DNA of 64,000 bases, from the NCBI RefSeq assembly GCF_017353515.1, contig NZ_JAFMPY010000021.1, forward strand, positions 51,311 through 115,310. The letters run 5' to 3'. The stretch is from Jiella sonneratiae (GTDB lineage Bacteria; Pseudomonadota; Alphaproteobacteria; Rhizobiales; Rhizobiaceae). Positions 1 through 64,000 of this stretch are shown here, piece by piece. The stretch's first letter is position 1. Every line of letters begins with the position of its first letter. The notes beneath the pieces were generated by a model that was not told the DNA's origin, searched no databases, and saw only the letters and a list, made by a program, of their open reading frames with translations. Made by a program: the position numbers and the translations under genes.

Positions 1-59
1 TCGTCGAGGTGTGCCGCACCGGCGTTGCCGCCCTCTCGCGCGGCAAGGAAGCGATGTAG
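1..59 (+). CDS. ilvN: Acetolactate synthase small subunit, C-terminal end (partial)
   Basis: Only the last 18 codons and the TAG stop are inside the window, read in the third frame. The peptide VEVCRTGVAALSRGKEAM closely resembles the C-terminus of the regulatory (ACT-domain) subunit of acetolactate synthase, the first enzyme of branched-chain amino acid synthesis, which typically ends in a VARTG-x-x-x-LSRG-like sequence. This is recognition of a short tail only, so the call is tentative; ilvH would be the equivalent symbol in many alphaproteobacterial annotations. Confidence 0.6.
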   Translation, partial: VEVCRTGVAALSRGKEAM

Positions 60-380
60 CCGGCGGGCCGGTTCCGCGCTCACTGTTCGAAAGCACACGG
101 GAGACGCGGTCGAAAGAGGGGCGGCGCGGCGACGCGAGGCGTTAACGACTTCGGCAGCACGAAGCGGTTGCATCACGGCTAAATCCCCGTCATCTCGAAG
201 TTTTTTCCAGCTTGCTTCAGCGAAGAGGGAACCAGTCCCGACCCCTGCGCCGTTAACCATGTCGGCTGGCCGAGCGAACGACTCCCGCCCGGCCGGCGCC
301 GAGACCGCGAGCCCGCGACCCTTTGCCGGCTCGAAACGATGGTCCGGATCGAAGATGATGGCGTGTCGGAGGTGGTGAAC
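60..380. other. Intergenic stretch, no gene seen
   Basis: About 320 bases between the partial ilvN-like gene and the receiver-domain gene. Open frames here have arginine- and serine-rich translations with no recognisable domain and no convincing ribosome-binding site. The 3' part presumably carries the promoter of the downstream gene, but I cannot identify specific boxes. Confidence 0.4.
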
Positions 381-794
381 ATGCAAGGCTCCCCGGAACG
401 CAAACTGCGCGTCCTCGTGGTCGACGACGACGCGCTGGTTCTGATGCACACCGCCGCCATGCTCAACGATCTCGGCCACGAGACGGTGATGGCGTCCGGA
501 GGCCCCGAGGCGCTCACCTGTCTCGGCGAAAGCGGCCCTTCCGCCTTCGACCTCCTCGTGACCGACCAGTCGATGCCGCAGCTCGACGGCGTCGAACTCG
601 CCCGTCAGGTTCGGCGGGAATGGCCGACGATGCCGGTGATCCTCGCAAGCGGCTATTGCGATCCCGGCGATGCGACCCACGGGGTCGCGCAGGGCCATCT
701 CTTGAAGCCGTTCGGCCTCGGCGATCTGCGCACCGTCATCGCCTCGGTGGTCGCCGCGGAAACCGCGGGCACCGGCGGGGCAGCGATGGCCTAG
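381..794 (+). CDS. Single-domain response regulator (CheY-like receiver)
   Basis: A stand-alone receiver domain of about 137 residues with no output domain. The acidic pocket is seen in LVVDDDALV, the phosphoacceptor Asp in VTDQSMP, the conserved Ser/Thr position in ILASGY, and the conserved Lys in LLKPFG. The LASGY and LKPF sequences are typical of receivers associated with hybrid histidine kinases. The start at 381 is preferred because GGAGG lies 7-8 bases upstream; an in-frame ATG at 339 would add 14 residues but has no good ribosome-binding site. No histidine kinase gene is adjacent, so its partner is unknown. It probably acts by phosphorylation-dependent protein contact in the cytoplasm. 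Confidence 0.85.
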   Translation: MQGSPERKLRVLVVDDDALVLMHTAAMLNDLGHETVMASGGPEALTCLGESGPSAFDLLVTDQSMPQLDGVELARQVRREWPTMPVILASGYCDPGDATHGVAQGHLLKPFGLGDLRTVIASVVAAETAGTGGAAMA

Positions 795-892
795 CGGTCC
801 GATTTCGACATTCGGTGCCGTCTTGTTCAGACCGCGCAGCAAATGTCGGAATCGAAAGACCCCAGGTCAAGATGATGATCCTGGTGGCTTTT

Positions 893-1052
893 TCGAATTT
901 GACATTTGATGCGACGCCTTACCCGATCGGGACTCATACGGTTTCCGGCAGATCACTTCGTGATGCCGGAAACAACTACGCTCATTCGCCGCGCGGGCTT
1001 GATACGAGCCCCGCTCTGATCGAGCGGATCTCGTATCGAACGTCAAATTCAA
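893..1052. repeat. Dispersed two-hairpin repeat, copy 1
   Basis: Two consecutive palindromes. The first (941-973) pairs GTTTCCGGC with GCCGGAAAC and, inside it, ATCAC with GTGAT. The second (1001-1037) pairs GATACGAG with CTCGTATC and CCGCTC with GAGCGG. An outer inverted pair, GAATTTGAC (895-903) and GTCAAATTC (1042-1050), encloses both. A second copy of the two-hairpin core is at 32685-32780. The element lies between the receiver gene and the helicase gene. It looks like an intergenic REP/RIME-type repeat; it has no coding capacity that I can support. Confidence 0.8.
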
Positions 1053-1343
1053 TCCACTGGCAGCCGGCGGCCGCAACGGCGCCTCGGATCAACCGCGCGA
1101 CGTTTCTCACCCTGCCTTCCCGCGTCGCCGGCTCTTGAAGACTGGCAGTCGGCGCCCTGATGATTTACGCCATGACGATCGGGCGCGAGTCGCCCGCCAT
1201 GCCTTGCGGCCTCTTCACGGGCCGGGCGACGGTTCGGCCCGGTGCACGGGGGTGTTTTGGCGCTGGCAGGAGCGCGCCGGTCGATCGACGGCGGTCGCCG
1301 GCGTCGTGAGCCCGGGCGAGGGTTCGGTTCAGGGGAGACGTTC

Positions 1344-2471
1344 TTGCAGTTTTCGCCGCAACAGGACGAGGCGCTTCGCCGGGTGGCCGAATGGCTCGAC
1401 CACCCCGACAGGCCGGTGTTCCGCCTGTTCGGCTATGCGGGCACCGGCAAGACGACGCTCGCCCGGCACTTCGCCGAGGGCATCGACGGCGCCGTGCAGT
1501 TTGCGGCCTTCACCGGCAAGGCCGCCCAGGTCCTGAGGACCAAGGGCGCGAAGTCCGCCCGCACCATCCACTCGCTGATCTATCGGCCGCGCGGCGAGGA
1601 GACGGTGGAGGACGAGGCGAGCGGCGCCTCGCGCGTCTCGCCGACCTTCTCGCTCAACCGCCAGAGCCCGGTCGCCAAGGCCAAGCTCGTCGTCGTCGAC
1701 GAATGTTCGATGGTCGACGAGGCGCTCGGCCGCGATCTCATGTCCTTCGGCACGCCGATCCTCGTTCTCGGCGATCCCGGGCAACTGCCGCCGGTTTCCG
1801 GCGGCGGGTTCTTCACCGAGGCGGAGCCGGACTTCCTCCTTACCGAGATCCATCGGCAGGCGCGCGACAACCCGATCATCGAGATGGCGCTCGCCGTCAG
1901 GGAGGGCCGCCAGCTGATGTATGGCGACTACGGGACCGCGAAGGTGATCTCCAAGCGCGAGGTCGAGACCGAGAAGGTGCTCGCCGCCGACCAGGTGCTC
2001 GTCGGCACCAATCGGACGCGCCGCCGCTACAACGCGCGTCTGCGGGAGCTGAAGGGCTTCGAGGGGCCGCTGCCGATGGCCGGCGACAAGCTGGTCTGTC
2101 TGCGCAACGATCCGGCGAAGGGCCTGCTCAACGGCTCGCTCTGGCAGGTGATGACCGCCTCGCGCGAGACGACGAAGCCGGGCGTCAACCTGATCGTCAA
2201 GCCGGACGACGACGACATCGACCAGGGAGCGGCGAAGATCCGGCTTCTGAAGCAGGCGTTCGAGGAGCCGGAGGCCGAGATCGCCTGGGCGACGAAGAAG
2301 CGCTTCGACGACTTCGACTTCGGCTACGCGCTGACCGTCCACAAGGCCCAGGGCTCGCAGTGGAACGACGTCATGCTGTTCGACGAGAGCTTCGCCTTTC
2401 GCGATACGCGCGAGCGGTGGCTTTATACGGCGATCACCCGCGCGGCCGAGCGGCTGACCATCGTGCGCTGA
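1344..2471 (+). CDS. RecD/Dda-like ATP-dependent DNA helicase (superfamily 1)
   Basis: An SF1 helicase of about 375 residues. Walker A is GYAGTGKT (residues 30-37), Walker B is VVVDECSMV, motif III is LVLGDPGQLPPV, and the C-terminal UvrD-like part has YALTVHKAQGSQW followed by LYTAITRA. The compact size and the order of motifs match RecD2/Dda-type 5'-3' helicases that are stand-alone rather than part of RecBCD. I chose the TTG at 1344 because GGGGAG lies 7 bases upstream and the family N-terminus begins with F-S-P-Q-Q; the frame is open upstream to 1242, but that extension is arginine/glycine-rich and unlike the family. Probable role is DNA repair or recombination; the exact substrate is not evident. 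Confidence 0.85.
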   Translation: MQFSPQQDEALRRVAEWLDHPDRPVFRLFGYAGTGKTTLARHFAEGIDGAVQFAAFTGKAAQVLRTKGAKSARTIHSLIYRPRGEETVEDEASGASRVSPTFSLNRQSPVAKAKLVVVDECSMVDEALGRDLMSFGTPILVLGDPGQLPPVSGGGFFTEAEPDFLLTEIHRQARDNPIIEMALAVREGRQLMYGDYGTAKVISKREVETEKVLAADQVLVGTNRTRRRYNARLRELKGFEGPLPMAGDKLVCLRNDPAKGLLNGSLWQVMTASRETTKPGVNLIVKPDDDDIDQGAAKIRLLKQAFEEPEAEIAWATKKRFDDFDFGYALTVHKAQGSQWNDVMLFDESFAFRDTRERWLYTAITRAAERLTIVR

Positions 2472-2525
2472 GCCTCGCCGGCGGGCGGGGCCGAGCCCCG
2501 CCGCGCATCGACTTGTCCCTCGAAA

Positions 2526-3245
2526 TCAGCGGGTCTCGCGCCGGTGCGCCTCGGCCATCTCCGCCATCGAGGTGAAGCGGAAGTCGTAATGCGGCATGGC
2601 GCCCGGATGCATCGTCGCCCCGTAACCCTCCCGGCCGTGCCGGCGATGGATCCAGGCCGAGGCGAGGCCGGCCGCATTGGCGGGGACATGGTCGTGGAAC
2701 ATGCTCTCCGCCGTGTGTAGCACATCAGCCTTCTCGACGCCGAGCCCCGAAAGCTTGTCGAGCATGTAGGCGAAGTTCCGCGGGTCCGGCTTGTAGGAGC
2801 CGATGTCCTCGGCCGTGTAGACCGCGTCGAAGGTGACGCCGAGCCGCGCGTTCGACCCGGCGAAGCTGCCGCTGTCGACATTCGAGAGCACGACGAGCCG
2901 GTAGTGCTGCTTCAGATAGGCGAGCGCATCGGCGGAATCCGGGAAGGCCGGCCAGTCCGGCACCGACCGGCCATAGGCGAGACACTCGTCCCAGCCGGCC
3001 GGCACGCCCCACTCTTCCGACAGGCTTCGATAGACCGTGGCGAGCAGGCGGGAATAGGGCATCGCAGGCGTCTGCGCCTGCTGCGCGGATTCGTGCACCG
3101 CATGGCGCTCGAGCACGCTGTCGCGGCCGGGCTCGGTGTCGAGCCGGTCGAGCAGCGGCCGCAGCGCCGTCACGATGCCGGTCTCCCAGTCGATCAGCGT
3201 GCCGTAGCAGTCGAAGGTCAGCACCTTGAAATCGGCGAGCAGCAT
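2526..3245 (-). CDS. HAD-family hydrolase, 2-haloacid dehalogenase type II-like
   Basis: A 239-residue HAD-superfamily protein. The nucleophile Asp12 is in TFDCYGTL, motif II Ser is in VVLSNVDSG, motif III Lys is in SYKPDPRNF, and the C-terminal acidic region follows HTAESMFHDHVPA. The DCYGT form of motif I is that of the haloacid dehalogenase type II branch. Members hydrolyse small haloacids or phosphate esters, and the physiological substrate is often unknown. It is divergent from the ABC transporter operon that follows, with about 300 bases between, and could be functionally linked to it, but nothing in the sequence proves this. Confidence 0.85.
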   Translation of the reverse strand: MLLADFKVLTFDCYGTLIDWETGIVTALRPLLDRLDTEPGRDSVLERHAVHESAQQAQTPAMPYSRLLATVYRSLSEEWGVPAGWDECLAYGRSVPDWPAFPDSADALAYLKQHYRLVVLSNVDSGSFAGSNARLGVTFDAVYTAEDIGSYKPDPRNFAYMLDKLSGLGVEKADVLHTAESMFHDHVPANAAGLASAWIHRRHGREGYGATMHPGAMPHYDFRFTSMAEMAEAHRRETR

Positions 3246-3543
3246 GGCGGTCGGGCCTTCGTGGTCGAATGAGGCCGGCTGGGGAGACGGCCAGACGGAC
3301 TGCTAGGCGAGGCGGCCTCGGCTGGCAAGCGGCGAGGCGCGGGGATCGTGCCGCCGGACGGCTGCCCCGTACGGCATCGCGTCCGTCTGCGCATTTCATG
3401 AGCAAGATGCCGGCGATCCGGTCAGCAGGAGTGCCTGGAAGGGCGGGTCCGTCGCGCCGGTGCCTTTCGCGGCGTTTGTTCCCGCGAGTTGGCATGGCCG
3501 TTGCATTGTTGTGGCTCGAAGCATTGGATGCGAAGGGCCTGCC

Positions 3544-4536
3544 TTGCCGAACCGAGCCGCCGATCTCGAACTCGCCGCCGTCGTCAAGTCCTACGGCGAG
3601 ACGATCGCCGTCGACAAAGTCTCTCTGAAGATCCCGGCGGGGACCTATTGCTGCCTGCTCGGCCCTTCCGGCTGCGGCAAGACCTCGACGCTGCGGATGA
3701 TCGCCGGCCATGAATCGATCTCCGACGGCGACGTGATGATCGGCAACACCATCGTCAACGACCTGCCGCCGGCGCGGCGCGGCACGGCGATGATGTTCCA
3801 GAACTACGCGCTGTTTCCCCATCTCAACGTGCGCGACAACGTTGCCTTTCCGCTGAAGATGGCGGGTGTCGGCAAGGCCGAGCGGCACCAGCGGGCCGGC
3901 GAACTCCTCGGCATGGTCGACATGGCGCGCTATGCCGAGCGACTGCCGGCGCAGCTTTCCGGCGGCCAGCAGCAGCGCGTCGCGCTGGCGCGGGCACTGG
4001 TGACCAATCCGACGGTGCTGCTGCTCGACGAGCCCTTGTCGGCGCTCGACCCGTTCCTGCGCGTGCGCATGCGCGCCGAACTGAAGCGCTATCAGCGCGA
4101 CTTCGGCATCTCCTTCGTCCACGTGACCCACAGCCAGGAGGAGGCGATGGCGCTGGCCGACATGGTGGTGTTGATGAACGACGGGCGGATCGAGCAGGTC
4201 GGCTCGCCGCGCGAGGTCTTCAACGCCCCGCGCACCCGCTTCGTCGCCCAGTTCATGGGCAGCCACAACATCGTGCCGGACGGCGAACGCAGCTTCGCCG
4301 TGCGCGCCGACCGGCTGAGGCTGTCGGCCTCCCCCGGGGGCGTGGCCGGCACCCGCGCGACGGTCACCGACGTCGAATATCAGGGCATGACGGTGAACGT
4401 CGCCATGCGCTGCGCCGACGGGACCGACTTCCTCGCCACCCTGCCGGAGGCCGAATACGACCGGATGCCCGTCGCGATCGGCGACGAGGTCGCAGTCGAC
4501 TGGGCGGCAGCCGACCGGCACGAGCTCGCCGCCTGA
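3544..4536 (+). CDS. ABC transporter ATP-binding protein, polyamine (PotA) type
   Basis: The energising subunit of an importer. Walker A is GPSGCGKTS (residues 40-48), Q-loop in MMFQNYALFPH, signature LSGGQQQRVALARAL, Walker B LLLDEPLSALD, and switch His in HVTHSQEE. The C-terminal ~90 residues form a TOBE-like domain typical of spermidine/putrescine and related CUT-type ATPases. I prefer the TTG at 3544 (AAGGG 7 bases upstream), which puts the protein at 330 residues; the frame is open to an ATG at 3460, but the extra residues do not look like the family N-terminus. First gene of a run with a binding protein and two permeases, then three amide-hydrolysing enzymes, so the cargo may be an amide rather than a polyamine. 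Confidence 0.9.
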   Translation: MPNRAADLELAAVVKSYGETIAVDKVSLKIPAGTYCCLLGPSGCGKTSTLRMIAGHESISDGDVMIGNTIVNDLPPARRGTAMMFQNYALFPHLNVRDNVAFPLKMAGVGKAERHQRAGELLGMVDMARYAERLPAQLSGGQQQRVALARALVTNPTVLLLDEPLSALDPFLRVRMRAELKRYQRDFGISFVHVTHSQEEAMALADMVVLMNDGRIEQVGSPREVFNAPRTRFVAQFMGSHNIVPDGERSFAVRADRLRLSASPGGVAGTRATVTDVEYQGMTVNVAMRCADGTDFLATLPEAEYDRMPVAIGDEVAVDWAAADRHELAA

Positions 4537-4585
4537 GGGCGGCCGTCCTTCCAGACCTTCAACCCACCCCAAACGGAGGAACCCG

Positions 4586-5878
4586 ATGGCAATAAGCGAT
4601 GAGACCAAGACGGCGGCCGTTTCCCGGCGCTCGCTGCTGAAGGCGGGTGCGGGACTTGCCGGTGCCGGCCTGGCGACCAGGCTGTCAGCCTTCCCGACGC
4701 CGGCGATCGGCGCCGAGCCGGTCACCCTGCGCTATCTCTCGACGGCCACCAACCAGTCGCCTGCCATCGCCGAGAAGGCGATGGAGGAGGCCGGCGTGAA
4801 GATCGAATATGTGACGGTGACGACCGACGAGGTCGCCAAGCGCATCATCACCCAGCCGAACTCCTTCGACCTCGTCGACAGCGAATATTTCTCGCTGCCG
4901 AACCTCGTGCCGTCAGGCAACCTGATGGGCATGGACGCCAAGAAGATCAAGCTGGCGGACAAGATCACCCCGGTCCTCACCAAGGGCACGATCGACGGCA
5001 AGGACGTCGGCAGCCAGGGATCGGCGCCGTGGAAGTACTTCTACCTCGACGGCCGGCATTCCAAGAAGTTCGCCGAAGCGCCCACCGAATGGATGACGCT
5101 CATCCCGACGACCTACAACGCCGACTCGCTCGGCGACCGGCCGGATCTCATCGACGGCGAGGTCACGCACTGGTCGGCGCTGCTCGATCCGAAGTTCAAG
5201 GGCAAGGCGGCGCTGATCAACATCCCCTCGATCGGCATCATGGACGCGGCCATGGCGATCGAATCGTCCGGTCAGTTCAAGTACAAAGACAAGGGGAACA
5301 TGACCAAGGCCGAGATCGACAAGACCATGGAGATCCTGACCAAGGCCAAGAAGGACGGCCAGTTCCGCGCCTTCTGGACCGACTTCAACCAGTCGGTGAA
5401 CCTGATGGCGTCCGGCGAGGTCGTGATCCAGTCGATGTGGTCGCCGGCGGTCACGGCGGTGCGCTCAAAGGGCATCAAGTGCACCTATCTCGCGCTCGAA
5501 GAGGGCTATCGCGGCTGGGCCTCCGGCTTCGCGCTGCCGCGCACGCTGCGGGACAAGAAACTCGACGCCGCCTACGAGTTCATCAACTGGTTCCTTTCGG
5601 GCTGGGCCGGCGCCTATCTCTCGCGTCAGGGCTACTATCCGGCGGTGCTCGACACGGCCAAGGAGAAGATGGAGCCCTACGAGTGGGCCTACTGGTACGA
5701 GGGCAAGCCGGCCGAGAAGCCGATCAAGGCCCCGGACGGAACCGTCATCGAACAGCCGGGCGCGGTGCGCGACGGCGGCTCCTACGAGACCCGCATGAGC
5801 CGCATCGCCTGCTGGAACTCGGTCATGGACGAGAACGAGTACCTGATCACCAAGTGGAACGAGTTCGTCGCGGCCTGA
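4586..5878 (+). CDS. ABC transporter substrate-binding protein with Tat signal
   Basis: A 430-residue periplasmic solute-binding protein. The N-terminus has a twin-arginine motif (SRRSLLKAG) followed by a hydrophobic Ala/Gly stretch and a likely cleavage site after IGA, so it is probably exported folded by Tat. The body (LRYLSTATNQSP, later NQSVNLMASGEVVIQSMWSP and YEFINWFLSGWAG) resembles the PotD/PotF-type binding-protein family 1/8. A clear AACGGAGGAAC precedes the ATG. It lies 49 bases after the ATPase and directly before the permeases. Ligand cannot be read from sequence; polyamine-type family members bind diverse cationic or amide compounds. Confidence 0.9.
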   Translation: MAISDETKTAAVSRRSLLKAGAGLAGAGLATRLSAFPTPAIGAEPVTLRYLSTATNQSPAIAEKAMEEAGVKIEYVTVTTDEVAKRIITQPNSFDLVDSEYFSLPNLVPSGNLMGMDAKKIKLADKITPVLTKGTIDGKDVGSQGSAPWKYFYLDGRHSKKFAEAPTEWMTLIPTTYNADSLGDRPDLIDGEVTHWSALLDPKFKGKAALINIPSIGIMDAAMAIESSGQFKYKDKGNMTKAEIDKTMEILTKAKKDGQFRAFWTDFNQSVNLMASGEVVIQSMWSPAVTAVRSKGIKCTYLALEEGYRGWASGFALPRTLRDKKLDAAYEFINWFLSGWAGAYLSRQGYYPAVLDTAKEKMEPYEWAYWYEGKPAEKPIKAPDGTVIEQPGAVRDGGSYETRMSRIACWNSVMDENEYLITKWNEFVAA

Positions 5879-5882
5879 GGTG

Positions 5883-6857
5883 ATGGTGACAACGACGCCA
5901 ACCAGCGGGGCGGCATCGCCGCCCCGCATCGCCGACGCCGCGATGCTTCCGTCCGGGGCGGAAACGGCCGCGACGTCGCGCCGCCGGCGCACCCGCGGCG
6001 GCGCCTACTGGCAGGCCGCGCCGATGGCGCTGGTCTTCCTGCTGTTTTTCGTGCTGCCGCTGGTCGTCGTGCTGGTGGTCAGCTTCTGGCAGTACAATTC
6101 CTATTCGATCACCCCGGCCTTCGTCTTCGACAACTATGCCGGCGTGTTCGACGGCTGCCTCGCGAGCCTTCCCTCGCTCTGCACGACCTTCGCGACCTAT
6201 CTCTCGACCATCAAGTTCTGCCTGCTGGTCTGGGCGACGACGCTCGTTCTCGGCTTCACGATCGCCTATTTCCTCGCCTTCCACATCCGTACGACGACGA
6301 TGCAGATCGTCCTCGCGCTCGTCTGCATCATCCCGTTCTGGACCTCCAACGTCATCCGGATGATCTCCTGGATCCCGCTGCTCGGGCGCAACGGCCTGAT
6401 CAACCAGATCCTGGTCGGCTCCGGCCTGGTCGACCATCCGGTCGAATGGCTGCTCTATTCCGACTTCGCGGTGACGCTCGCCTTCGTCCACCTGCTCACC
6501 GCCTTCATGCTGGTGCCGATCCTCAATTCGATGATGCGCATCGACCGCTCGCTGATCGAGGCGGCGCGGGACGCGGGCGCGAGCGGCGCGCAGGTCCTGT
6601 GGAACGTCGTCATCCCGCTTTCGAAGACCGGCATCACCATCGGTTCGATCTTCGTCGTCACCCTTGTGATGGGCGACTTCATCACCATCGGCGTGATGGG
6701 TGGCCAGCAGATCGCCTCGGTGGGCAAGGTCATCAACGTCCAGACCAGCTACCTGCAGTTCCCGCTCGCCGCGGCGAATGCCGTCGTGCTGCTGATCGCG
6801 ACGCTCGGGATCATCTTCACGCTGACGCGCTTCATCGACATCCGCAAGGAGCTCTAG
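5883..6857 (+). CDS. ABC transporter permease, PotB type
   Basis: Inner-membrane permease with about six transmembrane helices, beginning with PMALVFLLFFVLPLVVVLVV after a ~45-residue cytoplasmic N-terminus. The EAA loop that docks on the ATPase is EAARDAGASGAQVLWNVVIP. A GTG (5880) and an ATG (5883) are adjacent in frame, four bases or fewer from the stop of the binding-protein gene; I use the ATG. The tight spacing indicates translational coupling within the transport operon. Pairs with the following permease to form the channel. Confidence 0.9.
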   Translation: MVTTTPTSGAASPPRIADAAMLPSGAETAATSRRRRTRGGAYWQAAPMALVFLLFFVLPLVVVLVVSFWQYNSYSITPAFVFDNYAGVFDGCLASLPSLCTTFATYLSTIKFCLLVWATTLVLGFTIAYFLAFHIRTTTMQIVLALVCIIPFWTSNVIRMISWIPLLGRNGLINQILVGSGLVDHPVEWLLYSDFAVTLAFVHLLTAFMLVPILNSMMRIDRSLIEAARDAGASGAQVLWNVVIPLSKTGITIGSIFVVTLVMGDFITIGVMGGQQIASVGKVINVQTSYLQFPLAAANAVVLLIATLGIIFTLTRFIDIRKEL

Positions 6858-6860
6858 CCC

Positions 6861-7751
6861 ATGACGGCCGAGAAGCGACCGCGCTCCTTCTACGTTCTCG
6901 CCGCGATCTTCACGCTGTTCGTCCTGTTCCTCTACGGGCCGGTGATCACCATCCTGATCCTGTCCTTTCAGGGGCCGCAGGGCGGGCTGACCTTCCCGAT
7001 GAACGGCTTCTCCTTCCACTGGTTCGCGCAGCTCTTTCAGGGCGCGGGCCTCGTCGACATCTCGATCGGCCTGTGGAACTCGCTGAAGCTCGGCCTCATC
7101 GTGATGGTGCTGACGGTGGTCTTCTCGGTGATGGCAGGCCTTGCCTTCCGCCGGCGCTTCACCGGTTCGAGCCTTCTGTTCTACACCGCCATCGCCAGCC
7201 TCATCATGCCGTCGATCATCGTGTCGCTCGGCATCGCGCTGGAATTCCACATCGTCGACGACACGGTGATGGGGATCGCCGACGCCTACGAGGTCGACTG
7301 GCTCTACGACAACTACCAGACCGCCACCGGCCTCTTCACCTCCGGTCTCGGGGCACATCTCTCCTGGACGCTGCCCTTCGGCCTTCTGATCATGTTCGCG
7401 GTGTTCAACCGTTTCGACAAATCCTACGAGGAGGCCGCCCGCGACCTCGGCGCGACCTCCTGGCAGACGATCCGCCATGTCGTCCTGCCGATCATCGCGC
7501 CGTCGGTCGCCGGAGTCGCCCTGTTCGGCTTCACTTTGTCCTGGGACGAACTCGCGCGATCGAGCCAGGCGATGGGCGCGGCCAACACCCTGCCGATCCA
7601 GCTGCAGGCGCTGACCACCACCGTGACCACGCCGATGATCTACGCCCTCGGGACAGTGACGACGGCGATCTCGCTGGTCGTCATCGCCGTCTCCCTGACG
7701 ACTTTCTTCGTTCTCCAGAAGCGGCGCCAGCGCCGGGCATTGAAGGGTTGA
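6861..7751 (+). CDS. ABC transporter permease, PotC type
   Basis: Second inner-membrane permease, 296 residues, starting three bases after the first permease stops. It has about six hydrophobic helices (first one FYVLAAIFTLFVLFLYGPVI) and the coupling loop EEAARDLGATSWQTIRHVVLP. The binding-protein-dependent transport fold and its order ATPase, binding protein, PotB-like, PotC-like are those of polyamine-family importers. The three enzyme genes downstream on the same strand suggest that the imported compound is hydrolysed in the cytoplasm. Confidence 0.9.
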   Translation: MTAEKRPRSFYVLAAIFTLFVLFLYGPVITILILSFQGPQGGLTFPMNGFSFHWFAQLFQGAGLVDISIGLWNSLKLGLIVMVLTVVFSVMAGLAFRRRFTGSSLLFYTAIASLIMPSIIVSLGIALEFHIVDDTVMGIADAYEVDWLYDNYQTATGLFTSGLGAHLSWTLPFGLLIMFAVFNRFDKSYEEAARDLGATSWQTIRHVVLPIIAPSVAGVALFGFTLSWDELARSSQAMGAANTLPIQLQALTTTVTTPMIYALGTVTTAISLVVIAVSLTTFFVLQKRRQRRALKG

Positions 7752-7990
7752 GTGCCCGCCATGGCCGAAATGCCCGCCTCCCGGAGTGCGCAGACCGGCG
7801 GCCGAAACGCTCGCTGCGCCAATTCTCTTCGCCGAGCGTGTTCTCCCGGTTCTATCGGACGGCGTGCGGCGCAGCGCATGATGGCGGCGCCGCCCCCGAC
7901 GTTTCGGGCGGCGATACGTGCGAAAGGATGGCACGGCAGGCGATCGCGGTTCGATGCGGTCGGGCGCCGCGCCGAAAGGGGTGGACCGGA

Positions 7991-8743
7991 ATGCGGATCT
8001 CGATCGTCAACCCGAACTCCACGCGGTCGATGACCGAGACGATTGCCCTCGCGGCGCGCCAGGCCGCGGCACGAGGAACCGAGATCCTCGCCTATCAGAA
8101 CGATGCCGGACCGGTCTCGATCGAGGGCCATGTCGACGGCGCGCTCGCCGTGCCGGGCCTGCTCCACGCCCTGGCGATTGCCGAGCGGGACGGGGCGGAG
8201 GCCCATGTCATCGCCTGTTTCGACGACACCGGGCTCGAAGCCGCCCGGTCGGTCCTCGCAGGCCCGGTGATCGGGATCGGCGAGGCGGCGGCGCGCATGG
8301 CGACGCTCGTCGCGCGCCGCTTCTCGGTGGTGACGACGCTCTCCGTTTCCGTCCCGATTCTCGAAGACAATCTGCAGCGCGCCGGTCTGTCGGATCTCTG
8401 CGCGAGCGTGCGCGCCTCGGACCTGCCGGTGCTGGCGCTCGAGGCCGATCCCGAGGCGGCCGAGCGGACGATCTCGGCGGAGATCGCCCGTGCGGTCGCC
8501 GAGGACGGGGCGGAGGCGATCGTCCTCGGCTGCGCCGGTATGGCGGGTTTCGCCCAGGCGCTGTCGCAGGAGCATGGCGTGCCGGTGGTGGAAGGCGTCT
8601 CTTCGGCGGTGAAGCTGATGGAAGCGGCCGTGGCGCTCGGCCTGAAGACGGCAAAGCGCGGCGGCTATGCCGCGCCGCGCCTGAAGGATCGCGGTTTCGT
8701 CTATCCAGAAGGCATGGTCGCCGAGCCGGAGCTGCCGGCGTGA
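7991..8743 (+). CDS. Aspartate/glutamate (hydantoin) racemase family protein
   Basis: A 250-residue member of the Asp/Glu racemase superfamily. The two catalytic Cys regions are visible: IACFDDTGL (Cys76) and VLGCAGM (Cys181); the N-terminus RISIVNPNSTRSMT is the typical IxVxNPNT start of hydantoin racemases. These enzymes interconvert stereoisomers of 5-substituted hydantoins or related compounds by two-base proton transfer. AGGGG lies upstream of the ATG. Context with a transporter, amidohydrolase and amidase fits a route that racemises and then opens a cyclic amide. A related function such as maleate isomerisation cannot be excluded. Confidence 0.85.
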   Translation: MRISIVNPNSTRSMTETIALAARQAAARGTEILAYQNDAGPVSIEGHVDGALAVPGLLHALAIAERDGAEAHVIACFDDTGLEAARSVLAGPVIGIGEAAARMATLVARRFSVVTTLSVSVPILEDNLQRAGLSDLCASVRASDLPVLALEADPEAAERTISAEIARAVAEDGAEAIVLGCAGMAGFAQALSQEHGVPVVEGVSSAVKLMEAAVALGLKTAKRGGYAAPRLKDRGFVYPEGMVAEPELPA

Positions 8744-8875
8744 GACGCGCCAAGAGCCGCGACAGCCGGGATCCGCGCGCGACCGTACGAACGGACGGGA
8801 ACGAAGCACCGGCGCTCGCCGCCCCGCGGTCGGCCCGCGCCGCCGGTCCCGAACGCGGCTGAGGGACGACAAGGC

Positions 8876-10126
8876 GTGGCGGCGTTCGACCTCATCCTGC
8901 GCGACGCCCGTGTCGAGGGACGCGACGATCCCGTCGACATCGGCATTGCCAGGGGCCTCGTCGCCGCGATCGAGCGCGGGCTGCCGGCCGGCGCGCCGGA
9001 GCGCGCCGTCGGCGGGCGCTTCGTCTCGACCGGCCTCGTCGACGCTCACATCCACCTCGACAAGGCCGGTATCCTCGACCGTTGCCCTGTCTGCGATGGC
9101 ACGCTCGCCGAGGCCGTGTCGCTGACGGCGAAGGCGAAGGCGGGCTTTACCGCCGACGACGTCTACAACCGCGCCGAAGCGGTGCTGCGCCGGGCGATCG
9201 TCAACGGCACCATGGCGATGCGCAGCTTCGTCGAGACCGATCCGCGCGTCGGCCTCGCGTCCTTCGAGGCGTTGCTGCAGCTCAAGCGCGACTATCGGCG
9301 GGCCATCGCCATCGACCTCTGCGCCTTCGCGCAGGAGGGCCTGACCGAGGAGATGGCCACCTACGACCTGATGGCGGCGGCGCTGCAAGGCGGCGCGACC
9401 AGCGTCGGCGGCTGTCCCTACACCGACCGGGATCCGGTCCGTCACATCGAGCTGGTGCTCGATCTTGCCGAGCGCTTCGCCGTGCCCGCCGACTTCCACA
9501 TCGACTTCGATCTCAATCCGGCGGAAGGCGACCTGCCGGCCCTGATCGCCGCCGTCGAACGGCGCGGGATGCAGGGGCGGGTGTCGGTCGGTCACGCGAG
9601 CAAGCTTTCGGCGATGCCGGCAGCGCGCTTCGAGGCGCTCGGCAAGGCGCTCGCGAAGGCCGGTATCGGCCTCGTCGTCCTGCCGGCGACGGATCTCTAT
9701 CTCATGGGGCGCGGCAGCGCCCGCCTGACGCCCCGGGGCGTCGCCCGGGCGGACATCCTCGCGAAAGCCGGCGTGCGGACGGCGGTCGCCACCAACAACG
9801 TCCTCAATCCCTTCACGCCCTTCGGCGACGCCTCGCTGATCCGCATGGCGAACCTCTTTGCCAATGTCGCGCAGTCCGGCAGCGACGCCGACATGGCGCT
9901 GTGCTTCCAGATGGTCGGTGCAGGCGCTGCGGCGGTCGTCGGCCTCGACCGGCCGTCGGCACCGCAGGTGGGCGCACCGGCCGATCTCCTGATCCTCGAC
10001 GCTGCGGGCCCTGCCGATGCCGTGTGCCGGATCGCCCAGCCGCTCGCCGGCTGGAAGGACGGGCTCCAGACCTTCGAACGGCCGCTGCCACGGCTCTGCC
10101 TCGATGCGGAGAGTGGCGGCTTCTGA
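8876..10126 (+). CDS. Amidohydrolase, cytosine-deaminase-like, with altered active site
   Basis: A 416-residue amidohydrolase-superfamily TIM-barrel protein with GTG start. The first metal motif is intact (DAHIHLDK, His58 and His60), as are His208 (DFHIDF) and His240 (VGHAS). Compared with bacterial cytosine deaminase, the position of the catalytic Glu after His208 is Phe211, and the metal-binding Asp region reads ATNNVLNPFTPFGD with Asn307/Asn308 in place of Asp. This argues against a normal cytosine deaminase; the chemistry may be hydrolysis of an amide by a modified mechanism. Located between the racemase and the amidase in the same operon. Confidence 0.8.
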   Translation: MAAFDLILRDARVEGRDDPVDIGIARGLVAAIERGLPAGAPERAVGGRFVSTGLVDAHIHLDKAGILDRCPVCDGTLAEAVSLTAKAKAGFTADDVYNRAEAVLRRAIVNGTMAMRSFVETDPRVGLASFEALLQLKRDYRRAIAIDLCAFAQEGLTEEMATYDLMAAALQGGATSVGGCPYTDRDPVRHIELVLDLAERFAVPADFHIDFDLNPAEGDLPALIAAVERRGMQGRVSVGHASKLSAMPAARFEALGKALAKAGIGLVVLPATDLYLMGRGSARLTPRGVARADILAKAGVRTAVATNNVLNPFTPFGDASLIRMANLFANVAQSGSDADMALCFQMVGAGAAAVVGLDRPSAPQVGAPADLLILDAAGPADAVCRIAQPLAGWKDGLQTFERPLPRLCLDAESGGF

Positions 10127-10203
10127 CGCAACGGCGCACGATGCGGCCCATGGAGCCGGGCACTTGGCCGGCCGGCCCAGATTTCCCGAGGAAAGGCTTT
10201 CCC

Positions 10204-11370
10204 ATGCTGATCGACAAAGACCCGGTCCACGCCTTCGTGCCCTATGGGGCGGTGCCGGTGGCCGGCGCGACGACGGGGCCGCTTGCCGGCCTGCGCCTTG
10301 CCGTGAAGGACATCTTCGCCGTCGCCGGCTACCGGACCGGCTGCGGCTGCCCGACGAAACTCGCAACGAGCGACATCGCGGTGACGACGGCGCCGGCCGT
10401 CGAGCGCCTGCTCGGCGCGGGAGCCCGCTTCGTCGGCAAGACCCACACCGACGAACTCGCCTGGTCGCTCTACGGAATGAACGCGCATTTCGGCACGCCG
10501 GTCAATTCCGCCGCGCCGGACCGCATTCCGGGCGGCTCGTCCTCCGGCTCGGCCGCCGCCGTCGCGGCGGATCTCGCCGATATCGCCGTCGGAACCGACA
10601 CGGGCGGATCGGTGCGCGCGCCGGCGAGCTTCTGCGGGCTGTGGGGAATTCGCCCGAGCCACGGCCGGGTGCCGCTCGACGGCTGCATGGAACTTGCCGC
10701 GAGCTTCGACACGGCGGGCGTCTTCGCCCGAAACGCGGCAACCTTCGAGCGCGTCGTCGCAGTGATGATGGGCGACGACGCCGACGACCGGCCAGAAGAG
10801 CCGCGCTGGCTGACGCCGACCGACATGCTCGCCCGGCTCGGCGATGCGCAACGGGCCGTCTACGACGCCCACTTCGGCGGCCTAGACGCCCGGCCTGTCG
10901 CGGTCTATCCGGCGGGCGGGGCGGACGCCCTCTACGAGGCGTTCCGCATCCTCCAGAGTTGCGATGCGAAGCGCGCCGTGGTGCCGTTCATCGACGCGTC
11001 GGCGATGCCGCTTCCCGCCGGCCTCGACGAACGGGTCGCCTTCGCGCGCCGGATGACGCCCGAGGACGAGGCGGCCGGAAATGCCGTGCGTGACCCGTTC
11101 GCCGCTGCGATGGACGACCTCCTCGGCCATGACGGCGTCCTGCTGGCGCCGGTGGTGCACGACGCGCCCTTCAGGCTCGACGCCGGGCGTGCGGTCTTCG
11201 ACGGCTTCCGCCACTATGCCATCAAGCTCTTGGCGGTGGCCGGCATGGCGCGGCTGCCGCAGGTGGTGTTTCCGGCAGGCACCGTCGACGGCGCTCCCTT
11301 CGGCCTGTCGGTGATCGGGCCGCGCGGATCAGACCGCTGGCTCACACGGCTGGCGGCCCGCCAGTTCTGA
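10204..11370 (+). CDS. Amidase (amidase signature family)
   Basis: A 388-residue amidase-signature enzyme with the Ser-cisSer-Lys triad: Lys35 in LAVKDIF, cis-Ser112 in PGGSSSGSA, and nucleophile Ser136 in DTGGSVRAP. It hydrolyses a carbon-nitrogen amide bond to acid plus ammonia; AtzF-like allophanate hydrolases and indoleacetamide hydrolases belong to the same family, and I cannot discriminate. AGGAAAGG lies upstream of the ATG. Last gene of the transporter-racemase-amidohydrolase operon, suggesting the final hydrolytic step. It is somewhat shorter than many family members (around 450 residues), which leaves out the C-terminal extension. Confidence 0.9.
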   Translation: MLIDKDPVHAFVPYGAVPVAGATTGPLAGLRLAVKDIFAVAGYRTGCGCPTKLATSDIAVTTAPAVERLLGAGARFVGKTHTDELAWSLYGMNAHFGTPVNSAAPDRIPGGSSSGSAAAVAADLADIAVGTDTGGSVRAPASFCGLWGIRPSHGRVPLDGCMELAASFDTAGVFARNAATFERVVAVMMGDDADDRPEEPRWLTPTDMLARLGDAQRAVYDAHFGGLDARPVAVYPAGGADALYEAFRILQSCDAKRAVVPFIDASAMPLPAGLDERVAFARRMTPEDEAAGNAVRDPFAAAMDDLLGHDGVLLAPVVHDAPFRLDAGRAVFDGFRHYAIKLLAVAGMARLPQVVFPAGTVDGAPFGLSVIGPRGSDRWLTRLAARQF

Positions 11371-11395
11371 TTCTCCACGACCGGATCCACCGCAC

Positions 11396-11412
11396 GATAG
11401 AGGGCTTCTATC
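11396..11412. promoter_or_regulatory. T-N11-A palindrome, candidate LysR-type regulator box
   Basis: GATAGA and TCTATC form a perfect 6-bp inverted repeat separated by 5 bases, giving a T-N11-A arrangement (T11398, A11410). It lies about 90 bases upstream of fdsG. FDS-type formate dehydrogenase operons are commonly controlled by a LysR-family regulator (FdsR), and T-N11-A is the known LysR recognition pattern. No LysR gene is in the window, so the regulator would be encoded elsewhere. Confidence 0.5.
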
Positions 11413-11498
11413 AGAGAACGAAGATTGCGCATTGATTCATTGCCATCGACAGTGTTCCGTCTCTGGAAGCATTCAAATAAGGGGCGGGAGGTAACTGC

Positions 11499-11972
11499 TT
11501 GGTTTATCAGGCGACCTACGACGAGACCGAGGCAGCCGAGATCATTGCCGAGCATGAGGCTCTGGAAGGGCCGCTGCTGCCGATCCTGCATGGCATCCAG
11601 GCGCGTTTCGGCCATGTGCCCGAGGCGGCGGTGCGCCAGATCGCGGCCGCGCTCAATCTCACCCGCGCCGAGGTTCATGGCGTCGTCACCTTCTATCACG
11701 ATTTCCACAAGGAACCGCGCGGCCGGCACATCCTCAAGGTGTGCCGCGCCGAAGCCTGCCAGGCGGCCGGCAGCGACGGCATCGCCGATGCGATCGAGAA
11801 GGCGCTGGGCATCGGCTTCGGCGAGACAACTCCGGACGGGCAGGTGACGCTGGAGGCGGTCTACTGCCTCGGCCTCTGCGCGGCGGCGCCTTCGGCCATG
11901 CTCGACCGGCGGATCGTCGGGCGGCTGTCCGAGGCAAAGGTCGGGGCGCTCGTCGAGGAGGCGCGGCTGTGA
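11499..11972 (+). CDS. fdsG: NAD-dependent formate dehydrogenase gamma subunit
   Basis: The small NuoE-like subunit, 157 residues. It carries a [2Fe-2S] cluster ligated by Cys82, Cys87 (VCRAEACQ), Cys123 and Cys127 (YCLGLCAAAPSAM). It passes electrons within the NADH-forming module of cytoplasmic formate dehydrogenase. The start is TTG with a strong GGGAGGTAA upstream. The first gene of the fds operon; its stop overlaps the start of fdsB by four bases (GTGA). Confidence 0.93.
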   Translation: MVYQATYDETEAAEIIAEHEALEGPLLPILHGIQARFGHVPEAAVRQIAAALNLTRAEVHGVVTFYHDFHKEPRGRHILKVCRAEACQAAGSDGIADAIEKALGIGFGETTPDGQVTLEAVYCLGLCAAAPSAMLDRRIVGRLSEAKVGALVEEARL

Positions 11973-13522
11973 CCAAGCTCTTCATCCCGCTCGATTCTTT
12001 CGCCGTTGCCTGCGGCGCCGACCAGATCGCCGAGGAGTTCGGGCAGTTGCTCGCCGATCGGGGGCTTGCCGTCGAGATCGTGCGCAACGGCTCGCGCGGG
12101 CTCGCCTGGCTTGAGCCGATGATCGAGGTGGAGACGCCGGGCGGGCGCATCGCCTACGGCCCGATCGAGCCCGGCGAGGCCGCGGCGCTGATCGACGCCG
12201 GTGTCCTGGCCGGTGCGGGCCATCCGAAGCGCATCGGCAAGGTCGAGGAGCATCCGTTCTTCGCCCGCCAGAGGCGGCATACCTTCAAGCGCTGCGGCAT
12301 CACCGATCCCCTGTCGCTCGACGACTACCGCGCCCATGGCGGGCTGAAGGGTTTGGAACGGGCGATCGGCATCGAGGCCGAGGCGATCGTCGCCGAGGTG
12401 ACGGCGTCGGGGCTGCGCGGCCGCGGCGGCGCGGGCTTTCCGACCGGCATCAAGTGGAAGACCGTCGCCGAGGCGAAGGGCGACAGAAAATATATCGTCG
12501 CCAATGCCGACGAGGGCGACTCCGGCACCTTCGCCGACCGGATGATCATGGAGGGCGATCCGTTCTGCCTGATCGAGGGCATGGCGATCGCCGGCGTCGC
12601 GACCGGGGCGACCAAGGGCTACATCTATCTGAGGTCGGAATATCCGGTCGCGATCGCGGTCATGCGCGAGGCGATCCGCCGGGCCGGGAAGGCCGGCCTG
12701 CTCGGCGCGTCGCTGCTCGGTTCCAGCCACGCCTTCGACCTCGAGGTCCGGGTGGGTGCCGGCGCCTATGTCTGCGGCGAGGAGACCTCGCTGCTCGACA
12801 GCCTGGAGGGCAAGCGCGGGCAGGTGCGCTTCAAGCCGCCGCTGCCGGCGATCCAGGGGCTGTTCGGCAAGCCGACGGTGATCAACAACGTCATCACGCT
12901 TGCTTCGGTCCCGGAAATCCTCGCGGCCGGCGCCGACGGTTACAAAGAACTCGGCATCGGGCGCTCGCGCGGCACGATCCCGATCCAGCTCGGCGGCAAT
13001 GTCAGGCATGGCGGCCTGTTCGAGGCGCCATTCGGGATGACGCTCGGCGCGATCGTCGAGGAGATCGGCGGCGGCACCGCCTCGGGCCGGCCGGTGCGCG
13101 CGGTCCAGGTGGGTGGACCGCTTGGCGCATACTTCCCCGTTTCGCTGTTCGACACGCCCTTCGACTACGAGGCCTTCGCGGCGAAGGACGGCCTCATCGG
13201 CCACGCCGGCATCGTCGTCTTCGACGACACGGTCGACATGATGAAGCAGGCGCGCTTCGCCTTCGAGTTCTGCGCCATCGAGAGCTGCGGCAAGTGCACG
13301 CCCTGCCGGGTCGGTGCAGTGCGCGGCTACGAGACGGTGAAGAAGATCATCGACGGGGAGCGGCCGGCCGAGAACCTCGCCCTGGTCGAAGACCTCTGCA
13401 ACACGATGAAGTTCGGCTCGCTCTGCGCGCTGGGCGGTTTCACGCCCTACCCGGTGATGAGTGCAATCCGGCATTTTCCGGAAGATTTTCACGGGGAACC
13501 GATGAGGGTCGCGGCGGAGTAG
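11969..13522 (+). CDS. fdsB: NAD-dependent formate dehydrogenase beta subunit
   Basis: A NuoF-like flavoprotein of 517 residues with GTG start. It has an N-terminal thioredoxin-like part, the FMN/NAD-binding motifs GRGGAGFPTGIKW and NADEGDSGTFADR, and a [4Fe-4S] cluster with Cys440, Cys443, Cys446 (ESCGKCTPCRVG) and Cys486. It reduces NAD+ with electrons from formate. Overlaps fdsG by four bases. In most FDS operons fdsA follows directly; here a toxin-antitoxin pair comes first. Confidence 0.93.
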   Translation: MTKLFIPLDSFAVACGADQIAEEFGQLLADRGLAVEIVRNGSRGLAWLEPMIEVETPGGRIAYGPIEPGEAAALIDAGVLAGAGHPKRIGKVEEHPFFARQRRHTFKRCGITDPLSLDDYRAHGGLKGLERAIGIEAEAIVAEVTASGLRGRGGAGFPTGIKWKTVAEAKGDRKYIVANADEGDSGTFADRMIMEGDPFCLIEGMAIAGVATGATKGYIYLRSEYPVAIAVMREAIRRAGKAGLLGASLLGSSHAFDLEVRVGAGAYVCGEETSLLDSLEGKRGQVRFKPPLPAIQGLFGKPTVINNVITLASVPEILAAGADGYKELGIGRSRGTIPIQLGGNVRHGGLFEAPFGMTLGAIVEEIGGGTASGRPVRAVQVGGPLGAYFPVSLFDTPFDYEAFAAKDGLIGHAGIVVFDDTVDMMKQARFAFEFCAIESCGKCTPCRVGAVRGYETVKKIIDGERPAENLALVEDLCNTMKFGSLCALGGFTPYPVMSAIRHFPEDFHGEPMRVAAE

Positions 13523-13533
13523 ATGGCTGAAGG

Positions 13534-13833
13534 ATGGCTCTGGACTTCGACGACTTCGATTGGGACGAGGGTAACTTCGACAAGTGTAGCAAGCATGGTG
13601 TATCAGTTGATGAGATAGAGGAACTTCTCCTCGGAGATCCGATTGTCGCGGAAGATCCCCTCCACTCGGAGAGCGAGCCTCGCTTTCGCGCAATCGGTCG
13701 TTGCGCGAACGGACGGCACGTCTTCGTCGCCTATACTCTTCGAAATCATCGCGGGCTGCGCTTCATCCGGCCGATCAGTGCCCGCTACATGCATCTGAAG
13801 GAGGTGCGTTTCTATGAGCGACACCAAACTTAA
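13534..13833 (+). CDS. brnT: BrnT family toxin
   Basis: A 99-residue protein beginning LDFDDFDWDEGNFDKCSKHGVS, typical of BrnT (the FxWDxxKxxxNxxKHGVS pattern) and ending with the conserved R-x-I-S-A-R region (IRPISARYMHLKEVRFYE). BrnT proteins are RelE-like ribonucleases that block translation and are held by the downstream BrnA antitoxin. Starts 11 bases after the fdsB stop; GAAGG abuts the ATG. The base composition is clearly lower in GC than its neighbours, a sign of later acquisition. The reading frame overlaps brnA by 20 bases. Confidence 0.88.
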   Translation: MALDFDDFDWDEGNFDKCSKHGVSVDEIEELLLGDPIVAEDPLHSESEPRFRAIGRCANGRHVFVAYTLRNHRGLRFIRPISARYMHLKEVRFYERHQT

Positions 13834-14077
13834 GCGGCTACCACCGCTCAAAAGCGACGAAGAGGCCGAGCGGTTCATCGAAGAAGCCGATCTCACGGAA
13901 TACGATCTGTCGCAGTTCAAGCCGATGAAGTTTCGCCGGCGGGGCAATGCCGATCGCGTGACGTTTGAACTTCCGCCGGAGCTCGTTCGCAAGCTGTCCG
14001 ATAAGGCCAGAAAAGACGGCATGACCGAAGGTGATCTCATGCGCAAAGTGCTCGAAGATCATCTCAAAGACGTTTGA
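13814..14077 (+). CDS. brnA: BrnA-like antitoxin
   Basis: An 87-residue protein, in line with BrnA/CopG-like antitoxins: a charged N-terminus (SDEEAERFIEEADL) and a C-terminal ribbon-helix-helix-like segment RVTFELPPELVRKLSDKARK. It should bind BrnT and autoregulate the pair. It overlaps the toxin gene by 20 bases and ends 30 bases before the fdsA start, so the pair lies entirely within the formate dehydrogenase operon. Lower GC than the flanking fds genes. Confidence 0.85.
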   Translation: MSDTKLKRLPPLKSDEEAERFIEEADLTEYDLSQFKPMKFRRRGNADRVTFELPPELVRKLSDKARKDGMTEGDLMRKVLEDHLKDV

Positions 14078-14107
14078 TCCGGCGCTTATTGCGTCAGGGA
14101 GGAAACC

Positions 14108-16969
14108 ATGAGCCTCATTCGCGAAATCGACTACGGCACCCCGGCCTCGAAGGCCGAAAAAGCGGTGACGCTCACCATCGACGGCGTCGAGGTGACGGTG
14201 CCCGAGGGCACGTCGCTGATGCGCGCGGCCATGGATGCCGGTGTCCAGGTGCCGAAGCTCTGCGCCACCGACATGATGGACGCCTTCGGTTCCTGCCGGC
14301 TCTGCGTGGTCGAGATCGAGGGGCGGAACGGCACGCCGGCCTCCTGCACGACGCCGGTCGCGGCTGGCATGAAGGTCTCCACCCAGACCGAGCGGCTGAA
14401 GAAGATCCGCAAGGGGGTCATGGAGCTCTACATCTCCGACCACCCGCTCGACTGCCTCACCTGCGCCGCCAACGGCGACTGCGAACTGCAGGACATGGCC
14501 GGGGCCGTCGGCCTGCGCGAGGTGCGCTACGGCTACGAGGGCGAAAACCATCTCGGCAAGGCCAAGGACGTCTCGAACCCGTACTTCCAGTTCGATCCGT
14601 CGAAATGCATCGTCTGTTCGCGCTGCGTCAGGGCCTGCAACGAGGTGCAGGGCACCTTCGCGCTGACGGTCGAGGGCAGGGGCTTCGACTCCATCATCTC
14701 GGCCGGCACCGGCAGCGACGACTTCTTCTCCTCAGAATGCGTGTCCTGCGGCGCCTGCGTCCAGGCCTGCCCGACGGCGACGCTGGAGGAAAAGTCGGTC
14801 ATCGAGATCGGCACGCCGGAACATTCGGTCGTCACCACCTGCGCCTATTGCGGCGTCGGTTGCTCGTTCAAGACGGAGATGCGCGGCGAGGAACTGGTGC
14901 GCATGGTGCCCTACAAGGACGGCAAGGCCAATCGCGGCCACTCTTGCGTCAAGGGCCGCTTCGCGCTCGGCTACGCCACCCACAAGGATCGCATCCTCAA
15001 TCCGATGATCCGCGACCACCACACCCAGCCCTGGCGCGAAGTGTCGTGGGAGGAGGCGATGTCCTTCACCGCCGCGAAGATCAAGGACATCCAGGCGAAA
15101 TACGGAAAGGGCGCGATGGGTGGCATCTCCTCGTCGCGCTGCACCAACGAAGAGGTCTTCCTCGTCCAGAAGCTGGTGCGCGCCGGCTTCGGCAACAACA
15201 ACATCGACACCTGCGCAAGAGTCTGCCATTCGCCGACCGGCTACGGCCTCAACTCGACCTTCGGCACCTCGGCCGGAACGCAGGATTTCGACTCGGTCGA
15301 GGACACCGACGTGGTCCTCGTCATCGGCGCCAACCCGACCGACGGTCATCCGGTCTTCGCCTCGCGCATGAAGAAGCGGCTGCGGGGCAAGCCCGGCCAG
15401 CCGGGGGCTAGGCTGATCGTCGTCGATCCGCGCCGCATCGACCTCGTCAAGACGCCGCATGTGAAGGCCGACCACCATCTGGCGCTGAAGCCCGGCACCA
15501 ACGTCGCCATGCTGACGGCGCTCGCCCATGTCGTCGTCACCGAGGGCCTCGTCAACGAGAGCTTCGTGCGCGAACGCTGCGAGTGGGACGAGTTCCAGGA
15601 ATGGGCGGCCTTCGTCGCCGAGGACCGGCATTCCCCCGAGGCGGTCGAGAGCGTCACCGGCGTTCCGGCGGAGGAGGTGCGCAAGGCGGCGCGGCTCTAC
15701 GCCACCGGCGGCAATGCGGCGATCTATTACGGCCTCGGCGTCACCGAGCACAGCCAGGGCTCGACCTCGGTCATCGCCATCGCCAATCTCGCCATGGCGA
15801 CGGGCAATATCGGCCGGCGCGGCGTCGGCGTGAATCCGCTGCGCGGGCAGAACAACGTCCAGGGCTCCTGCGACATGGGCTCGTTCCCGCACGAGCTGCC
15901 CGGCTACCGCCACATCTCGGTGGACGCGGTGCGCGAGACCTTCGAGGATCTGTGGGGCGTCAAGCTCGACAAGGAGCCGGGCCTGCGCATCCCGAACATG
16001 TTCGACGCGGCCGTCGAGGGAACGTTCAAGGGCCTCTATTGCCAGGGCGAGGACATCCTCCAGTCCGACCCCGACACCAAGCACGTCTCGGCCGGACTTG
16101 CGGCACTTGAACTCCTCATCGTCCACGATCTCTTCCTGAACGAGACGGCGAACTACGCCACCGTCTTCCTGCCAGGCTCGTCCTTCCTGGAAAAGAACGG
16201 CACCTTCACCAATGCCGAGCGGCGCATCAACCGCGTGCGCAAGGTGATGAGCCCGAAGAACGGCTACGAGGACTGGCAGGTCACGCAGCTGCTCGCCCAG
16301 GCGATCGGCATGGACATGAACTATTCCCACCCCGCCGAGATCATGGCCGAGATCGCGGCGACCACGCCGTCCTTCGCCAACGTCACCTACGACCTCCTGG
16401 ACGAGAAGGGCTCTGTCCAGTGGCCCTGCAACGACGAGCATCCGGAAGGCTCGCCGATCATGCATGTCGACAGCTTCATGCGCGGCAAGGGCAAGTTCAT
16501 CATGACCGAGTATGTGGCGACCGACGAGCGGACCGGGCCGCGCTTCCCGCTGCTTCTGACCACCGGCCGCATCCTGTCGCAGTACAATGTCGGCGCCCAG
16601 ACCCGCCGCACCGGCAACGTCGTCTGGCACGATCAGGACCTTCTGGAGATCCATCCGCACGATGCCGAGCAGCGCGGCGTGCGCGACGGCGACTGGGTGA
16701 AGCTGCAGAGCCGGGCCGGCGAGACCTCGATCCGGGCGAAGATCACCGACCGGGTCGCGCCGGGGGTCGTCTATACGACCTTCCACCATCCGATGACCCA
16801 GGCGAACGTCATCACCACCGACTTCTCCGACTGGGCGACCAACTGCCCCGAATACAAGGTGACCGCCGTGCAGATCTCGCCCTCCAACGGCCCGACCGAG
16901 TGGCAGGAGGACTATCGGGAACTCACCATGGAGAGCCGCCGGATCATGCCGGCGGAAGCCGCGGAGTAG
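14108..16969 (+). CDS. fdsA: NAD-dependent formate dehydrogenase alpha (catalytic) subunit
   Basis: A 953-residue molybdenum/tungsten bis-MGD enzyme oxidising formate to CO2. The N-terminal NuoG-like part binds [2Fe-2S] (Cys52, Cys63, Cys66, Cys80), a His/Cys [4Fe-4S] (DHPLDCLTCAANGDCEL), and two ferredoxin clusters (CIVCSRCVRAC and CVSCGACVQAC). The catalytic part has a further [4Fe-4S] site (CAYCGVGCSF) and the metal ligand Cys373 followed by His374 in ARVCHSPTG, so it is a cysteine and not a selenocysteine enzyme. GGGAGGAAACC precedes the ATG. Length matches FdsA of known FDS enzymes. Cytoplasmic, partner of FdsB, FdsG and FdsD. Confidence 0.95.
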   Translation: MSLIREIDYGTPASKAEKAVTLTIDGVEVTVPEGTSLMRAAMDAGVQVPKLCATDMMDAFGSCRLCVVEIEGRNGTPASCTTPVAAGMKVSTQTERLKKIRKGVMELYISDHPLDCLTCAANGDCELQDMAGAVGLREVRYGYEGENHLGKAKDVSNPYFQFDPSKCIVCSRCVRACNEVQGTFALTVEGRGFDSIISAGTGSDDFFSSECVSCGACVQACPTATLEEKSVIEIGTPEHSVVTTCAYCGVGCSFKTEMRGEELVRMVPYKDGKANRGHSCVKGRFALGYATHKDRILNPMIRDHHTQPWREVSWEEAMSFTAAKIKDIQAKYGKGAMGGISSSRCTNEEVFLVQKLVRAGFGNNNIDTCARVCHSPTGYGLNSTFGTSAGTQDFDSVEDTDVVLVIGANPTDGHPVFASRMKKRLRGKPGQPGARLIVVDPRRIDLVKTPHVKADHHLALKPGTNVAMLTALAHVVVTEGLVNESFVRERCEWDEFQEWAAFVAEDRHSPEAVESVTGVPAEEVRKAARLYATGGNAAIYYGLGVTEHSQGSTSVIAIANLAMATGNIGRRGVGVNPLRGQNNVQGSCDMGSFPHELPGYRHISVDAVRETFEDLWGVKLDKEPGLRIPNMFDAAVEGTFKGLYCQGEDILQSDPDTKHVSAGLAALELLIVHDLFLNETANYATVFLPGSSFLEKNGTFTNAERRINRVRKVMSPKNGYEDWQVTQLLAQAIGMDMNYSHPAEIMAEIAATTPSFANVTYDLLDEKGSVQWPCNDEHPEGSPIMHVDSFMRGKGKFIMTEYVATDERTGPRFPLLLTTGRILSQYNVGAQTRRTGNVVWHDQDLLEIHPHDAEQRGVRDGDWVKLQSRAGETSIRAKITDRVAPGVVYTTFHHPMTQANVITTDFSDWATNCPEYKVTAVQISPSNGPTEWQEDYRELTMESRRIMPAEAAE

Positions 16970-17014
16970 GGGCGGTTCGCTGTCACCGAGCGGGCGAGAT
17001 GCGGATGCGCCGTT

Positions 17015-17200
17015 ACCCCCCTCTGTCCTACCGGACATCTCCCCCGCAAGGGGGGAGATCGGCAACGTTGGTGTCGGCCGCATGTCGGTGGTCGCCGTTT
17101 CTGAATGGGCGATTGCATAGAGCGATGGCTCAATGGGCGAAGCCGAGAGCAAGGTCGATCTTCGCCCTTGCGGGGGAGATGCCGGCAGGCAGAGGGGGGT
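17015..17200. repeat. RIME-like long inverted repeat
   Basis: Two imperfect inverted arms, 17015-17062 and about 17154-17200, share the CCCCCTCTGTCC...CATCTCCCCCGCAAGG...GAGATCG pattern and its complement. The sequence resembles the abundant intergenic repeat of Rhizobiaceae known as RIME (recognition from memory). It fills most of the 304-base gap between fdsA and fdhD; no gene is seen in the remainder. Confidence 0.7.
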
Positions 17201-17273
17201 GTCGACGCCGCCCGATCGTCGTCGGCCGGCCCACGAGGCTTGCGGCGCTGCCGGCCGGAAAGTCCGTCTTCCA

Positions 17274-18167
17274 ATGACATCGCCAGAGCAGACCGCATCG
17301 ACCGGCGTGGAAACGCTCGTCTTCCGCGACGGGTCTTTCCATCGCGGAACGCGCGTGGTTCCGGCCGAGGTCGCCGTCGCCGTCTCGATCGGCGGCACGA
17401 CCCATGCGGTGATGATGGCGACGCCCGCGGATCTCGAAGACATGGCGACAGGCCTCGTCCTGAACGAGGCGATCGTCGACGGGATCGGCGAAATCGAATC
17501 GATCGCCATCGTCGAGACGGAGGCCGGCATCGACTGCCAGATCCGGCTGGTCGAGGCGCGGGCGAAAACCTATGTCGCGCGGCGCCGCCAGATGACCGGG
17601 CCGGTCGGTTGCGGGCTGTGCGGCGTCGAATCCCTGGAACTCGCGGCCCCGGCGCTCCCGCGGGTCGAGGGCGCGCTCGCCGGCCCGCTCCCGCCTGCAA
17701 GAATCACCGGCGCCGTCGCGGCGATGGCTGAGGGCCAGGCGCTCGGCCATCTGACCCGGGCGGTACACGCCGCCGGCTTCCACCTGCCGGCGGGCGAGAC
17801 TGGCGCCGGCCTCGTCGTCATGCGCGAGGACGTCGGGCGCCACAATGCCCTCGACAAGGTGGCGGGCCATCTGGCGCGCGCCGGCATCGATCCGCGCCGC
17901 GGCTTCCTCACCATTACCAGCCGGGTGTCGGTGGAACTGATCCAGAAGGCGGCGAGGATGGGATGCGGGCTCCTCGCCGCGGTTTCCGCGCCGACGGCGC
18001 TTGCGATCCGCGAGGCGAAGGCCGCCGGCATCACCCTCGTCGCGGTCGCGCGCGGCGAGGACTTCGAAGTGTTTTCGCATCCCGAGCGGATTGCCGGGGC
18101 ATCCGCGATCCCGGATGATGCGGTCAATGGACAGACGATGAAGGGGAGGGCCGCCCATGGAGCGTGA
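17274..18167 (+). CDS. fdhD: Formate dehydrogenase accessory sulfurtransferase
   Basis: FdhD (297 residues from the ATG at 17274) transfers sulfur from a cysteine desulfurase to the molybdenum cofactor so that formate dehydrogenase becomes active. The functional cysteines are Cys113 and Cys116 in VGCGLCG, and the family motifs EDVGRHNALDKV and ITSRVSVELIQKAA are clear. The frame is open upstream to 17133, but that part comes from the repeat element. It overlaps fdsD by 11 bases, confirming that it belongs to the formate dehydrogenase operon despite the repeat between it and fdsA. Confidence 0.95.
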   Translation: MTSPEQTASTGVETLVFRDGSFHRGTRVVPAEVAVAVSIGGTTHAVMMATPADLEDMATGLVLNEAIVDGIGEIESIAIVETEAGIDCQIRLVEARAKTYVARRRQMTGPVGCGLCGVESLELAAPALPRVEGALAGPLPPARITGAVAAMAEGQALGHLTRAVHAAGFHLPAGETGAGLVVMREDVGRHNALDKVAGHLARAGIDPRRGFLTITSRVSVELIQKAARMGCGLLAAVSAPTALAIREAKAAGITLVAVARGEDFEVFSHPERIAGASAIPDDAVNGQTMKGRAAHGA

Positions 18168-18417
18168 CAAGCTCGTCTACATGGCGAACCAGATCGCCAA
18201 GTTCTTCGAATCCGCCAAGGAGGGCGCGCGCTCCAAGGGGGTGGCGGACCACATCAACAAGTTCTGGGAGCCGCGCATGCGGACCCAACTCTTCGAGCGC
18301 GTCGACGGCGGCCGGACGGATGGCATGCATCCGCTGGTGCTGGAGGCGATGGGCGCGATCCGCCGGCCGGAGACGCCGGGTGGTGCACCCAACCGGGACG
18401 ATCCGTCGCTTGCCTGA
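18157..18417 (+). CDS. fdsD: Formate dehydrogenase delta subunit
   Basis: A small 86-residue protein with the FdsD core LVYMANQIAKFF and DHINKFWEPRMR. FdsD is associated with NAD-dependent formate dehydrogenases and needed for full activity, probably in cofactor insertion or holoenzyme stability. The start overlaps the 3' end of fdhD, and it is the last gene of the operon. Confidence 0.92.
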   Translation: MERDKLVYMANQIAKFFESAKEGARSKGVADHINKFWEPRMRTQLFERVDGGRTDGMHPLVLEAMGAIRRPETPGGAPNRDDPSLA

Positions 18418-18567
18418 AATGGGAGCCTGAGGCGGGCGCCGGGGCGACGAGGCGGCGTGGCGAATATTTCGCTGGCAAATTGTGCAGGCCGGCTGCCGAT
18501 CGCAAGCGGTCATTAACCTTAACGCCTTACCAACGACCGGGTCCGCAACCTTTCCCGCCCGGTTCCC

Positions 18568-19413
18568 ATGCGCTCGAAGCGATCTGTCCTTTTCGCCGCC
18601 CTCGCAGCCTCGCTCCTTGCCGGCTGCGCCGGCAACGACCGCAACACGATGCGGATGTCCGCCACGCCGGCGCAAAGCGCGTCGCCGGCGCTCGGCTATC
18701 AGTCGCCGGATGCGGCCCGCGACTTTCCGCTGTTCCAGTCGTTCCAGCCGCCGGTCGGTTCGGCCCTCGCCGGCCGCACGATCGCCGTCGCGCGCTATTC
18801 CGACATCGCGCTTCGTCCGAAAGAGGTGGTGCTGACCTTCGACGACGGCCCGATGCCCGGCAAGACCCATAAGATCCTCCAGGCGCTCGCCGACCACGGC
18901 GTCAGCGCGACCTTCCTGATGGTCGGGCAGATGGCGAAGGCCTATCCGAAGATCGCGCAGGAGGTGGCCCGTGCCGGCCACACGATCGGGACCCACACCT
19001 TCCGCCACGCCAATCTTCGGACGATGAGCGATGCGGCCGCGATGGCCGAGATCCGCAAGGGCCAGATGAGCGTCGCCGACGCCCTGAAGCCGATCGGCAT
19101 GGCGCCGGCGCCGTTCTTCCGCTTTCCCTATCTCGCCGATACCTCGCGCCTGCGCCACGAGCTTGCCGAAGAGGGTATCGTCGCCATCGACGTCGACGTC
19201 GATTCCAAGGACTACTTCCGCGACGCCCCGGAGACGGTCCGCGACCGCACCCTGCGGGCGCTCGACAAGCACGGCCGCGGCATCATCCTGATGCACGACA
19301 TCCAGGCCCGCACGGCGGCGATGCTGCCGGGCCTGCTCTCCGCGCTCGAGGCGCGGGGCTACAAGGTCGTGCGGCTGGTGCCGGCCGGACACGCCGAGGT
19401 CGCCGGTTTGTAG
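18568..19413 (+). CDS. Polysaccharide deacetylase family lipoprotein
   Basis: A 281-residue NodB-homology protein. The N-terminus is a lipoprotein signal with lipobox LLAGC (MRSKRSVLFAALAASLLAGC), so it should be anchored in the envelope. The catalytic motifs are TFDDGPMPGK (Asp-Asp), GTHTFRHANL (His-x4-His type metal ligands), RFPYLADTSR and the C-terminal ILMHDI. Members remove acetyl or formyl groups from polysaccharides such as peptidoglycan or chitooligosaccharides; the substrate is not evident. Stands alone downstream of fdsD. Confidence 0.88.
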   Translation: MRSKRSVLFAALAASLLAGCAGNDRNTMRMSATPAQSASPALGYQSPDAARDFPLFQSFQPPVGSALAGRTIAVARYSDIALRPKEVVLTFDDGPMPGKTHKILQALADHGVSATFLMVGQMAKAYPKIAQEVARAGHTIGTHTFRHANLRTMSDAAAMAEIRKGQMSVADALKPIGMAPAPFFRFPYLADTSRLRHELAEEGIVAIDVDVDSKDYFRDAPETVRDRTLRALDKHGRGIILMHDIQARTAAMLPGLLSALEARGYKVVRLVPAGHAEVAGL

Positions 19414-19542
19414 CAACTCGCCCCCGGCCTTCGGGATCGCGACACGCGGGTCGTCGCATCTTGGCGCCCGACGCATGCGTCCTGGCGTCGCGTGCCCATC
19501 CGAGCGGCGAGGGGGGCGAGATCACCCGTCGGCAAAGGCGGA

Positions 19543-20493
19543 TCAGACCGCCGCCTTGGCATCCTCCCGCGGCCGGGCGTCGACCGCGCGTCCGTCGGCG
19601 AGAAGCTCGCGTTCGCGAACCCAGCCGATGCCCGAGCCGTCCTGGCGGAAGCCGCGCTCGCGCTGGATCAGCTGCCAGGTGGACGGCCCGCCGGAGATTT
19701 CGAAGAGATTGTAGCGCGATGCGGGGTTCTTGCTGCCGGGCGCCTGGCTTGCCGAGGGAACGCCGATCACCGGGACCTGTCCGTCGGGACCGTGAAGCCA
19801 ATAGAGCGTGTCGAGATGGGTATGGCCGTGCAGCACCAGTTCGGCCCCGACATCGCGCATGACCTTCGAAAAAAACTGCTTGCCGATCAGCCGCTTGTGC
19901 CAGGAGGTCGAGCCCGAGATCGGCGGATGATGGATCAGCACGACGCGGAAGAGGCCGAGCGCCCGCGTCGTCTCGAGCAGCTTGGCGAGCCGCAATGCCT
20001 GGCCGCGCTTGAAGGTGCCGGTGGCGAAGAAGGGCGCGGTCGCCTCGGCGGTCGAGACACCGAGGATGGCGACGTTCTCCCGGATGCGCAGATAGGGAAA
20101 GGACTTCTTGGTCGAATTCAGGCTCTCGTCGCCCGTCATGTAGGGCTGCCATTCCCGGAACGAGCGCTGCAGCGCGCCGGGAACGTAGGCGTCGTGGTTG
20201 CCGGGGACCAGCGAGACCAGTTGCGGGGTCCCGAGATCGCGCAGCCATAGCCCGGAAGCGATCGTCTCCTTCTTGGTGGCGAGATTGACGAGGTCGCCGG
20301 TCACCGCGATATGGTCGGGGTTTTCGTCCTTCAGATCGAGGACGAGATCGCTCAGCGTGTCGCCGAACATCATGCGGCGACGGTTGCGCTGCCAGTTGTA
20401 CCAGCCCGTCACGCGCTTGGAGGCGAGCTCGCGGAAGGAAAGTTCCGGCAGCGGCCCGAGATGGATGTCGGAAAGGTGGGCGAGACGGAACAT
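19543..20493 (-). CDS. Calcineurin-like metallophosphoesterase
   Basis: A 316-residue metallophosphoesterase with all five motifs: HLSDIHLG, AVTGDLVN, VPGNHDAY, VLIHHPP and VLHGHTH. These bind a two-metal centre that hydrolyses phosphodiesters. No signal peptide is seen, so it is probably cytoplasmic. The substrate could be a cyclic nucleotide or UDP-diacylglucosamine-like compound; nothing in the neighbourhood decides. Convergent with the deacetylase gene. Confidence 0.88.
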   Translation of the reverse strand: MFRLAHLSDIHLGPLPELSFRELASKRVTGWYNWQRNRRRMMFGDTLSDLVLDLKDENPDHIAVTGDLVNLATKKETIASGLWLRDLGTPQLVSLVPGNHDAYVPGALQRSFREWQPYMTGDESLNSTKKSFPYLRIRENVAILGVSTAEATAPFFATGTFKRGQALRLAKLLETTRALGLFRVVLIHHPPISGSTSWHKRLIGKQFFSKVMRDVGAELVLHGHTHLDTLYWLHGPDGQVPVIGVPSASQAPGSKNPASRYNLFEISGGPSTWQLIQRERGFRQDGSGIGWVRERELLADGRAVDARPREDAKAAV

Positions 20494-20629
20494 GAGACGA
20501 TCATCCTCGATTGCATCGGCTTGCCGATCTGACGGCGCTGCGCGGGTGAGATTTCCCGGCGCCGCTGCCGCCGTCAGGACCTCGACCCCCCGTCAACCGA
20601 TTGTAGAAACAAAGGAAGCGAGTGGAACC

Positions 20630-21091
20630 GTGCGATTTCAGAAATTCCTGATCGGGGCGATGCACGGCGCGCATCTCCTGACCCGTCCGATGACGCTCGG
20701 CGTCCGCGGCGCCGCCTTCGACGAGGCGGGCCGGATCTTCCTCGTCCGCCACACCTATCTGCCCGGCTGGTACATGCCGGGGGGCGGGGTGGATCCCGGC
20801 GAGACGGTGGAGGAGGCGCTGCACCGCGAGTGTGCGGAGGAGGGCAACCTCAGCCTCACCCGGCCACCGGAACTCGTCTCGGTCTACTACAACCGCGCCG
20901 CGTCGAAGCACGACCACGTCCTCCTGTACCGCTGCGAAGGCGTCGTCCAGAGCGAAACGAAACGGCCGGACCGGGAGATCGCCGAGGCGGGTTTCTTCCC
21001 GCTCGACGGTCTGCCCGACGATCTGACCGCCGCCACGCGCCGGCGGCTCGACGAACTCGCCGGAGCCGGAGCGCCCGATCCCTATTGGTGA
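20630..21091 (+). CDS. Nudix hydrolase
   Basis: A 153-residue Nudix protein. The Nudix box runs from GGGVDPGETVEEALHREC to AEEG, with the Glu residues that bind the metal. The GTG start at 20630 is preferred (AAAGGAAG about 12 bases upstream); the frame is open upstream to 20198, but that overlaps the divergent phosphoesterase gene. Preceded by hydrophobic FLIGAMHGAHLLTRPMTLGV. It hydrolyses a nucleoside diphosphate linked to another moiety; the specific substrate is unknown. Confidence 0.85.
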   Translation: MRFQKFLIGAMHGAHLLTRPMTLGVRGAAFDEAGRIFLVRHTYLPGWYMPGGGVDPGETVEEALHRECAEEGNLSLTRPPELVSVYYNRAASKHDHVLLYRCEGVVQSETKRPDREIAEAGFFPLDGLPDDLTAATRRRLDELAGAGAPDPYW

Positions 21092-21173
21092 CCGGCGGCT
21101 CGCCGCGCCGTGGTCGAGGACCGCCACCGCGGCCGAAGAACGTGCCGGACGCCGAAGGCAAGGTGCCGCGAAT

Positions 21174-22166
21174 TCAGCCGGTGGCCGGCACGGCCACCCG
21201 TCCGTGCGGCCGGTCGAGGTCGAGTGTCGGCCCCAGCGGCACGATGCCGGTCGGATTGATGGTCTTGTGGCTCGTGTAGTAGTGGCCCTTGATGTGCTCG
21301 AAATTCACCGTCTCGGCGACGCCCGGCGACTGGTAGAGCTCGCGCATGTAGGCGTCGATCGCGGCATAGTCGGCGATGCGCCGGAGATTGCACTTGAAGT
21401 GGCCGTGATAGACGGCGTCGAAGCGGATGAGCGTCGTGAAAAGGCGCCAGTCGGCTTCCGTCGGCGCCTGCGAGCCGACCAGATAGCGCTGGCCCGACAG
21501 GCGCTCCTCCAAGATGTCGAGGGTTTCGAACAGCGGATGGAAGGCCTTCTCGTAGGCTTCCTGCGTCGTTGCGAAACCGCATTTGTAGACGCCGTTGTTC
21601 ACCGTGTCGTAGACGCGCCGGTTGATCGCCTCGATTTCCGCCAGGTGCTCCGAAGGGGTGAGGTCGACCGAATTGTCGGCGAAGTCGGAAAAGCCGGTGT
21701 CGAGGATGCGGATGATCTCGGCGGATTCGTTGTTGACGATCGTGCCTTCGCGCTTGTCCCACAGCACCGGGACGGTGACGCGGCCGGTATAGGTCGGTTC
21801 GGCCGTCAGATAGACCTCGTAGAGCCGCCTCTTGCCGAGCACGGCGTCGGGGATCGCCCCGGGCCGCTCGGAGAACACCCAACCCTCTTCGCCCATGTGG
21901 TAGTCGACCACCGAGAGCGAGACCACGTCCTCCAGCCTCTTCAGCTTGCGGGCGATCAGCGTGCGGTGCGCCCAGGGGCAGGCGAGCGAGACATAGAGGT
22001 GGTAGCGGCCGACCTCGGCGGGATGCGCCTTGCGACCCTCAGGACCGGGCGCGCCGTCGGGGGTGATCCAGTCGCGGAACGTCGTCGTCGATCGCTCGAA
22101 GCTGCCGCCGGTCGACTTCGTATCGTACCACTTGTCCTGCCACTTGCCGTCGACGAGAAGTCCCAT
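21174..22166 (-). CDS. Glutathionyl-hydroquinone reductase (Xi-class GST, YqjG type)
   Basis: A 330-residue Xi-class glutathione transferase. The catalytic Cys is in SLACPWAHRTL, followed by VTVPVLWDKREGTIVNNESAEI (glutathione site) and a C-terminal helical domain with YLVGSQAPTEADW and GHYYTSHKTINPTGIVP. Members reduce glutathionyl-hydroquinones and deal with quinone stress in the cytoplasm. The ATG at 22166 has AAGGAGG at correct spacing; the longer open frame upstream is not coding. About 350 bases separate it from the divergent GNAT gene; I see no gene in that gap. Confidence 0.92.
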   Translation of the reverse strand: MGLLVDGKWQDKWYDTKSTGGSFERSTTTFRDWITPDGAPGPEGRKAHPAEVGRYHLYVSLACPWAHRTLIARKLKRLEDVVSLSVVDYHMGEEGWVFSERPGAIPDAVLGKRRLYEVYLTAEPTYTGRVTVPVLWDKREGTIVNNESAEIIRILDTGFSDFADNSVDLTPSEHLAEIEAINRRVYDTVNNGVYKCGFATTQEAYEKAFHPLFETLDILEERLSGQRYLVGSQAPTEADWRLFTTLIRFDAVYHGHFKCNLRRIADYAAIDAYMRELYQSPGVAETVNFEHIKGHYYTSHKTINPTGIVPLGPTLDLDRPHGRVAVPATG

Positions 22167-22514
22167 GGCGGTCGCCTCCTTGATATCGCGGGTGGTCGAA
22201 GGGGTTGCTCGCGCCGAGACGGGGGCGGCGACCTCGTCGCACGGTTTTAACAGATGGCCGTCTCCGGGTGTTCCTGCCTGCGAGCGACAGTCCGTCACCG
22301 CGGCGGTGCCGCCCGCCGACGCGCAGTGGACCGGGCGCGTCGAAGATGCTAACGGGCCGGACGAAAATCGAGCAGGACGATCCGCGATGACCATCGACCG
22401 ACGACGAAAGACGAAAGGCGCCAGAGGGCGCTGACCGACCGTCGTTCGGCGCCCGGGGCTATCCCTCCGGGGCGAGCGGCGAGCCCGCTCGATCGATATC
22501 CGGACACCCCCATC

Positions 22515-23018
22515 ATGTTCGACCTGAACGACGTCAGGTATCTTCCTGAACTCGCTGCCCATCATGCCGCCATCGAGGCGATCGCCGACGAGGCGTTCGG
22601 GCCCGGGCGTTTCGCCCGCGCCGCCGAACGCGTGCGCGAAATGGCGTCGTGCGATGCGCAACTTTCCTTCGTGGCGGAACACGAGGGTGCCATCATCGGC
22701 TCGGTCAGGCAGACGCCGATCATGGTCGGAAAGGTGCCGAGCCTGCTGCTCGGACCGCTCGCCGTCCGCCCGGCCTACAAGAACCGCGGTGTCGGCAAGG
22801 CGCTGATGCGGCTCGCGGCGGAGGCGGCGCGCGCGAAGGGCGAGACATCGATCGTCCTCGTCGGCGACCCGCCCTATTACGCGCCGCTCGGATACCGGCC
22901 TCTGGCCCCAGGAAGCGTGATCATGCCGGGCCCCGTCGATCCCAGACGGGTGCTGGGGCTGGCGCTCGTCGAGGGCGGCCTCGACGGCCTGCGCGGCGAG
23001 GTCCGGGCGAGACGGTAG
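22515..23018 (+). CDS. GNAT family N-acetyltransferase
   Basis: A 167-residue GNAT protein resembling the YhbS type. The acetyl-CoA motif A is LAVRPAYKNRGVGKALM, and the C-terminal VGDPPYYAPLGYRPL is typical for the branch. It transfers an acetyl group from acetyl-CoA to an amine on an unidentified substrate. Convergent with the MoxR-cluster genes, leaving only eight bases between the stops. Confidence 0.85.
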   Translation: MFDLNDVRYLPELAAHHAAIEAIADEAFGPGRFARAAERVREMASCDAQLSFVAEHEGAIIGSVRQTPIMVGKVPSLLLGPLAVRPAYKNRGVGKALMRLAAEAARAKGETSIVLVGDPPYYAPLGYRPLAPGSVIMPGPVDPRRVLGLALVEGGLDGLRGEVRARR

Positions 23019-23026
23019 GGGCGAGG

Positions 23027-25114
23027 CTATCGCCCTTCGCGGTACCAGGTGGCCGACAGCGCCAGGAGAAGCACGGCGAGGCCGAGGAAGCCGGCAAACA
23101 GCGGCGTCCGGTCGACGCCGCGCAGGATCGTCTCGTCGGTCGTCTTCAGGCCGATCCAGTCCCGTCCGTCGCCGTCGGCTCTGCCGCTGATCGGAACGAT
23201 GCGCGGAATCGAGACGTCGCTCGACCCGTCTTCGCCGATCCGGCGGACGCTGCCGCGCGTCGCTTCGGCGATCGGCCGGAGCTTCTCGGGGGTCGAGATC
23301 GCCTCGCGATATTCGCGCGGATTGACCGGCCCGACGGTGCCGAGCGCCCTGAGATCGCCGCTCGCCGCCTGGAACAGGCCCATCTCGTCGGTCTTCAGGA
23401 CGCCTTCCCAGAGGCCCGGGCTGACGTTCTTCAAAGGGAGATTCTCGGCCTTGCCGGACGGCGTGATGACCGTCGCGGGGCCGGGGTCGTCGCCGATCGT
23501 CTGGCGCGTCACAACGAGATCGGAGCCGCGGGCTTCGGCGTTCAGCGATTCCTCTTCGAGTTCAGGCTCCTTCATCAGCCAGTGGGCGACCCGGCGAAAC
23601 AGCGCGACATGCGGGCCGCCGCCTTCGAAACCGCGCGACCAGAGCCATTCCTGATCCGACAGGAGCAGCGCGACGCGCCCCTCGCCGACCCGGTCGAGCA
23701 CCAGCAGCGGGTGGCCGTCGGCGCCGTTCATGACCGTCTCGCCCTTCGGCTCCGTCACGTCGATCGACCGGAACCACGGGCTCCAGTCGGGCGGCTCGGA
23801 ACCCGATCCCGGCAGGTTCCGCGTCACCGGATGCTTTTTCCCGAGGTCGGAAACCTGCGGATAGAAGGCCTTCTCCTCGACCTTGCCGGTGGGCTGGGCC
23901 GGCAGGATCCACTGCAGCGGCGTCTGGGCGATCGACTCGTTGCCGGCATATTCGGGACCCGCGGCGATCAGCATGGCGCCGCCGTTTTCGACATATTGGG
24001 CGATGTAGTCGAAATACAGCGAGGGCAGGACGCCGCGCTCCTGGTAGCGGTCGAAGATGATCAGGTCGAAGTCCTTGATCTTCTCGACGAAGAGCTCGCG
24101 GGTCGGAAAGGCGATCAGCGAGAGCTCGTCGATCGGCGTGCCGTCCTGCTTTTCCGGCGGGCGCAGGATGGTGAAGTGCACGAGGTCGACGGTCGCGTCG
24201 GACTTCAGGAGGTTGCGCCAGGTGCGCTCGCCGGCATGGGGTTCGCCGGAAACCAGCAGGACGCGGAGGTTTTCACGGATTCCGTCGACGACGGCGATCG
24301 CCTTGTTGTTGACGCCGGTGATCTCGCGATCCTCGCGGGAGACGGAAACTTCGAGGATGTTCTTGCCGGCGCGCGGAAGCTGGAACGCAACGGTTTCGTC
24401 GGTGCCGGGCGTCGCCTGCTGGCGGGCGATGAGATCGCCGTTGAGGAAGACCTGCACGGGCACCGGCGCGGTGCCGGCGCCGGCACCTTCCTCGACGACG
24501 CGGTAGGTCAGGCGCTGGTCCTCGTCGACCAGACCGAAGCGCGGGCTGTTGCGGATTTCGATGCGCCGGTCGAATTCGTCGTCGTGGCCGGTGACGAGGG
24601 CGTGGACCGGCGCGTCGAAGCCGAGCTTAGAGGCCTCGTCCGGAATGTCGTGGACCTGACCGTCGGTGACCATGATCGCGCCGGCGACGCGGGCCGGCGC
24701 GACATCCTTCAGCGAATCCGACAATGCGGAGAACAGCGCGGTCGTCGCGTCGTTCGCCGGCGTCCCCGCGGACTTCGCCTCGACCGTCCTGACCTCGAAT
24801 TCCGGGTATCGGGCTAGGCTCGCCCGCAGCGCCGCCTCCGCCGCGTCGGTCTGGGCGGTGCGGTCGCCGATCGACTGGCTCTGGCTGCGGTCGACCACCA
24901 GCGACACGACGCTCTTCATCGGATCGCGCTCTTCCCGCAGGACGACGGGATTGGCGAGGGCCAGCACCAGCGCGGCGATCGCCAGGACACGGACCAGCGC
25001 GCCGGGCGTGCGGGCGACGAGGAGCGCCAGCGCCAGGAGGGCGGCCGGCACGGCGATGACGCCGAGGACGGTCCAGGAGAAAAACGGATCGAAGGCAACG
25101 GACCAGTTCATCAT
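23027..25114 (-). CDS. Membrane protein of MoxR/DUF58 cluster (VWA-like plus GATase-like)
   Basis: A 695-residue membrane protein. Hydrophobic segments near residues 15-33 and 38-57 precede a VWA-like region with an intact metal-site pattern DRSQS. The middle (LIIFDRYQERGVLP to GGAMLIAAGPEY) resembles the glutamine-amidotransferase-like fold often annotated for this family, without an obvious catalytic Cys. A C-terminal helix (LFAGFLGLAVLLLALSATWY) ends the protein. Its start overlaps the upstream gene by four bases (ATGA). Together with MoxR, DUF58 and BatA-like proteins, it probably forms an envelope chaperone/assembly complex; exact function unknown. Confidence 0.8.
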   Translation of the reverse strand: MMNWSVAFDPFFSWTVLGVIAVPAALLALALLVARTPGALVRVLAIAALVLALANPVVLREERDPMKSVVSLVVDRSQSQSIGDRTAQTDAAEAALRASLARYPEFEVRTVEAKSAGTPANDATTALFSALSDSLKDVAPARVAGAIMVTDGQVHDIPDEASKLGFDAPVHALVTGHDDEFDRRIEIRNSPRFGLVDEDQRLTYRVVEEGAGAGTAPVPVQVFLNGDLIARQQATPGTDETVAFQLPRAGKNILEVSVSREDREITGVNNKAIAVVDGIRENLRVLLVSGEPHAGERTWRNLLKSDATVDLVHFTILRPPEKQDGTPIDELSLIAFPTRELFVEKIKDFDLIIFDRYQERGVLPSLYFDYIAQYVENGGAMLIAAGPEYAGNESIAQTPLQWILPAQPTGKVEEKAFYPQVSDLGKKHPVTRNLPGSGSEPPDWSPWFRSIDVTEPKGETVMNGADGHPLLVLDRVGEGRVALLLSDQEWLWSRGFEGGGPHVALFRRVAHWLMKEPELEEESLNAEARGSDLVVTRQTIGDDPGPATVITPSGKAENLPLKNVSPGLWEGVLKTDEMGLFQAASGDLRALGTVGPVNPREYREAISTPEKLRPIAEATRGSVRRIGEDGSSDVSIPRIVPISGRADGDGRDWIGLKTTDETILRGVDRTPLFAGFLGLAVLLLALSATWYREGR

Positions 25115-27966
25115 TGGCCGAGCCTTTCGAGGAGGGCCGGCACGTGGACCTGGTCGGCCTTGTAGTTGCCGGTGAGCACGTACATCACGATGTTGACCCC
25201 GGCCCGATAGGCATATTCCCGCTGCGACGGGTCGGACGAATCCGTCGGATAGAGAAACAGGCCGCGATCATCGACGGCCCAGGCACCGGCGAAGTCGTTG
25301 GAGGTGATCATGATCGATGACACCCCGTCGCCGCCGCGCGCCGGCCTCGCCCGGCCTTCCGCGTCGGGAACCAGCGATTCCACCCAGAGCGGCGAGTCGG
25401 AATGAAGCCCCGGAAACGAGCTCAGAATGTAGAAGGCCTTGGTCAAGACGTGGTCCGGCGGAACCGGCTCGAGCGGCGGAATGTCGAGGTCGCCGAGGAT
25501 CTCGCGCAGCCGCCGCTGGCCGGGCGACACCGAGTTCGCCAGCGAGGAGACGGCGTCGTCGGCGACGTCGAACAGCACCGTCCCGCCCTGTTTCATGTAG
25601 GCGTCGACGCGGCTGACGGCGGCTTCGGACGGCATCGGTGAATCGGCGCTGACCGGCCAGTAGAGCAGCGGGAAGAAGGCGAGTTCGTCGGACGAGATGT
25701 CGACGCCCATCGGATCGCCCGGTTCGAGGGCGGTCTTCGCCGCGATATATTGCGACAGGCCGCGGAGACCCGCCCGGGAACGGTCGTCGAGCGCGGTGTC
25801 GCCGGTCTCGACGAAGGCGAGATGGGTCTGCGACGTCGCCTCGATGGCCCGATCGACGTCGAACTTGTCGGATTGCCGGATCGTCTGGGCGAGGGCCGGC
25901 CGCGGCGCGACGAGGCCGGCGAATGCGGTAAGGCCGATCAGACCGGCGAGGAGAACGGACACGGCCGCGCCGCGCGCGGGGCGGGCGAACCGCCCGCGCA
26001 GCCGGCCGAGGCCGCCGTTCAGCCACAGCATCGCCAGCGCATCGAGCGTGAAGAGCACGAGTGCAGCGGCGAAGAGATAGGGTCTCAGATCGACGCTGTC
26101 GCCGTTGCCGTAGGGCCGCTCCTCGGTCGCCGCGCCGAGGTCGAGGGCGGGAAGGGGGGCGAGTTTCGCATCGGGCCCGAGCAGGTTGTGGGCGACGTAG
26201 CCGTCCTCGCTGCCATAGAGGCCGGGAGGGTTCTTCAGGTCGACGGCGGCAGAGCCGGCCGATGCGAGCTCCAGCGGCTGTACCTCCGGGCCGGGGGCGA
26301 CCAGACGCCCGGTGCCGTCGAGCACGCGGTAGGGCGGCAGGCTCTCGGCCGCCGTCCGGCCGTCCGCGGCGCCGGCATTGGCACGCGACAGGCTGACGAT
26401 CCGCCTCAGCATCGAGACGAAGGCGCCCGAGATCGGCAGGTTCGACCACGTCGCCTCGGCGGTGACGTGGAAGAGCACGATCGTGCCGGCGCCCTGGCTG
26501 CGGGCGGTGACGAGCGGCGTCCCGTCGGCAAGGCTCGCCCAGGTGTGCTGGGCAAGGTCCGCCGAGGGCTCGGCCAGGATCTGGCGCGAGACCGTGACGT
26601 CGTCGGGAACGGCGATGCCGGAGAACGGCGTCGTATCGCTCATCGGCGCGAGCTTCTGCGGCTGCGACCAGGACATCGCGCCGCCGAGCTGGCGTTCGCC
26701 GGCCCGCAGGCGGACCGGCACCAGCGGATCCTCGCCCGTGGTCGCGGCAAGGCGCGGCCCCGCGAAGCGGACGAGATAGCCGCCCTCCTCGACGAATTTC
26801 TCGAGCGCGGTCCGCGCCTCCTCGGGCAGCACGCCGATGTCGGCGAGGATGACCACCGAGGGTTTGCGTTCGAGGAGTTCCGGGATCGCCTTGGCGAGAT
26901 TGGCCGTCGAGGGGCGGACGAGGTCGGCGAAGGGCTCGAGGGCGCGCGAAATATAGTAGAGCGGCGACAGCAGCGGCTGTGCGTCGTCGGCGGATTCGCC
27001 CGAGACGAGCGCCACGCGGCGGCGGCGGAAGGAATCGTCGAGCAGCCGCACGGCGCCGGCGGTCGACGCGCCTTCGACCTCGATGCGGGCGATGTCGTTG
27101 CGCATTTCGACCGGGATCTGGAAGCGGGCCTCGGCCGCGCCGCCTGAGCCATTAAAGCCGACGGGGGCCCTGCCCACCTCGCGCGACTGGGCGTCGCGCG
27201 CGACGAGGGTGAAGCTCTTGGCGGGAAGGCCCGTCGGCCGCACGGCCGACACCACCAGCGCCTCGGTCGAGTTGTCTGCACCGGTCAGGCCGACCACGGC
27301 GTCGATCGACGGCTCGTAGAGGATCGACTGGCCGGGGACGAGATCCGCGAGCACCTTCGCCGCGTCGCCGGAATCGTCGGAGTCGAGGCCGTCGGAGAGA
27401 AAGACCAGCGATCCAGGACGCTGGCCGGAAAGCGCGGTCGCGATGCGCCGTGCCGCGGCGAGGCGGTCGGTCGGCACGGGGCGCGGCGCGCTGGCCGCCA
27501 GACGCTCGAGCGCCGCCGCGGCGTCGACCGGGCGCGCATCGTCGTCAGGCCCTTCCGCTGAAAACGCCATGGCGACGGTGCGGCCCGCATCGCCGGCCTG
27601 GCGGATGATCTCCTCGGCGGCGCGCCGCCGCTGATCGAAGTCGGCGCCGGAGGACCAGCCGTTGTCGATGAGGATGCCGAGCGGTCCGGAGCCGGAAATC
27701 TCGGTGCGCTGCGGATTGAGGATGGGAACGGCGAGCGCCAGGATGACGAGGGTGGCGAGCAGGAGCCGCAGCAGCGTCAGCCACCACGGGCTCTTCGACG
27801 GCGTCTCCTCGCGCTTCAGGACGCGCTCGAGGATCTGCAAGGGCGGAAAGGCCTCGACCTGCGGCCGCGGCGGCGTCAGCTTCAGGAGCCACCAGATGAC
27901 CGGAAGCGCCAGCAGCCCCGCGAGGACGAGAGGCGCGCCGAAGGAAAGCGACAGGCCGCCGATCAC
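25111..27966 (-). CDS. BatA N-terminal domain and DUF4159 membrane protein
   Basis: A 951-residue protein with GTG start. The N-terminus LSLSFGAPLVLAGLLALPVIWWLLKLTPP is the BatA domain (Bacteroides aerotolerance family), followed by a second helix and a VWA-like region whose metal site is degenerate (IDNGWSSG). After a second pair of helices around residue 650-710, the C-terminus (HLAFVETGDTALDDRSRAGL to HVLTKAFYILSSFPG) is DUF4159. Its GTG overlaps the DUF58 stop (GTGA). Typical of a Hyphomicrobiales MoxR operon. It probably bridges inner membrane and periplasm. Confidence 0.85.
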   Translation of the reverse strand: MIGGLSLSFGAPLVLAGLLALPVIWWLLKLTPPRPQVEAFPPLQILERVLKREETPSKSPWWLTLLRLLLATLVILALAVPILNPQRTEISGSGPLGILIDNGWSSGADFDQRRRAAEEIIRQAGDAGRTVAMAFSAEGPDDDARPVDAAAALERLAASAPRPVPTDRLAAARRIATALSGQRPGSLVFLSDGLDSDDSGDAAKVLADLVPGQSILYEPSIDAVVGLTGADNSTEALVVSAVRPTGLPAKSFTLVARDAQSREVGRAPVGFNGSGGAAEARFQIPVEMRNDIARIEVEGASTAGAVRLLDDSFRRRRVALVSGESADDAQPLLSPLYYISRALEPFADLVRPSTANLAKAIPELLERKPSVVILADIGVLPEEARTALEKFVEEGGYLVRFAGPRLAATTGEDPLVPVRLRAGERQLGGAMSWSQPQKLAPMSDTTPFSGIAVPDDVTVSRQILAEPSADLAQHTWASLADGTPLVTARSQGAGTIVLFHVTAEATWSNLPISGAFVSMLRRIVSLSRANAGAADGRTAAESLPPYRVLDGTGRLVAPGPEVQPLELASAGSAAVDLKNPPGLYGSEDGYVAHNLLGPDAKLAPLPALDLGAATEERPYGNGDSVDLRPYLFAAALVLFTLDALAMLWLNGGLGRLRGRFARPARGAAVSVLLAGLIGLTAFAGLVAPRPALAQTIRQSDKFDVDRAIEATSQTHLAFVETGDTALDDRSRAGLRGLSQYIAAKTALEPGDPMGVDISSDELAFFPLLYWPVSADSPMPSEAAVSRVDAYMKQGGTVLFDVADDAVSSLANSVSPGQRRLREILGDLDIPPLEPVPPDHVLTKAFYILSSFPGLHSDSPLWVESLVPDAEGRARPARGGDGVSSIMITSNDFAGAWAVDDRGLFLYPTDSSDPSQREYAYRAGVNIVMYVLTGNYKADQVHVPALLERLGQ

Positions 27967-28874
27967 GAGCGCTGCCCTGCAGGCTGCGGCACGCCGGACA
28001 GGCGGGAATGCAGCGTGACCAGAGCCTCGGAAGCGAGGCGGTCGGTGCGGTGGAAGACGAAGCTCCAGCCAAGCCGCCGGCAATGTTCCGCGAGGGTCTC
28101 ACGCCGCGCCCGGTAGAGGGCGACATATTCCGCCCGCAGCGTCTCGGCGCGCCCGGCCGTCAGCCGGCCGCCGCCTTCCGGATCGCGGAACTCGGTCCGC
28201 CCGGCATAGGGGAACGTCTCCTCGGCAGGATCGGCGACCATGACGAGATGGCCGCGGATGCCGCGACGGCCGAGCTTGTCGACGAAACCGAGAATGTCTT
28301 CGAGCGGGTCGAGGCAGTCGCTGACCATCACGATCTCCGAAAAGCGACGCAGCCGGTCGTCGGGCGGAAGGCGGTGCGCCGGGCGGTCGTTGATCAGCGC
28401 CGCCGCGACCCGCTCGGCGGCGTTGCGGGCGGCGACCGGCTCGATCACCCCCGGATAGCCGATCCGCTCGCCGGATCGCGAGAGGAGTTCGGCCAGCGCG
28501 AGGACGAGGACGAGCGCCCGCGATTCTTTCGACACCTGGGCGGCATTGGAGCGGTAGCGCATGGACGGGGAGGGATCGGCCCAGAGCCAGACGGTGTGGG
28601 CGGCTTCCCACTCCCGGTCGCGCAGATAGATGTGGTCGTCGCGGGCCGAGCGGCGCCAGTCGATGCGCGAGACCTGTTCGCCCTGGACGAAGGGCCGGAA
28701 CTGCCAGAAGTTCTCGCCGATCCCGCGCCGCCGGCGTCCGTGCCAGCCGGCGATCACCGTCGACACGATGCGGCGCGCCTCGACCAGGAGATCCGGCAGG
28801 AGCACCGCTCGCTGGCGGGCGCGGACCAGAGCGTCGGAGGCTCGGGTCAGTTCGACGGAGGCGCCGATCGGCAT
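27963..28874 (-). CDS. DUF58 domain protein
   Basis: A 303-residue cytoplasmic protein with the DUF58 hallmark GENFWQFRPFVQGEQVSRIDWRRSA and downstream VWA-like VWLWADPSPSM. DUF58 proteins are encoded next to MoxR ATPases and are thought to link the ATPase to VWA partners. Sixteen bases follow the moxR stop, and its own stop overlaps the next gene. Confidence 0.9.
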   Translation of the reverse strand: MPIGASVELTRASDALVRARQRAVLLPDLLVEARRIVSTVIAGWHGRRRRGIGENFWQFRPFVQGEQVSRIDWRRSARDDHIYLRDREWEAAHTVWLWADPSPSMRYRSNAAQVSKESRALVLVLALAELLSRSGERIGYPGVIEPVAARNAAERVAAALINDRPAHRLPPDDRLRRFSEIVMVSDCLDPLEDILGFVDKLGRRGIRGHLVMVADPAEETFPYAGRTEFRDPEGGGRLTAGRAETLRAEYVALYRARRETLAEHCRRLGWSFVFHRTDRLASEALVTLHSRLSGVPQPAGQRS

Positions 28875-28890
28875 CAGGCCCGCTCCAGAA

Positions 28891-29901
28891 TCAAGCGACG
28901 CCGCGCTTCAGCGTGGCGATGACGTCCCGCACGCTCATGCCCTCGGCCCGGGCGGCGAAATTGAGCGCCATGCGATGCTGGAGGATCGGCTCGGCGAGCG
29001 CGAGGACGTCGTCGATCGAGGGGGCGAGGCGGCCCTCGTAGAGCGCGCGGGCGCGCACGCAGGTCATCAGCGACTGCGAGGCGCGGGGACCCGGACCCCA
29101 GGCGATGTGGGTGTCGGCTTCCTCGTGGCCGCTGCCCGGACGCGCCGAGCGGACCAGCGAGAGGATCGCGTCGACGACGCTTTCGGGCACCGGCATGCGG
29201 CGCACGAGGGCCTGGATCTCGCGCAGGCGGACGGCGGTCAGCACCGGCTCGGCATGGTCATCCTCGCCGCCGCTTTCGAGCAGGATGCGCCGCTCGGAGG
29301 CGAGATCGGGATAATGCACGTCGACCTGCATCAGGAAGCGGTCGAGCTGGGCTTCGGGAAGCGGATAGGTGCCCTCCTGCTCCAGCGGGTTCTGGGTCGC
29401 GAGCACGTGGAACGGCGCCGGCAGGTCGTAGCGTTCGCCGGCGACCGTGACATGGTATTCCTGCATCGCCTGGAGCAGCGCCGACTGGGTGCGCGGCGAG
29501 GCGCGGTTGATCTCGTCGGCCATCAGCAGCTGGGCGAAGACCGGGCCTCTGACATAGCGGAAGGAGCGGCGGCCGTTCTCGTCCTGGTCCAGCACCTCGG
29601 TGCCGATGATGTCGGACGGCATCAGGTCCGGCGTGAACTGGATGCGCCGCGCATCGAGCCCCATGGCGATGCCGAGGGTGTCGACGAGCTTGGTCTTGGC
29701 GAGGCCTGGAACGCCGACGAGCAGCGCGTGGCCGCCGGCGAGAATCGCGATCACCGTCTGCTCGACGACGCTCTCCTGGCCGAAGATGACGCGACCGACG
29801 GACTTGCGGACCCTGGCGATGTCCGAAAGCGCCGTCTCGGCGAGCCGGACGATCACGTCTTCGCTGAGGGTCTGTTCCTGCGGCGCAAGCATCGTCATCA
29901 T
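28891..29901 (-). CDS. MoxR family AAA+ ATPase
   Basis: A 336-residue AAA+ ATPase of the MoxR group. Walker A is GVPGLAKTK, Walker B is LLMADEINRASP, sensor 1 is LATQNPLEQEGTYPLPEAQLDRF. The ATG at 29901 has GGAG five bases upstream; the open frame extends further upstream without family similarity. MoxR ATPases act as chaperones that activate or assemble protein complexes together with VWA-domain partners, three of which follow in the same operon. First gene of the four-gene operon. Confidence 0.93.
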   Translation of the reverse strand: MMTMLAPQEQTLSEDVIVRLAETALSDIARVRKSVGRVIFGQESVVEQTVIAILAGGHALLVGVPGLAKTKLVDTLGIAMGLDARRIQFTPDLMPSDIIGTEVLDQDENGRRSFRYVRGPVFAQLLMADEINRASPRTQSALLQAMQEYHVTVAGERYDLPAPFHVLATQNPLEQEGTYPLPEAQLDRFLMQVDVHYPDLASERRILLESGGEDDHAEPVLTAVRLREIQALVRRMPVPESVVDAILSLVRSARPGSGHEEADTHIAWGPGPRASQSLMTCVRARALYEGRLAPSIDDVLALAEPILQHRMALNFAARAEGMSVRDVIATLKRGVA

Positions 29902-30134
29902 CGGTTCTCCAGGGGCCGGTGCCGGAATCGGCCGGTAGCGGGATCGCGGGCGCCGACGGCCCGTCATGGCCGAAGCCCGACCGGCCGGGCCCGGTTGCGG
30001 TGCCGCATCGTCCATGAATACGACGGCGACGAACGGTGGCAAGCGCTTCGGCGCCAACTATTTCGTGAGGACGAAGGCGGGCCAAAATAAGACCGCCGAC
30101 GACCCGATCCATCGCGCACGGCACATTGGAAAGC

Positions 30135-30704
30135 ATGACGAATCAACAAAATACCGCTTCGGTCAGCCTCGCCGCGCTGATCTCGCGCGCCGAACGGGCG
30201 GGGCGCGGGGCGCCGCCCGTGGAGCGATGGAACCCGGATTTCTGCGGCGACGTCGACATGGTGATTCGCGCCGACGGCACCTGGCTCTACCAGGGATCGC
30301 CGATCCGCCGCGAGGCGCTGAAGCGGCTTTTCTCCTCGGTGCTGCGCCGGGACGAGGACGGGCGGACCTATCTCGTCACGCCGGTCGAAAAGCTCGGCAT
30401 CACCGTCGAGGACGCGCCGTTCCTGGCGGTGGAGATGAGCCGCGAGGCGCGCCCGGACGGCACGGCGCTGACGGTGCGCACCGACGTCGGCGACCTGGTC
30501 GAGGCCGGCCCGGACCACCCGATCCGCTTCGCAGAGGCCAAGGACGGGGCCTTCCGGCCCTACATCCTCGTCCGCGGGCGGCTGGAGGCGGCATTCACCC
30601 GGGCGCTCGCCATCGAACTCGCCGATCTCGTCGAGACGGACGAGGAGGGAATGTTCGTGCGCTCGAACGGGGCGCGCTTTGGCGTGCCGGCGGGCGGCGC
30701 GTGA
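30135..30704 (+). CDS. DUF1285 domain protein
   Basis: A 189-residue protein with the DUF1285 sequence pattern: PPVERWNPDFCGDVDMVIRADGTWLYQGSPIRREALKRLF in short, with the conserved PVEKWxPxxxGxxDMxIxxDGxWxYxGSPI core. The function of the family is unknown. It is divergent from moxR and its stop overlaps the start of the next gene by four bases, forming an operon with the Nudix and CCA genes, a conserved alphaproteobacterial arrangement. The ATG at 30135 is preferred over the TTG three codons earlier. Confidence 0.9.
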   Translation: MTNQQNTASVSLAALISRAERAGRGAPPVERWNPDFCGDVDMVIRADGTWLYQGSPIRREALKRLFSSVLRRDEDGRTYLVTPVEKLGITVEDAPFLAVEMSREARPDGTALTVRTDVGDLVEAGPDHPIRFAEAKDGAFRPYILVRGRLEAAFTRALAIELADLVETDEEGMFVRSNGARFGVPAGGA

Positions 30705-31348
30705 CGGAACTGGCCCGAACGCGCCTGACGGCGGCCGATCTGAAAGCGCGGATGCAGGCTGCGGCCTTGCCTGCCGACGGCCAAGAGAACGACGCACCGG
30801 AATACGGGGATCATCGGCTGAATGCCGGTCTCGTCACGAAGATGGAGCGGTCGGCGGCACGCGAGGCGGCGGTGCTCGTCCCGGTGGTCGACCGCGACGA
30901 GGGGGCGACGGTGATCCTGACGACGCGCACCCGCGCGCTGCGCAAACATTCCGGCCAGGTCGCCTTTCCCGGCGGCGCCGTGGACCCGGCCGACGCCTCG
31001 CCCGAGGCAGCGGCGATGCGCGAGGCGTTCGAGGAGATCGCGCTCGATCCGGCCTATGTCACGCCGGTTGGGCGGCTTCCCCGCTATCTCACCACGACGG
31101 GCTTCCGCATCACGCCCATCGTCGCCATCGTCGCGCCGGGTTTCACGTCGAAGCCGAATCCGGCCGAGGTGGACGACGTCTTCGAGGTGCCGCTCGGCTT
31201 CCTGATGGACGCCGCCAATCACCGCCGCGAGGCCAGGGAGTTCGAGGGGCTGCTCCGCCACTACTACGCGATGCCCTTCGGCGAGCGGCTGATCTGGGGC
31301 GTCACCGCCGGCATTCTGAGAACCCTCTACGAACGGTATTACGCATGA
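30701..31348 (+). CDS. CoA pyrophosphatase (Nudix)
   Basis: A 215-residue Nudix hydrolase with the CoA-pyrophosphatase features: RKHSGQVAFPGGAVDPAD, the Nudix helix AAMREAFEEIAL, and LPRYLTTTGFRITPIV. Members split CoA into 4'-phosphopantetheine and 3',5'-ADP. GTG start overlapping the DUF1285 stop; its own stop overlaps the CCA gene start (ATGA). Confidence 0.9.
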   Translation: MTELARTRLTAADLKARMQAAALPADGQENDAPEYGDHRLNAGLVTKMERSAAREAAVLVPVVDRDEGATVILTTRTRALRKHSGQVAFPGGAVDPADASPEAAAMREAFEEIALDPAYVTPVGRLPRYLTTTGFRITPIVAIVAPGFTSKPNPAEVDDVFEVPLGFLMDAANHRREAREFEGLLRHYYAMPFGERLIWGVTAGILRTLYERYYA

Positions 31349-32601
31349 CCAGAATTTGTGCCGAATGGCTGTCCGACGAGCGGCTGCAGGCTTTGCTCGC
31401 CGCCCTGTCGGCGAGCGGCGAAGAGGCGCGGGTGGTCGGCGGCGCGGTGCGCAACACGCTGATGGAGCGGCCGGTCACCGACATCGACATCGCCACGACC
31501 ACGCTGCCCGAGGAGACCATGCGCCGGGCCGAAGCCATCGGCCTCAAGACGGTGCCGACCGGCATCGAGCACGGGACGATCACCGTCGTCGCGAACGGGC
31601 GGCCCTTCGAGGTGACGACGCTGCGGCGCGACATCGAGACCGACGGGCGCCACGCGGTCGTGACGTTCGGCCGCGACTGGCGGACCGACGCCGAGCGGCG
31701 CGACTTCACCATCAACGCGCTCTATGCCGATGCCGCTGGAGAGGTGCTCGATCTCGTCGGCGGCATCGCCGACATCGAGGCGGGGAACCTGCGTTTCATC
31801 GGCGATGCCGAGCAACGCATCCTCGAGGACCGCCTGCGCATCCTGCGCTTCTTCCGCTTCTTCGCCTGGTACGGGCGGGGGCGCCCGGACGCCGACGGGC
31901 TGAGGGCCGCGACCCGGCTCAAGGACGGTCTGGCGCAGCTTTCGGCCGAACGGCTCTGGGCCGAGACGAAGAAGCTCCTCGCGGCGCCCGATCCCTCGCG
32001 CGCGCTCCTGTGGATGCGCCAGACCGGCGCGCTCACCATAGTGCTGCCCGAGACCGAGCGCTGGGGGATCGACCATATCCACCCCCTGGTGGCGAGCGAG
32101 CGCGCCCGCGGCTGGGCGCCCGATCCGCTGCTCAGGCTGATGGCGATCGTGCCACCCGATCCGGAACGGCTCGCCGGCCTCGCCAGGCGCCTGAAACTTT
32201 CCAACGGCGAGCGCGACAGGCTGTTCGCCTTTGCGCTGGAGCGCCAGCCAGGTCCGGACGAGGCGGACCGGGCGTTGCGGGCGCGGGTCTATTTCGGTGA
32301 CCGGCAGGCGATCGTCGACACGCTGCGGCTCGAACTCGCCAGGGCGCAGGGCAAGATCGGGCAGGATCCGGATGCGTTGGAAAAGACGGCCAGTCTCGCC
32401 GCGCGGCTCGACATCGCGCAAGGCTTCGAACCGCCGGCATTTCCCCTCAGCGGCGGCGACCTCAAGGCGAAGGGCTTTGCGGCGGGCCCGGGACTTGGGA
32501 GCGAGATCGCCCGGCTGAAGCAGCTCTGGGCGGAGACGGGCTTCACGATGGGGCGGGAGGCGCTTCTCGCCAAGGCCGGCAAAGGCGAGAGCGACGCCTG
32601 A
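31345..32601 (+). CDS. cca: CCA tRNA nucleotidyltransferase (class II)
   Basis: A 418-residue class II poly(A) polymerase-like nucleotidyltransferase. The head domain has VVGGAVRNTLM and the metal-binding TDIDIATTT, followed by RRDFTINALYAD and RILEDRLRILRFFRF. It adds or repairs the 3' CCA of tRNAs. The C-terminal part is alphaproteobacterial in type, without an HD domain. Translationally coupled to the upstream Nudix gene. Confidence 0.92.
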   Translation: MTRICAEWLSDERLQALLAALSASGEEARVVGGAVRNTLMERPVTDIDIATTTLPEETMRRAEAIGLKTVPTGIEHGTITVVANGRPFEVTTLRRDIETDGRHAVVTFGRDWRTDAERRDFTINALYADAAGEVLDLVGGIADIEAGNLRFIGDAEQRILEDRLRILRFFRFFAWYGRGRPDADGLRAATRLKDGLAQLSAERLWAETKKLLAAPDPSRALLWMRQTGALTIVLPETERWGIDHIHPLVASERARGWAPDPLLRLMAIVPPDPERLAGLARRLKLSNGERDRLFAFALERQPGPDEADRALRARVYFGDRQAIVDTLRLELARAQGKIGQDPDALEKTASLAARLDIAQGFEPPAFPLSGGDLKAKGFAAGPGLGSEIARLKQLWAETGFTMGREALLAKAGKGESDA

Positions 32602-32684
32602 AGAGGCTGGCGACGACCTCGTTGGGGCCGAACCGGTGCGCCGCCGAAGACCGACGCCGCGCGGCGCCATGACGAGGTGATATG

Positions 32685-32780
32685 GTTTCCGGCAGATCAC
32701 TTCGTGATGCCGGAAACAGCGACGCACATTCGCCGCGCGGGCTTGATCCGAGCCCCGCTCTGATCGAGCGGACCTCGTAT
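32685..32780. repeat. Dispersed two-hairpin repeat, copy 2
   Basis: Repeats the core of the element at 893-1052: GTTTCCGGC/GCCGGAAAC with ATCAC/GTGAT inside (32685-32717), then the CCGCTC/GAGCGG hairpin (about 32745-32780). The left base of the second outer stem has one mismatch against copy 1 (ATCCGAG versus ATACGAG). It lies 84 bases downstream of the cca stop. The outer GAATTTGAC pair of copy 1 is absent here. Confidence 0.8.
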
Positions 32781-32839
32781 GAGGCGGGGAATGCCCTTGG
32801 CCGCCCCGATCGTCAGCCTGGTTCTTTCGGCAAAAGAAA

Positions 32840-32866
32840 ACGGCGGCACCCGGGGGGCACCGCCGT
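32840..32866 (-). terminator. Rho-independent terminator of the DUF1059 gene
   Basis: On the minus strand ACGGCGG and CCGCCGT pair around an inner CCC/GGG stem, followed directly by TTTTCTTTT. It lies 27 bases beyond the stop of the DUF1059-like gene. Confidence 0.8.
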
Positions 32867-32893
32867 CGCAGCATTCACGATGCGCTACGCCCG

Positions 32894-33088
32894 TCAGGCC
32901 GCGCGGACGGTGGTCTCGGGCCGATCGATCATCCGCTCACGCATGGTATCCATCATCATGGGGCTGATGCGCTCGATCCCGAGAGCATTCGCCTGGGCGA
33001 TCGCCCGGCGGATGACGCCGGCCCGCGTGTCGGCGCGGATGACGCGCTCGCAACCGGGGAATACGAGGCTGCAGTCGAGTTCGTACAT
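32894..33088 (-). CDS. Small DUF1059-like protein
   Basis: A 64-residue protein beginning MYELDCSLVFPGCERVIRAD, which fits the DUF1059 pattern (Cys-x-x-x-x-PGC-x-x-x-I-R-A/G-x-T) followed by a helical segment. The family function is unknown. The ATG at 33088 has GGGAGGAAAC immediately upstream. It is monocistronic with its own terminator, so it is likely expressed well and independently. The upstream 100 bases are unusually AT-rich for the region, consistent with a promoter. Confidence 0.8.
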   Translation of the reverse strand: MYELDCSLVFPGCERVIRADTRAGVIRRAIAQANALGIERISPMMMDTMRERMIDRPETTVRAA

Positions 33089-33157
33089 GTTTCCTCCCGT
33101 GGTGTTTCTTTCGTCATATGGGAGAAAAACGTGCTGAAAAATATCGCAGTTCAACCT

Positions 33158-33178
33158 GACCGAAAATTTTTTTCGGTC
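33158..33178. promoter_or_regulatory. Perfect 9-bp inverted repeat between hemF and the DUF1059 gene
   Basis: GACCGAAAA and TTTTCGGTC are separated by three bases. It starts 11 bases downstream of the hemF stop and 70 bases upstream of the DUF1059 gene start. It could be the hemF terminator (there is no clear U-tract after it) or an operator in the promoter of the small gene. Both read on the minus strand. Confidence 0.45.
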
Positions 33179-33189
33179 GCGACGATAGG

Positions 33190-34098
33190 TCAAGGCCATT
33201 TAACTATCGGCGGCATGGAGGAGAGGATCGACTGCACGTTGCCGCCGGTCTTGAGGCCGAAGAGCGTGCCGCGATCGTAAAGGAGATTGTATTCGACATA
33301 GCGGCCGCGGCGCACCAGCTGCTCTTCCCGATCCGCTTCGGTGAAGGCGAGCCCGGCATTCTGGCGGACGATGTGCGGATAGACCACGAGAAACGCCTTG
33401 CCGACGTCGCGGGTGAAGGCGAAATCCTCGTCCCAGCCGCCGGCATCCTCGGCGGAATGGAGCCAGTCGTAGAAGATGCCGCCGACGCCACGCGGCTCCT
33501 CGCGGTGCGGGAGGTAGAAATACTCGTCGCACCACTCCTTCAGCTTCTGGTGGTCGGCGACGCGCCGGTGCCGGTCGCAGACGAATTTCAGCGCCCGGTG
33601 GAAGGCGACGGCGTCGGCATCGTCGTCCTTGCGGCGCCGGTCGAGGGTCGGCGTGAGGTCGGCCCCGCCGCCGAACCACTGGCGGGTCGTCACCACCATG
33701 CGGGTGTTCATGTGAACGGCCGGGACGTTCGGATTGCGCATGTGGGCAATGACCGAGATGCCGGAGGCCCAGAAGGTCGGGTCATCCTCGGCGCCGGGGA
33801 TCTGCTGACGGAACTCCGGCGAGAATTCCCCGTGCACGGTCGAGACGTGGACACCGACCTTCTCGAACAGCCGGCCGCGCATGATCGACATGACGCCGCC
33901 GCCGCCGTCGCCCTCCCGCAGCCATTCGGTGCGCTCAAAGCGGCCGGGATCCGGCGCGATGTCCTCGCCGAACTCGTCCTCCAGCGCTTCGAAGGCCGCG
34001 CAGATGCGATCCCGCAGGGCTTCGAACCAGGCTCGGGCCATGGCCTTCTTGCGCTCGATATCTTCCGGCAAGCCCTCCGGCAAGTCAGGTCTCTGCAT
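33190..34098 (-). CDS. hemF: Oxygen-dependent coproporphyrinogen III oxidase
   Basis: A 302-residue HemF, which converts coproporphyrinogen III to protoporphyrinogen IX using O2 in haem synthesis. Family motifs are clear: [42 protein letters not shown], and [23 protein letters not shown] near the C-terminus. Full length for the family. No FNR-type box was recognised upstream. Confidence 0.96.
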
Positions 34099-34306
34099 CG
34101 TCGGTGTCGTCCGTTCCCCCCGGATCGGCGCCGGTCCTTCAGGCAGGCTCCACCTGAGGGGGCGCAGCGACGGGTGGCGCGATCGCCCATCCCGGCACAG
34201 AGCTGCGCGTTTCCACCAGGGGCCGACGCGTCCGATTCGTCATTCCGTCGAAAAGACACTATCTTGCGAAGCTTGCGAGAAGAACCCGCAATTGGCGAGA
34301 GTCTCC

Positions 34307-34597
34307 ATGTCCCCGCTCGATCGGCCACCGCTCGAAGGATTGCGACGCGCGCTTCACCGCCGCCGCGAGCACGTCGAGGCGGGCGGGGGAGCGGGCGGCG
34401 GCCGGGCGAGGAGCGCCGGCGGCGACAGCTTCGTGCGCGAGACCTTCACGCTGCGCCGGGTGGAGGCGCGGCAGAAGGCACGGGAGTGGTTCGAGAAATA
34501 TCCGAAGGCCGCCTATTGGACGCAGGTCGAGAGCTGGCGAGAACTCCCAGACGAGCGGATCGAGTTCACCATGCGGCGGCTGCCGACCGCGGACTGA
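34307..34597 (+). CDS. Small conserved hypothetical protein
   Basis: A 96-residue basic protein: an Arg/Gly-rich N-terminal half and a structured C-terminal half with FVRETFTLRRVEARQKAREWFEKYP and YWTQVESWRELPDERIEFTMRRLP. I recognise no family name, but the C-terminal half looks like a genuine protein and the ATG has GGCGAGAG upstream. Divergent from hemF and convergent with trmL. Confidence 0.65.
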   Translation: MSPLDRPPLEGLRRALHRRREHVEAGGGAGGGRARSAGGDSFVRETFTLRRVEARQKAREWFEKYPKAAYWTQVESWRELPDERIEFTMRRLPTAD

Positions 34598-34619
34598 CGA
34601 GGGCCGGGCGAGGCTGCCG

Positions 34620-35132
34620 TCACCCGCCGGTGCGCCGGGCGAGCTGCCGCAATGCCTCGGCGGTGACGATCCCCGCCGAGACGGCGAGGTTCAGCGAGCG
34701 GGCGCCGGGCACCATCGGGATCTTCAGCCGGACGTCGGCACGGTGGTGGACGTGTTCCGGAACGCCGGCGCTCTCGCGCCCGAAAAGCAGCCGGTCCCCG
34801 GCTTGGAAGGCGAAGTCGGCATAGCCGGTCTCGGCCTTCGTCGTCAGAAGCACCAGGCGGCCGGGCCGGGCTTCTACGGAACCGAGAAAGGCGCTCCAGT
34901 CGGCATGACGCCGCAGTGTCGCCATCGCGGCATAATCCATGCCGGCGCGCTTCAGCGCCCGGTCGGACGCATCGAAGCCGGCCGGTTCGATGATCTCGAC
35001 CAGAAGGTCGAAACAGGCCGCGAGGCGCAGGATCGTGCCGGTATTGCCGGCGATGTCGGGTTGATAGAGCACGATCGACGGCCGCGCGGCCGCGGCGTCC
35101 TCGGCAAGTTCCAATGGGTCAGCTTTTGCCAT
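34620..35132 (-). CDS. trmL: tRNA (cytidine/uridine-34-2'-O)-methyltransferase
   Basis: A 170-residue SPOUT-fold methyltransferase. Motifs are DIAGNTGTILRLA, LLFGRESAGVPEHVH and MVPGARSLNLAVSAGIV, the SAM-binding knot of TrmL. It methylates the wobble-position ribose of certain leucine tRNAs. I chose the ATG at 35132; an in-frame ATG at 35162 would add ten residues, and neither has a strong ribosome-binding site. Confidence 0.9.
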   Translation of the reverse strand: MAKADPLELAEDAAAARPSIVLYQPDIAGNTGTILRLAACFDLLVEIIEPAGFDASDRALKRAGMDYAAMATLRRHADWSAFLGSVEARPGRLVLLTTKAETGYADFAFQAGDRLLFGRESAGVPEHVHHRADVRLKIPMVPGARSLNLAVSAGIVTAEALRQLARRTGG

Positions 35133-35630
35133 AATCTGCCTGCAAGGCGGTGCGGGATGCAAGGCGGCTGCCGCGGTGGGCGCGCGGCCGCCGATCGAGG
35201 TGCCCCGGCCGGTGACCGTCCTGCGCGATGATGCCGGTCTGGCGCCGAGCGAACGAGCCGCTCTTTACCGCCGGCATCGTCATGGCGAGGACAGCGCACC
35301 GGGAGAGCGGCGCGGCGGCTTTACCGGGCGGCAGCGCTCCGGGCCCGCGGCCGGGCGTCCGAAACGGGACTTTCAGAGGGCCCGGCGGGCGAATTGCATC
35401 CGGCATCGGTTTTCTGTTCGATGATTGGCAGCAGAGTTCGAGCGTCGCATCAGATGTCACACCCGCACGTCCCAGGAGAACCGCCCGACCGCGAGACACG
35501 GCCTCGTCTGCGTCGCCGGGTCCTGAGATTTTCGCAACGGAAAGGACGGGCGGGTGCCGCAGGACTAGCACTGTGGCCTGCAATGCGTCGAGTTGCGGGG
35601 AGCCGCGGGACGGAGAGCGCCGAGAGCGAA
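35133..35630. other. Intergenic stretch, no gene seen
   Basis: About 500 bases between divergent trmL and the DUF6030-like gene. Open frames exist on both strands, but their translations are arginine/proline-rich without motifs. It should hold both promoters; no specific boxes recognised. Confidence 0.4.
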
Positions 35631-37001
35631 ATGGCGAAGACGCGTGCACGAGCGCTGGAAGGCGACGAGACTTACGGGCGGCGGTCGCGGTGGCCGGCCG
35701 CGGGCCTTTCGCGCCTGCCCGGTCTCGCGTGGCGGCCGTCCCTGCGCTGGCGGCGAACGGCTCGACCTGTCGGCACGGGAGCGGTGCGCCGGCTCGAAGG
35801 AGCGGGTGCTTTTCTGAAGAACGGCGGGCGCTTCATGGCTCAGGGCGCGCGCGGATTTCGGCGCCGGGTGGGACGGGCGACGGGCGGTATCGTCTCCCGC
35901 CTCTTCGTCGCCGGCGGACGTGCGGCGGCAATCATGCGCCGCGTGGTCGGCCGGCGGTCCGGCTGGCGGGCGTGGAGCAAGCGCGACCCCAGCCAAAATG
36001 CCGCGGCGCCAAGAGGCCGGGACGGAACGCGGAAGACGCCCGTCTGGGACGCTGGCGGGACGGCGGTTCCGCGGGCCGAGAGGCGCGGCGGCATCCTGCC
36101 GGCGCTCGGCCTCGTGTCGCGGCTCGGGATCGTCGCGCTGGCCATTGCCGGCGGCCTGGCGATCGCCTTTCTCAACAGCCGCGCCGGGGGCTCGCTCGGC
36201 GAAAGCCTGCGGCGTGCCGCAGAGACAGGCTCGGTCTTCGGCGGGACGCCGTCCCGGCCGAGTGCCGAGAAGACGGACGCGGTGAGGCCCGCCGAGGGCG
36301 ACGGCGCTCCCATCCGGACCGCCGAGCTCGCACCGATCACCACGGCGCGGCTGCTGATGCCCCCTGCGACGCCGAAGACGCCCGAATTCGTGCGGCTGGC
36401 GATGGTCAGCCCGAAAAAGCTCTGCCGCGCCATCGATCCGGGCAGGGCGATCATGACCTGGCACGAAAGCGCCTTCCTGCAGGGACAGTGGGAATGTTAC
36501 GCCACCGCGACGGCGGACGGCCGCAAGGTCGATCGGAACGGCGATCTCGAAGACGGCCCGGCGACGGACGACCCGGAGGCCGTCGTCGAACCCGCTTTGC
36601 CGAGCGAGCCGCAGCTCTTCGTGATGGCGCGCGGCGTCCGCAAGGATGCGCTGACCAGCGTGCGCATCAAGCTGATCGCCGACAACGAAGCCAAGGCCAA
36701 GGCGGCCGGGCAGCGCCTCGCCGAGCTCGCGGCGGCGCTTTTCGCGGCTCTGCAGTGGAACCCGCCGGCTGGGCTCCATGACAAGCTTCGCAGCCTTCAG
36801 AACTTCCAGCTCGACCAGGCGGAAACGCGCCTGATTTTCAAGCGCGAGCTCAGCCAAGGCTGGCAGTACAACCTGATCGTCGTGTTTCCGAACTACCTGC
36901 GCTATGGCGACGGGCCGCGCTTTCAGGCGCCGCCACAGACCAGCGGAGGCGGTGTCCGGCCTCCGTCAGCCCCCGAGGCTGCCGCCGGAGACCTCCCGTG
37001 A
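35631..37001 (+). CDS. Membrane-anchored hypothetical protein, possibly DUF6030
   Basis: A 456-residue protein. The N-terminal ~190 residues are extremely basic (many Arg), followed by one transmembrane helix (LVSRLGIVALAIAGGLAIAFL, about residues 160-180) and a periplasmic domain with SPKKLCRAIDPGRAIMTWHE, WECYATATADG and GWQYNLIVVFPNY. The C-terminal domain reminds me of DUF6030 of rhizobia, but that is uncertain. Start chosen at 35631 (MAKTRARAL, GAGAGCG upstream); the frame is open further upstream. Its last 36 bases overlap the convergent DUF2336 gene. Confidence 0.65.
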   Translation: MAKTRARALEGDETYGRRSRWPAAGLSRLPGLAWRPSLRWRRTARPVGTGAVRRLEGAGAFLKNGGRFMAQGARGFRRRVGRATGGIVSRLFVAGGRAAAIMRRVVGRRSGWRAWSKRDPSQNAAAPRGRDGTRKTPVWDAGGTAVPRAERRGGILPALGLVSRLGIVALAIAGGLAIAFLNSRAGGSLGESLRRAAETGSVFGGTPSRPSAEKTDAVRPAEGDGAPIRTAELAPITTARLLMPPATPKTPEFVRLAMVSPKKLCRAIDPGRAIMTWHESAFLQGQWECYATATADGRKVDRNGDLEDGPATDDPEAVVEPALPSEPQLFVMARGVRKDALTSVRIKLIADNEAKAKAAGQRLAELAAALFAALQWNPPAGLHDKLRSLQNFQLDQAETRLIFKRELSQGWQYNLIVVFPNYLRYGDGPRFQAPPQTSGGGVRPPSAPEAAAGDLP

Positions 37002-38009
37002 GGGTTTGGCGCGGCGGCGGCCGAAGGCGGCCTGCCGAGTCCGCGCCGCGGGGCGGTGGCCACCGCCTTCGCCGTGAAGGGGCTGGTGCCGGGCCCTCGT
37101 CTGCGGGTCGGGACGTTCCGTCGTCGGAGCGGTTTCGATGCCGAGCACGGAGAGGCATTCCGGGATCGACGATTCTTCATAGAAGCGCCGTAGGCCGGCG
37201 AATTCCGAGACGTTTCGCCCGGCCGTGGGATGCGCCATCATCACGACGGTCATCGTGTCGGCGAGGCCGAGATCGAGAAGTTTCAGCGCCGCGGTGAGAA
37301 CGGTGCCGTCGTTTTCCCCGATGAGCGCCGCGACGGTTTCCGGCGCGAGGTCGAGCGTCGTGGCGATCAGGGCGACAACGCCGTCGGGCCGCGCCTTGCG
37401 CGCCTCCAGCATCAGGGCCGCGCTCGGGGGCATTCCGGCATCGCGGGTCGAGAGGGACGGAGCGGCTGCCGGCTTTCGCGGCGACCTGCCGGAGCCGGGC
37501 GTCACCCGCACGAGGGCGCGCAGGGCATCCCGCGCGGCCGCGGCGCTTGCGAGCGGCGGCTCCGATCGATGCGCGACGTCATCCGGCCGGCGGGGCGGCT
37601 TTTCCCCAGCGGATTGCTCCGGCACGGGGCAGGCGCTCGACGCGTCCGGGCCGGCATCCGCCGAAGGCTCGGCGTCGGAGGGAAGTCCGGCAACGTCGTC
37701 GCGCGTCAGGCAGGGGCTCGAAAAAAGGAACGGCGCCGAGATCTCCGCCGGCTCCGCGACGAGGATTTCCACCACCGGCCGGGGAATGTGCGGCGAGTTC
37801 GCGACGGCGATGGCGAACTGGCGCTTCGTCTCCAGCGACAGCTTCGACCACATCGACGTGACCAGCCGGGCGAAATCCGCAGCCTGGGCGCGGTTCGGTC
37901 GGCGCAGATCGAGGAAGCCGGCGGCGGCCGCCCTGACGATGGCGTCGAAGGTCGACTTTCCGTCGCGGGTTTCGAGCCTTCTGAAAAGGCGCGGCATCTG
38001 GTCGACCAT
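36966..38009 (-). CDS. DUF2336 domain protein
   Basis: A 347-residue cytoplasmic protein with helical repeats as in DUF2336: MWSKLSLETKRQFAIAVANSPHIPRPVVEIL near the N-terminus, a low-complexity Ala/Pro linker, and LIATTLDLAPETVAALIGENDGTVLTAALKLLDL at the C-terminus. Alphaproteobacterial DUF2336 proteins have been linked to stress or motility control, but the role here is open. Start at 38009 (MVDQMPRLF). The 3' end overlaps the convergent gene by 36 bases. Confidence 0.75.
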   Translation of the reverse strand: MVDQMPRLFRRLETRDGKSTFDAIVRAAAAGFLDLRRPNRAQAADFARLVTSMWSKLSLETKRQFAIAVANSPHIPRPVVEILVAEPAEISAPFLFSSPCLTRDDVAGLPSDAEPSADAGPDASSACPVPEQSAGEKPPRRPDDVAHRSEPPLASAAAARDALRALVRVTPGSGRSPRKPAAAPSLSTRDAGMPPSAALMLEARKARPDGVVALIATTLDLAPETVAALIGENDGTVLTAALKLLDLGLADTMTVVMMAHPTAGRNVSEFAGLRRFYEESSIPECLSVLGIETAPTTERPDPQTRARHQPLHGEGGGHRPAARTRQAAFGRRRAKPSREVSGGSLGG

Positions 38010-38231
38010 GACGCTCCGCTGAGCTTCGCTTGCCCGTCTGCGACACCATGCCCGATCCGCGGCGGCCCGGGATCGTTGCCGCGGTGTCACGAAGCGGCGA
38101 TTGGAAAGATTTTGGATAGGTTTACGCAAGATTTCTTAGCAAGCTGTTAACCCTCGGGCAGTGTTCTGTGAGCATGTTGACGCGGCTGCGGTTCCGCCGG
38201 GCATCGAGGTGAGAAGGGGAGGTGACGCACG

Positions 38232-38453
38232 ATGGGGAATGTATTGACGTTTGACCGGCGAGAAACGGGCGCGAGCGCGCCCCGTGCAGCGCCACCGACA
38301 GGCGCCGAGGTCGGCAGGATCCTGATCCTGCCGTGTATCCGCTACGAGCGCCTCGAAGCGCCCTCCGCCGCGGCGCAGGCTTCGCCGGCGCGACCGAACC
38401 AACCCTGCCGTAGCCGCAACAGCCTCTCCCTCGGCGGCCCGACGGCCGCCTGA
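38232..38453 (+). CDS. Small hypothetical protein
   Basis: A 73-residue protein starting MGNVLTFDRRE, preceded by a strong AGGGGAGGTGAC ribosome-binding site at the right distance. The N-terminus resembles short rhizobial proteins that begin with a beta-strand and then disordered sequence. No family recognised. The ribosome-binding site is the main argument that it is real. Confidence 0.5.
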   Translation: MGNVLTFDRRETGASAPRAAPPTGAEVGRILILPCIRYERLEAPSAAAQASPARPNQPCRSRNSLSLGGPTAA

Positions 38454-38864
38454 ACATCCCGTTCGGACCAAACGCTCCAACCACCGGACCTTCCGGCCGC
38501 ACGGCTTTTGCCGCGCGTCGCCCGAACCAGCCCGCGCCACGTCGTCGCAGCCAGGGTTGCGGTGCGGGGCCATCGCGACGCAAGTCAGCTTCGCCGACGA
38601 GTTTTCCACGTCGACGCGACGGCCGCGCGCAGCGCCGCGGCAGCCGGAAAAGCGAAAACCCTGGGCAGACGTCGCAAGACACAGTCAGTCGCAACACGTT
38701 GGACAACGCAGGCACAGCGGATAGAATTGCCGGACCGCTCGGCTCCGGCCGAGCCGTCCAAATCGTGCCGCCATCCCGGCCGACCCGTTGACGGCAGGGA
38801 CGCTTCGTCACGCCGGCACCGACGGGCGCGGCGGCGACCCCATCGTCTGGAAAGGCGCAGAACC
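38454..38864. other. Intergenic stretch, no gene seen
   Basis: About 410 bases upstream of the polyol dehydrogenase gene. Frames through it are open on the plus strand, but the translation is compositionally biased (Arg/Ala/Ser) without motifs and lacks a start with a ribosome-binding site. Probably the promoter region and a long leader. Confidence 0.4.
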
Positions 38865-39914
38865 ATGAAATCGCTGGTGCTCGAACGCCAACACGAGCTC
38901 TCGCTCAGGGACTTTCCGATCGAGCGGGAAGAGGAGCATCTCGGCCCGCGCGACCTGCGCATCAAGCTCCATACGGTCGGCATCTGCGGCTCCGACGTCC
39001 ACTACTACACCCATGGCCGGATCGGGCCGTTCGTCGTGACGGCGCCGATGATCCTCGGGCACGAGGCCTCCGGAACGGTGATCGAGATCGGCTCGGAGGT
39101 CGCGACGCTGAAAGTCGGCGACCGCGTCTGCATGGAGCCGGGCATTCCCGATCCGAACTCCAAGGCGACGCGGCTCGGCATGTACAATGTCGATCCGGCG
39201 GTGCGTTTCTGGGCGACGCCGCCGATCCACGGCATCCTCAGGCCGACTTGCGTCCATCCGGAAGCCTTCACCTTCAAGCTGCCGGACAATGTCGGCTTTG
39301 CCGAGGCGGCGATGGTCGAGCCGCTCGCTGTCGGCGTCCATGCGGCGACCAAGGCGAGGATCAGGCCCGGCGACATCGCCGTGGTGCTGGGGGCCGGACC
39401 GATCGGCCTCGTCACGGCGCTTTCGGCGCTGGCGGCGGGCTGCGCGCGCGTCTACGTCGCGGATCTCGCGACAAAGAAGCTGGAGATCGCCGAAAGCCTC
39501 GCGCCGGCGATCGTCGGCATCGATGCCGGCAAGCAAAGCATCGCCGAGCGGGTGAAGGCCGACACGGACGGCTGGGGCTGCGACGTCGTCTTCGAGGCGA
39601 CCGGCTCGCCCAAGGCCGCGGCGCGGGTGTTCGAGCCTCTGGCACCGGGCGGCTGCGTGGTGATGATCGGCGGCCAGCCCGACCCGATTTCCTACGATGC
39701 GGGCGCCGCGATGATCCGCGAGGCGAGGGTGGAGAACATCTTCCGCTACGCCCACGTCTTCCCGCGCTGCGTCGCCATGCTCGCGTCGGGGACGATCGAC
39801 GTGAAGCCGCTGATCACCCGGACCTTTTCATTCGCCGACAGCGTCGAGGCCTTCGACATCGCGGCCTCCGCCCCCGCGGTCGACGTGAAGATGCAGATCG
39901 AACTGCCGCAATGA
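38865..39914 (+). CDS. Zinc-dependent polyol dehydrogenase (xylitol/iditol dehydrogenase type)
   Basis: A 349-residue medium-chain dehydrogenase. Zinc ligands are in [14 protein letters not shown] and [12 protein letters not shown]; the Rossmann motif is [17 protein letters not shown]; the substrate-side sequence [15 protein letters not shown] matches sorbitol/xylitol dehydrogenases, which oxidise polyols to ketoses with NAD+. Unlike alcohol dehydrogenases of the family, the structural-zinc lobe with four cysteines appears largely absent (only isolated Cys around residue 85-130). No sugar transporter is adjacent. Start has AAAGG ten bases upstream. Confidence 0.88.
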
Positions 39915-40000
39915 CGGCATCTGGCACTGGCGCCGGGCACAAGCCCGGCGCTCGTCAGGCTGCGCTGCCCGGGAAGGCCGACATTTATTTCTCATGAAGA

Positions 40001-40075
40001 TGGTGGGCGCGACAGGGATCGAACCTGTGACCCCTTCGGTGTGAACGAAGTGCTCTCCCGCTGAGCTACGCGCCC
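40001..40075 (-). tRNA. tRNA-Val (CAC)
   Basis: 75 bases on the minus strand with a full cloverleaf: acceptor GGGCGCG/CGCGCCC, D-arm GCTCAGCGGGAGAGC, anticodon stem CTTCG/CGAAG with loop TTCACAC (anticodon CAC, reading GUG), T-arm ACAGG-TTCGATC-CCTGT, discriminator A and an encoded CCA end. Confidence 0.97.
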
Positions 40076-40301
40076 CCGAACCCAAAACGGCTTTCGCCTG
40101 TTCCGAAAGGTTCGGCATTTTTCTGCGGCACGGCCCGTGCGGAAGGTCCGCCTCACACTCTCTCGAAGCCGTGCGCCCGTCGCCGAGCGGCGACGCGGAA
40201 CCTGCCTATAGGGTCGGACGGCGGCCGCCGTCAATATGCGATCTCGCGGCGATGCTCTCGCCGACCGGCCGTTCCTCGCGCCGGCCTGTCCGGCGCCCGC
40301 C

Positions 40302-41006
40302 TCAGCCGCGCGGCCCGGCCGCAATCAGCCGGTGCGCGAGGTCCGGGGTGAGGTCGCGGTAATCGGCGATCTCGCCGGACGCCTTGGCCCGGGCCTCCGC
40401 ATCCGGGGCATAGCCGAAGTCGACGAGGAGCGAGGCAATGCCGGCCGCATGGGCGGCGTCGATGTCGGCGGCCGAATCGCCGACCATCAGCGCTCGCCGC
40501 GGCGAGCCGCCGGCGCGGGCGATCGTCTCCTCCACATGGGCCGGGTGGGGCTTGCGCTGCGTCACGACGTCGGCGCCGCAGATCGCCGCAAAGCGCGACG
40601 CGAGACCGAGGGTTTCGAGGAGCAGCTCCGACAGCGCCTGCCGCTTGTTGGTGCAGACGGCCAGCCGGAAGCCGGCGGCGGCGAGACCGTCCATCGCCGC
40701 GACGACGTCAGGGAATGGGAGCGACGCGTCGGCGATGTGGGCTTCGTAATGGGCGAGGAAGCGGTCGAGCGCCCGGGTCATCTCCGCTTCCGGCAACGTG
40801 AGGCCGCGTCGGCGCCATGCTGCATCGAGCATCGCCCGTGCGCCGAGGCCGGCATGGGGCCGCACGACGGCGAGCATGTCGGCCTCGTGACCGGCTTCGC
40901 CGAGGCAGTGGTTGAGCGCGGCGGCGAGGTCCGGCGCCGTGTCGACCAGCGTGCCGTCGAGATCGAAGATCACCAGGGGGGCGTCGGAGGAGGCGATCTC
41001 TGTCAC
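40302..41006 (-). CDS. gph: Phosphoglycolate phosphatase-like HAD-IA hydrolase
   Basis: A 234-residue HAD-IA phosphatase. Motif I is IFDLDGTLVDTAPDL, motif II AVCTNKRQ, motif III KPHPAHVEE, and motif IV MVGDSAADIDAAHAAG. These features match Gph, which removes 2-phosphoglycolate formed by DNA repair or RuBisCO side reaction. Other small phosphoesters are possible substrates. Sits between tRNA-Val and the lysis cassette, on the opposite strand from the latter. Confidence 0.85.
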   Translation of the reverse strand: MTEIASSDAPLVIFDLDGTLVDTAPDLAAALNHCLGEAGHEADMLAVVRPHAGLGARAMLDAAWRRRGLTLPEAEMTRALDRFLAHYEAHIADASLPFPDVVAAMDGLAAAGFRLAVCTNKRQALSELLLETLGLASRFAAICGADVVTQRKPHPAHVEETIARAGGSPRRALMVGDSAADIDAAHAAGIASLLVDFGYAPDAEARAKASGEIADYRDLTPDLAHRLIAAGPRG

Positions 41007-41446
41007 GGCGTTTCACCGAGACGCGTGGTCATCGGGCAACGTTCTAAGACGAGACGGCCGGACAGGGGTTGCCGCCGGACGGTGATAATGGTACAAATCA
41101 TGAACATTGCACAATTTCGCCCTGTATTGTCGCATTGCCGACGCGCGCCGTCGCTCCGCGGGGAGCCTCTCCGTTTGATGGCCGTGACATAGCGGCTCGG
41201 ACTCCCGACGCCCGGACGTTCTGGGCGATCATCGGTCGCCGGTCAATTTCGCCGCCTGCTCTGGCCCGGCTTTCTCCGCCGGGCGCACTTTGCTCGAAAC
41301 GACAGCCGGACCGACGTGCGCCTCGATCAGGCGCGGCCGGCTTCGGCCCAGGCACAGCCCGGCCGCCCGGCCGCCCGGCGAGCCGGGCATTTTTGCGTCT
41401 CCCCGTCTCTTCCGTTCGCTCCCCCGTCTGTTTCAAGGAGATCGTC
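41007..41446. other. Intergenic stretch, no gene seen
   Basis: About 440 bases between divergent gph and the endolysin-like gene. The first 150 bases after gph include a comparatively AT-rich part (around 41080-41135) that would suit a promoter. No RNA gene or repeat was recognised. Confidence 0.4.
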
Positions 41447-42184
41447 ATGACATTCGAAACCTGGCTGCAGAGCCGGTTGACCGCCCACGGCTTTGCCTGC
41501 GGGCCGATCGACGGCATCGTCGGTCCGATGACCACCGCTGCCATTCGCGCCTTTGAGGCGGCGCGGGGGCTGCCCGTCGACGGCATGGCCGACGAGACGG
41601 TCGTGACGGCCCTGCGGGAATCGTCGAGCGCGGTCGATCCCGAGACCGCCACTGCCGTCGAGCACCGCGATCCGCCGGAAGCCGAGGTCCAGAAGATTGC
41701 CCTCGCCTCGCTGAAGATCAACGCCTGGCCGCGGCAGTCGGGCGTCCCGTCCTTCTACGGCGCGGTCGGCACCCGTCAGACGCATATCGAGATCCCCTTC
41801 GACATGGTCCTCGCATGGTCGAAGACGACCAGGGTGGCGAGGATGACGCTGCACGAGAAGGTGGCGGCCTCGGCGGAAAGGGTGCTGCAGCGGGTCGCAG
41901 AGATCTATTCGGCCGAGGAGCGCCACGCCCTCGGTCTCGACCTCTACGGCGGTTCGCTCAACGTCCGCCGGATGCGCGGCGGCACGAGCTACTCCATGCA
42001 TTCCTGGGGCATCGCCATCGACTTCGACCCCGAGCGCAACGCGCTGAAGACCCATTCGCCGCAGGCGCGGCTGTCGCATGCCGACGCGCTGCCCTGGTGG
42101 CAGGCCTGGGAGGCCGAAGGCTGGCTCTCCCTCGGCCGGGCGCGGAACTACGACTGGATGCACGTCCAGGCGGCGCGGCTCTGA
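41447..42184 (+). CDS. Endolysin-like protein: peptidoglycan-binding domain plus M15 peptidase
   Basis: A 245-residue protein. Residues 1-60 form a peptidoglycan-binding domain (LTAHGFACGPIDGIVGPMTTAAIRAFE). The C-terminal domain is an M15-type zinc peptidase: His185 and Asp192 in SMHSWGIAIDFD and His239 in DWMHVQ, with Glu223/Glu224 as candidate general base. There is no signal peptide, as expected for an endolysin that needs a holin. CAAGGAG precedes the ATG. Followed by three small membrane-protein genes in the same direction, which together look like a phage lysis cassette. It would cut cross-linking peptides of the wall. Confidence 0.85.
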   Translation: MTFETWLQSRLTAHGFACGPIDGIVGPMTTAAIRAFEAARGLPVDGMADETVVTALRESSSAVDPETATAVEHRDPPEAEVQKIALASLKINAWPRQSGVPSFYGAVGTRQTHIEIPFDMVLAWSKTTRVARMTLHEKVAASAERVLQRVAEIYSAEERHALGLDLYGGSLNVRRMRGGTSYSMHSWGIAIDFDPERNALKTHSPQARLSHADALPWWQAWEAEGWLSLGRARNYDWMHVQAARL

Positions 42185-42343
42185 CCACCCGCCTCGGGTC
42201 GACGGCTGCCGGCTTCGCTGCGCGGATGCGGTCGCCGTGAATGTCGCCGCCGCTGCACGCCGGCCCGCGGCCTCGACCGGTATCGGCGCCGGCCCGGACC
42301 GCCGGAGGCGGAGAACCCCACCCCAAAAGACAGGAGGACTGCC

Positions 42344-42547
42344 ATGAACTTCGGAAAGGTCGCCAAGGCGATCGGCGCCACCGCCGCCACCATCGCCGCG
42401 ACGGGAACCACCGTCTTCGCCACCGTGCCGGAGGGCGTCGACATGCCCTGGTACGCCTGGCTCGGCCTCGGCATTTTCAATGCGCTGCTCGGCTTCGGCG
42501 TCGTCTATCTCGCGCCGAAGAATACCGCCTCGGAGCCGGCGAAATGA
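42344..42547 (+). CDS. Small two-helix membrane protein, holin-like
   Basis: A 67-residue protein with two hydrophobic segments (AIGATAATIAATGTTVFATV and WLGLGIFNALLGFGVVYLA) separated by a short loop, and a charged C-terminus. Size and topology fit a class II holin, which opens the inner membrane to let an endolysin reach the wall. GGAGG precedes the ATG. Its stop overlaps the next gene start (ATGA). The holin call rests on topology and its position next to the endolysin-like gene. Confidence 0.65.
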   Translation: MNFGKVAKAIGATAATIAATGTTVFATVPEGVDMPWYAWLGLGIFNALLGFGVVYLAPKNTASEPAK

Positions 42548-42972
42548 TCTTCGTTCACGTCCGCAAGCGGGCGCGATCGCGCTACGGCGAGTGGTTGTGC
42601 GCGGTCGATCTCGCCTTCGTCGGCATCACCTTAATGATTCCGGAGACGAGCTTTGCCGTCACGTCCCGCCCGCCCGTCGCGGCGACGCCGGGGCAGACCG
42701 GTGCCGGTCTCCTCGCCTTCTGCCTCGGTCTCGCATGGGCGTCCGGGCTGGTCGCCGGCGGGTCCCGCCACGCCGTCGCCGCGACGGTGCGTGCCGCCTG
42801 CTGCTTTGCCGGGGCGATCGTCTTTGCGCTGATCCTCCTCGCCCGTCTCGCCGAAGCGATCGACGCCGGGGTCTTCACCCCGGAGGTCGGGACGAACGGC
42901 GCGATGGCGGCGCTCTCGCTCCTGTGCCTCTACCGGATCGGCGAGGAGAAGGGGTGCCGCGACGATGCCTGA
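42544..42972 (+). CDS. Membrane protein of the lysis cassette, unknown
   Basis: A 142-residue protein with about four hydrophobic segments (e.g. LLAFCLGLAWASGLVAGG, AACCFAGAIVFALILLARLA and AMAALSLLCLYRIG). No family recognised. It starts within the stop of the holin-like gene and overlaps the next gene by eight bases, so the three are tightly coupled. It may be an anti-holin or accessory membrane protein; this is inference from position only. Confidence 0.6.
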   Translation: MIFVHVRKRARSRYGEWLCAVDLAFVGITLMIPETSFAVTSRPPVAATPGQTGAGLLAFCLGLAWASGLVAGGSRHAVAATVRAACCFAGAIVFALILLARLAEAIDAGVFTPEVGTNGAMAALSLLCLYRIGEEKGCRDDA

Positions 42973-43324
42973 CGCCGGCTCGCTTCCCGAATGGGTGCTG
43001 TGGACCGGCGGGGTGATCGGCGTCGCGGTCTCCACCGTCGTCCTGAAGCTCGGCTTGAAGCGCGGCGAAAGGAGCGAGCCCGCGCGGATCGACGCGGCGC
43101 TCGTCGACGGCGTCTCGGTGCGCAATCTCGCGGGATCGGTGGAGGCTCTGGCATTGACGATGCGCGAGCTCGACAAGTCGATCGGCGAGAGAGCCCGGCA
43201 GGCGGGCCGGGAAGGCGTCGAACAGGCCGAAGCCTTCGGCGAACTCATCCGCGACCTCGCCCGCGAGGTGCAGGAATTGCGGCTCGAGCTGCGCCAGCTC
43301 CGCGCCGAACTCGGACGCGGCTGA
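42965..43324 (+). CDS. Single-helix coiled-coil membrane protein, spanin-like
   Basis: A 119-residue protein with one N-terminal helix (LPEWVLWTGGVIGVAVSTVVL) followed by a long charged, heptad-like region (VRNLAGSVEALALTMRELDK to LAREVQELRLELRQLRAEL). This is the layout of an Rz-type inner-membrane spanin, which disrupts the outer membrane in the last step of lysis. It overlaps the preceding gene by eight bases. Many phage-associated DUFs look similar, so the call is tentative. Confidence 0.6.
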   Translation: MPDAGSLPEWVLWTGGVIGVAVSTVVLKLGLKRGERSEPARIDAALVDGVSVRNLAGSVEALALTMRELDKSIGERARQAGREGVEQAEAFGELIRDLAREVQELRLELRQLRAELGRG

Positions 43325-43445
43325 CCGGGCCGGCGCGCGCTCCGGCGACGGGGACGCGGCGGCCGAATTTCGCTTCAAAAGCCGGCGATGTTTCCTTATG
43401 TCAGGGGCGACCGCCCGCCCGGGCCGACCAGCGAGGAAACCAGAC

Positions 43446-43763
43446 ATGTCCTTCAACGATCGCGCACAGGATTTCGAAAGCCGGTACGTGCACGACCAGG
43501 AACTGCGCTTTCGCATCGAGGCGCGCCGCAACAAGCTGCTCGGGCTCTGGGTGGCCGAGAAGCTCGGCTTTGCCGGCGAGGAAGCCGAGCGCTACGCGCA
43601 GGAACTCGTCGCCGTCGCCTTCCAGACGCCGGGCGACGAGGGGATCTTCCAGAAGATCCGCTCGGACTTCGACGGCGCCAAGATCGAGCAGTCGGATCAT
43701 CAGATCCATCGCCACATGGCCGATCTTCTGGCGGAGGCCGAGACGCAGATCCGCAACGGCTGA
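43446..43763 (+). CDS. ATP synthase inhibitor zeta subunit (DUF1476)
   Basis: A 105-residue protein starting MSFNDRAQDFESRYVHDQELRF, the DUF1476 signature. The Paracoccus homologue is the zeta subunit that binds F1 and inhibits reverse ATP hydrolysis. GAGGAAA precedes the ATG. It is widespread in alphaproteobacteria and stands alone here between the lysis cassette and the minus-strand cluster. Confidence 0.93.
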   Translation: MSFNDRAQDFESRYVHDQELRFRIEARRNKLLGLWVAEKLGFAGEEAERYAQELVAVAFQTPGDEGIFQKIRSDFDGAKIEQSDHQIHRHMADLLAEAETQIRNG

Positions 43764-43896
43764 GCCGCCGCCGGCGCAGCACCGCCAACCGCGCTTCTAC
43801 TGTTCGTGCGGGATGTCCTCAGGTGGGCTGGTGGTCGTGGGTTTTGGCAGGAGGAAGCGCTCCGCCGCGGGCGGCACCGCCCGGCTGCCGCAAGGT

Positions 43897-44460
43897 TCAG
43901 TGCGGCGGGCGGGGCAGGCGGCTGAGAAAGCGGCCGAAGGTGAGGAGGCCCTCCGGCCACGGGCCGTGACCGCTGTCGGCGTTGAGGTGGCCGGATTCGC
44001 CCGCGTCGATGAAGAGCGAGCCCCAGGCTCCGGCGATGTCTTCTGCCGCCTCGAAGGACGAGAACATGTCGTTGCGACTGGCGACGACGAGGCTCGGAAA
44101 CGGCAGGGGATCGCGCGGATAGGGGCCGAAGGTGCGCAGGTGCTTCGGTCGGATGGCGGGACTTTCGACGTCCGGCGGCGCGACGAAGAAGGCGCCGGCC
44201 ACCGGCCGGTCAAATTTTCCCAGCGCCTGGACGGCCGCGGCGACGCCGAGCGAATGGCCGACCAGCACCACCGGCCGGGTCGAATCGTTCACCGCCGCGG
44301 CGACGGCGTCGGTCCAGTCGTCGAGGACGGGTTTCGACCACTCCGCCTGCTCCACCCGCCGGGCCGTGGAAAGCTTGCGCTCCCATCGGCTCTGCCAGTG
44401 GTTTTCGGGCGATCCCTTGTATCCGGGAATGATCAGGATGTCGGCTTCGGCGGCGCGCAT
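43897..44460 (-). CDS. RBBP9/YdeN-type alpha/beta hydrolase
   Basis: A 187-residue small serine hydrolase. IIPGYKGSPENHWQSRW, nucleophile Ser70 in VLVGHSLGVAAAV, and the C-terminal catalytic His in GESGHLNADSGHGPWPEG mark the RBBP9/YdeN family. The substrates are not known for bacterial members. Start at 44460; a GTG three codons upstream is possible. It follows the YceI-protein gene by 122 bases on the same strand and may or may not be part of the cluster. Confidence 0.88.
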   Translation of the reverse strand: MRAAEADILIIPGYKGSPENHWQSRWERKLSTARRVEQAEWSKPVLDDWTDAVAAAVNDSTRPVVLVGHSLGVAAAVQALGKFDRPVAGAFFVAPPDVESPAIRPKHLRTFGPYPRDPLPFPSLVVASRNDMFSSFEAAEDIAGAWGSLFIDAGESGHLNADSGHGPWPEGLLTFGRFLSRLPRPPH

Positions 44461-44564
44461 GGCCCGCACATGCGAAGGTGGCGGGCCAAAGTCAACCATT
44501 GCCGCCGAAGGTCGCGCCGCTCGCAAGGGGCCGGGGACCGGCGACGAGGCCTGCCCCGACCCTG

Positions 44565-44579
44565 GGCCGCATTGCGGCC
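44565..44579 (-). terminator. Short GC hairpin at the end of the protease cluster
   Basis: GGCCGC and GCGGCC separated by ATT, starting three bases beyond the stop of the YceI-domain gene. Stable but without a clear U-tract; may end or stabilise the transcript. Confidence 0.4.
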
Positions 44580-44582
44580 GGT

Positions 44583-45506
44583 TCAGCTCGCCGGAACGAA
44601 GGCGAGTTCGAAGGTGACGGGCGACGACGGGGTGATCGGAATGTCGCCGGCCGCCTCGCTCAGCTTCTTCAGGCCGTCCTCCATGCCGAAGTCGGCGGTC
44701 GAGACCGTCACCGGAGAGGCCGAGGCGACCGACACCAGATTGTCGCCGAGCTTGGAGATGACGACAGGGACGGTGAAGTCCTTGCTGATGCCCCTGACAG
44801 TCAGGGTCAGCGGCAGATCGTAGGTCATGCGCGCCTCGTCGAAGACCTGTCCGATCGCCTGCGGGTCGATCTTGGCGGTGATCGTCGCCTCCGGGAACTG
44901 GTCGATGTCGAACAGCAGGAAGCGCATCCTCACGTCGCGAATGTCGATGCCGGTGCTGACCGATTCCAGCTTGATCTTCACCTCCGCCTCGCCGCCCGGC
45001 GCGACGGAGCCGCTGAGATCGCCGAATTTCTGCGTCTCGACCACCGTCCCCTTCTTGATCGTGACGAAGTTCAGTCGCGAGCGGGCATTGTCGAGCGTCC
45101 AGCCCTTGGCGAAGAACGCCTCCTTCGCGCCCTGCTGCGGCTTTGCGGGCTCGTCCTGCGTCGCCACCGGCGTCGGCTCGCTCACCGCCGCCACGGTCGT
45201 GCCGGCCGGCGCCGCGTCGCCCGGAGCCCGGACCCAGCCGTCGACATTGTACTTGACGTTGGCCACCGTATAGAAACCGAGCCGGTACCACTTGTGGCCC
45301 GCCGGATCCGCGGCCTGCTCCATCACGCAGGCCTGCGCCGTCTCGGGAAGCACGGCGAAGGCGAGACCGGCGCCGCTGTCCGGCTTGTCGAAAAGCTCGG
45401 TGCGGTTGTCGATCGCTTCGTAGAATTCGCAGGCCCCGGCGGAACCCGCGACGGCCAGCATGGCTGCGAAGCAGCCCGCCGCCGTCATCACGTGTCTCGT
45501 AGCCAT
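44583..45506 (-). CDS. Secreted SH3-like and YceI domain protein
   Basis: A 307-residue secreted protein: signal peptide with a cleavage site near GSAGA-CEF, an N-terminal SH3-like part (LFDKPDSGAGLAFAVLPETAQACVM, KWYRLGFYTVANVKYNVDGWV), a Pro/Ala linker, and a C-terminal YceI-like domain (GWTLDNARSRLNFVTIKKGTVVETQKFGDLSGSVAP). YceI proteins are lipid-binding lipocalin-like proteins, often binding an isoprenoid quinone. AGAGGAACG precedes the ATG at 45506. Last gene of the cluster that begins at 62.9 kb. The pairing of SH3 and YceI is unusual. Confidence 0.8.
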   Translation of the reverse strand: MATRHVMTAAGCFAAMLAVAGSAGACEFYEAIDNRTELFDKPDSGAGLAFAVLPETAQACVMEQAADPAGHKWYRLGFYTVANVKYNVDGWVRAPGDAAPAGTTVAAVSEPTPVATQDEPAKPQQGAKEAFFAKGWTLDNARSRLNFVTIKKGTVVETQKFGDLSGSVAPGGEAEVKIKLESVSTGIDIRDVRMRFLLFDIDQFPEATITAKIDPQAIGQVFDEARMTYDLPLTLTVRGISKDFTVPVVISKLGDNLVSVASASPVTVSTADFGMEDGLKKLSEAAGDIPITPSSPVTFELAFVPAS

Positions 45507-45566
45507 TTGGCGTTCCTCTTCCACACGGTTGGCGGATGCTGTACCCGGCGGTGCGTCGACCTCGGT

Positions 45567-46265
45567 CTACTGGCAGCCGCTGGCGGCCCAGGTCGACAGA
45601 GCCTTCTTGAACGGCCCGCCATAGGGATGCTGGATGCGGATGATGCTGCCGGGATTGGCGGCGTAGGACTTGCCCTGGTCGCAGAGCCGATCCTTGTTCC
45701 ACTGGTGGCAAGTGGTGCACTGCCGCTTCCATTTGGCTTCCGGCAGGCCCTCGATCGGCGAGAACAGCGGCAGCGAGTTCGACAGCTGTTCGAGGGTGCG
45801 GCCGCGCACCGGGAAGGGGCCGAACGGCACCGGCTCGCTGAAGCTCAGCGTCACCGGCTGCTCGGTGTCCGGCGGCGGCGCGACCGTCTGGCCGCTGCCC
45901 GGATCGGGCACGGCGCCCGCCTGGTCGTCGCCGGCGACCGGCGTCGGAGAACCGGCGGGCTGGTCGACCTTGGCGAGGTAGCGCAGCGACGTCCAGCCTT
46001 CGGCCTTCTGCGTGTCGCTGCCGTCCGGCCGGCTCTTCGAGACGACGTAGCCCCAGTCCTGCCCGCCCGTCGTCTCGTTCTTCGAGACGCAGACGAGTTC
46101 GTTGTAGCGCAGGACGTCGAGGATGGTGCCGAAGACGTTCGGCTCCGCCCGCATGTTCAACAGCCGGGCCTCGACGCGGTAGGTGTCGCAGGACTGCGCG
46201 AGGGCCGGGCCCGAGAGCGCCAGCGCTCCGAAGATCGCCGCGACCAACAGGGACAATCGTGGCAT
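45567..46265 (-). CDS. Secreted SH3-like protein with C-terminal c-type heme site
   Basis: A 232-residue secreted protein: signal peptide (MPRLSLLVAAIFGALALSGP, cut after ALA), an SH3-like domain (LLNMRAEPNVFGTILDVLRYNELVCVS and DWGYVVSKS), a Pro-rich linker, and a C-terminal region with one CxxCH heme motif, CTTCH (183-187). Additional cysteines at 26, 59, 195 and 231 may form disulfides. I know of no family with this combination. AGAGGAGCG precedes the ATG. It lies between the YceI-domain gene and the S8 protease gene. Confidence 0.75.
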   Translation of the reverse strand: MPRLSLLVAAIFGALALSGPALAQSCDTYRVEARLLNMRAEPNVFGTILDVLRYNELVCVSKNETTGGQDWGYVVSKSRPDGSDTQKAEGWTSLRYLAKVDQPAGSPTPVAGDDQAGAVPDPGSGQTVAPPPDTEQPVTLSFSEPVPFGPFPVRGRTLEQLSNSLPLFSPIEGLPEAKWKRQCTTCHQWNKDRLCDQGKSYAANPGSIIRIQHPYGGPFKKALSTWAASGCQ

Positions 46266-46305
46266 GGGAAACTCGCTCCTCTTACGCGTGATGGGATTTC
46301 GCAAA

Positions 46306-46330
46306 CGTCGCCCCGTCGATGGGGATGACG
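46306..46330 (-). other. Intercistronic hairpin upstream of the heme-SH3 gene
   Basis: CGTC-G-CCCC and GGGG-AT-GACG pair around a six-base loop, in the 76-base gap between the S8 protease stop and the next start. One of several such hairpins in this cluster. Confidence 0.45.
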
Positions 46331-46341
46331 GGACAAGCGGG

Positions 46342-48156
46342 TTATCGTGAACTTCGCACGAGGCTCGACGCCGCCGCCGTGCCGCTTGGCGACGCGACCT
46401 GGATCAGTCCCGCGCCGCAGCCCTGCGGGCATTCGGCGCTGGAGCGGGGAAGCGCCGTCGCGGCGAGCGCGTCGCGCGCCTCCTTCGCGGTCATCGCCGG
46501 TCTGTCGGCGACGAGCGCCGCGACCGCCGCCGAGACGAGAGGCGTCGCCATGGAGGTGCCGTTCTTCAGGCCGTAGCCGCCGGATACCAGCGACAGGATG
46601 CCGTCGCCGAAGCCGTTGTGGTCGTCGTCGCGGGCGCTGTTGCCGCCGGGTGCCAAAACGTCGATCCGGGGACCGAAATTCGAATAGGGCGCAATGACGC
46701 CGCGGGCGTCCGAGGCGGCCACGGTGATGACGCCGTTGCAGCTCGCCGGCGAGGATTCGCGGGCGTCTTTCGCCTCGTTGCCGGCGGCGACGACGAGGAT
46801 CGCCCCGCTCGCCAGCACCTCGTCGACCGCGGCCTGGTAGGCCGCCGGGCAGGCGCCCGGACCGCCGAGCGACATGTTGATCACCTTCGCGGGGTTGGGG
46901 TTGTCCGGCACGCCCGCGACGGTCAGACCCGCAGTCCAGCGGATGGCGTCGATGATGTCGGCATCGAAGCCGCCGCAGCGGCCGAGGACCCGCACCGGCA
47001 GGATGCGGACCGGGACGCCCGGAAGGCCGATGCCGATCCGGTTGTCGCCCTCGACCGCGCCGGCGATTCCGGCGACGTGGGAGCCGTGCCAACTGCTCGT
47101 CGTCGCCGGCGTGCCGGGGCCGCAGAAGTCGGCGGCGCTGCCGTCGCCCGGGTCGGTCGGATCGCTGTCGCGACCGTCGCCGTCGTTGGCGACGAGATCA
47201 AGCGAGATGAAGTCGTAGCCGGGAAGAATGCGATTGACCGCAAGGTCGGGATGGCTGGCGATCAGGCCGGTATCGACGATGGCGACGACCGGTGCCGGGC
47301 CGGAGCCCTGGCGGTGGGTTTCGCGGAACGTCCGGAAGCCGGTGCCGCCGGGAACGCGGTTCGCCTGGTTGTCGGCGGAATGGTCGAAGAGCTGCCACTG
47401 CAGCGGCGCCAAGGGATCGTCCGAGAGCGCCGGGATGTCGGCGCTTGCGACCGGGGCTCCCGGTGCGCCCGGCGCGTCGACCTGGGGGGTCGGCCGCGCC
47501 GCGTCGCGGGAGGGTGCGCCGAGGCCGCGCGGCGGCTGCCCCGAGGCGCTGGGCGCGGTGTTTCCCGAAGGCGCATCGCCGCCGAGAATGGCGTTGATGG
47601 CGGCGGCCGGATCGGCCGTCTGGGTCGGAAAGCGCATCAGGTTCGGCTCGACCGCCGCCACCTGCGGCAGGTTGCGAAGCTCGCCGACGAGGCGGGCGGC
47701 TTCCGGCGCGAGCCCGGCGGCGAAATCGCTGCCGCGTTCGAGCCGGCGGGGGGCGGGAGCCTGGCCGTTGCTCTCGCGGCTGGCGCCGGGAAGGGTGAGG
47801 ACGAGCGTCCGGCCGCTGGCGTCGGCGGAGGCGATCGCGGCCACCACCGCGTCCATCGCGCCGCCGGCGGATTCGCGTTGCCGCCGGGTGGCCTCGACCC
47901 GCAGGCTCTCGCGGTTCTGGCCGGCCTTCAGGGTGACGAGCACCCGGGCGGGATCGACGAGGCGGGGCGGGTTCTGCGACAACGCGGCGGCGGCGCCGGG
48001 GACGATCTGGCGGCTGGCTTCGGCGAAGCCGTCCTGGGCGTTCGCGAGCGGCAGGAAGAGGCCGGAGGCGGTCATCGTGACGGCGAGGGCGGTGCCGGTC
48101 TGGGCGAGGGCGCGAAGCCGGCGGCGACGTGAGACAGTGCGGTCGATCCTGCGCAT
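46342..48156 (-). CDS. Secreted S8 (subtilisin-family) serine protease
   Basis: A 604-residue secreted protease. Signal peptide ends near LPLANA-QDG; an inhibitor I9-like propeptide spans about 70-175 (VLVTLKAGQ, AAVEPNLMRF); a Pro-rich linker contains the motif INAILGG (187-193); then the S8 domain with Asp295 (AIVDTGL), His357 (SWHGSHVAG), oxyanion Asn460 (VVAAGNE) and Ser535 (NGTSMATP). All catalytic residues are intact. It should act in the periplasm or outside. Part of the cluster together with trypsin-like and caspase-like proteins, which suggests cascade activation, although that is inference. Confidence 0.92.
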   Translation of the reverse strand: MRRIDRTVSRRRRLRALAQTGTALAVTMTASGLFLPLANAQDGFAEASRQIVPGAAAALSQNPPRLVDPARVLVTLKAGQNRESLRVEATRRQRESAGGAMDAVVAAIASADASGRTLVLTLPGASRESNGQAPAPRRLERGSDFAAGLAPEAARLVGELRNLPQVAAVEPNLMRFPTQTADPAAAINAILGGDAPSGNTAPSASGQPPRGLGAPSRDAARPTPQVDAPGAPGAPVASADIPALSDDPLAPLQWQLFDHSADNQANRVPGGTGFRTFRETHRQGSGPAPVVAIVDTGLIASHPDLAVNRILPGYDFISLDLVANDGDGRDSDPTDPGDGSAADFCGPGTPATTSSWHGSHVAGIAGAVEGDNRIGIGLPGVPVRILPVRVLGRCGGFDADIIDAIRWTAGLTVAGVPDNPNPAKVINMSLGGPGACPAAYQAAVDEVLASGAILVVAAGNEAKDARESSPASCNGVITVAASDARGVIAPYSNFGPRIDVLAPGGNSARDDDHNGFGDGILSLVSGGYGLKNGTSMATPLVSAAVAALVADRPAMTAKEARDALAATALPRSSAECPQGCGAGLIQVASPSGTAAASSLVRSSR

Positions 48157-48217
48157 CGCTTCGAACCTTCGGGAAAGGGGGCGGGCCCAGTCAAAGACGG
48201 GGCGGCTCGTCGGGGAT

Positions 48218-48242
48218 GGCGCCCGCCGTCGGGGCGGGCGCC
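48218..48242 (-). other. Strong intercistronic hairpin
   Basis: Perfect 10-bp arms GGCGCCCGCC and GGCGGGCGCC with a five-base loop, nine bases beyond the stop of the 48252-49286 gene and upstream of the S8 protease gene. Could act as attenuator or mRNA-stabilising structure. Confidence 0.6.
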
Positions 48243-48251
48243 GGTCTTCTG

Positions 48252-49286
48252 TCAGTTCTCGCGGACGCCGAGGGCTTCCACGACGATCTCGTTGGAACCC
48301 TGGGTCTGCGGCTCGGCGACGACGCCCATCAGTTCGAGCATCAGCCGGACGTTGCGCAGCACGCGCTGCTGGTCGGAGCGGGTCTTGTAGGAGAAGGTGA
48401 TCTCCGAGAAGTCCGACGACGTGACGTCGAGGTCGAGCGCGCATTTCCAGTAGGACATGTACTCCTCGACCGCGTTCACCTGGCGCTGCTCGAAGCCGCG
48501 GAAGGTGACGGCGAAGGTGGTCGGCGGGTTGTCGCAGACCGAGCCGCCGACGCCATGGCGGGGCAGGCCCGCGACGTCGTCACCGATCGCCTCGTTGGTG
48601 TCGCCGTGTTCGACGATCGTCTCGGAATGACCGCTGCCATACTGGCGGCCGAGCAGGGCGGCGAGCTGGATGGCGAGCTTGTTGCCGGCGTTGCGGGCAA
48701 GCTTCTCACCGTTCAGCGACACGAACTCCTTGATGCAGTGCGGGTCGGCGGGGGTGCCGTTCAGACCGGCGGCGCAGCCGGTGAAGGAGACGCCCTTGGT
48801 GTCGAGGTCGAGATTGTCGCCGCCGACGAAGCGGCCGCTGCGCACGTCGAGGGCGCGATAGTTCAGCGACATCTGCAGCTTGACGATGCCGCTGTAGGGC
48901 TCGGTCACCGCCCGGGCGTAGAGCGTATAGGGCATGACGTAGTCGATCTGCGGATTGTCGATCGACCGCACGACCGAGATCAGCTCCTCGTCGGTCCGGC
49001 GCTGCCGGTCCTGCTGGTAGAAGTTGAGGGTCAGCGCCGTCTCGTCGTAGACGTCCATTCCCTCGATGCCGTACTGGCGCAGCTTCGACTGATAGGCCGG
49101 GGCGTTGAGGGTCTGGTTGATCGTCGACAGGACCGCATTCTGGATGCGGTTGTTGCGGGGCAGGCTCTCCTGGTCCCAGTCCTCCTGCATGACGAGGACG
49201 TTGATCGTCGCGGCATGCGCGGCGCTTGCGGCCATGGCGCAGACACCGAACACCGCGGCGATGGCGGTTCTTGCGAGCATCTTCAT
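48252..49286 (-). CDS. Secreted protein of unknown function, perhaps CsgG/LpoB-like fold
   Basis: A 344-residue secreted protein with a signal peptide (MKMLARTAIAAVFGVCAMAASAAHA). The body starts TINVLVMQEDWDQESLPRNN and contains LQMSLNYRALDVRSGRFVGGDN, a pattern seen in CsgG/LpoB/TolB-N-type domains (small alpha/beta domains of envelope proteins); this is a weak resemblance. Cysteines suggest disulfides. GGAGAG precedes the ATG at 49286. It lies between OmpA-domain and S8 protease genes. Confidence 0.7.
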   Translation of the reverse strand: MKMLARTAIAAVFGVCAMAASAAHAATINVLVMQEDWDQESLPRNNRIQNAVLSTINQTLNAPAYQSKLRQYGIEGMDVYDETALTLNFYQQDRQRRTDEELISVVRSIDNPQIDYVMPYTLYARAVTEPYSGIVKLQMSLNYRALDVRSGRFVGGDNLDLDTKGVSFTGCAAGLNGTPADPHCIKEFVSLNGEKLARNAGNKLAIQLAALLGRQYGSGHSETIVEHGDTNEAIGDDVAGLPRHGVGGSVCDNPPTTFAVTFRGFEQRQVNAVEEYMSYWKCALDLDVTSSDFSEITFSYKTRSDQQRVLRNVRLMLELMGVVAEPQTQGSNEIVVEALGVREN

Positions 49287-49336
49287 TGGGGCTCTCCGGT
49301 TTCTAGAAAAGGGTTGCGGGGCATTTCGGACGGGCT

Positions 49337-49355
49337 GCGCGGCCACCGGCCGCGC
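49337..49355 (-). other. Intercistronic hairpin
   Basis: Perfect 8-bp arms GCGCGGCC and GGCCGCGC around ACC, in the gap between the OmpA-domain gene and the next gene of the cluster. Confidence 0.55.
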
Positions 49356-49390
49356 GGATCGAGAGACGATGGTTCGTTGCGGCCCCTCCT

Positions 49391-50443
49391 TCACTGCCCG
49401 ATCGCCGAGTTCTGGTCCGCGGCGCCACTGGCCGGCGGACGCACGACCGGCGTCGCGTTGTCGGATCTCGGCGCCGGCTGCGTCGTCTGGTCAGCCTGAT
49501 CCGGCTGTTCCTCGTCGACGGGTTCCGGCTGGGTGGGGGCGACGTTCTTGGCGACGTCGCTGCAGGGCACCGGCGTCGGCCGGTTGCCGAAATCGTCGAG
49601 GCCGGTGTCGGACGGCCGGGGATCGGAAATCCCCTCGGTGCCTTCGCAGTCGGCATTCGAGCCGGCGACCGGGGCGGGGGCGTATTCGACCAGCCCGAGA
49701 TCTTCGGCGCTCGGCGCCGGTCCCTTGCGGTAGGTCGCGCGCGGCGCCTCGAAGCGCTCCGCCGTCGGCCCGGAATAGCCGTCCTCGATCAGCGTGATCT
49801 CGACGCGGCGGTTGATGCCGTCGCGCGGGCGCCGCGGATCGGCGAGCCGGCTCTCGCCGAAGCCGACCACGACCAGCCGGTCGGGATCGATGTCGAACTT
49901 CTGCACGAGATAGCGCTTGGCAGCGAGCGCCCGGCTTTCGGAGAGCCACTGGTTGTAGCCGTCTTTGCCGGCCGCGTCGGTATGGCCGGCGATCAGATAC
50001 TGGCTGCCGTCGAGCTCGCTCGCCTCCAGCGCGTAGCCGAGATCGTCGAGGACCTCCGCCGTTTCCGGCGTGATCTGCGAGCTGTCGAAGTCGTAATAGA
50101 CCGCGAGATCGATCGAGTGGTTGTAGTTGAGGATGATCTTCTTCATCTGATGCCGGCCGGGCAGCGGGATCTCCATCTCGATGATCCGGTTGGCATAGGC
50201 GGCGTCGGACTGCCGGCTCTGCCGATCCGGGCGCAGGGTCCGGATGATGCGCTCGGCGCGCTCGCTCTTCGGCTGCACCTTGGTCTGCTGCGCGAAGGCC
50301 GTGGCGCCGGCGCCGACGGCCGCCGGCGCCACGGAGACCAGCATCGCTGCCAGGAAGAGGCGCGCCACGCGGGCAGGCATCACGGCACCGGGCCGCCCCG
50401 ATCTCACGTTTCGTCCGCTCGTCGAACCCGTCATCCTTGCCAT
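49391..50443 (-). CDS. OmpA-domain envelope protein
   Basis: A 350-residue protein with an OmpA C-terminal (peptidoglycan-binding) domain at about residues 108-220: YYDFDSSQITPET, AGHTDAAGKDGYNQWLSESRA with peptidoglycan-ligating Asp155, and GINRRVEI with Arg212. A signal-peptide-like segment (residues 22-52, VMPARVARLFLAAMLVSVAP to AFAQ) follows an unusual basic N-terminal extension, so the true start could be the ATG at residue 22. The C-terminal tail is Pro/Gln/Asp-rich and disordered. No beta-barrel is predicted by eye. It probably anchors the system to the wall. A motif shared with other cluster genes is just upstream. Confidence 0.85.
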   Translation of the reverse strand: MARMTGSTSGRNVRSGRPGAVMPARVARLFLAAMLVSVAPAAVGAGATAFAQQTKVQPKSERAERIIRTLRPDRQSRQSDAAYANRIIEMEIPLPGRHQMKKIILNYNHSIDLAVYYDFDSSQITPETAEVLDDLGYALEASELDGSQYLIAGHTDAAGKDGYNQWLSESRALAAKRYLVQKFDIDPDRLVVVGFGESRLADPRRPRDGINRRVEITLIEDGYSGPTAERFEAPRATYRKGPAPSAEDLGLVEYAPAPVAGSNADCEGTEGISDPRPSDTGLDDFGNRPTPVPCSDVAKNVAPTQPEPVDEEQPDQADQTTQPAPRSDNATPVVRPPASGAADQNSAIGQ

Positions 50444-50485
50444 GTCCTTGAAGCCTTCTGATGCGGTTGATCGGTTGTCTCGGGT

Positions 50486-50502
50486 GCAGTGGAAGCGCCA
50501 GA
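50486..50502 (-). promoter_or_regulatory. Shared cluster motif upstream of the OmpA-domain gene
   Basis: On the transcribed strand TCTGGCGCTTCCACTGC. The pattern TCTGG-N3-TTCCACTGC recurs, exactly or nearly, upstream of the genes starting at 62941, 60466 and 59116. The GG-N10-GC spacing resembles a sigma-54 -24/-12 promoter, about 40-60 bases before the ATG. Candidate promoter or operator. Confidence 0.5.
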
Positions 50503-50517
50503 GGGCGTTGCGTGGGC

Positions 50518-51600
50518 TCACTGGCTGAGAAGATCGTTGTATGGCTGCGCCCGGTCGCTGCCGCCGATGATCGGGTTGGGGTCGCCGCCGGCCGCCGGCT
50601 GGCGGGCGCTCGTCGGCTGCTGCGCGGCCGTGGGCTGCGGCGAAACGGCGGGCTGGCGCGCTTCCGCGGCCGCGGCGGTCGTCGTGCCGGGGGCGGTCTG
50701 TGCCGGATTGGTGGCGACCGCGGCCGGGGCGCCGGCATCCGACGCGGGATGGAGGAAGGCGCTCTCCTTGATGATGTCGACCGTGTTCGAGCCTTCGTTG
50801 AAGCTGTTCGGGTCGTTCTCGTTGAGGCCGCCGGAATGGTGGATGCCGACGACCTGGCGGTCGGAATTGAAGATCAGCGCCCCCGAGGAGCCCGGCAGCG
50901 TGTCGCAGCGGTGGCGCAGCATCGGGCCGTCGTCCTGCTTGTCCGCCGCATAGCAGCGGAACTGCGTCATCATCTTCGGCTGACCCGCCGGATGATGGAT
51001 GACGATGAGGCGCTCGAGCGGCCGCGAGCGTTCCTTCGAAAAGGTCATCGGCTCGAGATCGCTCGGGGCCGGGCCGGCGAGGCGCGACAGCGAATAGTCG
51101 AGCTTGGGGTCCTTCTCGACCGGCGTCGTCTCGACCGGAATGCGCGTCGTCTTGCTGTCCGGGCCGTAGTAGTCGAGCAGGATCGAGGCCTCCAGCACCT
51201 TGCCGGAGAAGCCCGGAATGCAGTGGTAGTTGGTCAGGACGAGATTGCCCTCGACGATCGTGGCGGTGCAGGTCGAGAGGAACTGCTGGCCGTTTTCCTC
51301 GACCTTCAGGTCGAGCCGGCCGATCGACCGCGACAGGCGGCGCATCGGATCGTCCTCGCGCAAGAGGCCGACCGGCTCGAAGACGTTCTGCCGGTCGACG
51401 ACGTCGCGGGCGGCATCGCCGAGCGACTGGTGCAGCGGCAGGACGACCTTGCCGTAATCGTCCGCCGGCAGCTTGAAGTCGGCCGCGTCGGCGAGCGTCG
51501 GAAGGGCGGCGGCGCCGAGCATCGCGGCGGCGAGAAGCGCTGCGAGCCGGGGCTTTCCAGCCCTGCCGGTCCGGTTCGTCGCAGAAAGGGAACGCGCCAT
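50518..51600 (-). CDS. Secreted trypsin-like serine protease
   Basis: A 360-residue secreted protein. After a signal peptide (cut near ADA-ADF), a trypsin fold shows His126 (TNYHCIPG), Asp168 (KLDYSLS) and Ser239 (TLPGSSGAL), with VVGIHHSGG downstream, so the triad appears complete. A Gln/Pro/Ala-rich tail follows and ends with NPIIGGSDRAQPYNDLLSQ, where IIGG is like a trypsin activation-site sequence. GAGGAG precedes the ATG at 51600; the frame is open upstream. Lies 11 bases after the next upstream gene, so clearly co-transcribed. Confidence 0.88.
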   Translation of the reverse strand: MARSLSATNRTGRAGKPRLAALLAAAMLGAAALPTLADAADFKLPADDYGKVVLPLHQSLGDAARDVVDRQNVFEPVGLLREDDPMRRLSRSIGRLDLKVEENGQQFLSTCTATIVEGNLVLTNYHCIPGFSGKVLEASILLDYYGPDSKTTRIPVETTPVEKDPKLDYSLSRLAGPAPSDLEPMTFSKERSRPLERLIVIHHPAGQPKMMTQFRCYAADKQDDGPMLRHRCDTLPGSSGALIFNSDRQVVGIHHSGGLNENDPNSFNEGSNTVDIIKESAFLHPASDAGAPAAVATNPAQTAPGTTTAAAAEARQPAVSPQPTAAQQPTSARQPAAGGDPNPIIGGSDRAQPYNDLLSQ

Positions 51601-51611
51601 GGTCGGGCTCC

Positions 51612-52349
51612 TCAGCTTCCGGGTTTGTCTTTCCGGACCAGTCGCAGCGCGAAGCTTTCGACGGTCGGATTCGGGGAATCGATCTGGTCGTCCCAGACCG
51701 CCTCGACGCCGATCGACAGGGCCTTCACGTCGAGCGGCCGGATCGGCGTCATGATCTCGCGTCCCGGCCCGAGGGCGATGCCGGAATTCAGCCGGCTGTC
51801 GGAGACGATCGCGACGGTCTTCAGCTCTTCGCCCACGCGCACCACGACGGTGCGCCGGTCGGATTCGTTGCGGATGCCGAGAAGGCACAGCTGGCCGAGG
51901 TCGAAGTCGAGCGTGCCGCCCACCGCCGCGGTGTGACGCACCCGGGTCGAGGGCCGGATGTCGAACAGAACGTCCTGGCACTTCTCGCCCGGCAGCGGAT
52001 GGACGGAGATCACCGACAGGTTTTCGACCGGATGGTCGCTGTTGACCCAGCGTTCCTCGCCGCCCTTCGCGACGGGAACCTCGGTCGCCGCCCGGCCCGT
52101 TTGCGGCGCCGTTCCCTGGTCGACGGTTCCGGGAAAGGGCTGCGGACGGATGCCCGGGGTCCCGGCGGTCTCGCCGGCGGCGGGAGTTTCGCCGCCGAGG
52201 ATCGCGTTGATGTCGGTCTGGGCCCGGACCGGGCCCGGCAGGGCCAGCGCAACGAAGCCGGCAAGGCCCGCAAACCCGGCAAGACGGCGCGCGCGAAGAA
52301 GGCGGAGCGGCGTCGGCCGGCGGCCTTTCGTGGGGTGCTGTGCTGTCAT
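51612..52349 (-). CDS. Secreted protein of unknown function with INAILGG motif
   Basis: A 245-residue secreted protein: basic N-terminus, hydrophobic segment (LAGFAGLAGFVALALPGPVRA), cleavage near RAQ, and immediately after it TDINAILGGETPAAG, a motif shared with the S8 protease. The C-terminal ~140 residues look like a beta-rich domain (VSVHPLPGEKCQDVLFDIRP, LDFDLGQLCLLGIRNESDRRTVVVRVG). No family recognised. GGGAGGACC precedes the ATG. It is 40 bases downstream of the Lon-like gene and 11 upstream of the trypsin-like gene. Confidence 0.75.
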   Translation of the reverse strand: MTAQHPTKGRRPTPLRLLRARRLAGFAGLAGFVALALPGPVRAQTDINAILGGETPAAGETAGTPGIRPQPFPGTVDQGTAPQTGRAATEVPVAKGGEERWVNSDHPVENLSVISVHPLPGEKCQDVLFDIRPSTRVRHTAAVGGTLDFDLGQLCLLGIRNESDRRTVVVRVGEELKTVAIVSDSRLNSGIALGPGREIMTPIRPLDVKALSIGVEAVWDDQIDSPNPTVESFALRLVRKDKPGS

Positions 52350-52389
52350 GCCGGTCCTCCCGTTTCCAACATCGCCGCGCACCGTGCCT

Positions 52390-53667
52390 TCACTCGATCG
52401 CGATCGAAACGCGGCTTTCCCGGCCCGTCGGGTCGCGCAACACCGCCTCGGACGAGAGGGGGGAGGGTGTTCGCGCGAAATAGAGAAGTGTCGCCTCGCC
52501 GGCGGAGAGATCGCCCCCGGACAGGATCGACGCCCCGCCGGGGATCGCGAGGCCGGTCAGCCGCGTGTCGACGAAGAGCTTCTGTGCCTGTTCGGACATG
52601 TTGCGCAGCCTGAGGCCGCAGAGGCCCTCGCTCGCCTTGAGCTGGTAGCCGTCGCCCACCCGTTCGGCCGGCTCCACCACCAGATGCTCGCCGGTATAGA
52701 TCTTCTCCTGACATGCCGCTCGGTTCTCCGCATAGAGCCCGTCCACCGCGAGATTGTCGGCTGCGGCGACGAGAGCCCGTTCGGGCTCGTGGCCCGTCTC
52801 GGAAAGCGGAGTGGAACTGTCAGAGAGAAAAAATGCGATGCCGGCGACGGCGAGACCGGCGGCGGCGACACCGCCGAGGCCATAGGCCAAGCGTGCGCCA
52901 CGCTGCGGGCGGATCTGCGGCAGCGCCGGGCTGACGTCGGCCAGACGTGCCGGGGCGTTCGCCGCGGCGGTCGACGCCGCCGCTTGCGGGGACGCCGCGT
53001 CGGGCGCCTCGAGCTCGGTCTCGAGGCCGAACGCCGCCGTCACCTCGGCAAGCGAGGCCGCGACCGTCAGCTTGGCGCCGAATTCGGCGGCGAAGGCTTC
53101 CACCAGCCGGCGCTCCTCGTCGCTCTGCAGCGGCGGGACCACCATGGCGATCTGCGCGCCGCTCGCCTCGGCTTCGGCGAAGATCGGCTTCGACAGTTCG
53201 AGCTTCAGGGGAATGTGGTAGTCGGCGCTCTGTGGATTGAGGTCGGCATCGACCATCCCGGTCGCCCAGAGGAGCAGCGGCTCGCGGGCATCGAGCCGGC
53301 CGGCCGCCTCCATCAGATGGGCGAGAAGCACCGGCAGCTCCCAGGAGCGGCCGCAATCGAGCGCGTCCGACAGGCTGAGTTCCGTCGCCGGGAGATCCGG
53401 CACCACGAGACGCAGCGGACCGTTGACGAAGCGGTGGTAGTCCGCGGACAGGGCGAGCGGGCGGAAGTCGCCGACGACGGCCATGTAGCTCGCGGGCACG
53501 CGCGGCCGCCGCTTGACGGCACGCAGCTCGACCGGTTTCGCCGTGGTCGGGATGATGACACGCATACGCTTCTGCGCGTTGCCGTTCGCCGCCAAACGCG
53601 CCGCATCCATAACGAGATCGGAAGCCGGACTGTGCGTGAACTGACGCACGGTTTCAAGCGCTTGCAT
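52390..53667 (-). CDS. Membrane protein with Lon-protease-like N-terminal domain
   Basis: A 425-residue protein. Residues ~55-215 resemble the Lon proteolytic fold: strand pattern (AVVGDFRPLALS), CGRSWELPVLLAHLMEAAGR with Ser108 at the place of the catalytic Ser, LLLWATGMVDADL, then LELSKPIFAEAEASGAQIAMVVPP with Lys155 or Lys160 as candidate base. One transmembrane helix (262-282) follows a basic segment, so the N-terminus should be cytoplasmic and the C-terminal ~140 residues, with Cys319 and Cys350, periplasmic. The similarity is by eye; it may be an inactive or unrelated domain. It would connect cytoplasm and envelope in this cluster. Confidence 0.65.
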   Translation of the reverse strand: MQALETVRQFTHSPASDLVMDAARLAANGNAQKRMRVIIPTTAKPVELRAVKRRPRVPASYMAVVGDFRPLALSADYHRFVNGPLRLVVPDLPATELSLSDALDCGRSWELPVLLAHLMEAAGRLDAREPLLLWATGMVDADLNPQSADYHIPLKLELSKPIFAEAEASGAQIAMVVPPLQSDEERRLVEAFAAEFGAKLTVAASLAEVTAAFGLETELEAPDAASPQAAASTAAANAPARLADVSPALPQIRPQRGARLAYGLGGVAAAGLAVAGIAFFLSDSSTPLSETGHEPERALVAAADNLAVDGLYAENRAACQEKIYTGEHLVVEPAERVGDGYQLKASEGLCGLRLRNMSEQAQKLFVDTRLTGLAIPGGASILSGGDLSAGEATLLYFARTPSPLSSEAVLRDPTGRESRVSIAIE

Positions 53668-53748
53668 CCGGTTCTTCTCGACACCTTCCTCGCGGCTTCC
53701 GACGGCGAACCTTTGCGGCCCTTGCGAAAGCGCGGTGAATTCAACTCG

Positions 53749-54285
53749 TCAGGACAGGTAGATCTCCGTCCTGGGATCCCTCAAAAGCTCGATCGTCCTC
53801 CGGTCACCGTCCGACGCAGGGTCGAGCCCCATCTGGAGCACACCCCCGATAGGATTACCCAACGGAATATCCAGTGACAATCTCCTTTCTTCGTGGATCA
53901 AGGTAAGGTGACGCGGCAGTTCCCCATCGGAATTCGGGGAGATGACCACGAAGAAGGCGTCGCCCTCGTCCAGAAGCTCGAGCCGGAAGCCGCCGATCGT
54001 CCGCGCGACGTCGGCTTCCGTGCTGGCGGCGCGGGCGACCGTCGAGAAGGCGAGGCTGCGGCTCTGGAGATATTGGCGCCGCAGGCGCAACAGGCCGATC
54101 GGCACCGGCGCGCCAACATCGGCGCCGCCCCCCGCCAGAAACGCCGCGACGTCGATGCGGCCCGCAGCGCCGGCCCGTTCCTCGCCGTGACCGGCGAGTT
54201 CGCGCGTCGCGCGCCGGTCGACGAAGCGGCGTTCGGCTTCGGCGAGAAGCTCCGGCGAAGTGATCTGATCGATACGGATTGTCAC
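53749..54285 (-). CDS. Hypothetical cytoplasmic protein of the protease cluster
   Basis: A 178-residue protein with GTG start (AAAGGGATAA upstream). No signal or membrane segment. The sequence begins TIRIDQITSPELLAEAERRF and has a beta-rich C-terminal half (FRLELLDEGDAFFVVISPN, LTLIHEERRLSLDIPLG). I do not recognise it. Located between the Lon-like gene and the 493-residue hypothetical gene, 80-100 bases from each, in the same direction. Confidence 0.65.
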   Translation of the reverse strand: MTIRIDQITSPELLAEAERRFVDRRATRELAGHGEERAGAAGRIDVAAFLAGGGADVGAPVPIGLLRLRRQYLQSRSLAFSTVARAASTEADVARTIGGFRLELLDEGDAFFVVISPNSDGELPRHLTLIHEERRLSLDIPLGNPIGGVLQMGLDPASDGDRRTIELLRDPRTEIYLS

Positions 54286-54383
54286 GGCTTTATCCCTTTC
54301 GGACCGGCCTTCTTCGGGGCCTTCGGTCGCATCGTCCCGTTTCTGGTCGCGGCACCGGCCGCTGCCGGCGGCGCCGCACGATT

Positions 54384-55865
54384 TCAGGTGGCGTAGAGCT
54401 TCGTCAGCTGCGCCGCGAATTTGGCCCGGTCTGCCTCGAAGCCGGAGTCGAGATCGTCGCTCCGGACCCGCCGCCCGCGCACGGCGGCGCGGAAGTCGGC
54501 GAGCGATCGGGCGAGCGCCATCAGCGCCCGTTCGACCCTTTCGAAGGCGTCCGCGAGTTCCTCGCGGGGCCTTGCCAGCGATTGACTGCGCCGCGTCTTC
54601 AGGAGCTGGACACCCTCGGCGCGGATGGCATCGGCCCGGGCATTGCCCGTCGCTTCCTCGGTGCGGATGGCGAAGGCGATCTTCAGCCATTCGGTCATCG
54701 CGGTTTCGAGGTCGCCGATCTCGCCCATGAGCACGCCGTAGCGCCGGGCTTCGACGCAGGTGACGCGCTCCTCGAGCGAAAGGGTGGCCTTGCCTGTCCT
54801 CAGGGAATTGGAAAGCGCAGACTGGATCGGGTGGAAGGCGAGGAGCCGCAGCGTCGCCAGCGGCAGGCTGCAGCCGAACCTGCCGGCCGAGACGATCGGC
54901 GCGGCGAGCATCTCCTCGCGCTTCTTGATCAGCTTCACCTCGCTGTCGGCCACCGCCTTGAGTGCCGCGCTCGCCGCCTCCTCGCCGCTGCCGGTCGCTG
55001 CCGCGGCCGCCTGTTCGGCGTCGTCGGCGACGTCGCCGATCGCCGCCCCGTCCTCGTCCTCGAATTCGAACGGATCGACGAAGTCGACCGAGAGTTCGGC
55101 GGCGATGCCGGGCGCGTCGATCTCGCCGGCCCGCCGCATCGCGGCGCGCGAGCGGGCCTCGGCAAGGGCGTCGACATAGTCCTTCAGAGCGAAGAAGCTC
55201 GCCTGGTAGGTCTTGAAGTGGCTGTTGGTCTCGGCCGACCAGAACTCGAACACGGTGTCGTCGGTGATGGTGTCGCCGATGCCCGCTAGATAGGCCCTGA
55301 GGATCGAAAAGGCCGAGGTGGCGTGGCCGTCGTCGAAATGCTCGGTCCGGTAGCGGTAGAGGATCTTGGCGATGGACTTGACCGCCGTGTCGATGGCGCC
55401 CTTGTCCGACAGGCCGCCGCGCAGGCAGGCGTCGAGGAGGCCGGCCACCTCGCCGGAATGGGCGAAGCCGTCGCAGGAGATCAGGAATTCGAGGTATTTC
55501 TGCAGGAGCTTCAGCCGGAACCGGTCGAGCAGCAGGCCGCCGCCGGGAAGCTTGAGATGGAAGGACCCGCCCTCGTTGGCCGAGACCGCCGGATGCCGGC
55601 AGGCGCCGAGATGCGCGAACGCCGTGTTGGCGGGGAGCCAGAGGAAGTCGAGCGCGCTCTTCAGTCCGGCACCGGTCTCGCCCAAGAGCGCCAGCGTCCC
55701 GGCCAGCGCCCACACCGGCTTGTCGCGATTGGCGCCCCAGCCGCTGGCGATCGTCTGGGCGAGAGCAAGCCGGAAACGGTCGGAGGCGTTGCTGCCGTCG
55801 ACCAGGGCGTCGAATTCCGTGCGGGCGGTCTCGGACCAGGTGAAGAGCGTCTCGGGCTGCGCCAT
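54384..55865 (-). CDS. Hypothetical cytoplasmic helical protein of the protease cluster
   Basis: A 493-residue, mainly helical protein without signal or membrane segment, e.g. LLLDRFRLKLLQKYLEFLISCDGF, SHFKTYQASFFALKDYVDALAEA, and a C-terminal coiled region (REELADAFERVERALMALARSLADF). No family recognised. A central acidic/Ala-rich segment looks disordered. Being cytoplasmic, it may sense or be a target; no evidence decides. Follows the caspase-like gene after an 83-base gap that contains a perfect stem-loop. Confidence 0.7.
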   Translation of the reverse strand: MAQPETLFTWSETARTEFDALVDGSNASDRFRLALAQTIASGWGANRDKPVWALAGTLALLGETGAGLKSALDFLWLPANTAFAHLGACRHPAVSANEGGSFHLKLPGGGLLLDRFRLKLLQKYLEFLISCDGFAHSGEVAGLLDACLRGGLSDKGAIDTAVKSIAKILYRYRTEHFDDGHATSAFSILRAYLAGIGDTITDDTVFEFWSAETNSHFKTYQASFFALKDYVDALAEARSRAAMRRAGEIDAPGIAAELSVDFVDPFEFEDEDGAAIGDVADDAEQAAAAATGSGEEAASAALKAVADSEVKLIKKREEMLAAPIVSAGRFGCSLPLATLRLLAFHPIQSALSNSLRTGKATLSLEERVTCVEARRYGVLMGEIGDLETAMTEWLKIAFAIRTEEATGNARADAIRAEGVQLLKTRRSQSLARPREELADAFERVERALMALARSLADFRAAVRGRRVRSDDLDSGFEADRAKFAAQLTKLYAT

Positions 55866-55886
55866 GCGCCGAACCTTTCAATGGCT

Positions 55887-55918
55887 GCAGCGACCGGATG
55901 CCGCCCTCCGGTCGCTGC
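55887..55918 (-). other. Perfect 12-bp intercistronic stem-loop
   Basis: GCAGCGACCGGA and TCCGGTCGCTGC with an eight-base loop, between the caspase-like gene stop and the next start. No U-tract follows, so it is more likely an mRNA processing or attenuation element than a full terminator. Confidence 0.65.
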
Positions 55919-55948
55919 CGATTACCCCGTCTGCGACTTTTTCCGGCG

Positions 55949-58900
55949 TCAGCCCTTCTCGTCGAAATCGCGGACCAGCTGGCGGGCGTGGCCGGCATAG
56001 CGCCCGGTCGGCCGCTTTCTCAGATATTCGACCAGCGCGTCGCGGGTGCGTTCGACGAGGACCTTCTGCCAGTCGGCCTCGTCCGCGAGCATCTCGATGC
56101 GGTCGCGCGCTTCGCCGAGATGCTTGCCCGTCGGATACTGCAGCACGTAGCGGCGATAGGCCTCGACCGTGTGGATGTTGGAGACCTCTTCCCAGGTGGC
56201 TTCCTGGGCGAGCAGGCTGGTGAGCCGCTCCTTGATTTCAGGCACGTAGACGCTCTTCGGATATTGCGCGAGGAAGTTGTCGTAGTCCGTCGAGTCGGTC
56301 GACGACATGGTGGTCTTGTAGGCCTTGAGATCCTCGCTCTCGACGGCGGCCACGCGCTGCTGCGGCGCGGCCTCGGCGGCAGTCGGCGCCGCGGCGTCCT
56401 TTGTCGCGAAATCCGGCCGGCTCTCGATCTCGGCGACCAGCTTGATCGCCTCGCTCATTTTCTGGCAGGCGCCGCAGACCGGCGGCAGGTCGTTGCAGCT
56501 GGCGAGGTAGCGCAGCAGGCCGTCATAGGAGCGGTCGGCCGGAAACTGCGTCTCGACCGTGTCGTGGGCACGCTGGCAGATGCCGGCGACCTTCTTCTCG
56601 CCCTCGCGCTTCTTCGTGCACTCCTCGCAGTTCTGGACGTAGTACCAGTAGGCGTCGAGCGTTCCGTCCTTTTCCGCCGCCGCCCATAGGGCCTCGTCCT
56701 TGAGGGCGGCCGGATCGGGACCGTTGAGCTTGGCGAGGCGGTCTTCCAGCGGCTTCTTGTCGCCGCAGCATTCGCAGCTCTGGAGATAGGCGCCGATCTC
56801 CAGCGCGCTGCCGCTCTTCAAGAGTTCGGCGGAATGACGCTCCTCGGCGCGGCAGATCGCCTCGCGCCGCCGCTCGGTCTGCACGAGGTCGCGCAGCTCG
56901 TCCTTCAGCGGGCAGTAGACGCAGCCCCGCAGATAGGGTTGCACGCCCCCGAGATCCTTCGATTCCAGGATTTCCCGGGCGGTGAGGAGCTCGTAGTGCT
57001 CGCGCTCGGTCGCCTCCTCGCGGCCGACGCCGTCGTCGGGCAGCGTGAACAGCACCTCGGTCGGCGCCGCGCCGTCGATTTCCGGCGTCTGGCGGAACTC
57101 CGGGCGCAGCTGCTTGATCCGCCGCGACATGCGGTTCTGGAGAAAGTCGTCGAGCTCGGCGACCGTGACCTTGCCGTCGCCGTTGCCGCCGAAGCGCTTC
57201 TCGTCGGCCTCGCCGTAGAGCGCGGAGACCAGGGCGTCGGTGAAGACGCCGTGGCGATATTCGGAATCCCACACCGCGACCTGGTCGGAATGGGCGGCGG
57301 CGATCAGCGTCACGCCCTTGTCGGCCTTGATCACCGGCGGCTCGCCGGAATTCGGCGCGCTGACGCCGGTCACGAAGTCGCCGGCGTCGGAGCGGCCCGA
57401 AAAACAGCTCTCCAGCATCATGACGACCCGGCCCTTCGGAAAGGTCTTCTCGCGAAGCTGCGCGAGCCGCTTGATCATCGTGTTGAGGTCGTAGCCGGTC
57501 AGGTCGAGCCGGTCGGGCCGGCTGTCGATGCCGAGGAGATAGGGCGTCCTGTCGTTGCCGCCGCCCATGAAGGAGCGCGAGCCGTGGCCGACGAAATAGA
57601 CGTAGACCTCGGCGTTGGGCGAGGAGATCTGGTTGGCGATGGTGCCCGGCTTGTCGGCATCGCCGAAGAGATACTCGAACTCCGCCTTGGTCAGGTCCTC
57701 GTAGCGGGTGATGTTCGCCGGGGCGAGACCGAACTGCTCGACGAACAGCTTCTCGACGGCGCTGGCGTCGTTCGGAGCAAAGCGCACGTCCTCGGCATAG
57801 CGGTAGGCGTGATTGGCGATGATGAAGAGGTGGCGGGGCGGCTGGCCCTGGTCGTCCTCGGCCGCCGCGCTGTCGTCGCCGCCGGTCGCGGGGGTCGCCG
57901 AGGCCGCCGCGTCGACGGGCTGCGGCGCCGGCTTCTCGTCCGCCGGGACCGCCGAGGCGGCGTCCTCCGGCTGCTGCGGGGCGACCTTCGTCTCGGTGCC
58001 GGAAGCTGCCGGCGAGGGAGCGGCACCGGCCGGGGTGCCGGAAGCGTTCGGGGCGGCCGACGCGTTCGGGGCGGCGGAGGCGGTCTTGACGGCCGGCACC
58101 TTGGCGGCCTCGACCACCGCCTGCGGCCGGCATCCGTCGAGCATCCCCTCGTCGGCGACGGCGAGCGCCTGGCGCCGCGTCAGCACCGTCTTTCCGGTGC
58201 GGATGGTGAGGGTCAGGTCGACGATCCGGCCGTTCTTCTCCGGCAGGCGGTAGTCGACGTCCATGACGACGCCTTCCGCCTTGTCGTCGGCCTGGCCGGT
58301 GATCAGCGGCGGCAGCGGCTTGCCGTCAAGCCAGGCGGCGAGATCGCCCTGCTGCATCTGGAAATAGGCGGTGGTGAAGGTGTCGGCCGCCCGTTCGGAG
58401 AGATTGCAGCTGCCGTCGACATGCATGTCGGGCTCGAAGCTGAGGCTCGTGGCGGAAGCGAGCTTCGGCGCCACCGTGCCGAGCACCGACTGGTATGCGC
58501 CGGAGAGCTCGACGAGGTCGACGCTCGATCCGCGGAAGTCGCCGATCGCGGTGAAGGACGGCAGGTGCAGGTTGATGGCGACGGTGCGGTTGCAGCTGTA
58601 GGAGCCGGAGCCCGACCGCGCGAAGATCGCGACGTTGAGCCGGGCGACGTCGACGGTCGGGCGCGAGGCCTGGACGGCGACGGCGAAGGTCGAGGCGTAG
58701 AGCCGGTTGACCATCTGCTCGAGCTGGCGGCTGCTTTCGTCGCTGGCGCCGAGAATCGGCAGGAGGGCGCGGGCGTTCTCGGCCGTGTTGACGTTGATCG
58801 CGAGGCCCGAGCCGCGGATCGCCTCCTGCAGCGCGCCGTTGATCCGCGACCTGAGGCTCTCCGAAACGTGCGGATCGCCGGCCGGCAGGCCGAGATAGGT

Positions 58901-59116
58901 CAGGTCGTAGGGGCGCGGCGCGTCGGGGGCGATGCAGTTCGAGGTGAGGATGCCGGCGATCGCCGCGGTGACCTGGGTGCGCACGTTGTCGACGAGGGGA
59001 GCGCCGGGGCGCAGCACCTCGTCCGCCCTCGCGGCCGGCGCCGCCGCGGCAACAAAAACCAGCGCGAATACGACGGCTTGACGTAGGAGACCGCCCAGGT
59101 TCGAAGCGCCGTTCAT
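55949..59116 (-). CDS. Secreted caspase-family protein with Cys-pair repeats
   Basis: A 1055-residue protein with a signal peptide (cut after AARA). Residues ~35-330 form an N-terminal region, perhaps CsgG/LpoB-like; ~340-425 an Ala/Pro linker; 428-690 a caspase (C14-like) domain with His511 (FVGHGSRS) and Cys571 (MLESCFSG). A degenerate EF-hand-like loop (GGNGDGKVTVAEL) sits at 643-655. Residues 725-890 contain four repeats of a YL-x-x-C-x-x-C type with Cys pairs at 732/735, 781/784, 830/833 and 881/884; 930-1055 has three related helical repeats without Cys. Its export is unusual for a bacterial caspase. GAGGA is upstream of the ATG. Confidence 0.9.
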   Translation of the reverse strand: MNGASNLGGLLRQAVVFALVFVAAAAPAARADEVLRPGAPLVDNVRTQVTAAIAGILTSNCIAPDAPRPYDLTYLGLPAGDPHVSESLRSRINGALQEAIRGSGLAINVNTAENARALLPILGASDESSRQLEQMVNRLYASTFAVAVQASRPTVDVARLNVAIFARSGSGSYSCNRTVAINLHLPSFTAIGDFRGSSVDLVELSGAYQSVLGTVAPKLASATSLSFEPDMHVDGSCNLSERAADTFTTAYFQMQQGDLAAWLDGKPLPPLITGQADDKAEGVVMDVDYRLPEKNGRIVDLTLTIRTGKTVLTRRQALAVADEGMLDGCRPQAVVEAAKVPAVKTASAAPNASAAPNASGTPAGAAPSPAASGTETKVAPQQPEDAASAVPADEKPAPQPVDAAASATPATGGDDSAAAEDDQGQPPRHLFIIANHAYRYAEDVRFAPNDASAVEKLFVEQFGLAPANITRYEDLTKAEFEYLFGDADKPGTIANQISSPNAEVYVYFVGHGSRSFMGGGNDRTPYLLGIDSRPDRLDLTGYDLNTMIKRLAQLREKTFPKGRVVMMLESCFSGRSDAGDFVTGVSAPNSGEPPVIKADKGVTLIAAAHSDQVAVWDSEYRHGVFTDALVSALYGEADEKRFGGNGDGKVTVAELDDFLQNRMSRRIKQLRPEFRQTPEIDGAAPTEVLFTLPDDGVGREEATEREHYELLTAREILESKDLGGVQPYLRGCVYCPLKDELRDLVQTERRREAICRAEERHSAELLKSGSALEIGAYLQSCECCGDKKPLEDRLAKLNGPDPAALKDEALWAAAEKDGTLDAYWYYVQNCEECTKKREGEKKVAGICQRAHDTVETQFPADRSYDGLLRYLASCNDLPPVCGACQKMSEAIKLVAEIESRPDFATKDAAAPTAAEAAPQQRVAAVESEDLKAYKTTMSSTDSTDYDNFLAQYPKSVYVPEIKERLTSLLAQEATWEEVSNIHTVEAYRRYVLQYPTGKHLGEARDRIEMLADEADWQKVLVERTRDALVEYLRKRPTGRYAGHARQLVRDFDEKG

Positions 59117-59198
59117 CGTCGTTGCGTCCTCAATATTCCTCGAGAGTTCTAGCACGAAGTCGTGCGCTTGAAACCCATCAGGAAAGTGGATCGATCAG

Positions 59199-59215
59199 GC
59201 AGTGGAGGCTTTCGA
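59199..59215 (-). promoter_or_regulatory. Shared cluster motif upstream of the caspase-like gene
   Basis: On the transcribed strand TCGAAAGCCTCCACTGC; the TCCACTGC half matches the motif at 50486-50502 and 63131-63147 exactly, the left half is weaker. About 85 bases before the ATG. Confidence 0.35.
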
Positions 59216-59345
59216 AGGAAAAGCATTCGCGGCAGAGATTCCGCAGCGTTATCCGTGAATTGACGGGGATTCTCGAAGGTCGGCACGCTGTTCGGTTGCA
59301 TCGTCCGGCGGCTCGCTTCTGCGAAGCCCTGCCGGCAGGCTCGAA

Positions 59346-59372
59346 GGGCGGGCGGCTTTCGCCGGCCCGCCC
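59346..59372 (-). terminator. Stem-loop after the Gly/Tyr-rich OmpA gene
   Basis: On the minus strand GGGCGGG...CGGC-GAAA-GCCG-CCCGCCC, a GNRA-loop hairpin starting nine bases beyond the stop. One bulged base. No strong U-tract, but stable; probably ends or separates the transcript before the caspase-like gene. Confidence 0.6.
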
Positions 59373-59380
59373 CGTCCGTT

Positions 59381-60466
59381 TCAGTGACCGATCTTGCAGA
59401 CCTCGATCACCCGGCCGCCGCCGAAGTCGTCGATGTCCTGGAAGCCGGCGGCCACGAGACGCCCTTCGACCGAGTAGTCGGCATGCGGGTAGGCCGGAAC
59501 GCGGCAGGTCGGCTCGGCCGTGCGGTAGCTCGCGGTCTCGGCGGCAACCGGCTCGCCGGCATCGGCGACCGGGCGGTCGCCCGTCTTGTCGAGATCGAGG
59601 CCGAGCAGCGCCACCACCACCTGGCGGTTTTCAGGCGCCAGCGGATCGTCGATGCCGGGCGCCGGCGTCTCGCCGAAGGGTGCTTCGACGAAGCGGTCGG
59701 CCGGAATGTCGAACTTCTCCGACAGGTAGGCCTTCACGGCGGCGACCCGCTTCATCGAGATCGCCTCGTTCTGCTCCTGCGTGCCGGTCGCGTCGGTATA
59801 GGCGGTGAGGAGAACGCGGACGTCGGTCTCGGTATAGGCGAGGAGGATGTTGCCGATGCGGTCGAGGTCGGCCGCAGCCGTCTCGGAAAGGCCGGACATG
59901 CCGGCAGCGAAGAGGATCGGCCGGCCGACGTCGCTGCGCGGCTCCGGCTTGTCCGTCGCGGCGTGCATGTCGTGGGCTTCGCCCTGCATGTCGTGGGTCT
60001 CGACCCGGACGTCCTGCGTCTCGACCGTCGGCTCGGCATAGTCGGTCGCCGGCTCGAACGGCGCATAGGTCCGGTAGCGGTAGACCACCACGCCGCGATG
60101 GCGGCGGGGAGCGTGGAAGTCGTCGAGGTCGCCGTAGTAGCGGTCGCCGTAGCCGTGGTCGGCATAGCCGTAGCCGCGGCCGTCGTGCCCGTAGCCGGCA
60201 TGGCCGTAGCCGTAGCCGTCATGGCCGTAATCGCGCGAAACGTAGCCGCCGCCGTAGCCGCCGCCGTAACGCGGGGAATAGCCGCCATAGCCGCCGCCAT
60301 ATCCGCCGCCATAGCTGGAAGAAGAGTTGATGACGTGGTTGATCTCGGCGGCGCTGGCGCGCGGGCCGAAATAGTCGCCGGCGCTGGCGGCCTGCGGCAG
60401 GAAGGCCGCACCGGCGGCGAGGAAGCTGGTGGTCAGAAGGGCGGTGGTCGAAAGTCTCGAGCGCAT
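59381..60466 (-). CDS. OmpA-domain protein with Gly/Tyr-rich segment
   Basis: A 361-residue secreted protein. Signal peptide (MRSRLSTTALLTTSFLAAGAAFLPQAASA), then INHVINSSSSYGGGYGG opening a Gly/Tyr/His-rich low-complexity segment (residues ~50-110, repeats of GGGYGG and GYGHDG), and a C-terminal OmpA-like domain (LFAAGMSGLSETAAADLDRIG, LTAYTDATGTQEQN, ENRQVVVAL). The peptidoglycan-binding Asp is retained in YTDATG, and the ENRQ replaces the usual NRRV. The Gly/Tyr repeats could drive self-assembly or bind surfaces. A cluster motif lies 45 bases upstream. Confidence 0.85.
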   Translation of the reverse strand: MRSRLSTTALLTTSFLAAGAAFLPQAASAGDYFGPRASAAEINHVINSSSSYGGGYGGGYGGYSPRYGGGYGGGYVSRDYGHDGYGYGHAGYGHDGRGYGYADHGYGDRYYGDLDDFHAPRRHRGVVVYRYRTYAPFEPATDYAEPTVETQDVRVETHDMQGEAHDMHAATDKPEPRSDVGRPILFAAGMSGLSETAAADLDRIGNILLAYTETDVRVLLTAYTDATGTQEQNEAISMKRVAAVKAYLSEKFDIPADRFVEAPFGETPAPGIDDPLAPENRQVVVALLGLDLDKTGDRPVADAGEPVAAETASYRTAEPTCRVPAYPHADYSVEGRLVAAGFQDIDDFGGGRVIEVCKIGH

Positions 60467-60510
60467 CGTTTGTCTCCTCAGGGTCGAAAGCTCGCTGCGT
60501 TTCGAAAAGC

Positions 60511-60527
60511 CGAGTGGAAGACCCAGA
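60511..60527 (-). promoter_or_regulatory. Shared cluster motif upstream of the Gly/Tyr-rich OmpA gene
   Basis: On the transcribed strand TCTGGGTCTTCCACTCG, matching TCTGG-N3-TTCCACT in all fixed positions and differing only in the last two bases. About 47 bases before the ATG. Confidence 0.45.
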
Positions 60528-60605
60528 GAAAATCGCGCCGGGGAACCATGCGCGAATGCCGGCGCCGCCCCTACGGGGAGACGCCGGCAATGCCGGATCC
60601 GGGCC

Positions 60606-60670
60606 GGGGGGGCCGCGGGGGGGCGCCCCCCCCCCCCCCCCCCGGGGGGGGGGGCCCCCCCCCCCCCCCG
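60606..60670. repeat. Long C/G homopolymer tract, possibly artefactual
   Basis: Runs of 7 G, 18 C, 11 G and 15 C follow one another in the gap between the di-heme oxidoreductase stop and the OmpA gene. Such runs could be a sequencing or assembly artefact at a strong GC hairpin (for example a terminator just beyond the stop at 60677), or a phase-variable tract. I cannot decide from one sequence. Confidence 0.7.
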
Positions 60671-60676
60671 CCTGTC

Positions 60677-62941
60677 TCAGCGGTTCTGGTCGACGCCCGC
60701 AAAGCCCTCGTCGCGCGGCAGCCGCAGCGTGTGCAGGAAGGCGAGCAGCGCGTCCTGATCCTCGGCGGGCAGCGCCTGGAAGGCCGTCACCGCACCGTTC
60801 GCCTCGCTGACGAAGCCGGAGCCGTTGTCCGCGCAGGCGGCGTCGGAGTGCTTCAGGATCGCGTCGCGCAGGCTGAGCGCCCGGCCGTCGTGCAGCCAGG
60901 GCCCGGTGTCGGCGAGGCCCCAGAGCGCGCGGGTCACGTACTGATCGCGCGGCACGAAGACGCCCGCACGGTCGGTCTGCTGGTGGATCACGTCGGCAAG
61001 GCAGCGGCCCATCTTGTGACGCTTCAGGTCGGAGAACAGCGGCACGTCGACGGCGCCGGTGACGTCGGAGGCAAGCCGCGGCTCGGAGGCGAGGAACACC
61101 TTCTCCTCGAAGGGCGTGTTCATGTTGAGGTTGAAGGCGAAGGCGGCGCCCTTCGGGAAGCCGCGGCCGGCGGATTCGTTCGCCTGGGCGGCCGGGGCGA
61201 CGGCGCGTTCCTTCGCCGCGGTCTGGCCGCCCTCGAGGAACTCCTGCTCGACCGGCAGCGGCAGGCCGCGCGGTGCGGCCTGGCCGAGGCCGACGCCGTT
61301 CTCGGTGACGGTCAGCGCCGGCTCGGGCCGGTTGGATTCCCGGGCGACGACGCGCAGCGACTCCCGGTCCGGACGCGGATCGTGGATCCTCACGACCGGG
61401 TTGAGGACGGTCTTCGAGGACTGGTGGCAGGTGACGCAGGCGGTCGTCGGATCGCCGCCGGCCCGGCCTTCGAAGATCGCGCGCCCGCGGGCGACCGCGG
61501 CGATCTCGGTGCTGTCGGCCGGGGCGATCTGCGAGGGCGGGCGGGCGCCGAGCGCGAAGGCGGTGAGGGCCGTGACCTCGCCGATCGACACCTCGTCGAC
61601 GATGCCGTCGCCGTCGGGATCCGGATTGGCGCCGGCGGCGATCAGTTCCTCCGGCACCATGCCGAAGTGGAAGTTCAGCGCGTCGCGGACGAAGTTGCGC
61701 ATGTTGGAGGCGATGCCCTTCCACTGGAACGGCCGCACCACGAAGTCCTCGCTGACGCCCTCGATGCGGTCGCAGCGTTCGACGAGGCTCTGTTCCTGGC
61801 CGCAGGGCGCCAGCAACTCCCCGGGCGCCGGCGCGCCGGCATTGACCCGGACCTGGTAGCGGCCGAAGTCGGTGCCCTTGGAGTTGAGCCGGATCTCGTA
61901 CCACTGGCCGCGGTTCTGGGTGGCCTGGTCGACGGCCGCCCGGCGCTGCGCCAGGAGATCGAAGCTCATCTCCTCGGCGAGCTTCTGGGTGTAGCCGGCG
62001 CCGAAGACGTGGGGCGGATTGCGCAGGAACACCGCATACATGTTGCCGGGATCGGCGACGCCGCGCTCCTGGAAGGCTTCGACCACCCATTTCGGCGCCG
62101 GAAGCTCGAGCAGCGGATTGATGATCGCCGCCGAGGTCACGGCGCCGGCGCCGGAGACGCGGTCCGGCCGGACCGTCCGCCCGGGCGTCGAACCGCCGAC
62201 CGGCGTCTCGAAGCCCGACACGTTGTGGCATTCGAGGCAGGCCTGGGCGTCGAGGCCGTGGACGCGCATCCAGGGGATCTGCGCGAAGGCGGCCATCGGC
62301 CCGATGCCGCTCGCGGTCATCTGGTGGCGCTTCTTCTCGCGCGGGCCGGTCGGACCCTCGCCGTAGCCCTCGACGGCGGTGAAGGACTGGGTGAACAGGT
62401 GGCGGCCGATCTCCATCATCGAGCGGAAGCCGACATTGCCGGCGGAGATCTCCTCCTGCGACAGGCGGATGCCCTGTCCGAGGGAGGGCTCGTCGCCGGT
62501 CGTCAGATGCACCGGCACGGTGCTGCCGCCGGGCATCGGGGTCGGACCGCCGCTGGAATAGTTCGGCGTGGCGTTGGCCGGCGCCGACTGGTCGTCACCG
62601 GCGGCCGGTGTTACCGGCTGCGGCGTCGTCCCCGCGGTGTCGTTCTGCTGCGGCTGCGGATCGGCGGTAGACGCCGGCGGCTGGTCGCCGGTCTGCGTGG
62701 TGTCGCCGGCGGGCGGCTGCTGGTCCGCAGGAGGCTGCTCCGACACCGGCGGCTGCTGGTCGGCCGGCGGCTGGCCCGCATCCGGCACGGCCGGCGGGTT
62801 GGCGACCTGACCCCGGCCGGAACCGCCGCCGAAGATGGTGTCGTTGATCGCGTCGCTGAGCTGGGCCCGGAGCGGGCTCGACGCGCCGACGACGAGGCAA
62901 AGCGCCGTGCCGGCGAGAATGGCGTTGCGGAGCTTGGGCAT
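60677..62941 (-). CDS. Di-heme c-type oxidoreductase (DHOR family), secreted
   Basis: A 754-residue secreted protein. Signal peptide (MPKLRNAILAGTALCLVVG, cut near RAQ), the INAILGG-like DAINDTIFGGGSGRG, a Pro/Gln-rich segment with QPPADQQPP repeats, and a DHOR domain from about 155 on. Two CxxCH heme sites are visible: CLECH (235-239) and CVTCH (502-506), plus NPDPDGDGIVDE as a calcium-type loop and DTGPWLHDGRALSLRDAI near the end, typical for the family. Members are linked to peroxidase-type or thiosulfate/other periplasmic redox chemistry. First gene of the cluster. GAGAGG precedes the ATG. Confidence 0.88.
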   Translation of the reverse strand: MPKLRNAILAGTALCLVVGASSPLRAQLSDAINDTIFGGGSGRGQVANPPAVPDAGQPPADQQPPVSEQPPADQQPPAGDTTQTGDQPPASTADPQPQQNDTAGTTPQPVTPAAGDDQSAPANATPNYSSGGPTPMPGGSTVPVHLTTGDEPSLGQGIRLSQEEISAGNVGFRSMMEIGRHLFTQSFTAVEGYGEGPTGPREKKRHQMTASGIGPMAAFAQIPWMRVHGLDAQACLECHNVSGFETPVGGSTPGRTVRPDRVSGAGAVTSAAIINPLLELPAPKWVVEAFQERGVADPGNMYAVFLRNPPHVFGAGYTQKLAEEMSFDLLAQRRAAVDQATQNRGQWYEIRLNSKGTDFGRYQVRVNAGAPAPGELLAPCGQEQSLVERCDRIEGVSEDFVVRPFQWKGIASNMRNFVRDALNFHFGMVPEELIAAGANPDPDGDGIVDEVSIGEVTALTAFALGARPPSQIAPADSTEIAAVARGRAIFEGRAGGDPTTACVTCHQSSKTVLNPVVRIHDPRPDRESLRVVARESNRPEPALTVTENGVGLGQAAPRGLPLPVEQEFLEGGQTAAKERAVAPAAQANESAGRGFPKGAAFAFNLNMNTPFEEKVFLASEPRLASDVTGAVDVPLFSDLKRHKMGRCLADVIHQQTDRAGVFVPRDQYVTRALWGLADTGPWLHDGRALSLRDAILKHSDAACADNGSGFVSEANGAVTAFQALPAEDQDALLAFLHTLRLPRDEGFAGVDQNR

Positions 62942-63363
62942 CGGTCTGAGGCCTCTCGATTGGGGACGGGGTGAAGGGCGGTTCTTCACTGCGGGGACTG
63001 CCCGCGGCGGCGAAGGGCAGGCGAGGCGGGATGCATCGGACGGCGAGGCCGAACGTCTCGCAATGTCGACTGGGCATGGGGCATCGACGACGATCCGTTT
63101 GCTGCTTTGACGCCTGGACCCGGCCCGGTCGCAGTGGAAATTCCAGACGGTGTTTCGCGCCACGGGCCGCAAGGACGAGCGGGGTCGCTATGCGCCATGT
63201 CGCTGGAAACGATAGCCTTAAGTGCTTTTCTTCCGCAACGGAAATTAGCGTGATCGACGCGGCATCGCAGGTCGGAGCGGCTTCGCAAGCGCCATCCGGA
63301 CGCAAGGGAAGCCGCCGTTCACGATGATTGCATCGCGCCGTCTCGGGTAAGGACGAACCGTGT
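62942..63363. other. Promoter region of the cluster, no gene seen
   Basis: About 420 bases upstream of the di-heme oxidoreductase gene, up to the IS630 element. Contains the shared motif at 63131-63147. No gene or repeat otherwise. Confidence 0.5.
63131..63147 (-). promoter_or_regulatory. Shared cluster motif upstream of the di-heme oxidoreductase gene
   Basis: On the transcribed strand TCTGGAATTTCCACTGC; matches the motif at 50486-50502 in 14 of 17 positions. GG-N10-GC spacing as in sigma-54 promoters. About 190 bases before the ATG. Confidence 0.5.
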
Positions 63364-63376
63364 TATACCAACCGTC

Positions 63377-63934
63377 CTAACCCTTGACCTGTGCCCATGA
63401 TCGCCGGGTGATTGATGCGACGGTTGCCGGGTTTCGTGCGAAGAATGTCCATGCATCGCAGCAGACGTCGACGATGTGGGCATAGTCGTCGAAGACGGTT
63501 ATGGCGAGTTTGTTCTGGCGCAGATACTGCCAGACGTTCTCGACCGGGTTGAGTTCGGGGGCGTATGGCGGCAGTTCGACGATGGTGATGTTGCCGGGAA
63601 CGTTCAGGTCGTGCGACTTGTGATAGCCCGCACCGTCCCAGACGAGGAGGGCATGGGCATCTTCGGCGACCTGTCGGCCGATCTCGTCGAGATGCAATTG
63701 CAGCATCTCGGCGTTGGCCCGGGGAAGGACGAGCGCCGCGCTCGTTGCCCGGGTGGGGCAGACGGCCCCGAAGATATACGCCCATTTGTAGCGTCGGTCG
63801 CGCGGGCCGCGTGGTCTCGTGCCCCGCCGTGCCCAGACGCGGGTCAGCGTGCCCTGCTGGCCGACCCGGGCTTCATCCTGGAACCAGATCTCGATCGGCT
63901 TGTCCTTTGCCGCTTCCGGCAAGGCCGCCTTCAC
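63377..63934 (-). CDS. IS630 transposase, catalytic part (orfB)
   Basis: A 185-residue DDE transposase domain: IEIWFQDEARVGQQGTL (first Asp), LLVWDGAGYHKS (second Asp), LPPYAPELNPVENVWQYLR (Glu). The fold and sequence are those of IS630 (Tc1/mariner-related). Full translation probably needs a frameshift from the upstream orfA at an A-run (63949-63954 on the plus strand as T's). Without it the N-terminal DNA-binding part is missing. Confidence 0.88.
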   Translation of the reverse strand: MKAALPEAAKDKPIEIWFQDEARVGQQGTLTRVWARRGTRPRGPRDRRYKWAYIFGAVCPTRATSAALVLPRANAEMLQLHLDEIGRQVAEDAHALLVWDGAGYHKSHDLNVPGNITIVELPPYAPELNPVENVWQYLRQNKLAITVFDDYAHIVDVCCDAWTFFARNPATVASITRRSWAQVKG

Positions 63935-64000
63935 GGTTTCGCAGAAGCTTTTTTAAAAGCCTCCTGCGCTTCGGGGTCCGACTTGGGATGCTGGGCGCGA
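63931..64000 (-). CDS. IS630 transposase N-terminal part (orfA), partial
   Basis: The last 22 codons in the window read RAQHPKSDPEAQEAFKKASAKP then TGA. The PEAQEAFKK region fits the end of the IS630 DNA-binding region. The slippery AAAAAA at the FKK codons would allow a -1 shift into orfB, giving a KKSFCETVKAALPE-like junction. Overlaps orfB by four bases. Confidence 0.7.
   Translation of the reverse strand, partial: RAQHPKSDPEAQEAFKKASAKP

What the first reader, a model, noticed from the sequence alone, without database searches (positions are those of the whole stretch)
44583..62941. Thirteen-gene envelope cluster combining caspase, subtilisin, trypsin, Lon-like, OmpA and c-heme proteins
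Seen: thirteen minus-strand genes with gaps of 11-265 bases; a secreted caspase-fold protein, an S8 protease, a trypsin-like protease, a membrane protein with a Lon-like domain, two OmpA-domain proteins, a di-heme oxidoreductase, an SH3 protein with a CxxCH site, an SH3-YceI protein, and four unrecognised proteins. Known: bacterial caspases and trypsin-like proteases occur in conflict and cell-death systems, usually cytoplasmic. Inference: most components here are exported and two can anchor in peptidoglycan, suggesting an envelope protease cascade with a redox or lipid-quinone arm. I know of no described system with this composition.
Basis: partly seen in the sequence, partly recalled or inferred. 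Interest (0 to 1): 0.9.

Follow-up and report, generated by a model that had tools for sequence, protein, structure and literature searches.

The report
Envelope protease machine with docking tags
A bacterium of the Jiella group carries a conserved block of thirteen neighbouring genes that likely builds a protein-cutting and oxidising system across its cell envelope, centred on a membrane protein predicted to be a Lon-like protease, and the papers we could search do not describe such a system.

Summary
Confirmed: thirteen minus-strand genes, gaps 11-264 bases, in a Jiella-group genome. The genes travel together: g10 and g04 occur in exactly the same 10 of 61 genomes, the order is kept in Jiella, Aurantimonas and (12 of 13) a Rhodobacteraceae MAG, and in one Jiella without the block the flanking genes lie about 145 bases apart. 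The block elaborates something older: a three-gene core (g10-g09-g08), unknown to Pfam, that recurs across the phylum. g08 has a predicted Lon-protease fold with an invariant Ser-Lys pair, one membrane helix and a periplasmic domain related to secreted g07. Around the core sit a caspase, trypsin- and subtilisin-type proteases, OmpA-domain proteins and a di-haem oxidase. Several secreted parts share a short tag, about (I/V)NxILGG; it also sits in a tyrosinase encoded elsewhere whose close orthologues were found only in block-carrying genomes. I read this as an envelope-spanning protease-oxidase system controlled by a transmembrane Lon-like protease. That it is one system is well supported; trigger, cascade and purpose are inferred. 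Eight searches of an open-access library found no description. Verdict: real, conserved, apparently undescribed and testable.

The parts
60677..62941 (-). g13, secreted di-haem oxidoreductase (DHOR/MauG-like), tag INDTIFGG near the mature N-terminus
   Evidence: PF06537 just above cut-off, CxxCH at 235 and 502, tag in 8 of 9 orthologues
62825..62848 (-). tag INDTIFGG in g13
   Evidence: residues 32-39
59381..60466 (-). g12, secreted OmpA-domain protein, N-terminal EINHVI
   Evidence: PF00691, N-termini
55949..59116 (-). g11, secreted caspase with a conserved N-terminal domain; in other loci the N-domain is a separate gene
   Evidence: PF00656, His511/Cys571 invariant in 7 of 7 aligned, separate genes
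54384..55865 (-). g10, core protein, predicted all-helical, no signal peptide
   Evidence: no Pfam match, model, in the same 10 of 61 genomes as g04
53749..54285 (-). g09, small core protein, no signal peptide
   Evidence: no Pfam match, alignment, adjacent to g08 in other lineages
52390..53667 (-). g08, core protein: predicted Lon-like Ser-Lys protease domain (27-221), one membrane helix, periplasmic beta-sandwich domain
   Evidence: fold, invariant Ser108 and Lys155 in 20 of 20, helix
53344..53346 (-). codon of g08 Ser108 (GRSWE), putative nucleophile
   Evidence: invariant in 20 of 20
53203..53205 (-). codon of g08 Lys155, putative general base
   Evidence: invariant in 20 of 20
51612..52349 (-). 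g07, secreted protein with the domain of the g08 C-terminus, tag DINAILGG at the mature N-terminus
   Evidence: hhalign probability 92, E 5.2e-7; tag in 9 of 13 by the strict pattern
52192..52208 (-). tag NAILGG in g07
   Evidence: pattern hit
50518..51600 (-). g06, secreted trypsin-like protease; NPIIGG and a C-terminal YNDLLSQ
   Evidence: PF13365; N-x-(I/L/M)-(I/L)-type C-terminus in 10 of 11 listed relatives
50561..50577 (-). tag NPIIGG in g06
   Evidence: pattern hit
49391..50443 (-). g05, secreted OmpA-domain protein
   Evidence: PF00691
48252..49286 (-). g04, secreted protein of unknown family, the best conserved secreted part
   Evidence: 84-87% in Jiella-group loci, 56% in L024; no Pfam match
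46342..48156 (-). g03, secreted subtilisin-type (S8) protease, tag INAILGG between propeptide region and catalytic domain
   Evidence: PF00082, Ser535, tag in 3 of 9 by the strict pattern
47579..47595 (-). tag NAILGG in g03
   Evidence: pattern hit
45567..46265 (-). g02, secreted protein with a weak SH3 match and one CxxCH
   Evidence: PF08239 below cut-off, CTTCH at 183
44583..45506 (-). g01, secreted YceI-domain protein, last gene of the block
   Evidence: PF04264

Best explanation
The thirteen genes are one conserved gene block built around a three-gene core (g10-g09-g08) that recurs across Pseudomonadota, and they likely encode an envelope-spanning protease-oxidase system in which a membrane-anchored protein predicted to be a Lon-like Ser-Lys protease would couple the state of the cell wall to proteolysis. 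Shown: block-wise inheritance, the core, the invariant Ser-Lys pair, the Lon-type fold of the predicted model, the kinship of g07 with the periplasmic domain of g08, and a short tag shared by otherwise unrelated secreted parts. Inferred: OmpA proteins bound to peptidoglycan and tagged enzymes (S8, trypsin-like, peroxidase) are held together at the wall by a common partner that binds the tag; a disturbance of the wall is passed through g07 and the periplasmic domain of g08 to its cytoplasmic Lon-like domain, which cuts g09 or g10 and so raises a response; caspase, trypsin-like and S8 proteases and the oxidases carry it out in the periplasm.
Against: No sequence-level match of g08 to Lon. No experiment; no co-transcription data; promoter and terminator scan uninformative. 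The tag is not in all secreted parts: none by the strict pattern in g01, g02, g04, g05, g06, g11 and g12, and for the looser form g04 is no richer than shuffles (14 of 30, mean 8.0, maximum 16). The DNA pattern has a background of 1 to 17 hits per genome in 61 genomes. Related genomes are not independent. In the wider family most loci lack a caspase (6 of 34 have one) and a g06-type trypsin (6 of 34), so the protease arm is not part of the core.
Confidence: 0.5

Rival explanations
1. A maturation or housekeeping system: the proteases and haem oxidases process and oxidatively modify (cross-link, or build a cofactor in) envelope proteins, and the core only controls protein turnover at the membrane; there is no alarm function.
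For: DHOR/MauG-like oxidase with a one-haem SH3 protein and YceI in the block; replacement by an animal-type haem peroxidase in L024 and L133; no known defence model fits apart from generic protease matches.
Against: Patchy distribution (10 of 61 relatives) is unusual for housekeeping; several proteases of different types; a transmembrane Lon-like protein suggests signalling.
Confidence: 0.25
2. An anti-phage or anti-competitor defence that kills the cell or inactivates the invader at the envelope.
For: Caspases and trypsin-like proteases serve in conflict systems (PMC7159879, passages); a distant g08 has a weak match to a CRISPR CARF-Lon model (E 6.5e-4) and the MotA-like partner of the second form a weak match to ZorA (E 5.6e-4); patchy, block-wise distribution.
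Against: PADLOC scan of nine window proteins gave only generic protease matches; CARF-Lon matched 0 of 15 in the main g08 alignment; no defence island was noticed at the flanks read, but they were not scanned for defence genes; the block sits at one site in the Jiella genomes compared.
Confidence: 0.2
3. Unrelated neighbours: several independent operons that happen to lie side by side.
For: Thirteen genes of mixed types; no expression data; nothing in the promoter or terminator scan.
Against: Order kept at 32-67% identity in L023, identical genome sets, near-empty site, shared tag.
Confidence: 0.03

Closest known systems
CalpL/CalpT/CalpS, CRISPR-associated Lon protease (PMC11417357, passages read)
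   Same: A Lon-type protease domain joined to a sensor domain, encoded with two partner proteins; there the protease cuts a partner to raise a response.
   Different: g08 shows no SAVED or CARF domain, its other half is predicted to be periplasmic, its partners are no recognisable sigma or anti-sigma factors, and no CRISPR genes were seen. CARF-Lon matched one distant g08 weakly and 0 of 15 others.
Lon, RadA and ComM type domains
   Different: No ATPase domain, membrane-anchored, GxSW in place of GPSAG, no sequence-level match.
Zorya defence (ZorA/ZorB; PMC11890865, passages read)
   Same: Peptidoglycan-binding Pal/OmpA-type domains thought to report wall injury; in the second form of the core a MotA/ExbB-like protein.
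   Different: No MotA-like protein in this block, no ZorA or ZorB match among the nine window proteins scanned.
iSTAND/VMAP ternary conflict systems (Kaur et al. 2020, PMC7159879, passages read)
   Same: Caspase, trypsin and OmpA-type effectors in one class of systems.
   Different: No ATPase domain (MoxR or STAND) and no vWA domain found in the thirteen proteins.
Operons of prokaryotic caspase homologues (Asplund-Samuelsson et al. 2012, PMC3501461, section 13 read)
   Same: OmpA domain in 14 of 217 caspase operons; proteolysis domains in 23.
   Different: The section does not describe the core, the tag or this composition.

Membership tests
Lon-type protease domain (g08) | Lon proteolytic fold | tested here: met
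Lon-type protease domain (g08) | Ser-Lys catalytic pair | tested here: met
   Ser108 and Lys155 invariant in 20 of 20; activity not tested
Lon protease (LonA/LonB) | fused AAA+ ATPase domain | tested here: not met
   425 aa, no Pfam match; the rest is a linker, one helix and a beta-sandwich
CalpL (CARF/SAVED-Lon) | CARF or SAVED sensor domain | tested here: not met
   no Pfam match in g08; 0 of 15 match the PADLOC CARF-Lon model; one distant relative at E 6.5e-4
Zorya | MotA/ExbB-like ZorA beside ZorB | tested here: not met
   no MotA-like gene in the window block, no Zor match among nine window proteins
iSTAND/VMAP ternary system | MoxR or STAND ATPase with vWA or VMAP | tested here: not met
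   Pfam scans of all thirteen proteins
Orthocaspase | caspase p20 domain with His-Cys pair | tested here: met
   PF00656 41.8 bits over 21.4, His511 and Cys571
DHOR/MauG-type di-haem enzyme | two CxxCH sites and family match | tested here: met
   CxxCH at 235 and 502, PF06537 22.2 against 22; MauG equivalog model far below its cut-off
One transcriptional unit | co-transcription of the thirteen genes | not testable with these tools
   no expression data; pattern scan uninformative

The most novel reading that the evidence does not exclude
A bacterial counterpart of the animal humoral cascades (complement, prophenoloxidase): proteases and phenol-oxidising enzymes, held at the cell wall by a common peptide tag, fire when the wall is breached and harden or destroy the envelope, under a transmembrane Lon-like protease that reports the breach to the cytoplasm. 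The same core, joined elsewhere to a lytic transglycosylase and a MotA-like protein, would be a general wall-injury relay of Pseudomonadota.
Probability: 0.18. Interest if true: 0.95.

Novelty: categorically new. Interest (0 to 1): 0.76.

Why it matters
A gene trio without a Pfam entry, with a predicted Lon-type protease domain on one side of the inner membrane and a domain on the other, recurs across Pseudomonadota, including Methylobacterium and Methylorubrum species that can be manipulated. If it relays wall damage by proteolysis it is a signalling route I found no description of. The tag would be a new way of assembling periplasmic enzymes and it led to a further candidate client, the tyrosinase. 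It also gives secreted bacterial caspases, whose role is unsettled, a concrete set of partners to test.

Tried and rejected
Unrelated neighbours: rejected by co-occurrence, the near-empty site and the tag.

Sequence proof of Lon kinship: hhalign of g08 with the genome's own Lon found nothing; the PDB profile search gave only an MreB chain at E 1.1; the Foldseek list for g08 showed no Lon among its 50 rows and mostly matched the C-terminal half. The fold appeared only in the VIA second look. I keep the fold and claim no sequence homology.

g04 as a relative of the g11 N-domain: guessed, hhalign found nothing. PDB profile searches with g04, g07 and g11 gave nothing usable.

Tag in other proteins: M16-type peptidases (MNHILGG) and Mn-catalase-like proteins (VNAILGG), named by eye, also match, the first in genomes with and without the block; taken as chance inside folded domains. 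The fifth hit in the own genome looks like a cytochrome oxidase helix. Two Hyphomicrobiaceae hits outside the block gave nothing.

A second caspase-Lon neighbourhood in the own genome (contig 17): the Lon_C hit looks like RadA by eye, about 10 kb from the caspase.

Tag as a cleavage site: set aside, because at the mature N-terminus or the far C-terminus cleavage would remove almost nothing.

Literature: eight searches in an open-access library; subscription journals are mostly missing.
Full report
OBSERVATION. The window lies at the end of a 115 kb contig of a 5.15 Mb draft genome. Named relatives of g10 are from Jiella (82-83%; 86% to J. endophytica). Gene starts were re-chosen: thirteen genes run on the minus strand from 62941 to 44583 with gaps of 11 to 264 bases. 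Pfam recognises YceI (g01), S8 (g03), OmpA (g05, g12), Trypsin_2 (g06), caspase (g11) and, just above its cut-off, DHOR (g13); g04, g07, g08, g09 and g10 match nothing at E 0.1. Beyond g13 come a DDE_3 transposase gene and the contig end.

CO-OCCURRENCE. g10 was sought in 61 genomes (own plus 60 relatives): 10 have it. g04, about five kilobases away, was sought in the same 61: the same 10 have it. A scan with a g10 alignment returned 12 loci. tblastn of the thirteen proteins on these: all thirteen in the same order in L015, L017, L018, L020, L022 and in Aurantimonas L021; L016 lacks g13 and L019 lacks g01-g03, in both cases where the contig ends; Rhodobacteraceae MAG L023 has twelve of thirteen in order at 32-67% identity, without S8. 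Hyphomicrobiaceae MAG L024 and two Acuticoccus loci (L025, L026) keep g10-g09-g08-g07 with a changing set of others; tblastn missed g09 in the Acuticoccus loci, profiles found it. Other genes of the block were not sought genome-wide.

NEAR-EMPTY SITE. In block-carrying G001 and G005 one side has a phosphomannomutase gene with a guanylyltransferase-like gene, the other an RBBP9-like hydrolase (names by eye). In block-less Jiella G007 the hydrolase and the guanylyltransferase-like ORF are 144 bases apart as called. In block-less G002 the hydrolase has other neighbours, so that genome is not informative. In Aurantimonas G035 the block is on contig 8 and the hydrolase on contig 25, so it lies elsewhere.

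THE CORE. A g08 alignment found 16 of 397 genomes of the order, a wider one 19 of 385 of the class and 14 of 398 of the phylum, own genome included each time. A protein search names many Methylobacterium and Methylorubrum species, among them M. extorquens, and Hartmannibacter diazotrophicus (only the best 7,995 candidates were scored). I fetched 35 loci on the strength of g08, left out L144 as a copy of L025, and did not fetch G242, G587, G617, G728 and G863; G054 was held as L024. Labels by profile in the remaining 34: g09 in 34, g10 in 31, g04 in 18, SLT transglycosylase in 17, OmpA in 16, a MotA-like protein in 14, caspase in 6, g06-type trypsin in 6, g07 in 4. These profiles were trained on part of the loci. 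Held-out counts: before class-level members were added, g10 in 12 and g09 in 13 of the 16 class-level loci; with the same profiles g10 in 6 and g09 in 5 of the 6 phylum-level loci at E 0.01. L135, L136 and L140 have caspase, N-domain protein, g10, g09, g08, trypsin, OmpA, g04 in this order (in L140 with split frames); L137 has the same from the N-domain on and starts at a contig end. In a second form the core lies between a transglycosylase and four further conserved genes ending in the MotA-like one. Pfam confirms SLT; the MotA-like label rests on a weak ZorA match (E 5.6e-4) and on eye, as Pfam and NCBIfam gave nothing usable.

THE TAG. The same short string stands in unrelated proteins: DINAILGG in g07, INDTIFGG in g13, EINHVI in g12, INAILGG in g03 ahead of its catalytic domain, NPIIGG and YNDLLSQ near the end of g06. 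The DNA pattern for NxI(I/L/F/M)GG has five hits in the whole genome, three in this block; the reversed control has none. In 61 genomes the same pattern gives 1 to 17 hits each and the control 0 to 14, so alone it is not specific. The strict protein pattern gives 3 hits in 5,708 residues of the block and 1 in 73,695 control residues; 0 of 2,000 shuffles reach 3. Across loci the looser form within the first 140 residues is in 8 of 9 DHOR (shuffle mean 0.7, maximum 4), 14 of 18 g07 (1.9, 6) and 19 of 42 OmpA proteins (4.6, 10; one of the 19 lies inside the OmpA domain); it is not above shuffles in g04 (14 of 30; 8.0, 16), nor enriched in caspase (2 of 19), trypsin (0 of 18), S8 (1 of 10), haem peroxidase (0 of 2), g08 (2 of 45), g09 (3 of 39) or g10 (4 of 38). 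In S8 and the peroxidases the tag lies further in. Rows are related and L025 and L144 are the same locus, so these are not independent counts. Another hit in the own genome is a secreted tyrosinase on contig 6 with VNDILGGGGG between its two domains (PF00264). Its close orthologue (78% or more) is in 6 of 61 genomes, all among the ten with the block; three more genomes have only weak matches (29-35%), one with and two without the block. The tag is exact in five of the six and a variant (VNSMIDGG) in the Aurantimonas one. An animal-type haem peroxidase stands beside the core in L024 and L133 (PF03098), with INNAIFGG in L133 and a weaker INNILGIGG in L024. NLNDLIGG stands at the mature N-terminus of a protein in L141 that looks trypsin-like by eye, NLNDLL in one of L143.

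INTERPRETATION. Shown: a heritable unit, an old trio, a predicted Lon-type fold with an invariant Ser-Lys pair on a membrane protein, a shared tag. Inferred: that the tag docks the enzymes to a common partner; that the periplasmic domain senses and the other domain cuts; that proteases and oxidases act together at the wall. Di-haem, animal-type and copper oxidases can all oxidise tyrosine or phenols (recalled), which would fit cross-linking or quinone chemistry. CalpL shows how a Lon domain can signal by cutting a partner (PMC11417357, passages); Zorya shows how peptidoglycan contact may report injury (PMC11890865, passages). Both are analogies: membership fails on defining features.

WHAT IS KNOWN. 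The 2012 survey of prokaryotic caspase homologues reports OmpA domains in 14 of 217 operons (PMC3501461, passages and section 13). PMC7159879, PMC4933709 and PMC10907252 were seen as passages only; all other papers as listings. Eight searches found no description of this block, its core or its tag.

LIMITS. Everything is sequence or prediction. Genomes are nested by kinship, so counts overstate independence. Direction of any cascade, trigger and purpose are open.

Noticed in passing
own genome contig 6, L099:8182-9864 (-): Secreted tyrosinase with the tag VNDILGGGGG between tyrosinase domain and C-terminal domain; close orthologues only in six block-carrying genomes of 61 searched.
   Followed up: partly
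window 63377-63934 (-): DDE_3 transposase gene at the contig end next to g13; the relatives read have a sugar-phosphate gene pair on that side.
   Followed up: partly
protein P0156: A 660-aa g08-like protein carrying PF00211 (guanylate cyclase domain), suggesting the Lon-like module can be fused to a nucleotide cyclase.
   Followed up: no
own genome contigs 71, 17 and 26 (L001-L003): Three further caspase genes above the Pfam cut-off; neighbourhoods read only by eye.
   Followed up: partly
window 41069-42184 (+): Gene with a peptidoglycan-binding and M15-peptidase look (by eye) beside the block flank; a similar gene is near the same flank in block-less G007. An M15_4 peptidase also lies beside the L024 block.
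   Followed up: no
L015:12391-13603 (J. pelagia): g08 appears split over two frames in this genome; not examined further.
   Followed up: no
G008 contig 5, 1580-2611: A second full-length g04 (85%) on another contig of the Fulvimarina MAG genome, next to an S8 gene with the tag (L079); may be the other end of the cut block or a second copy.
   Followed up: no
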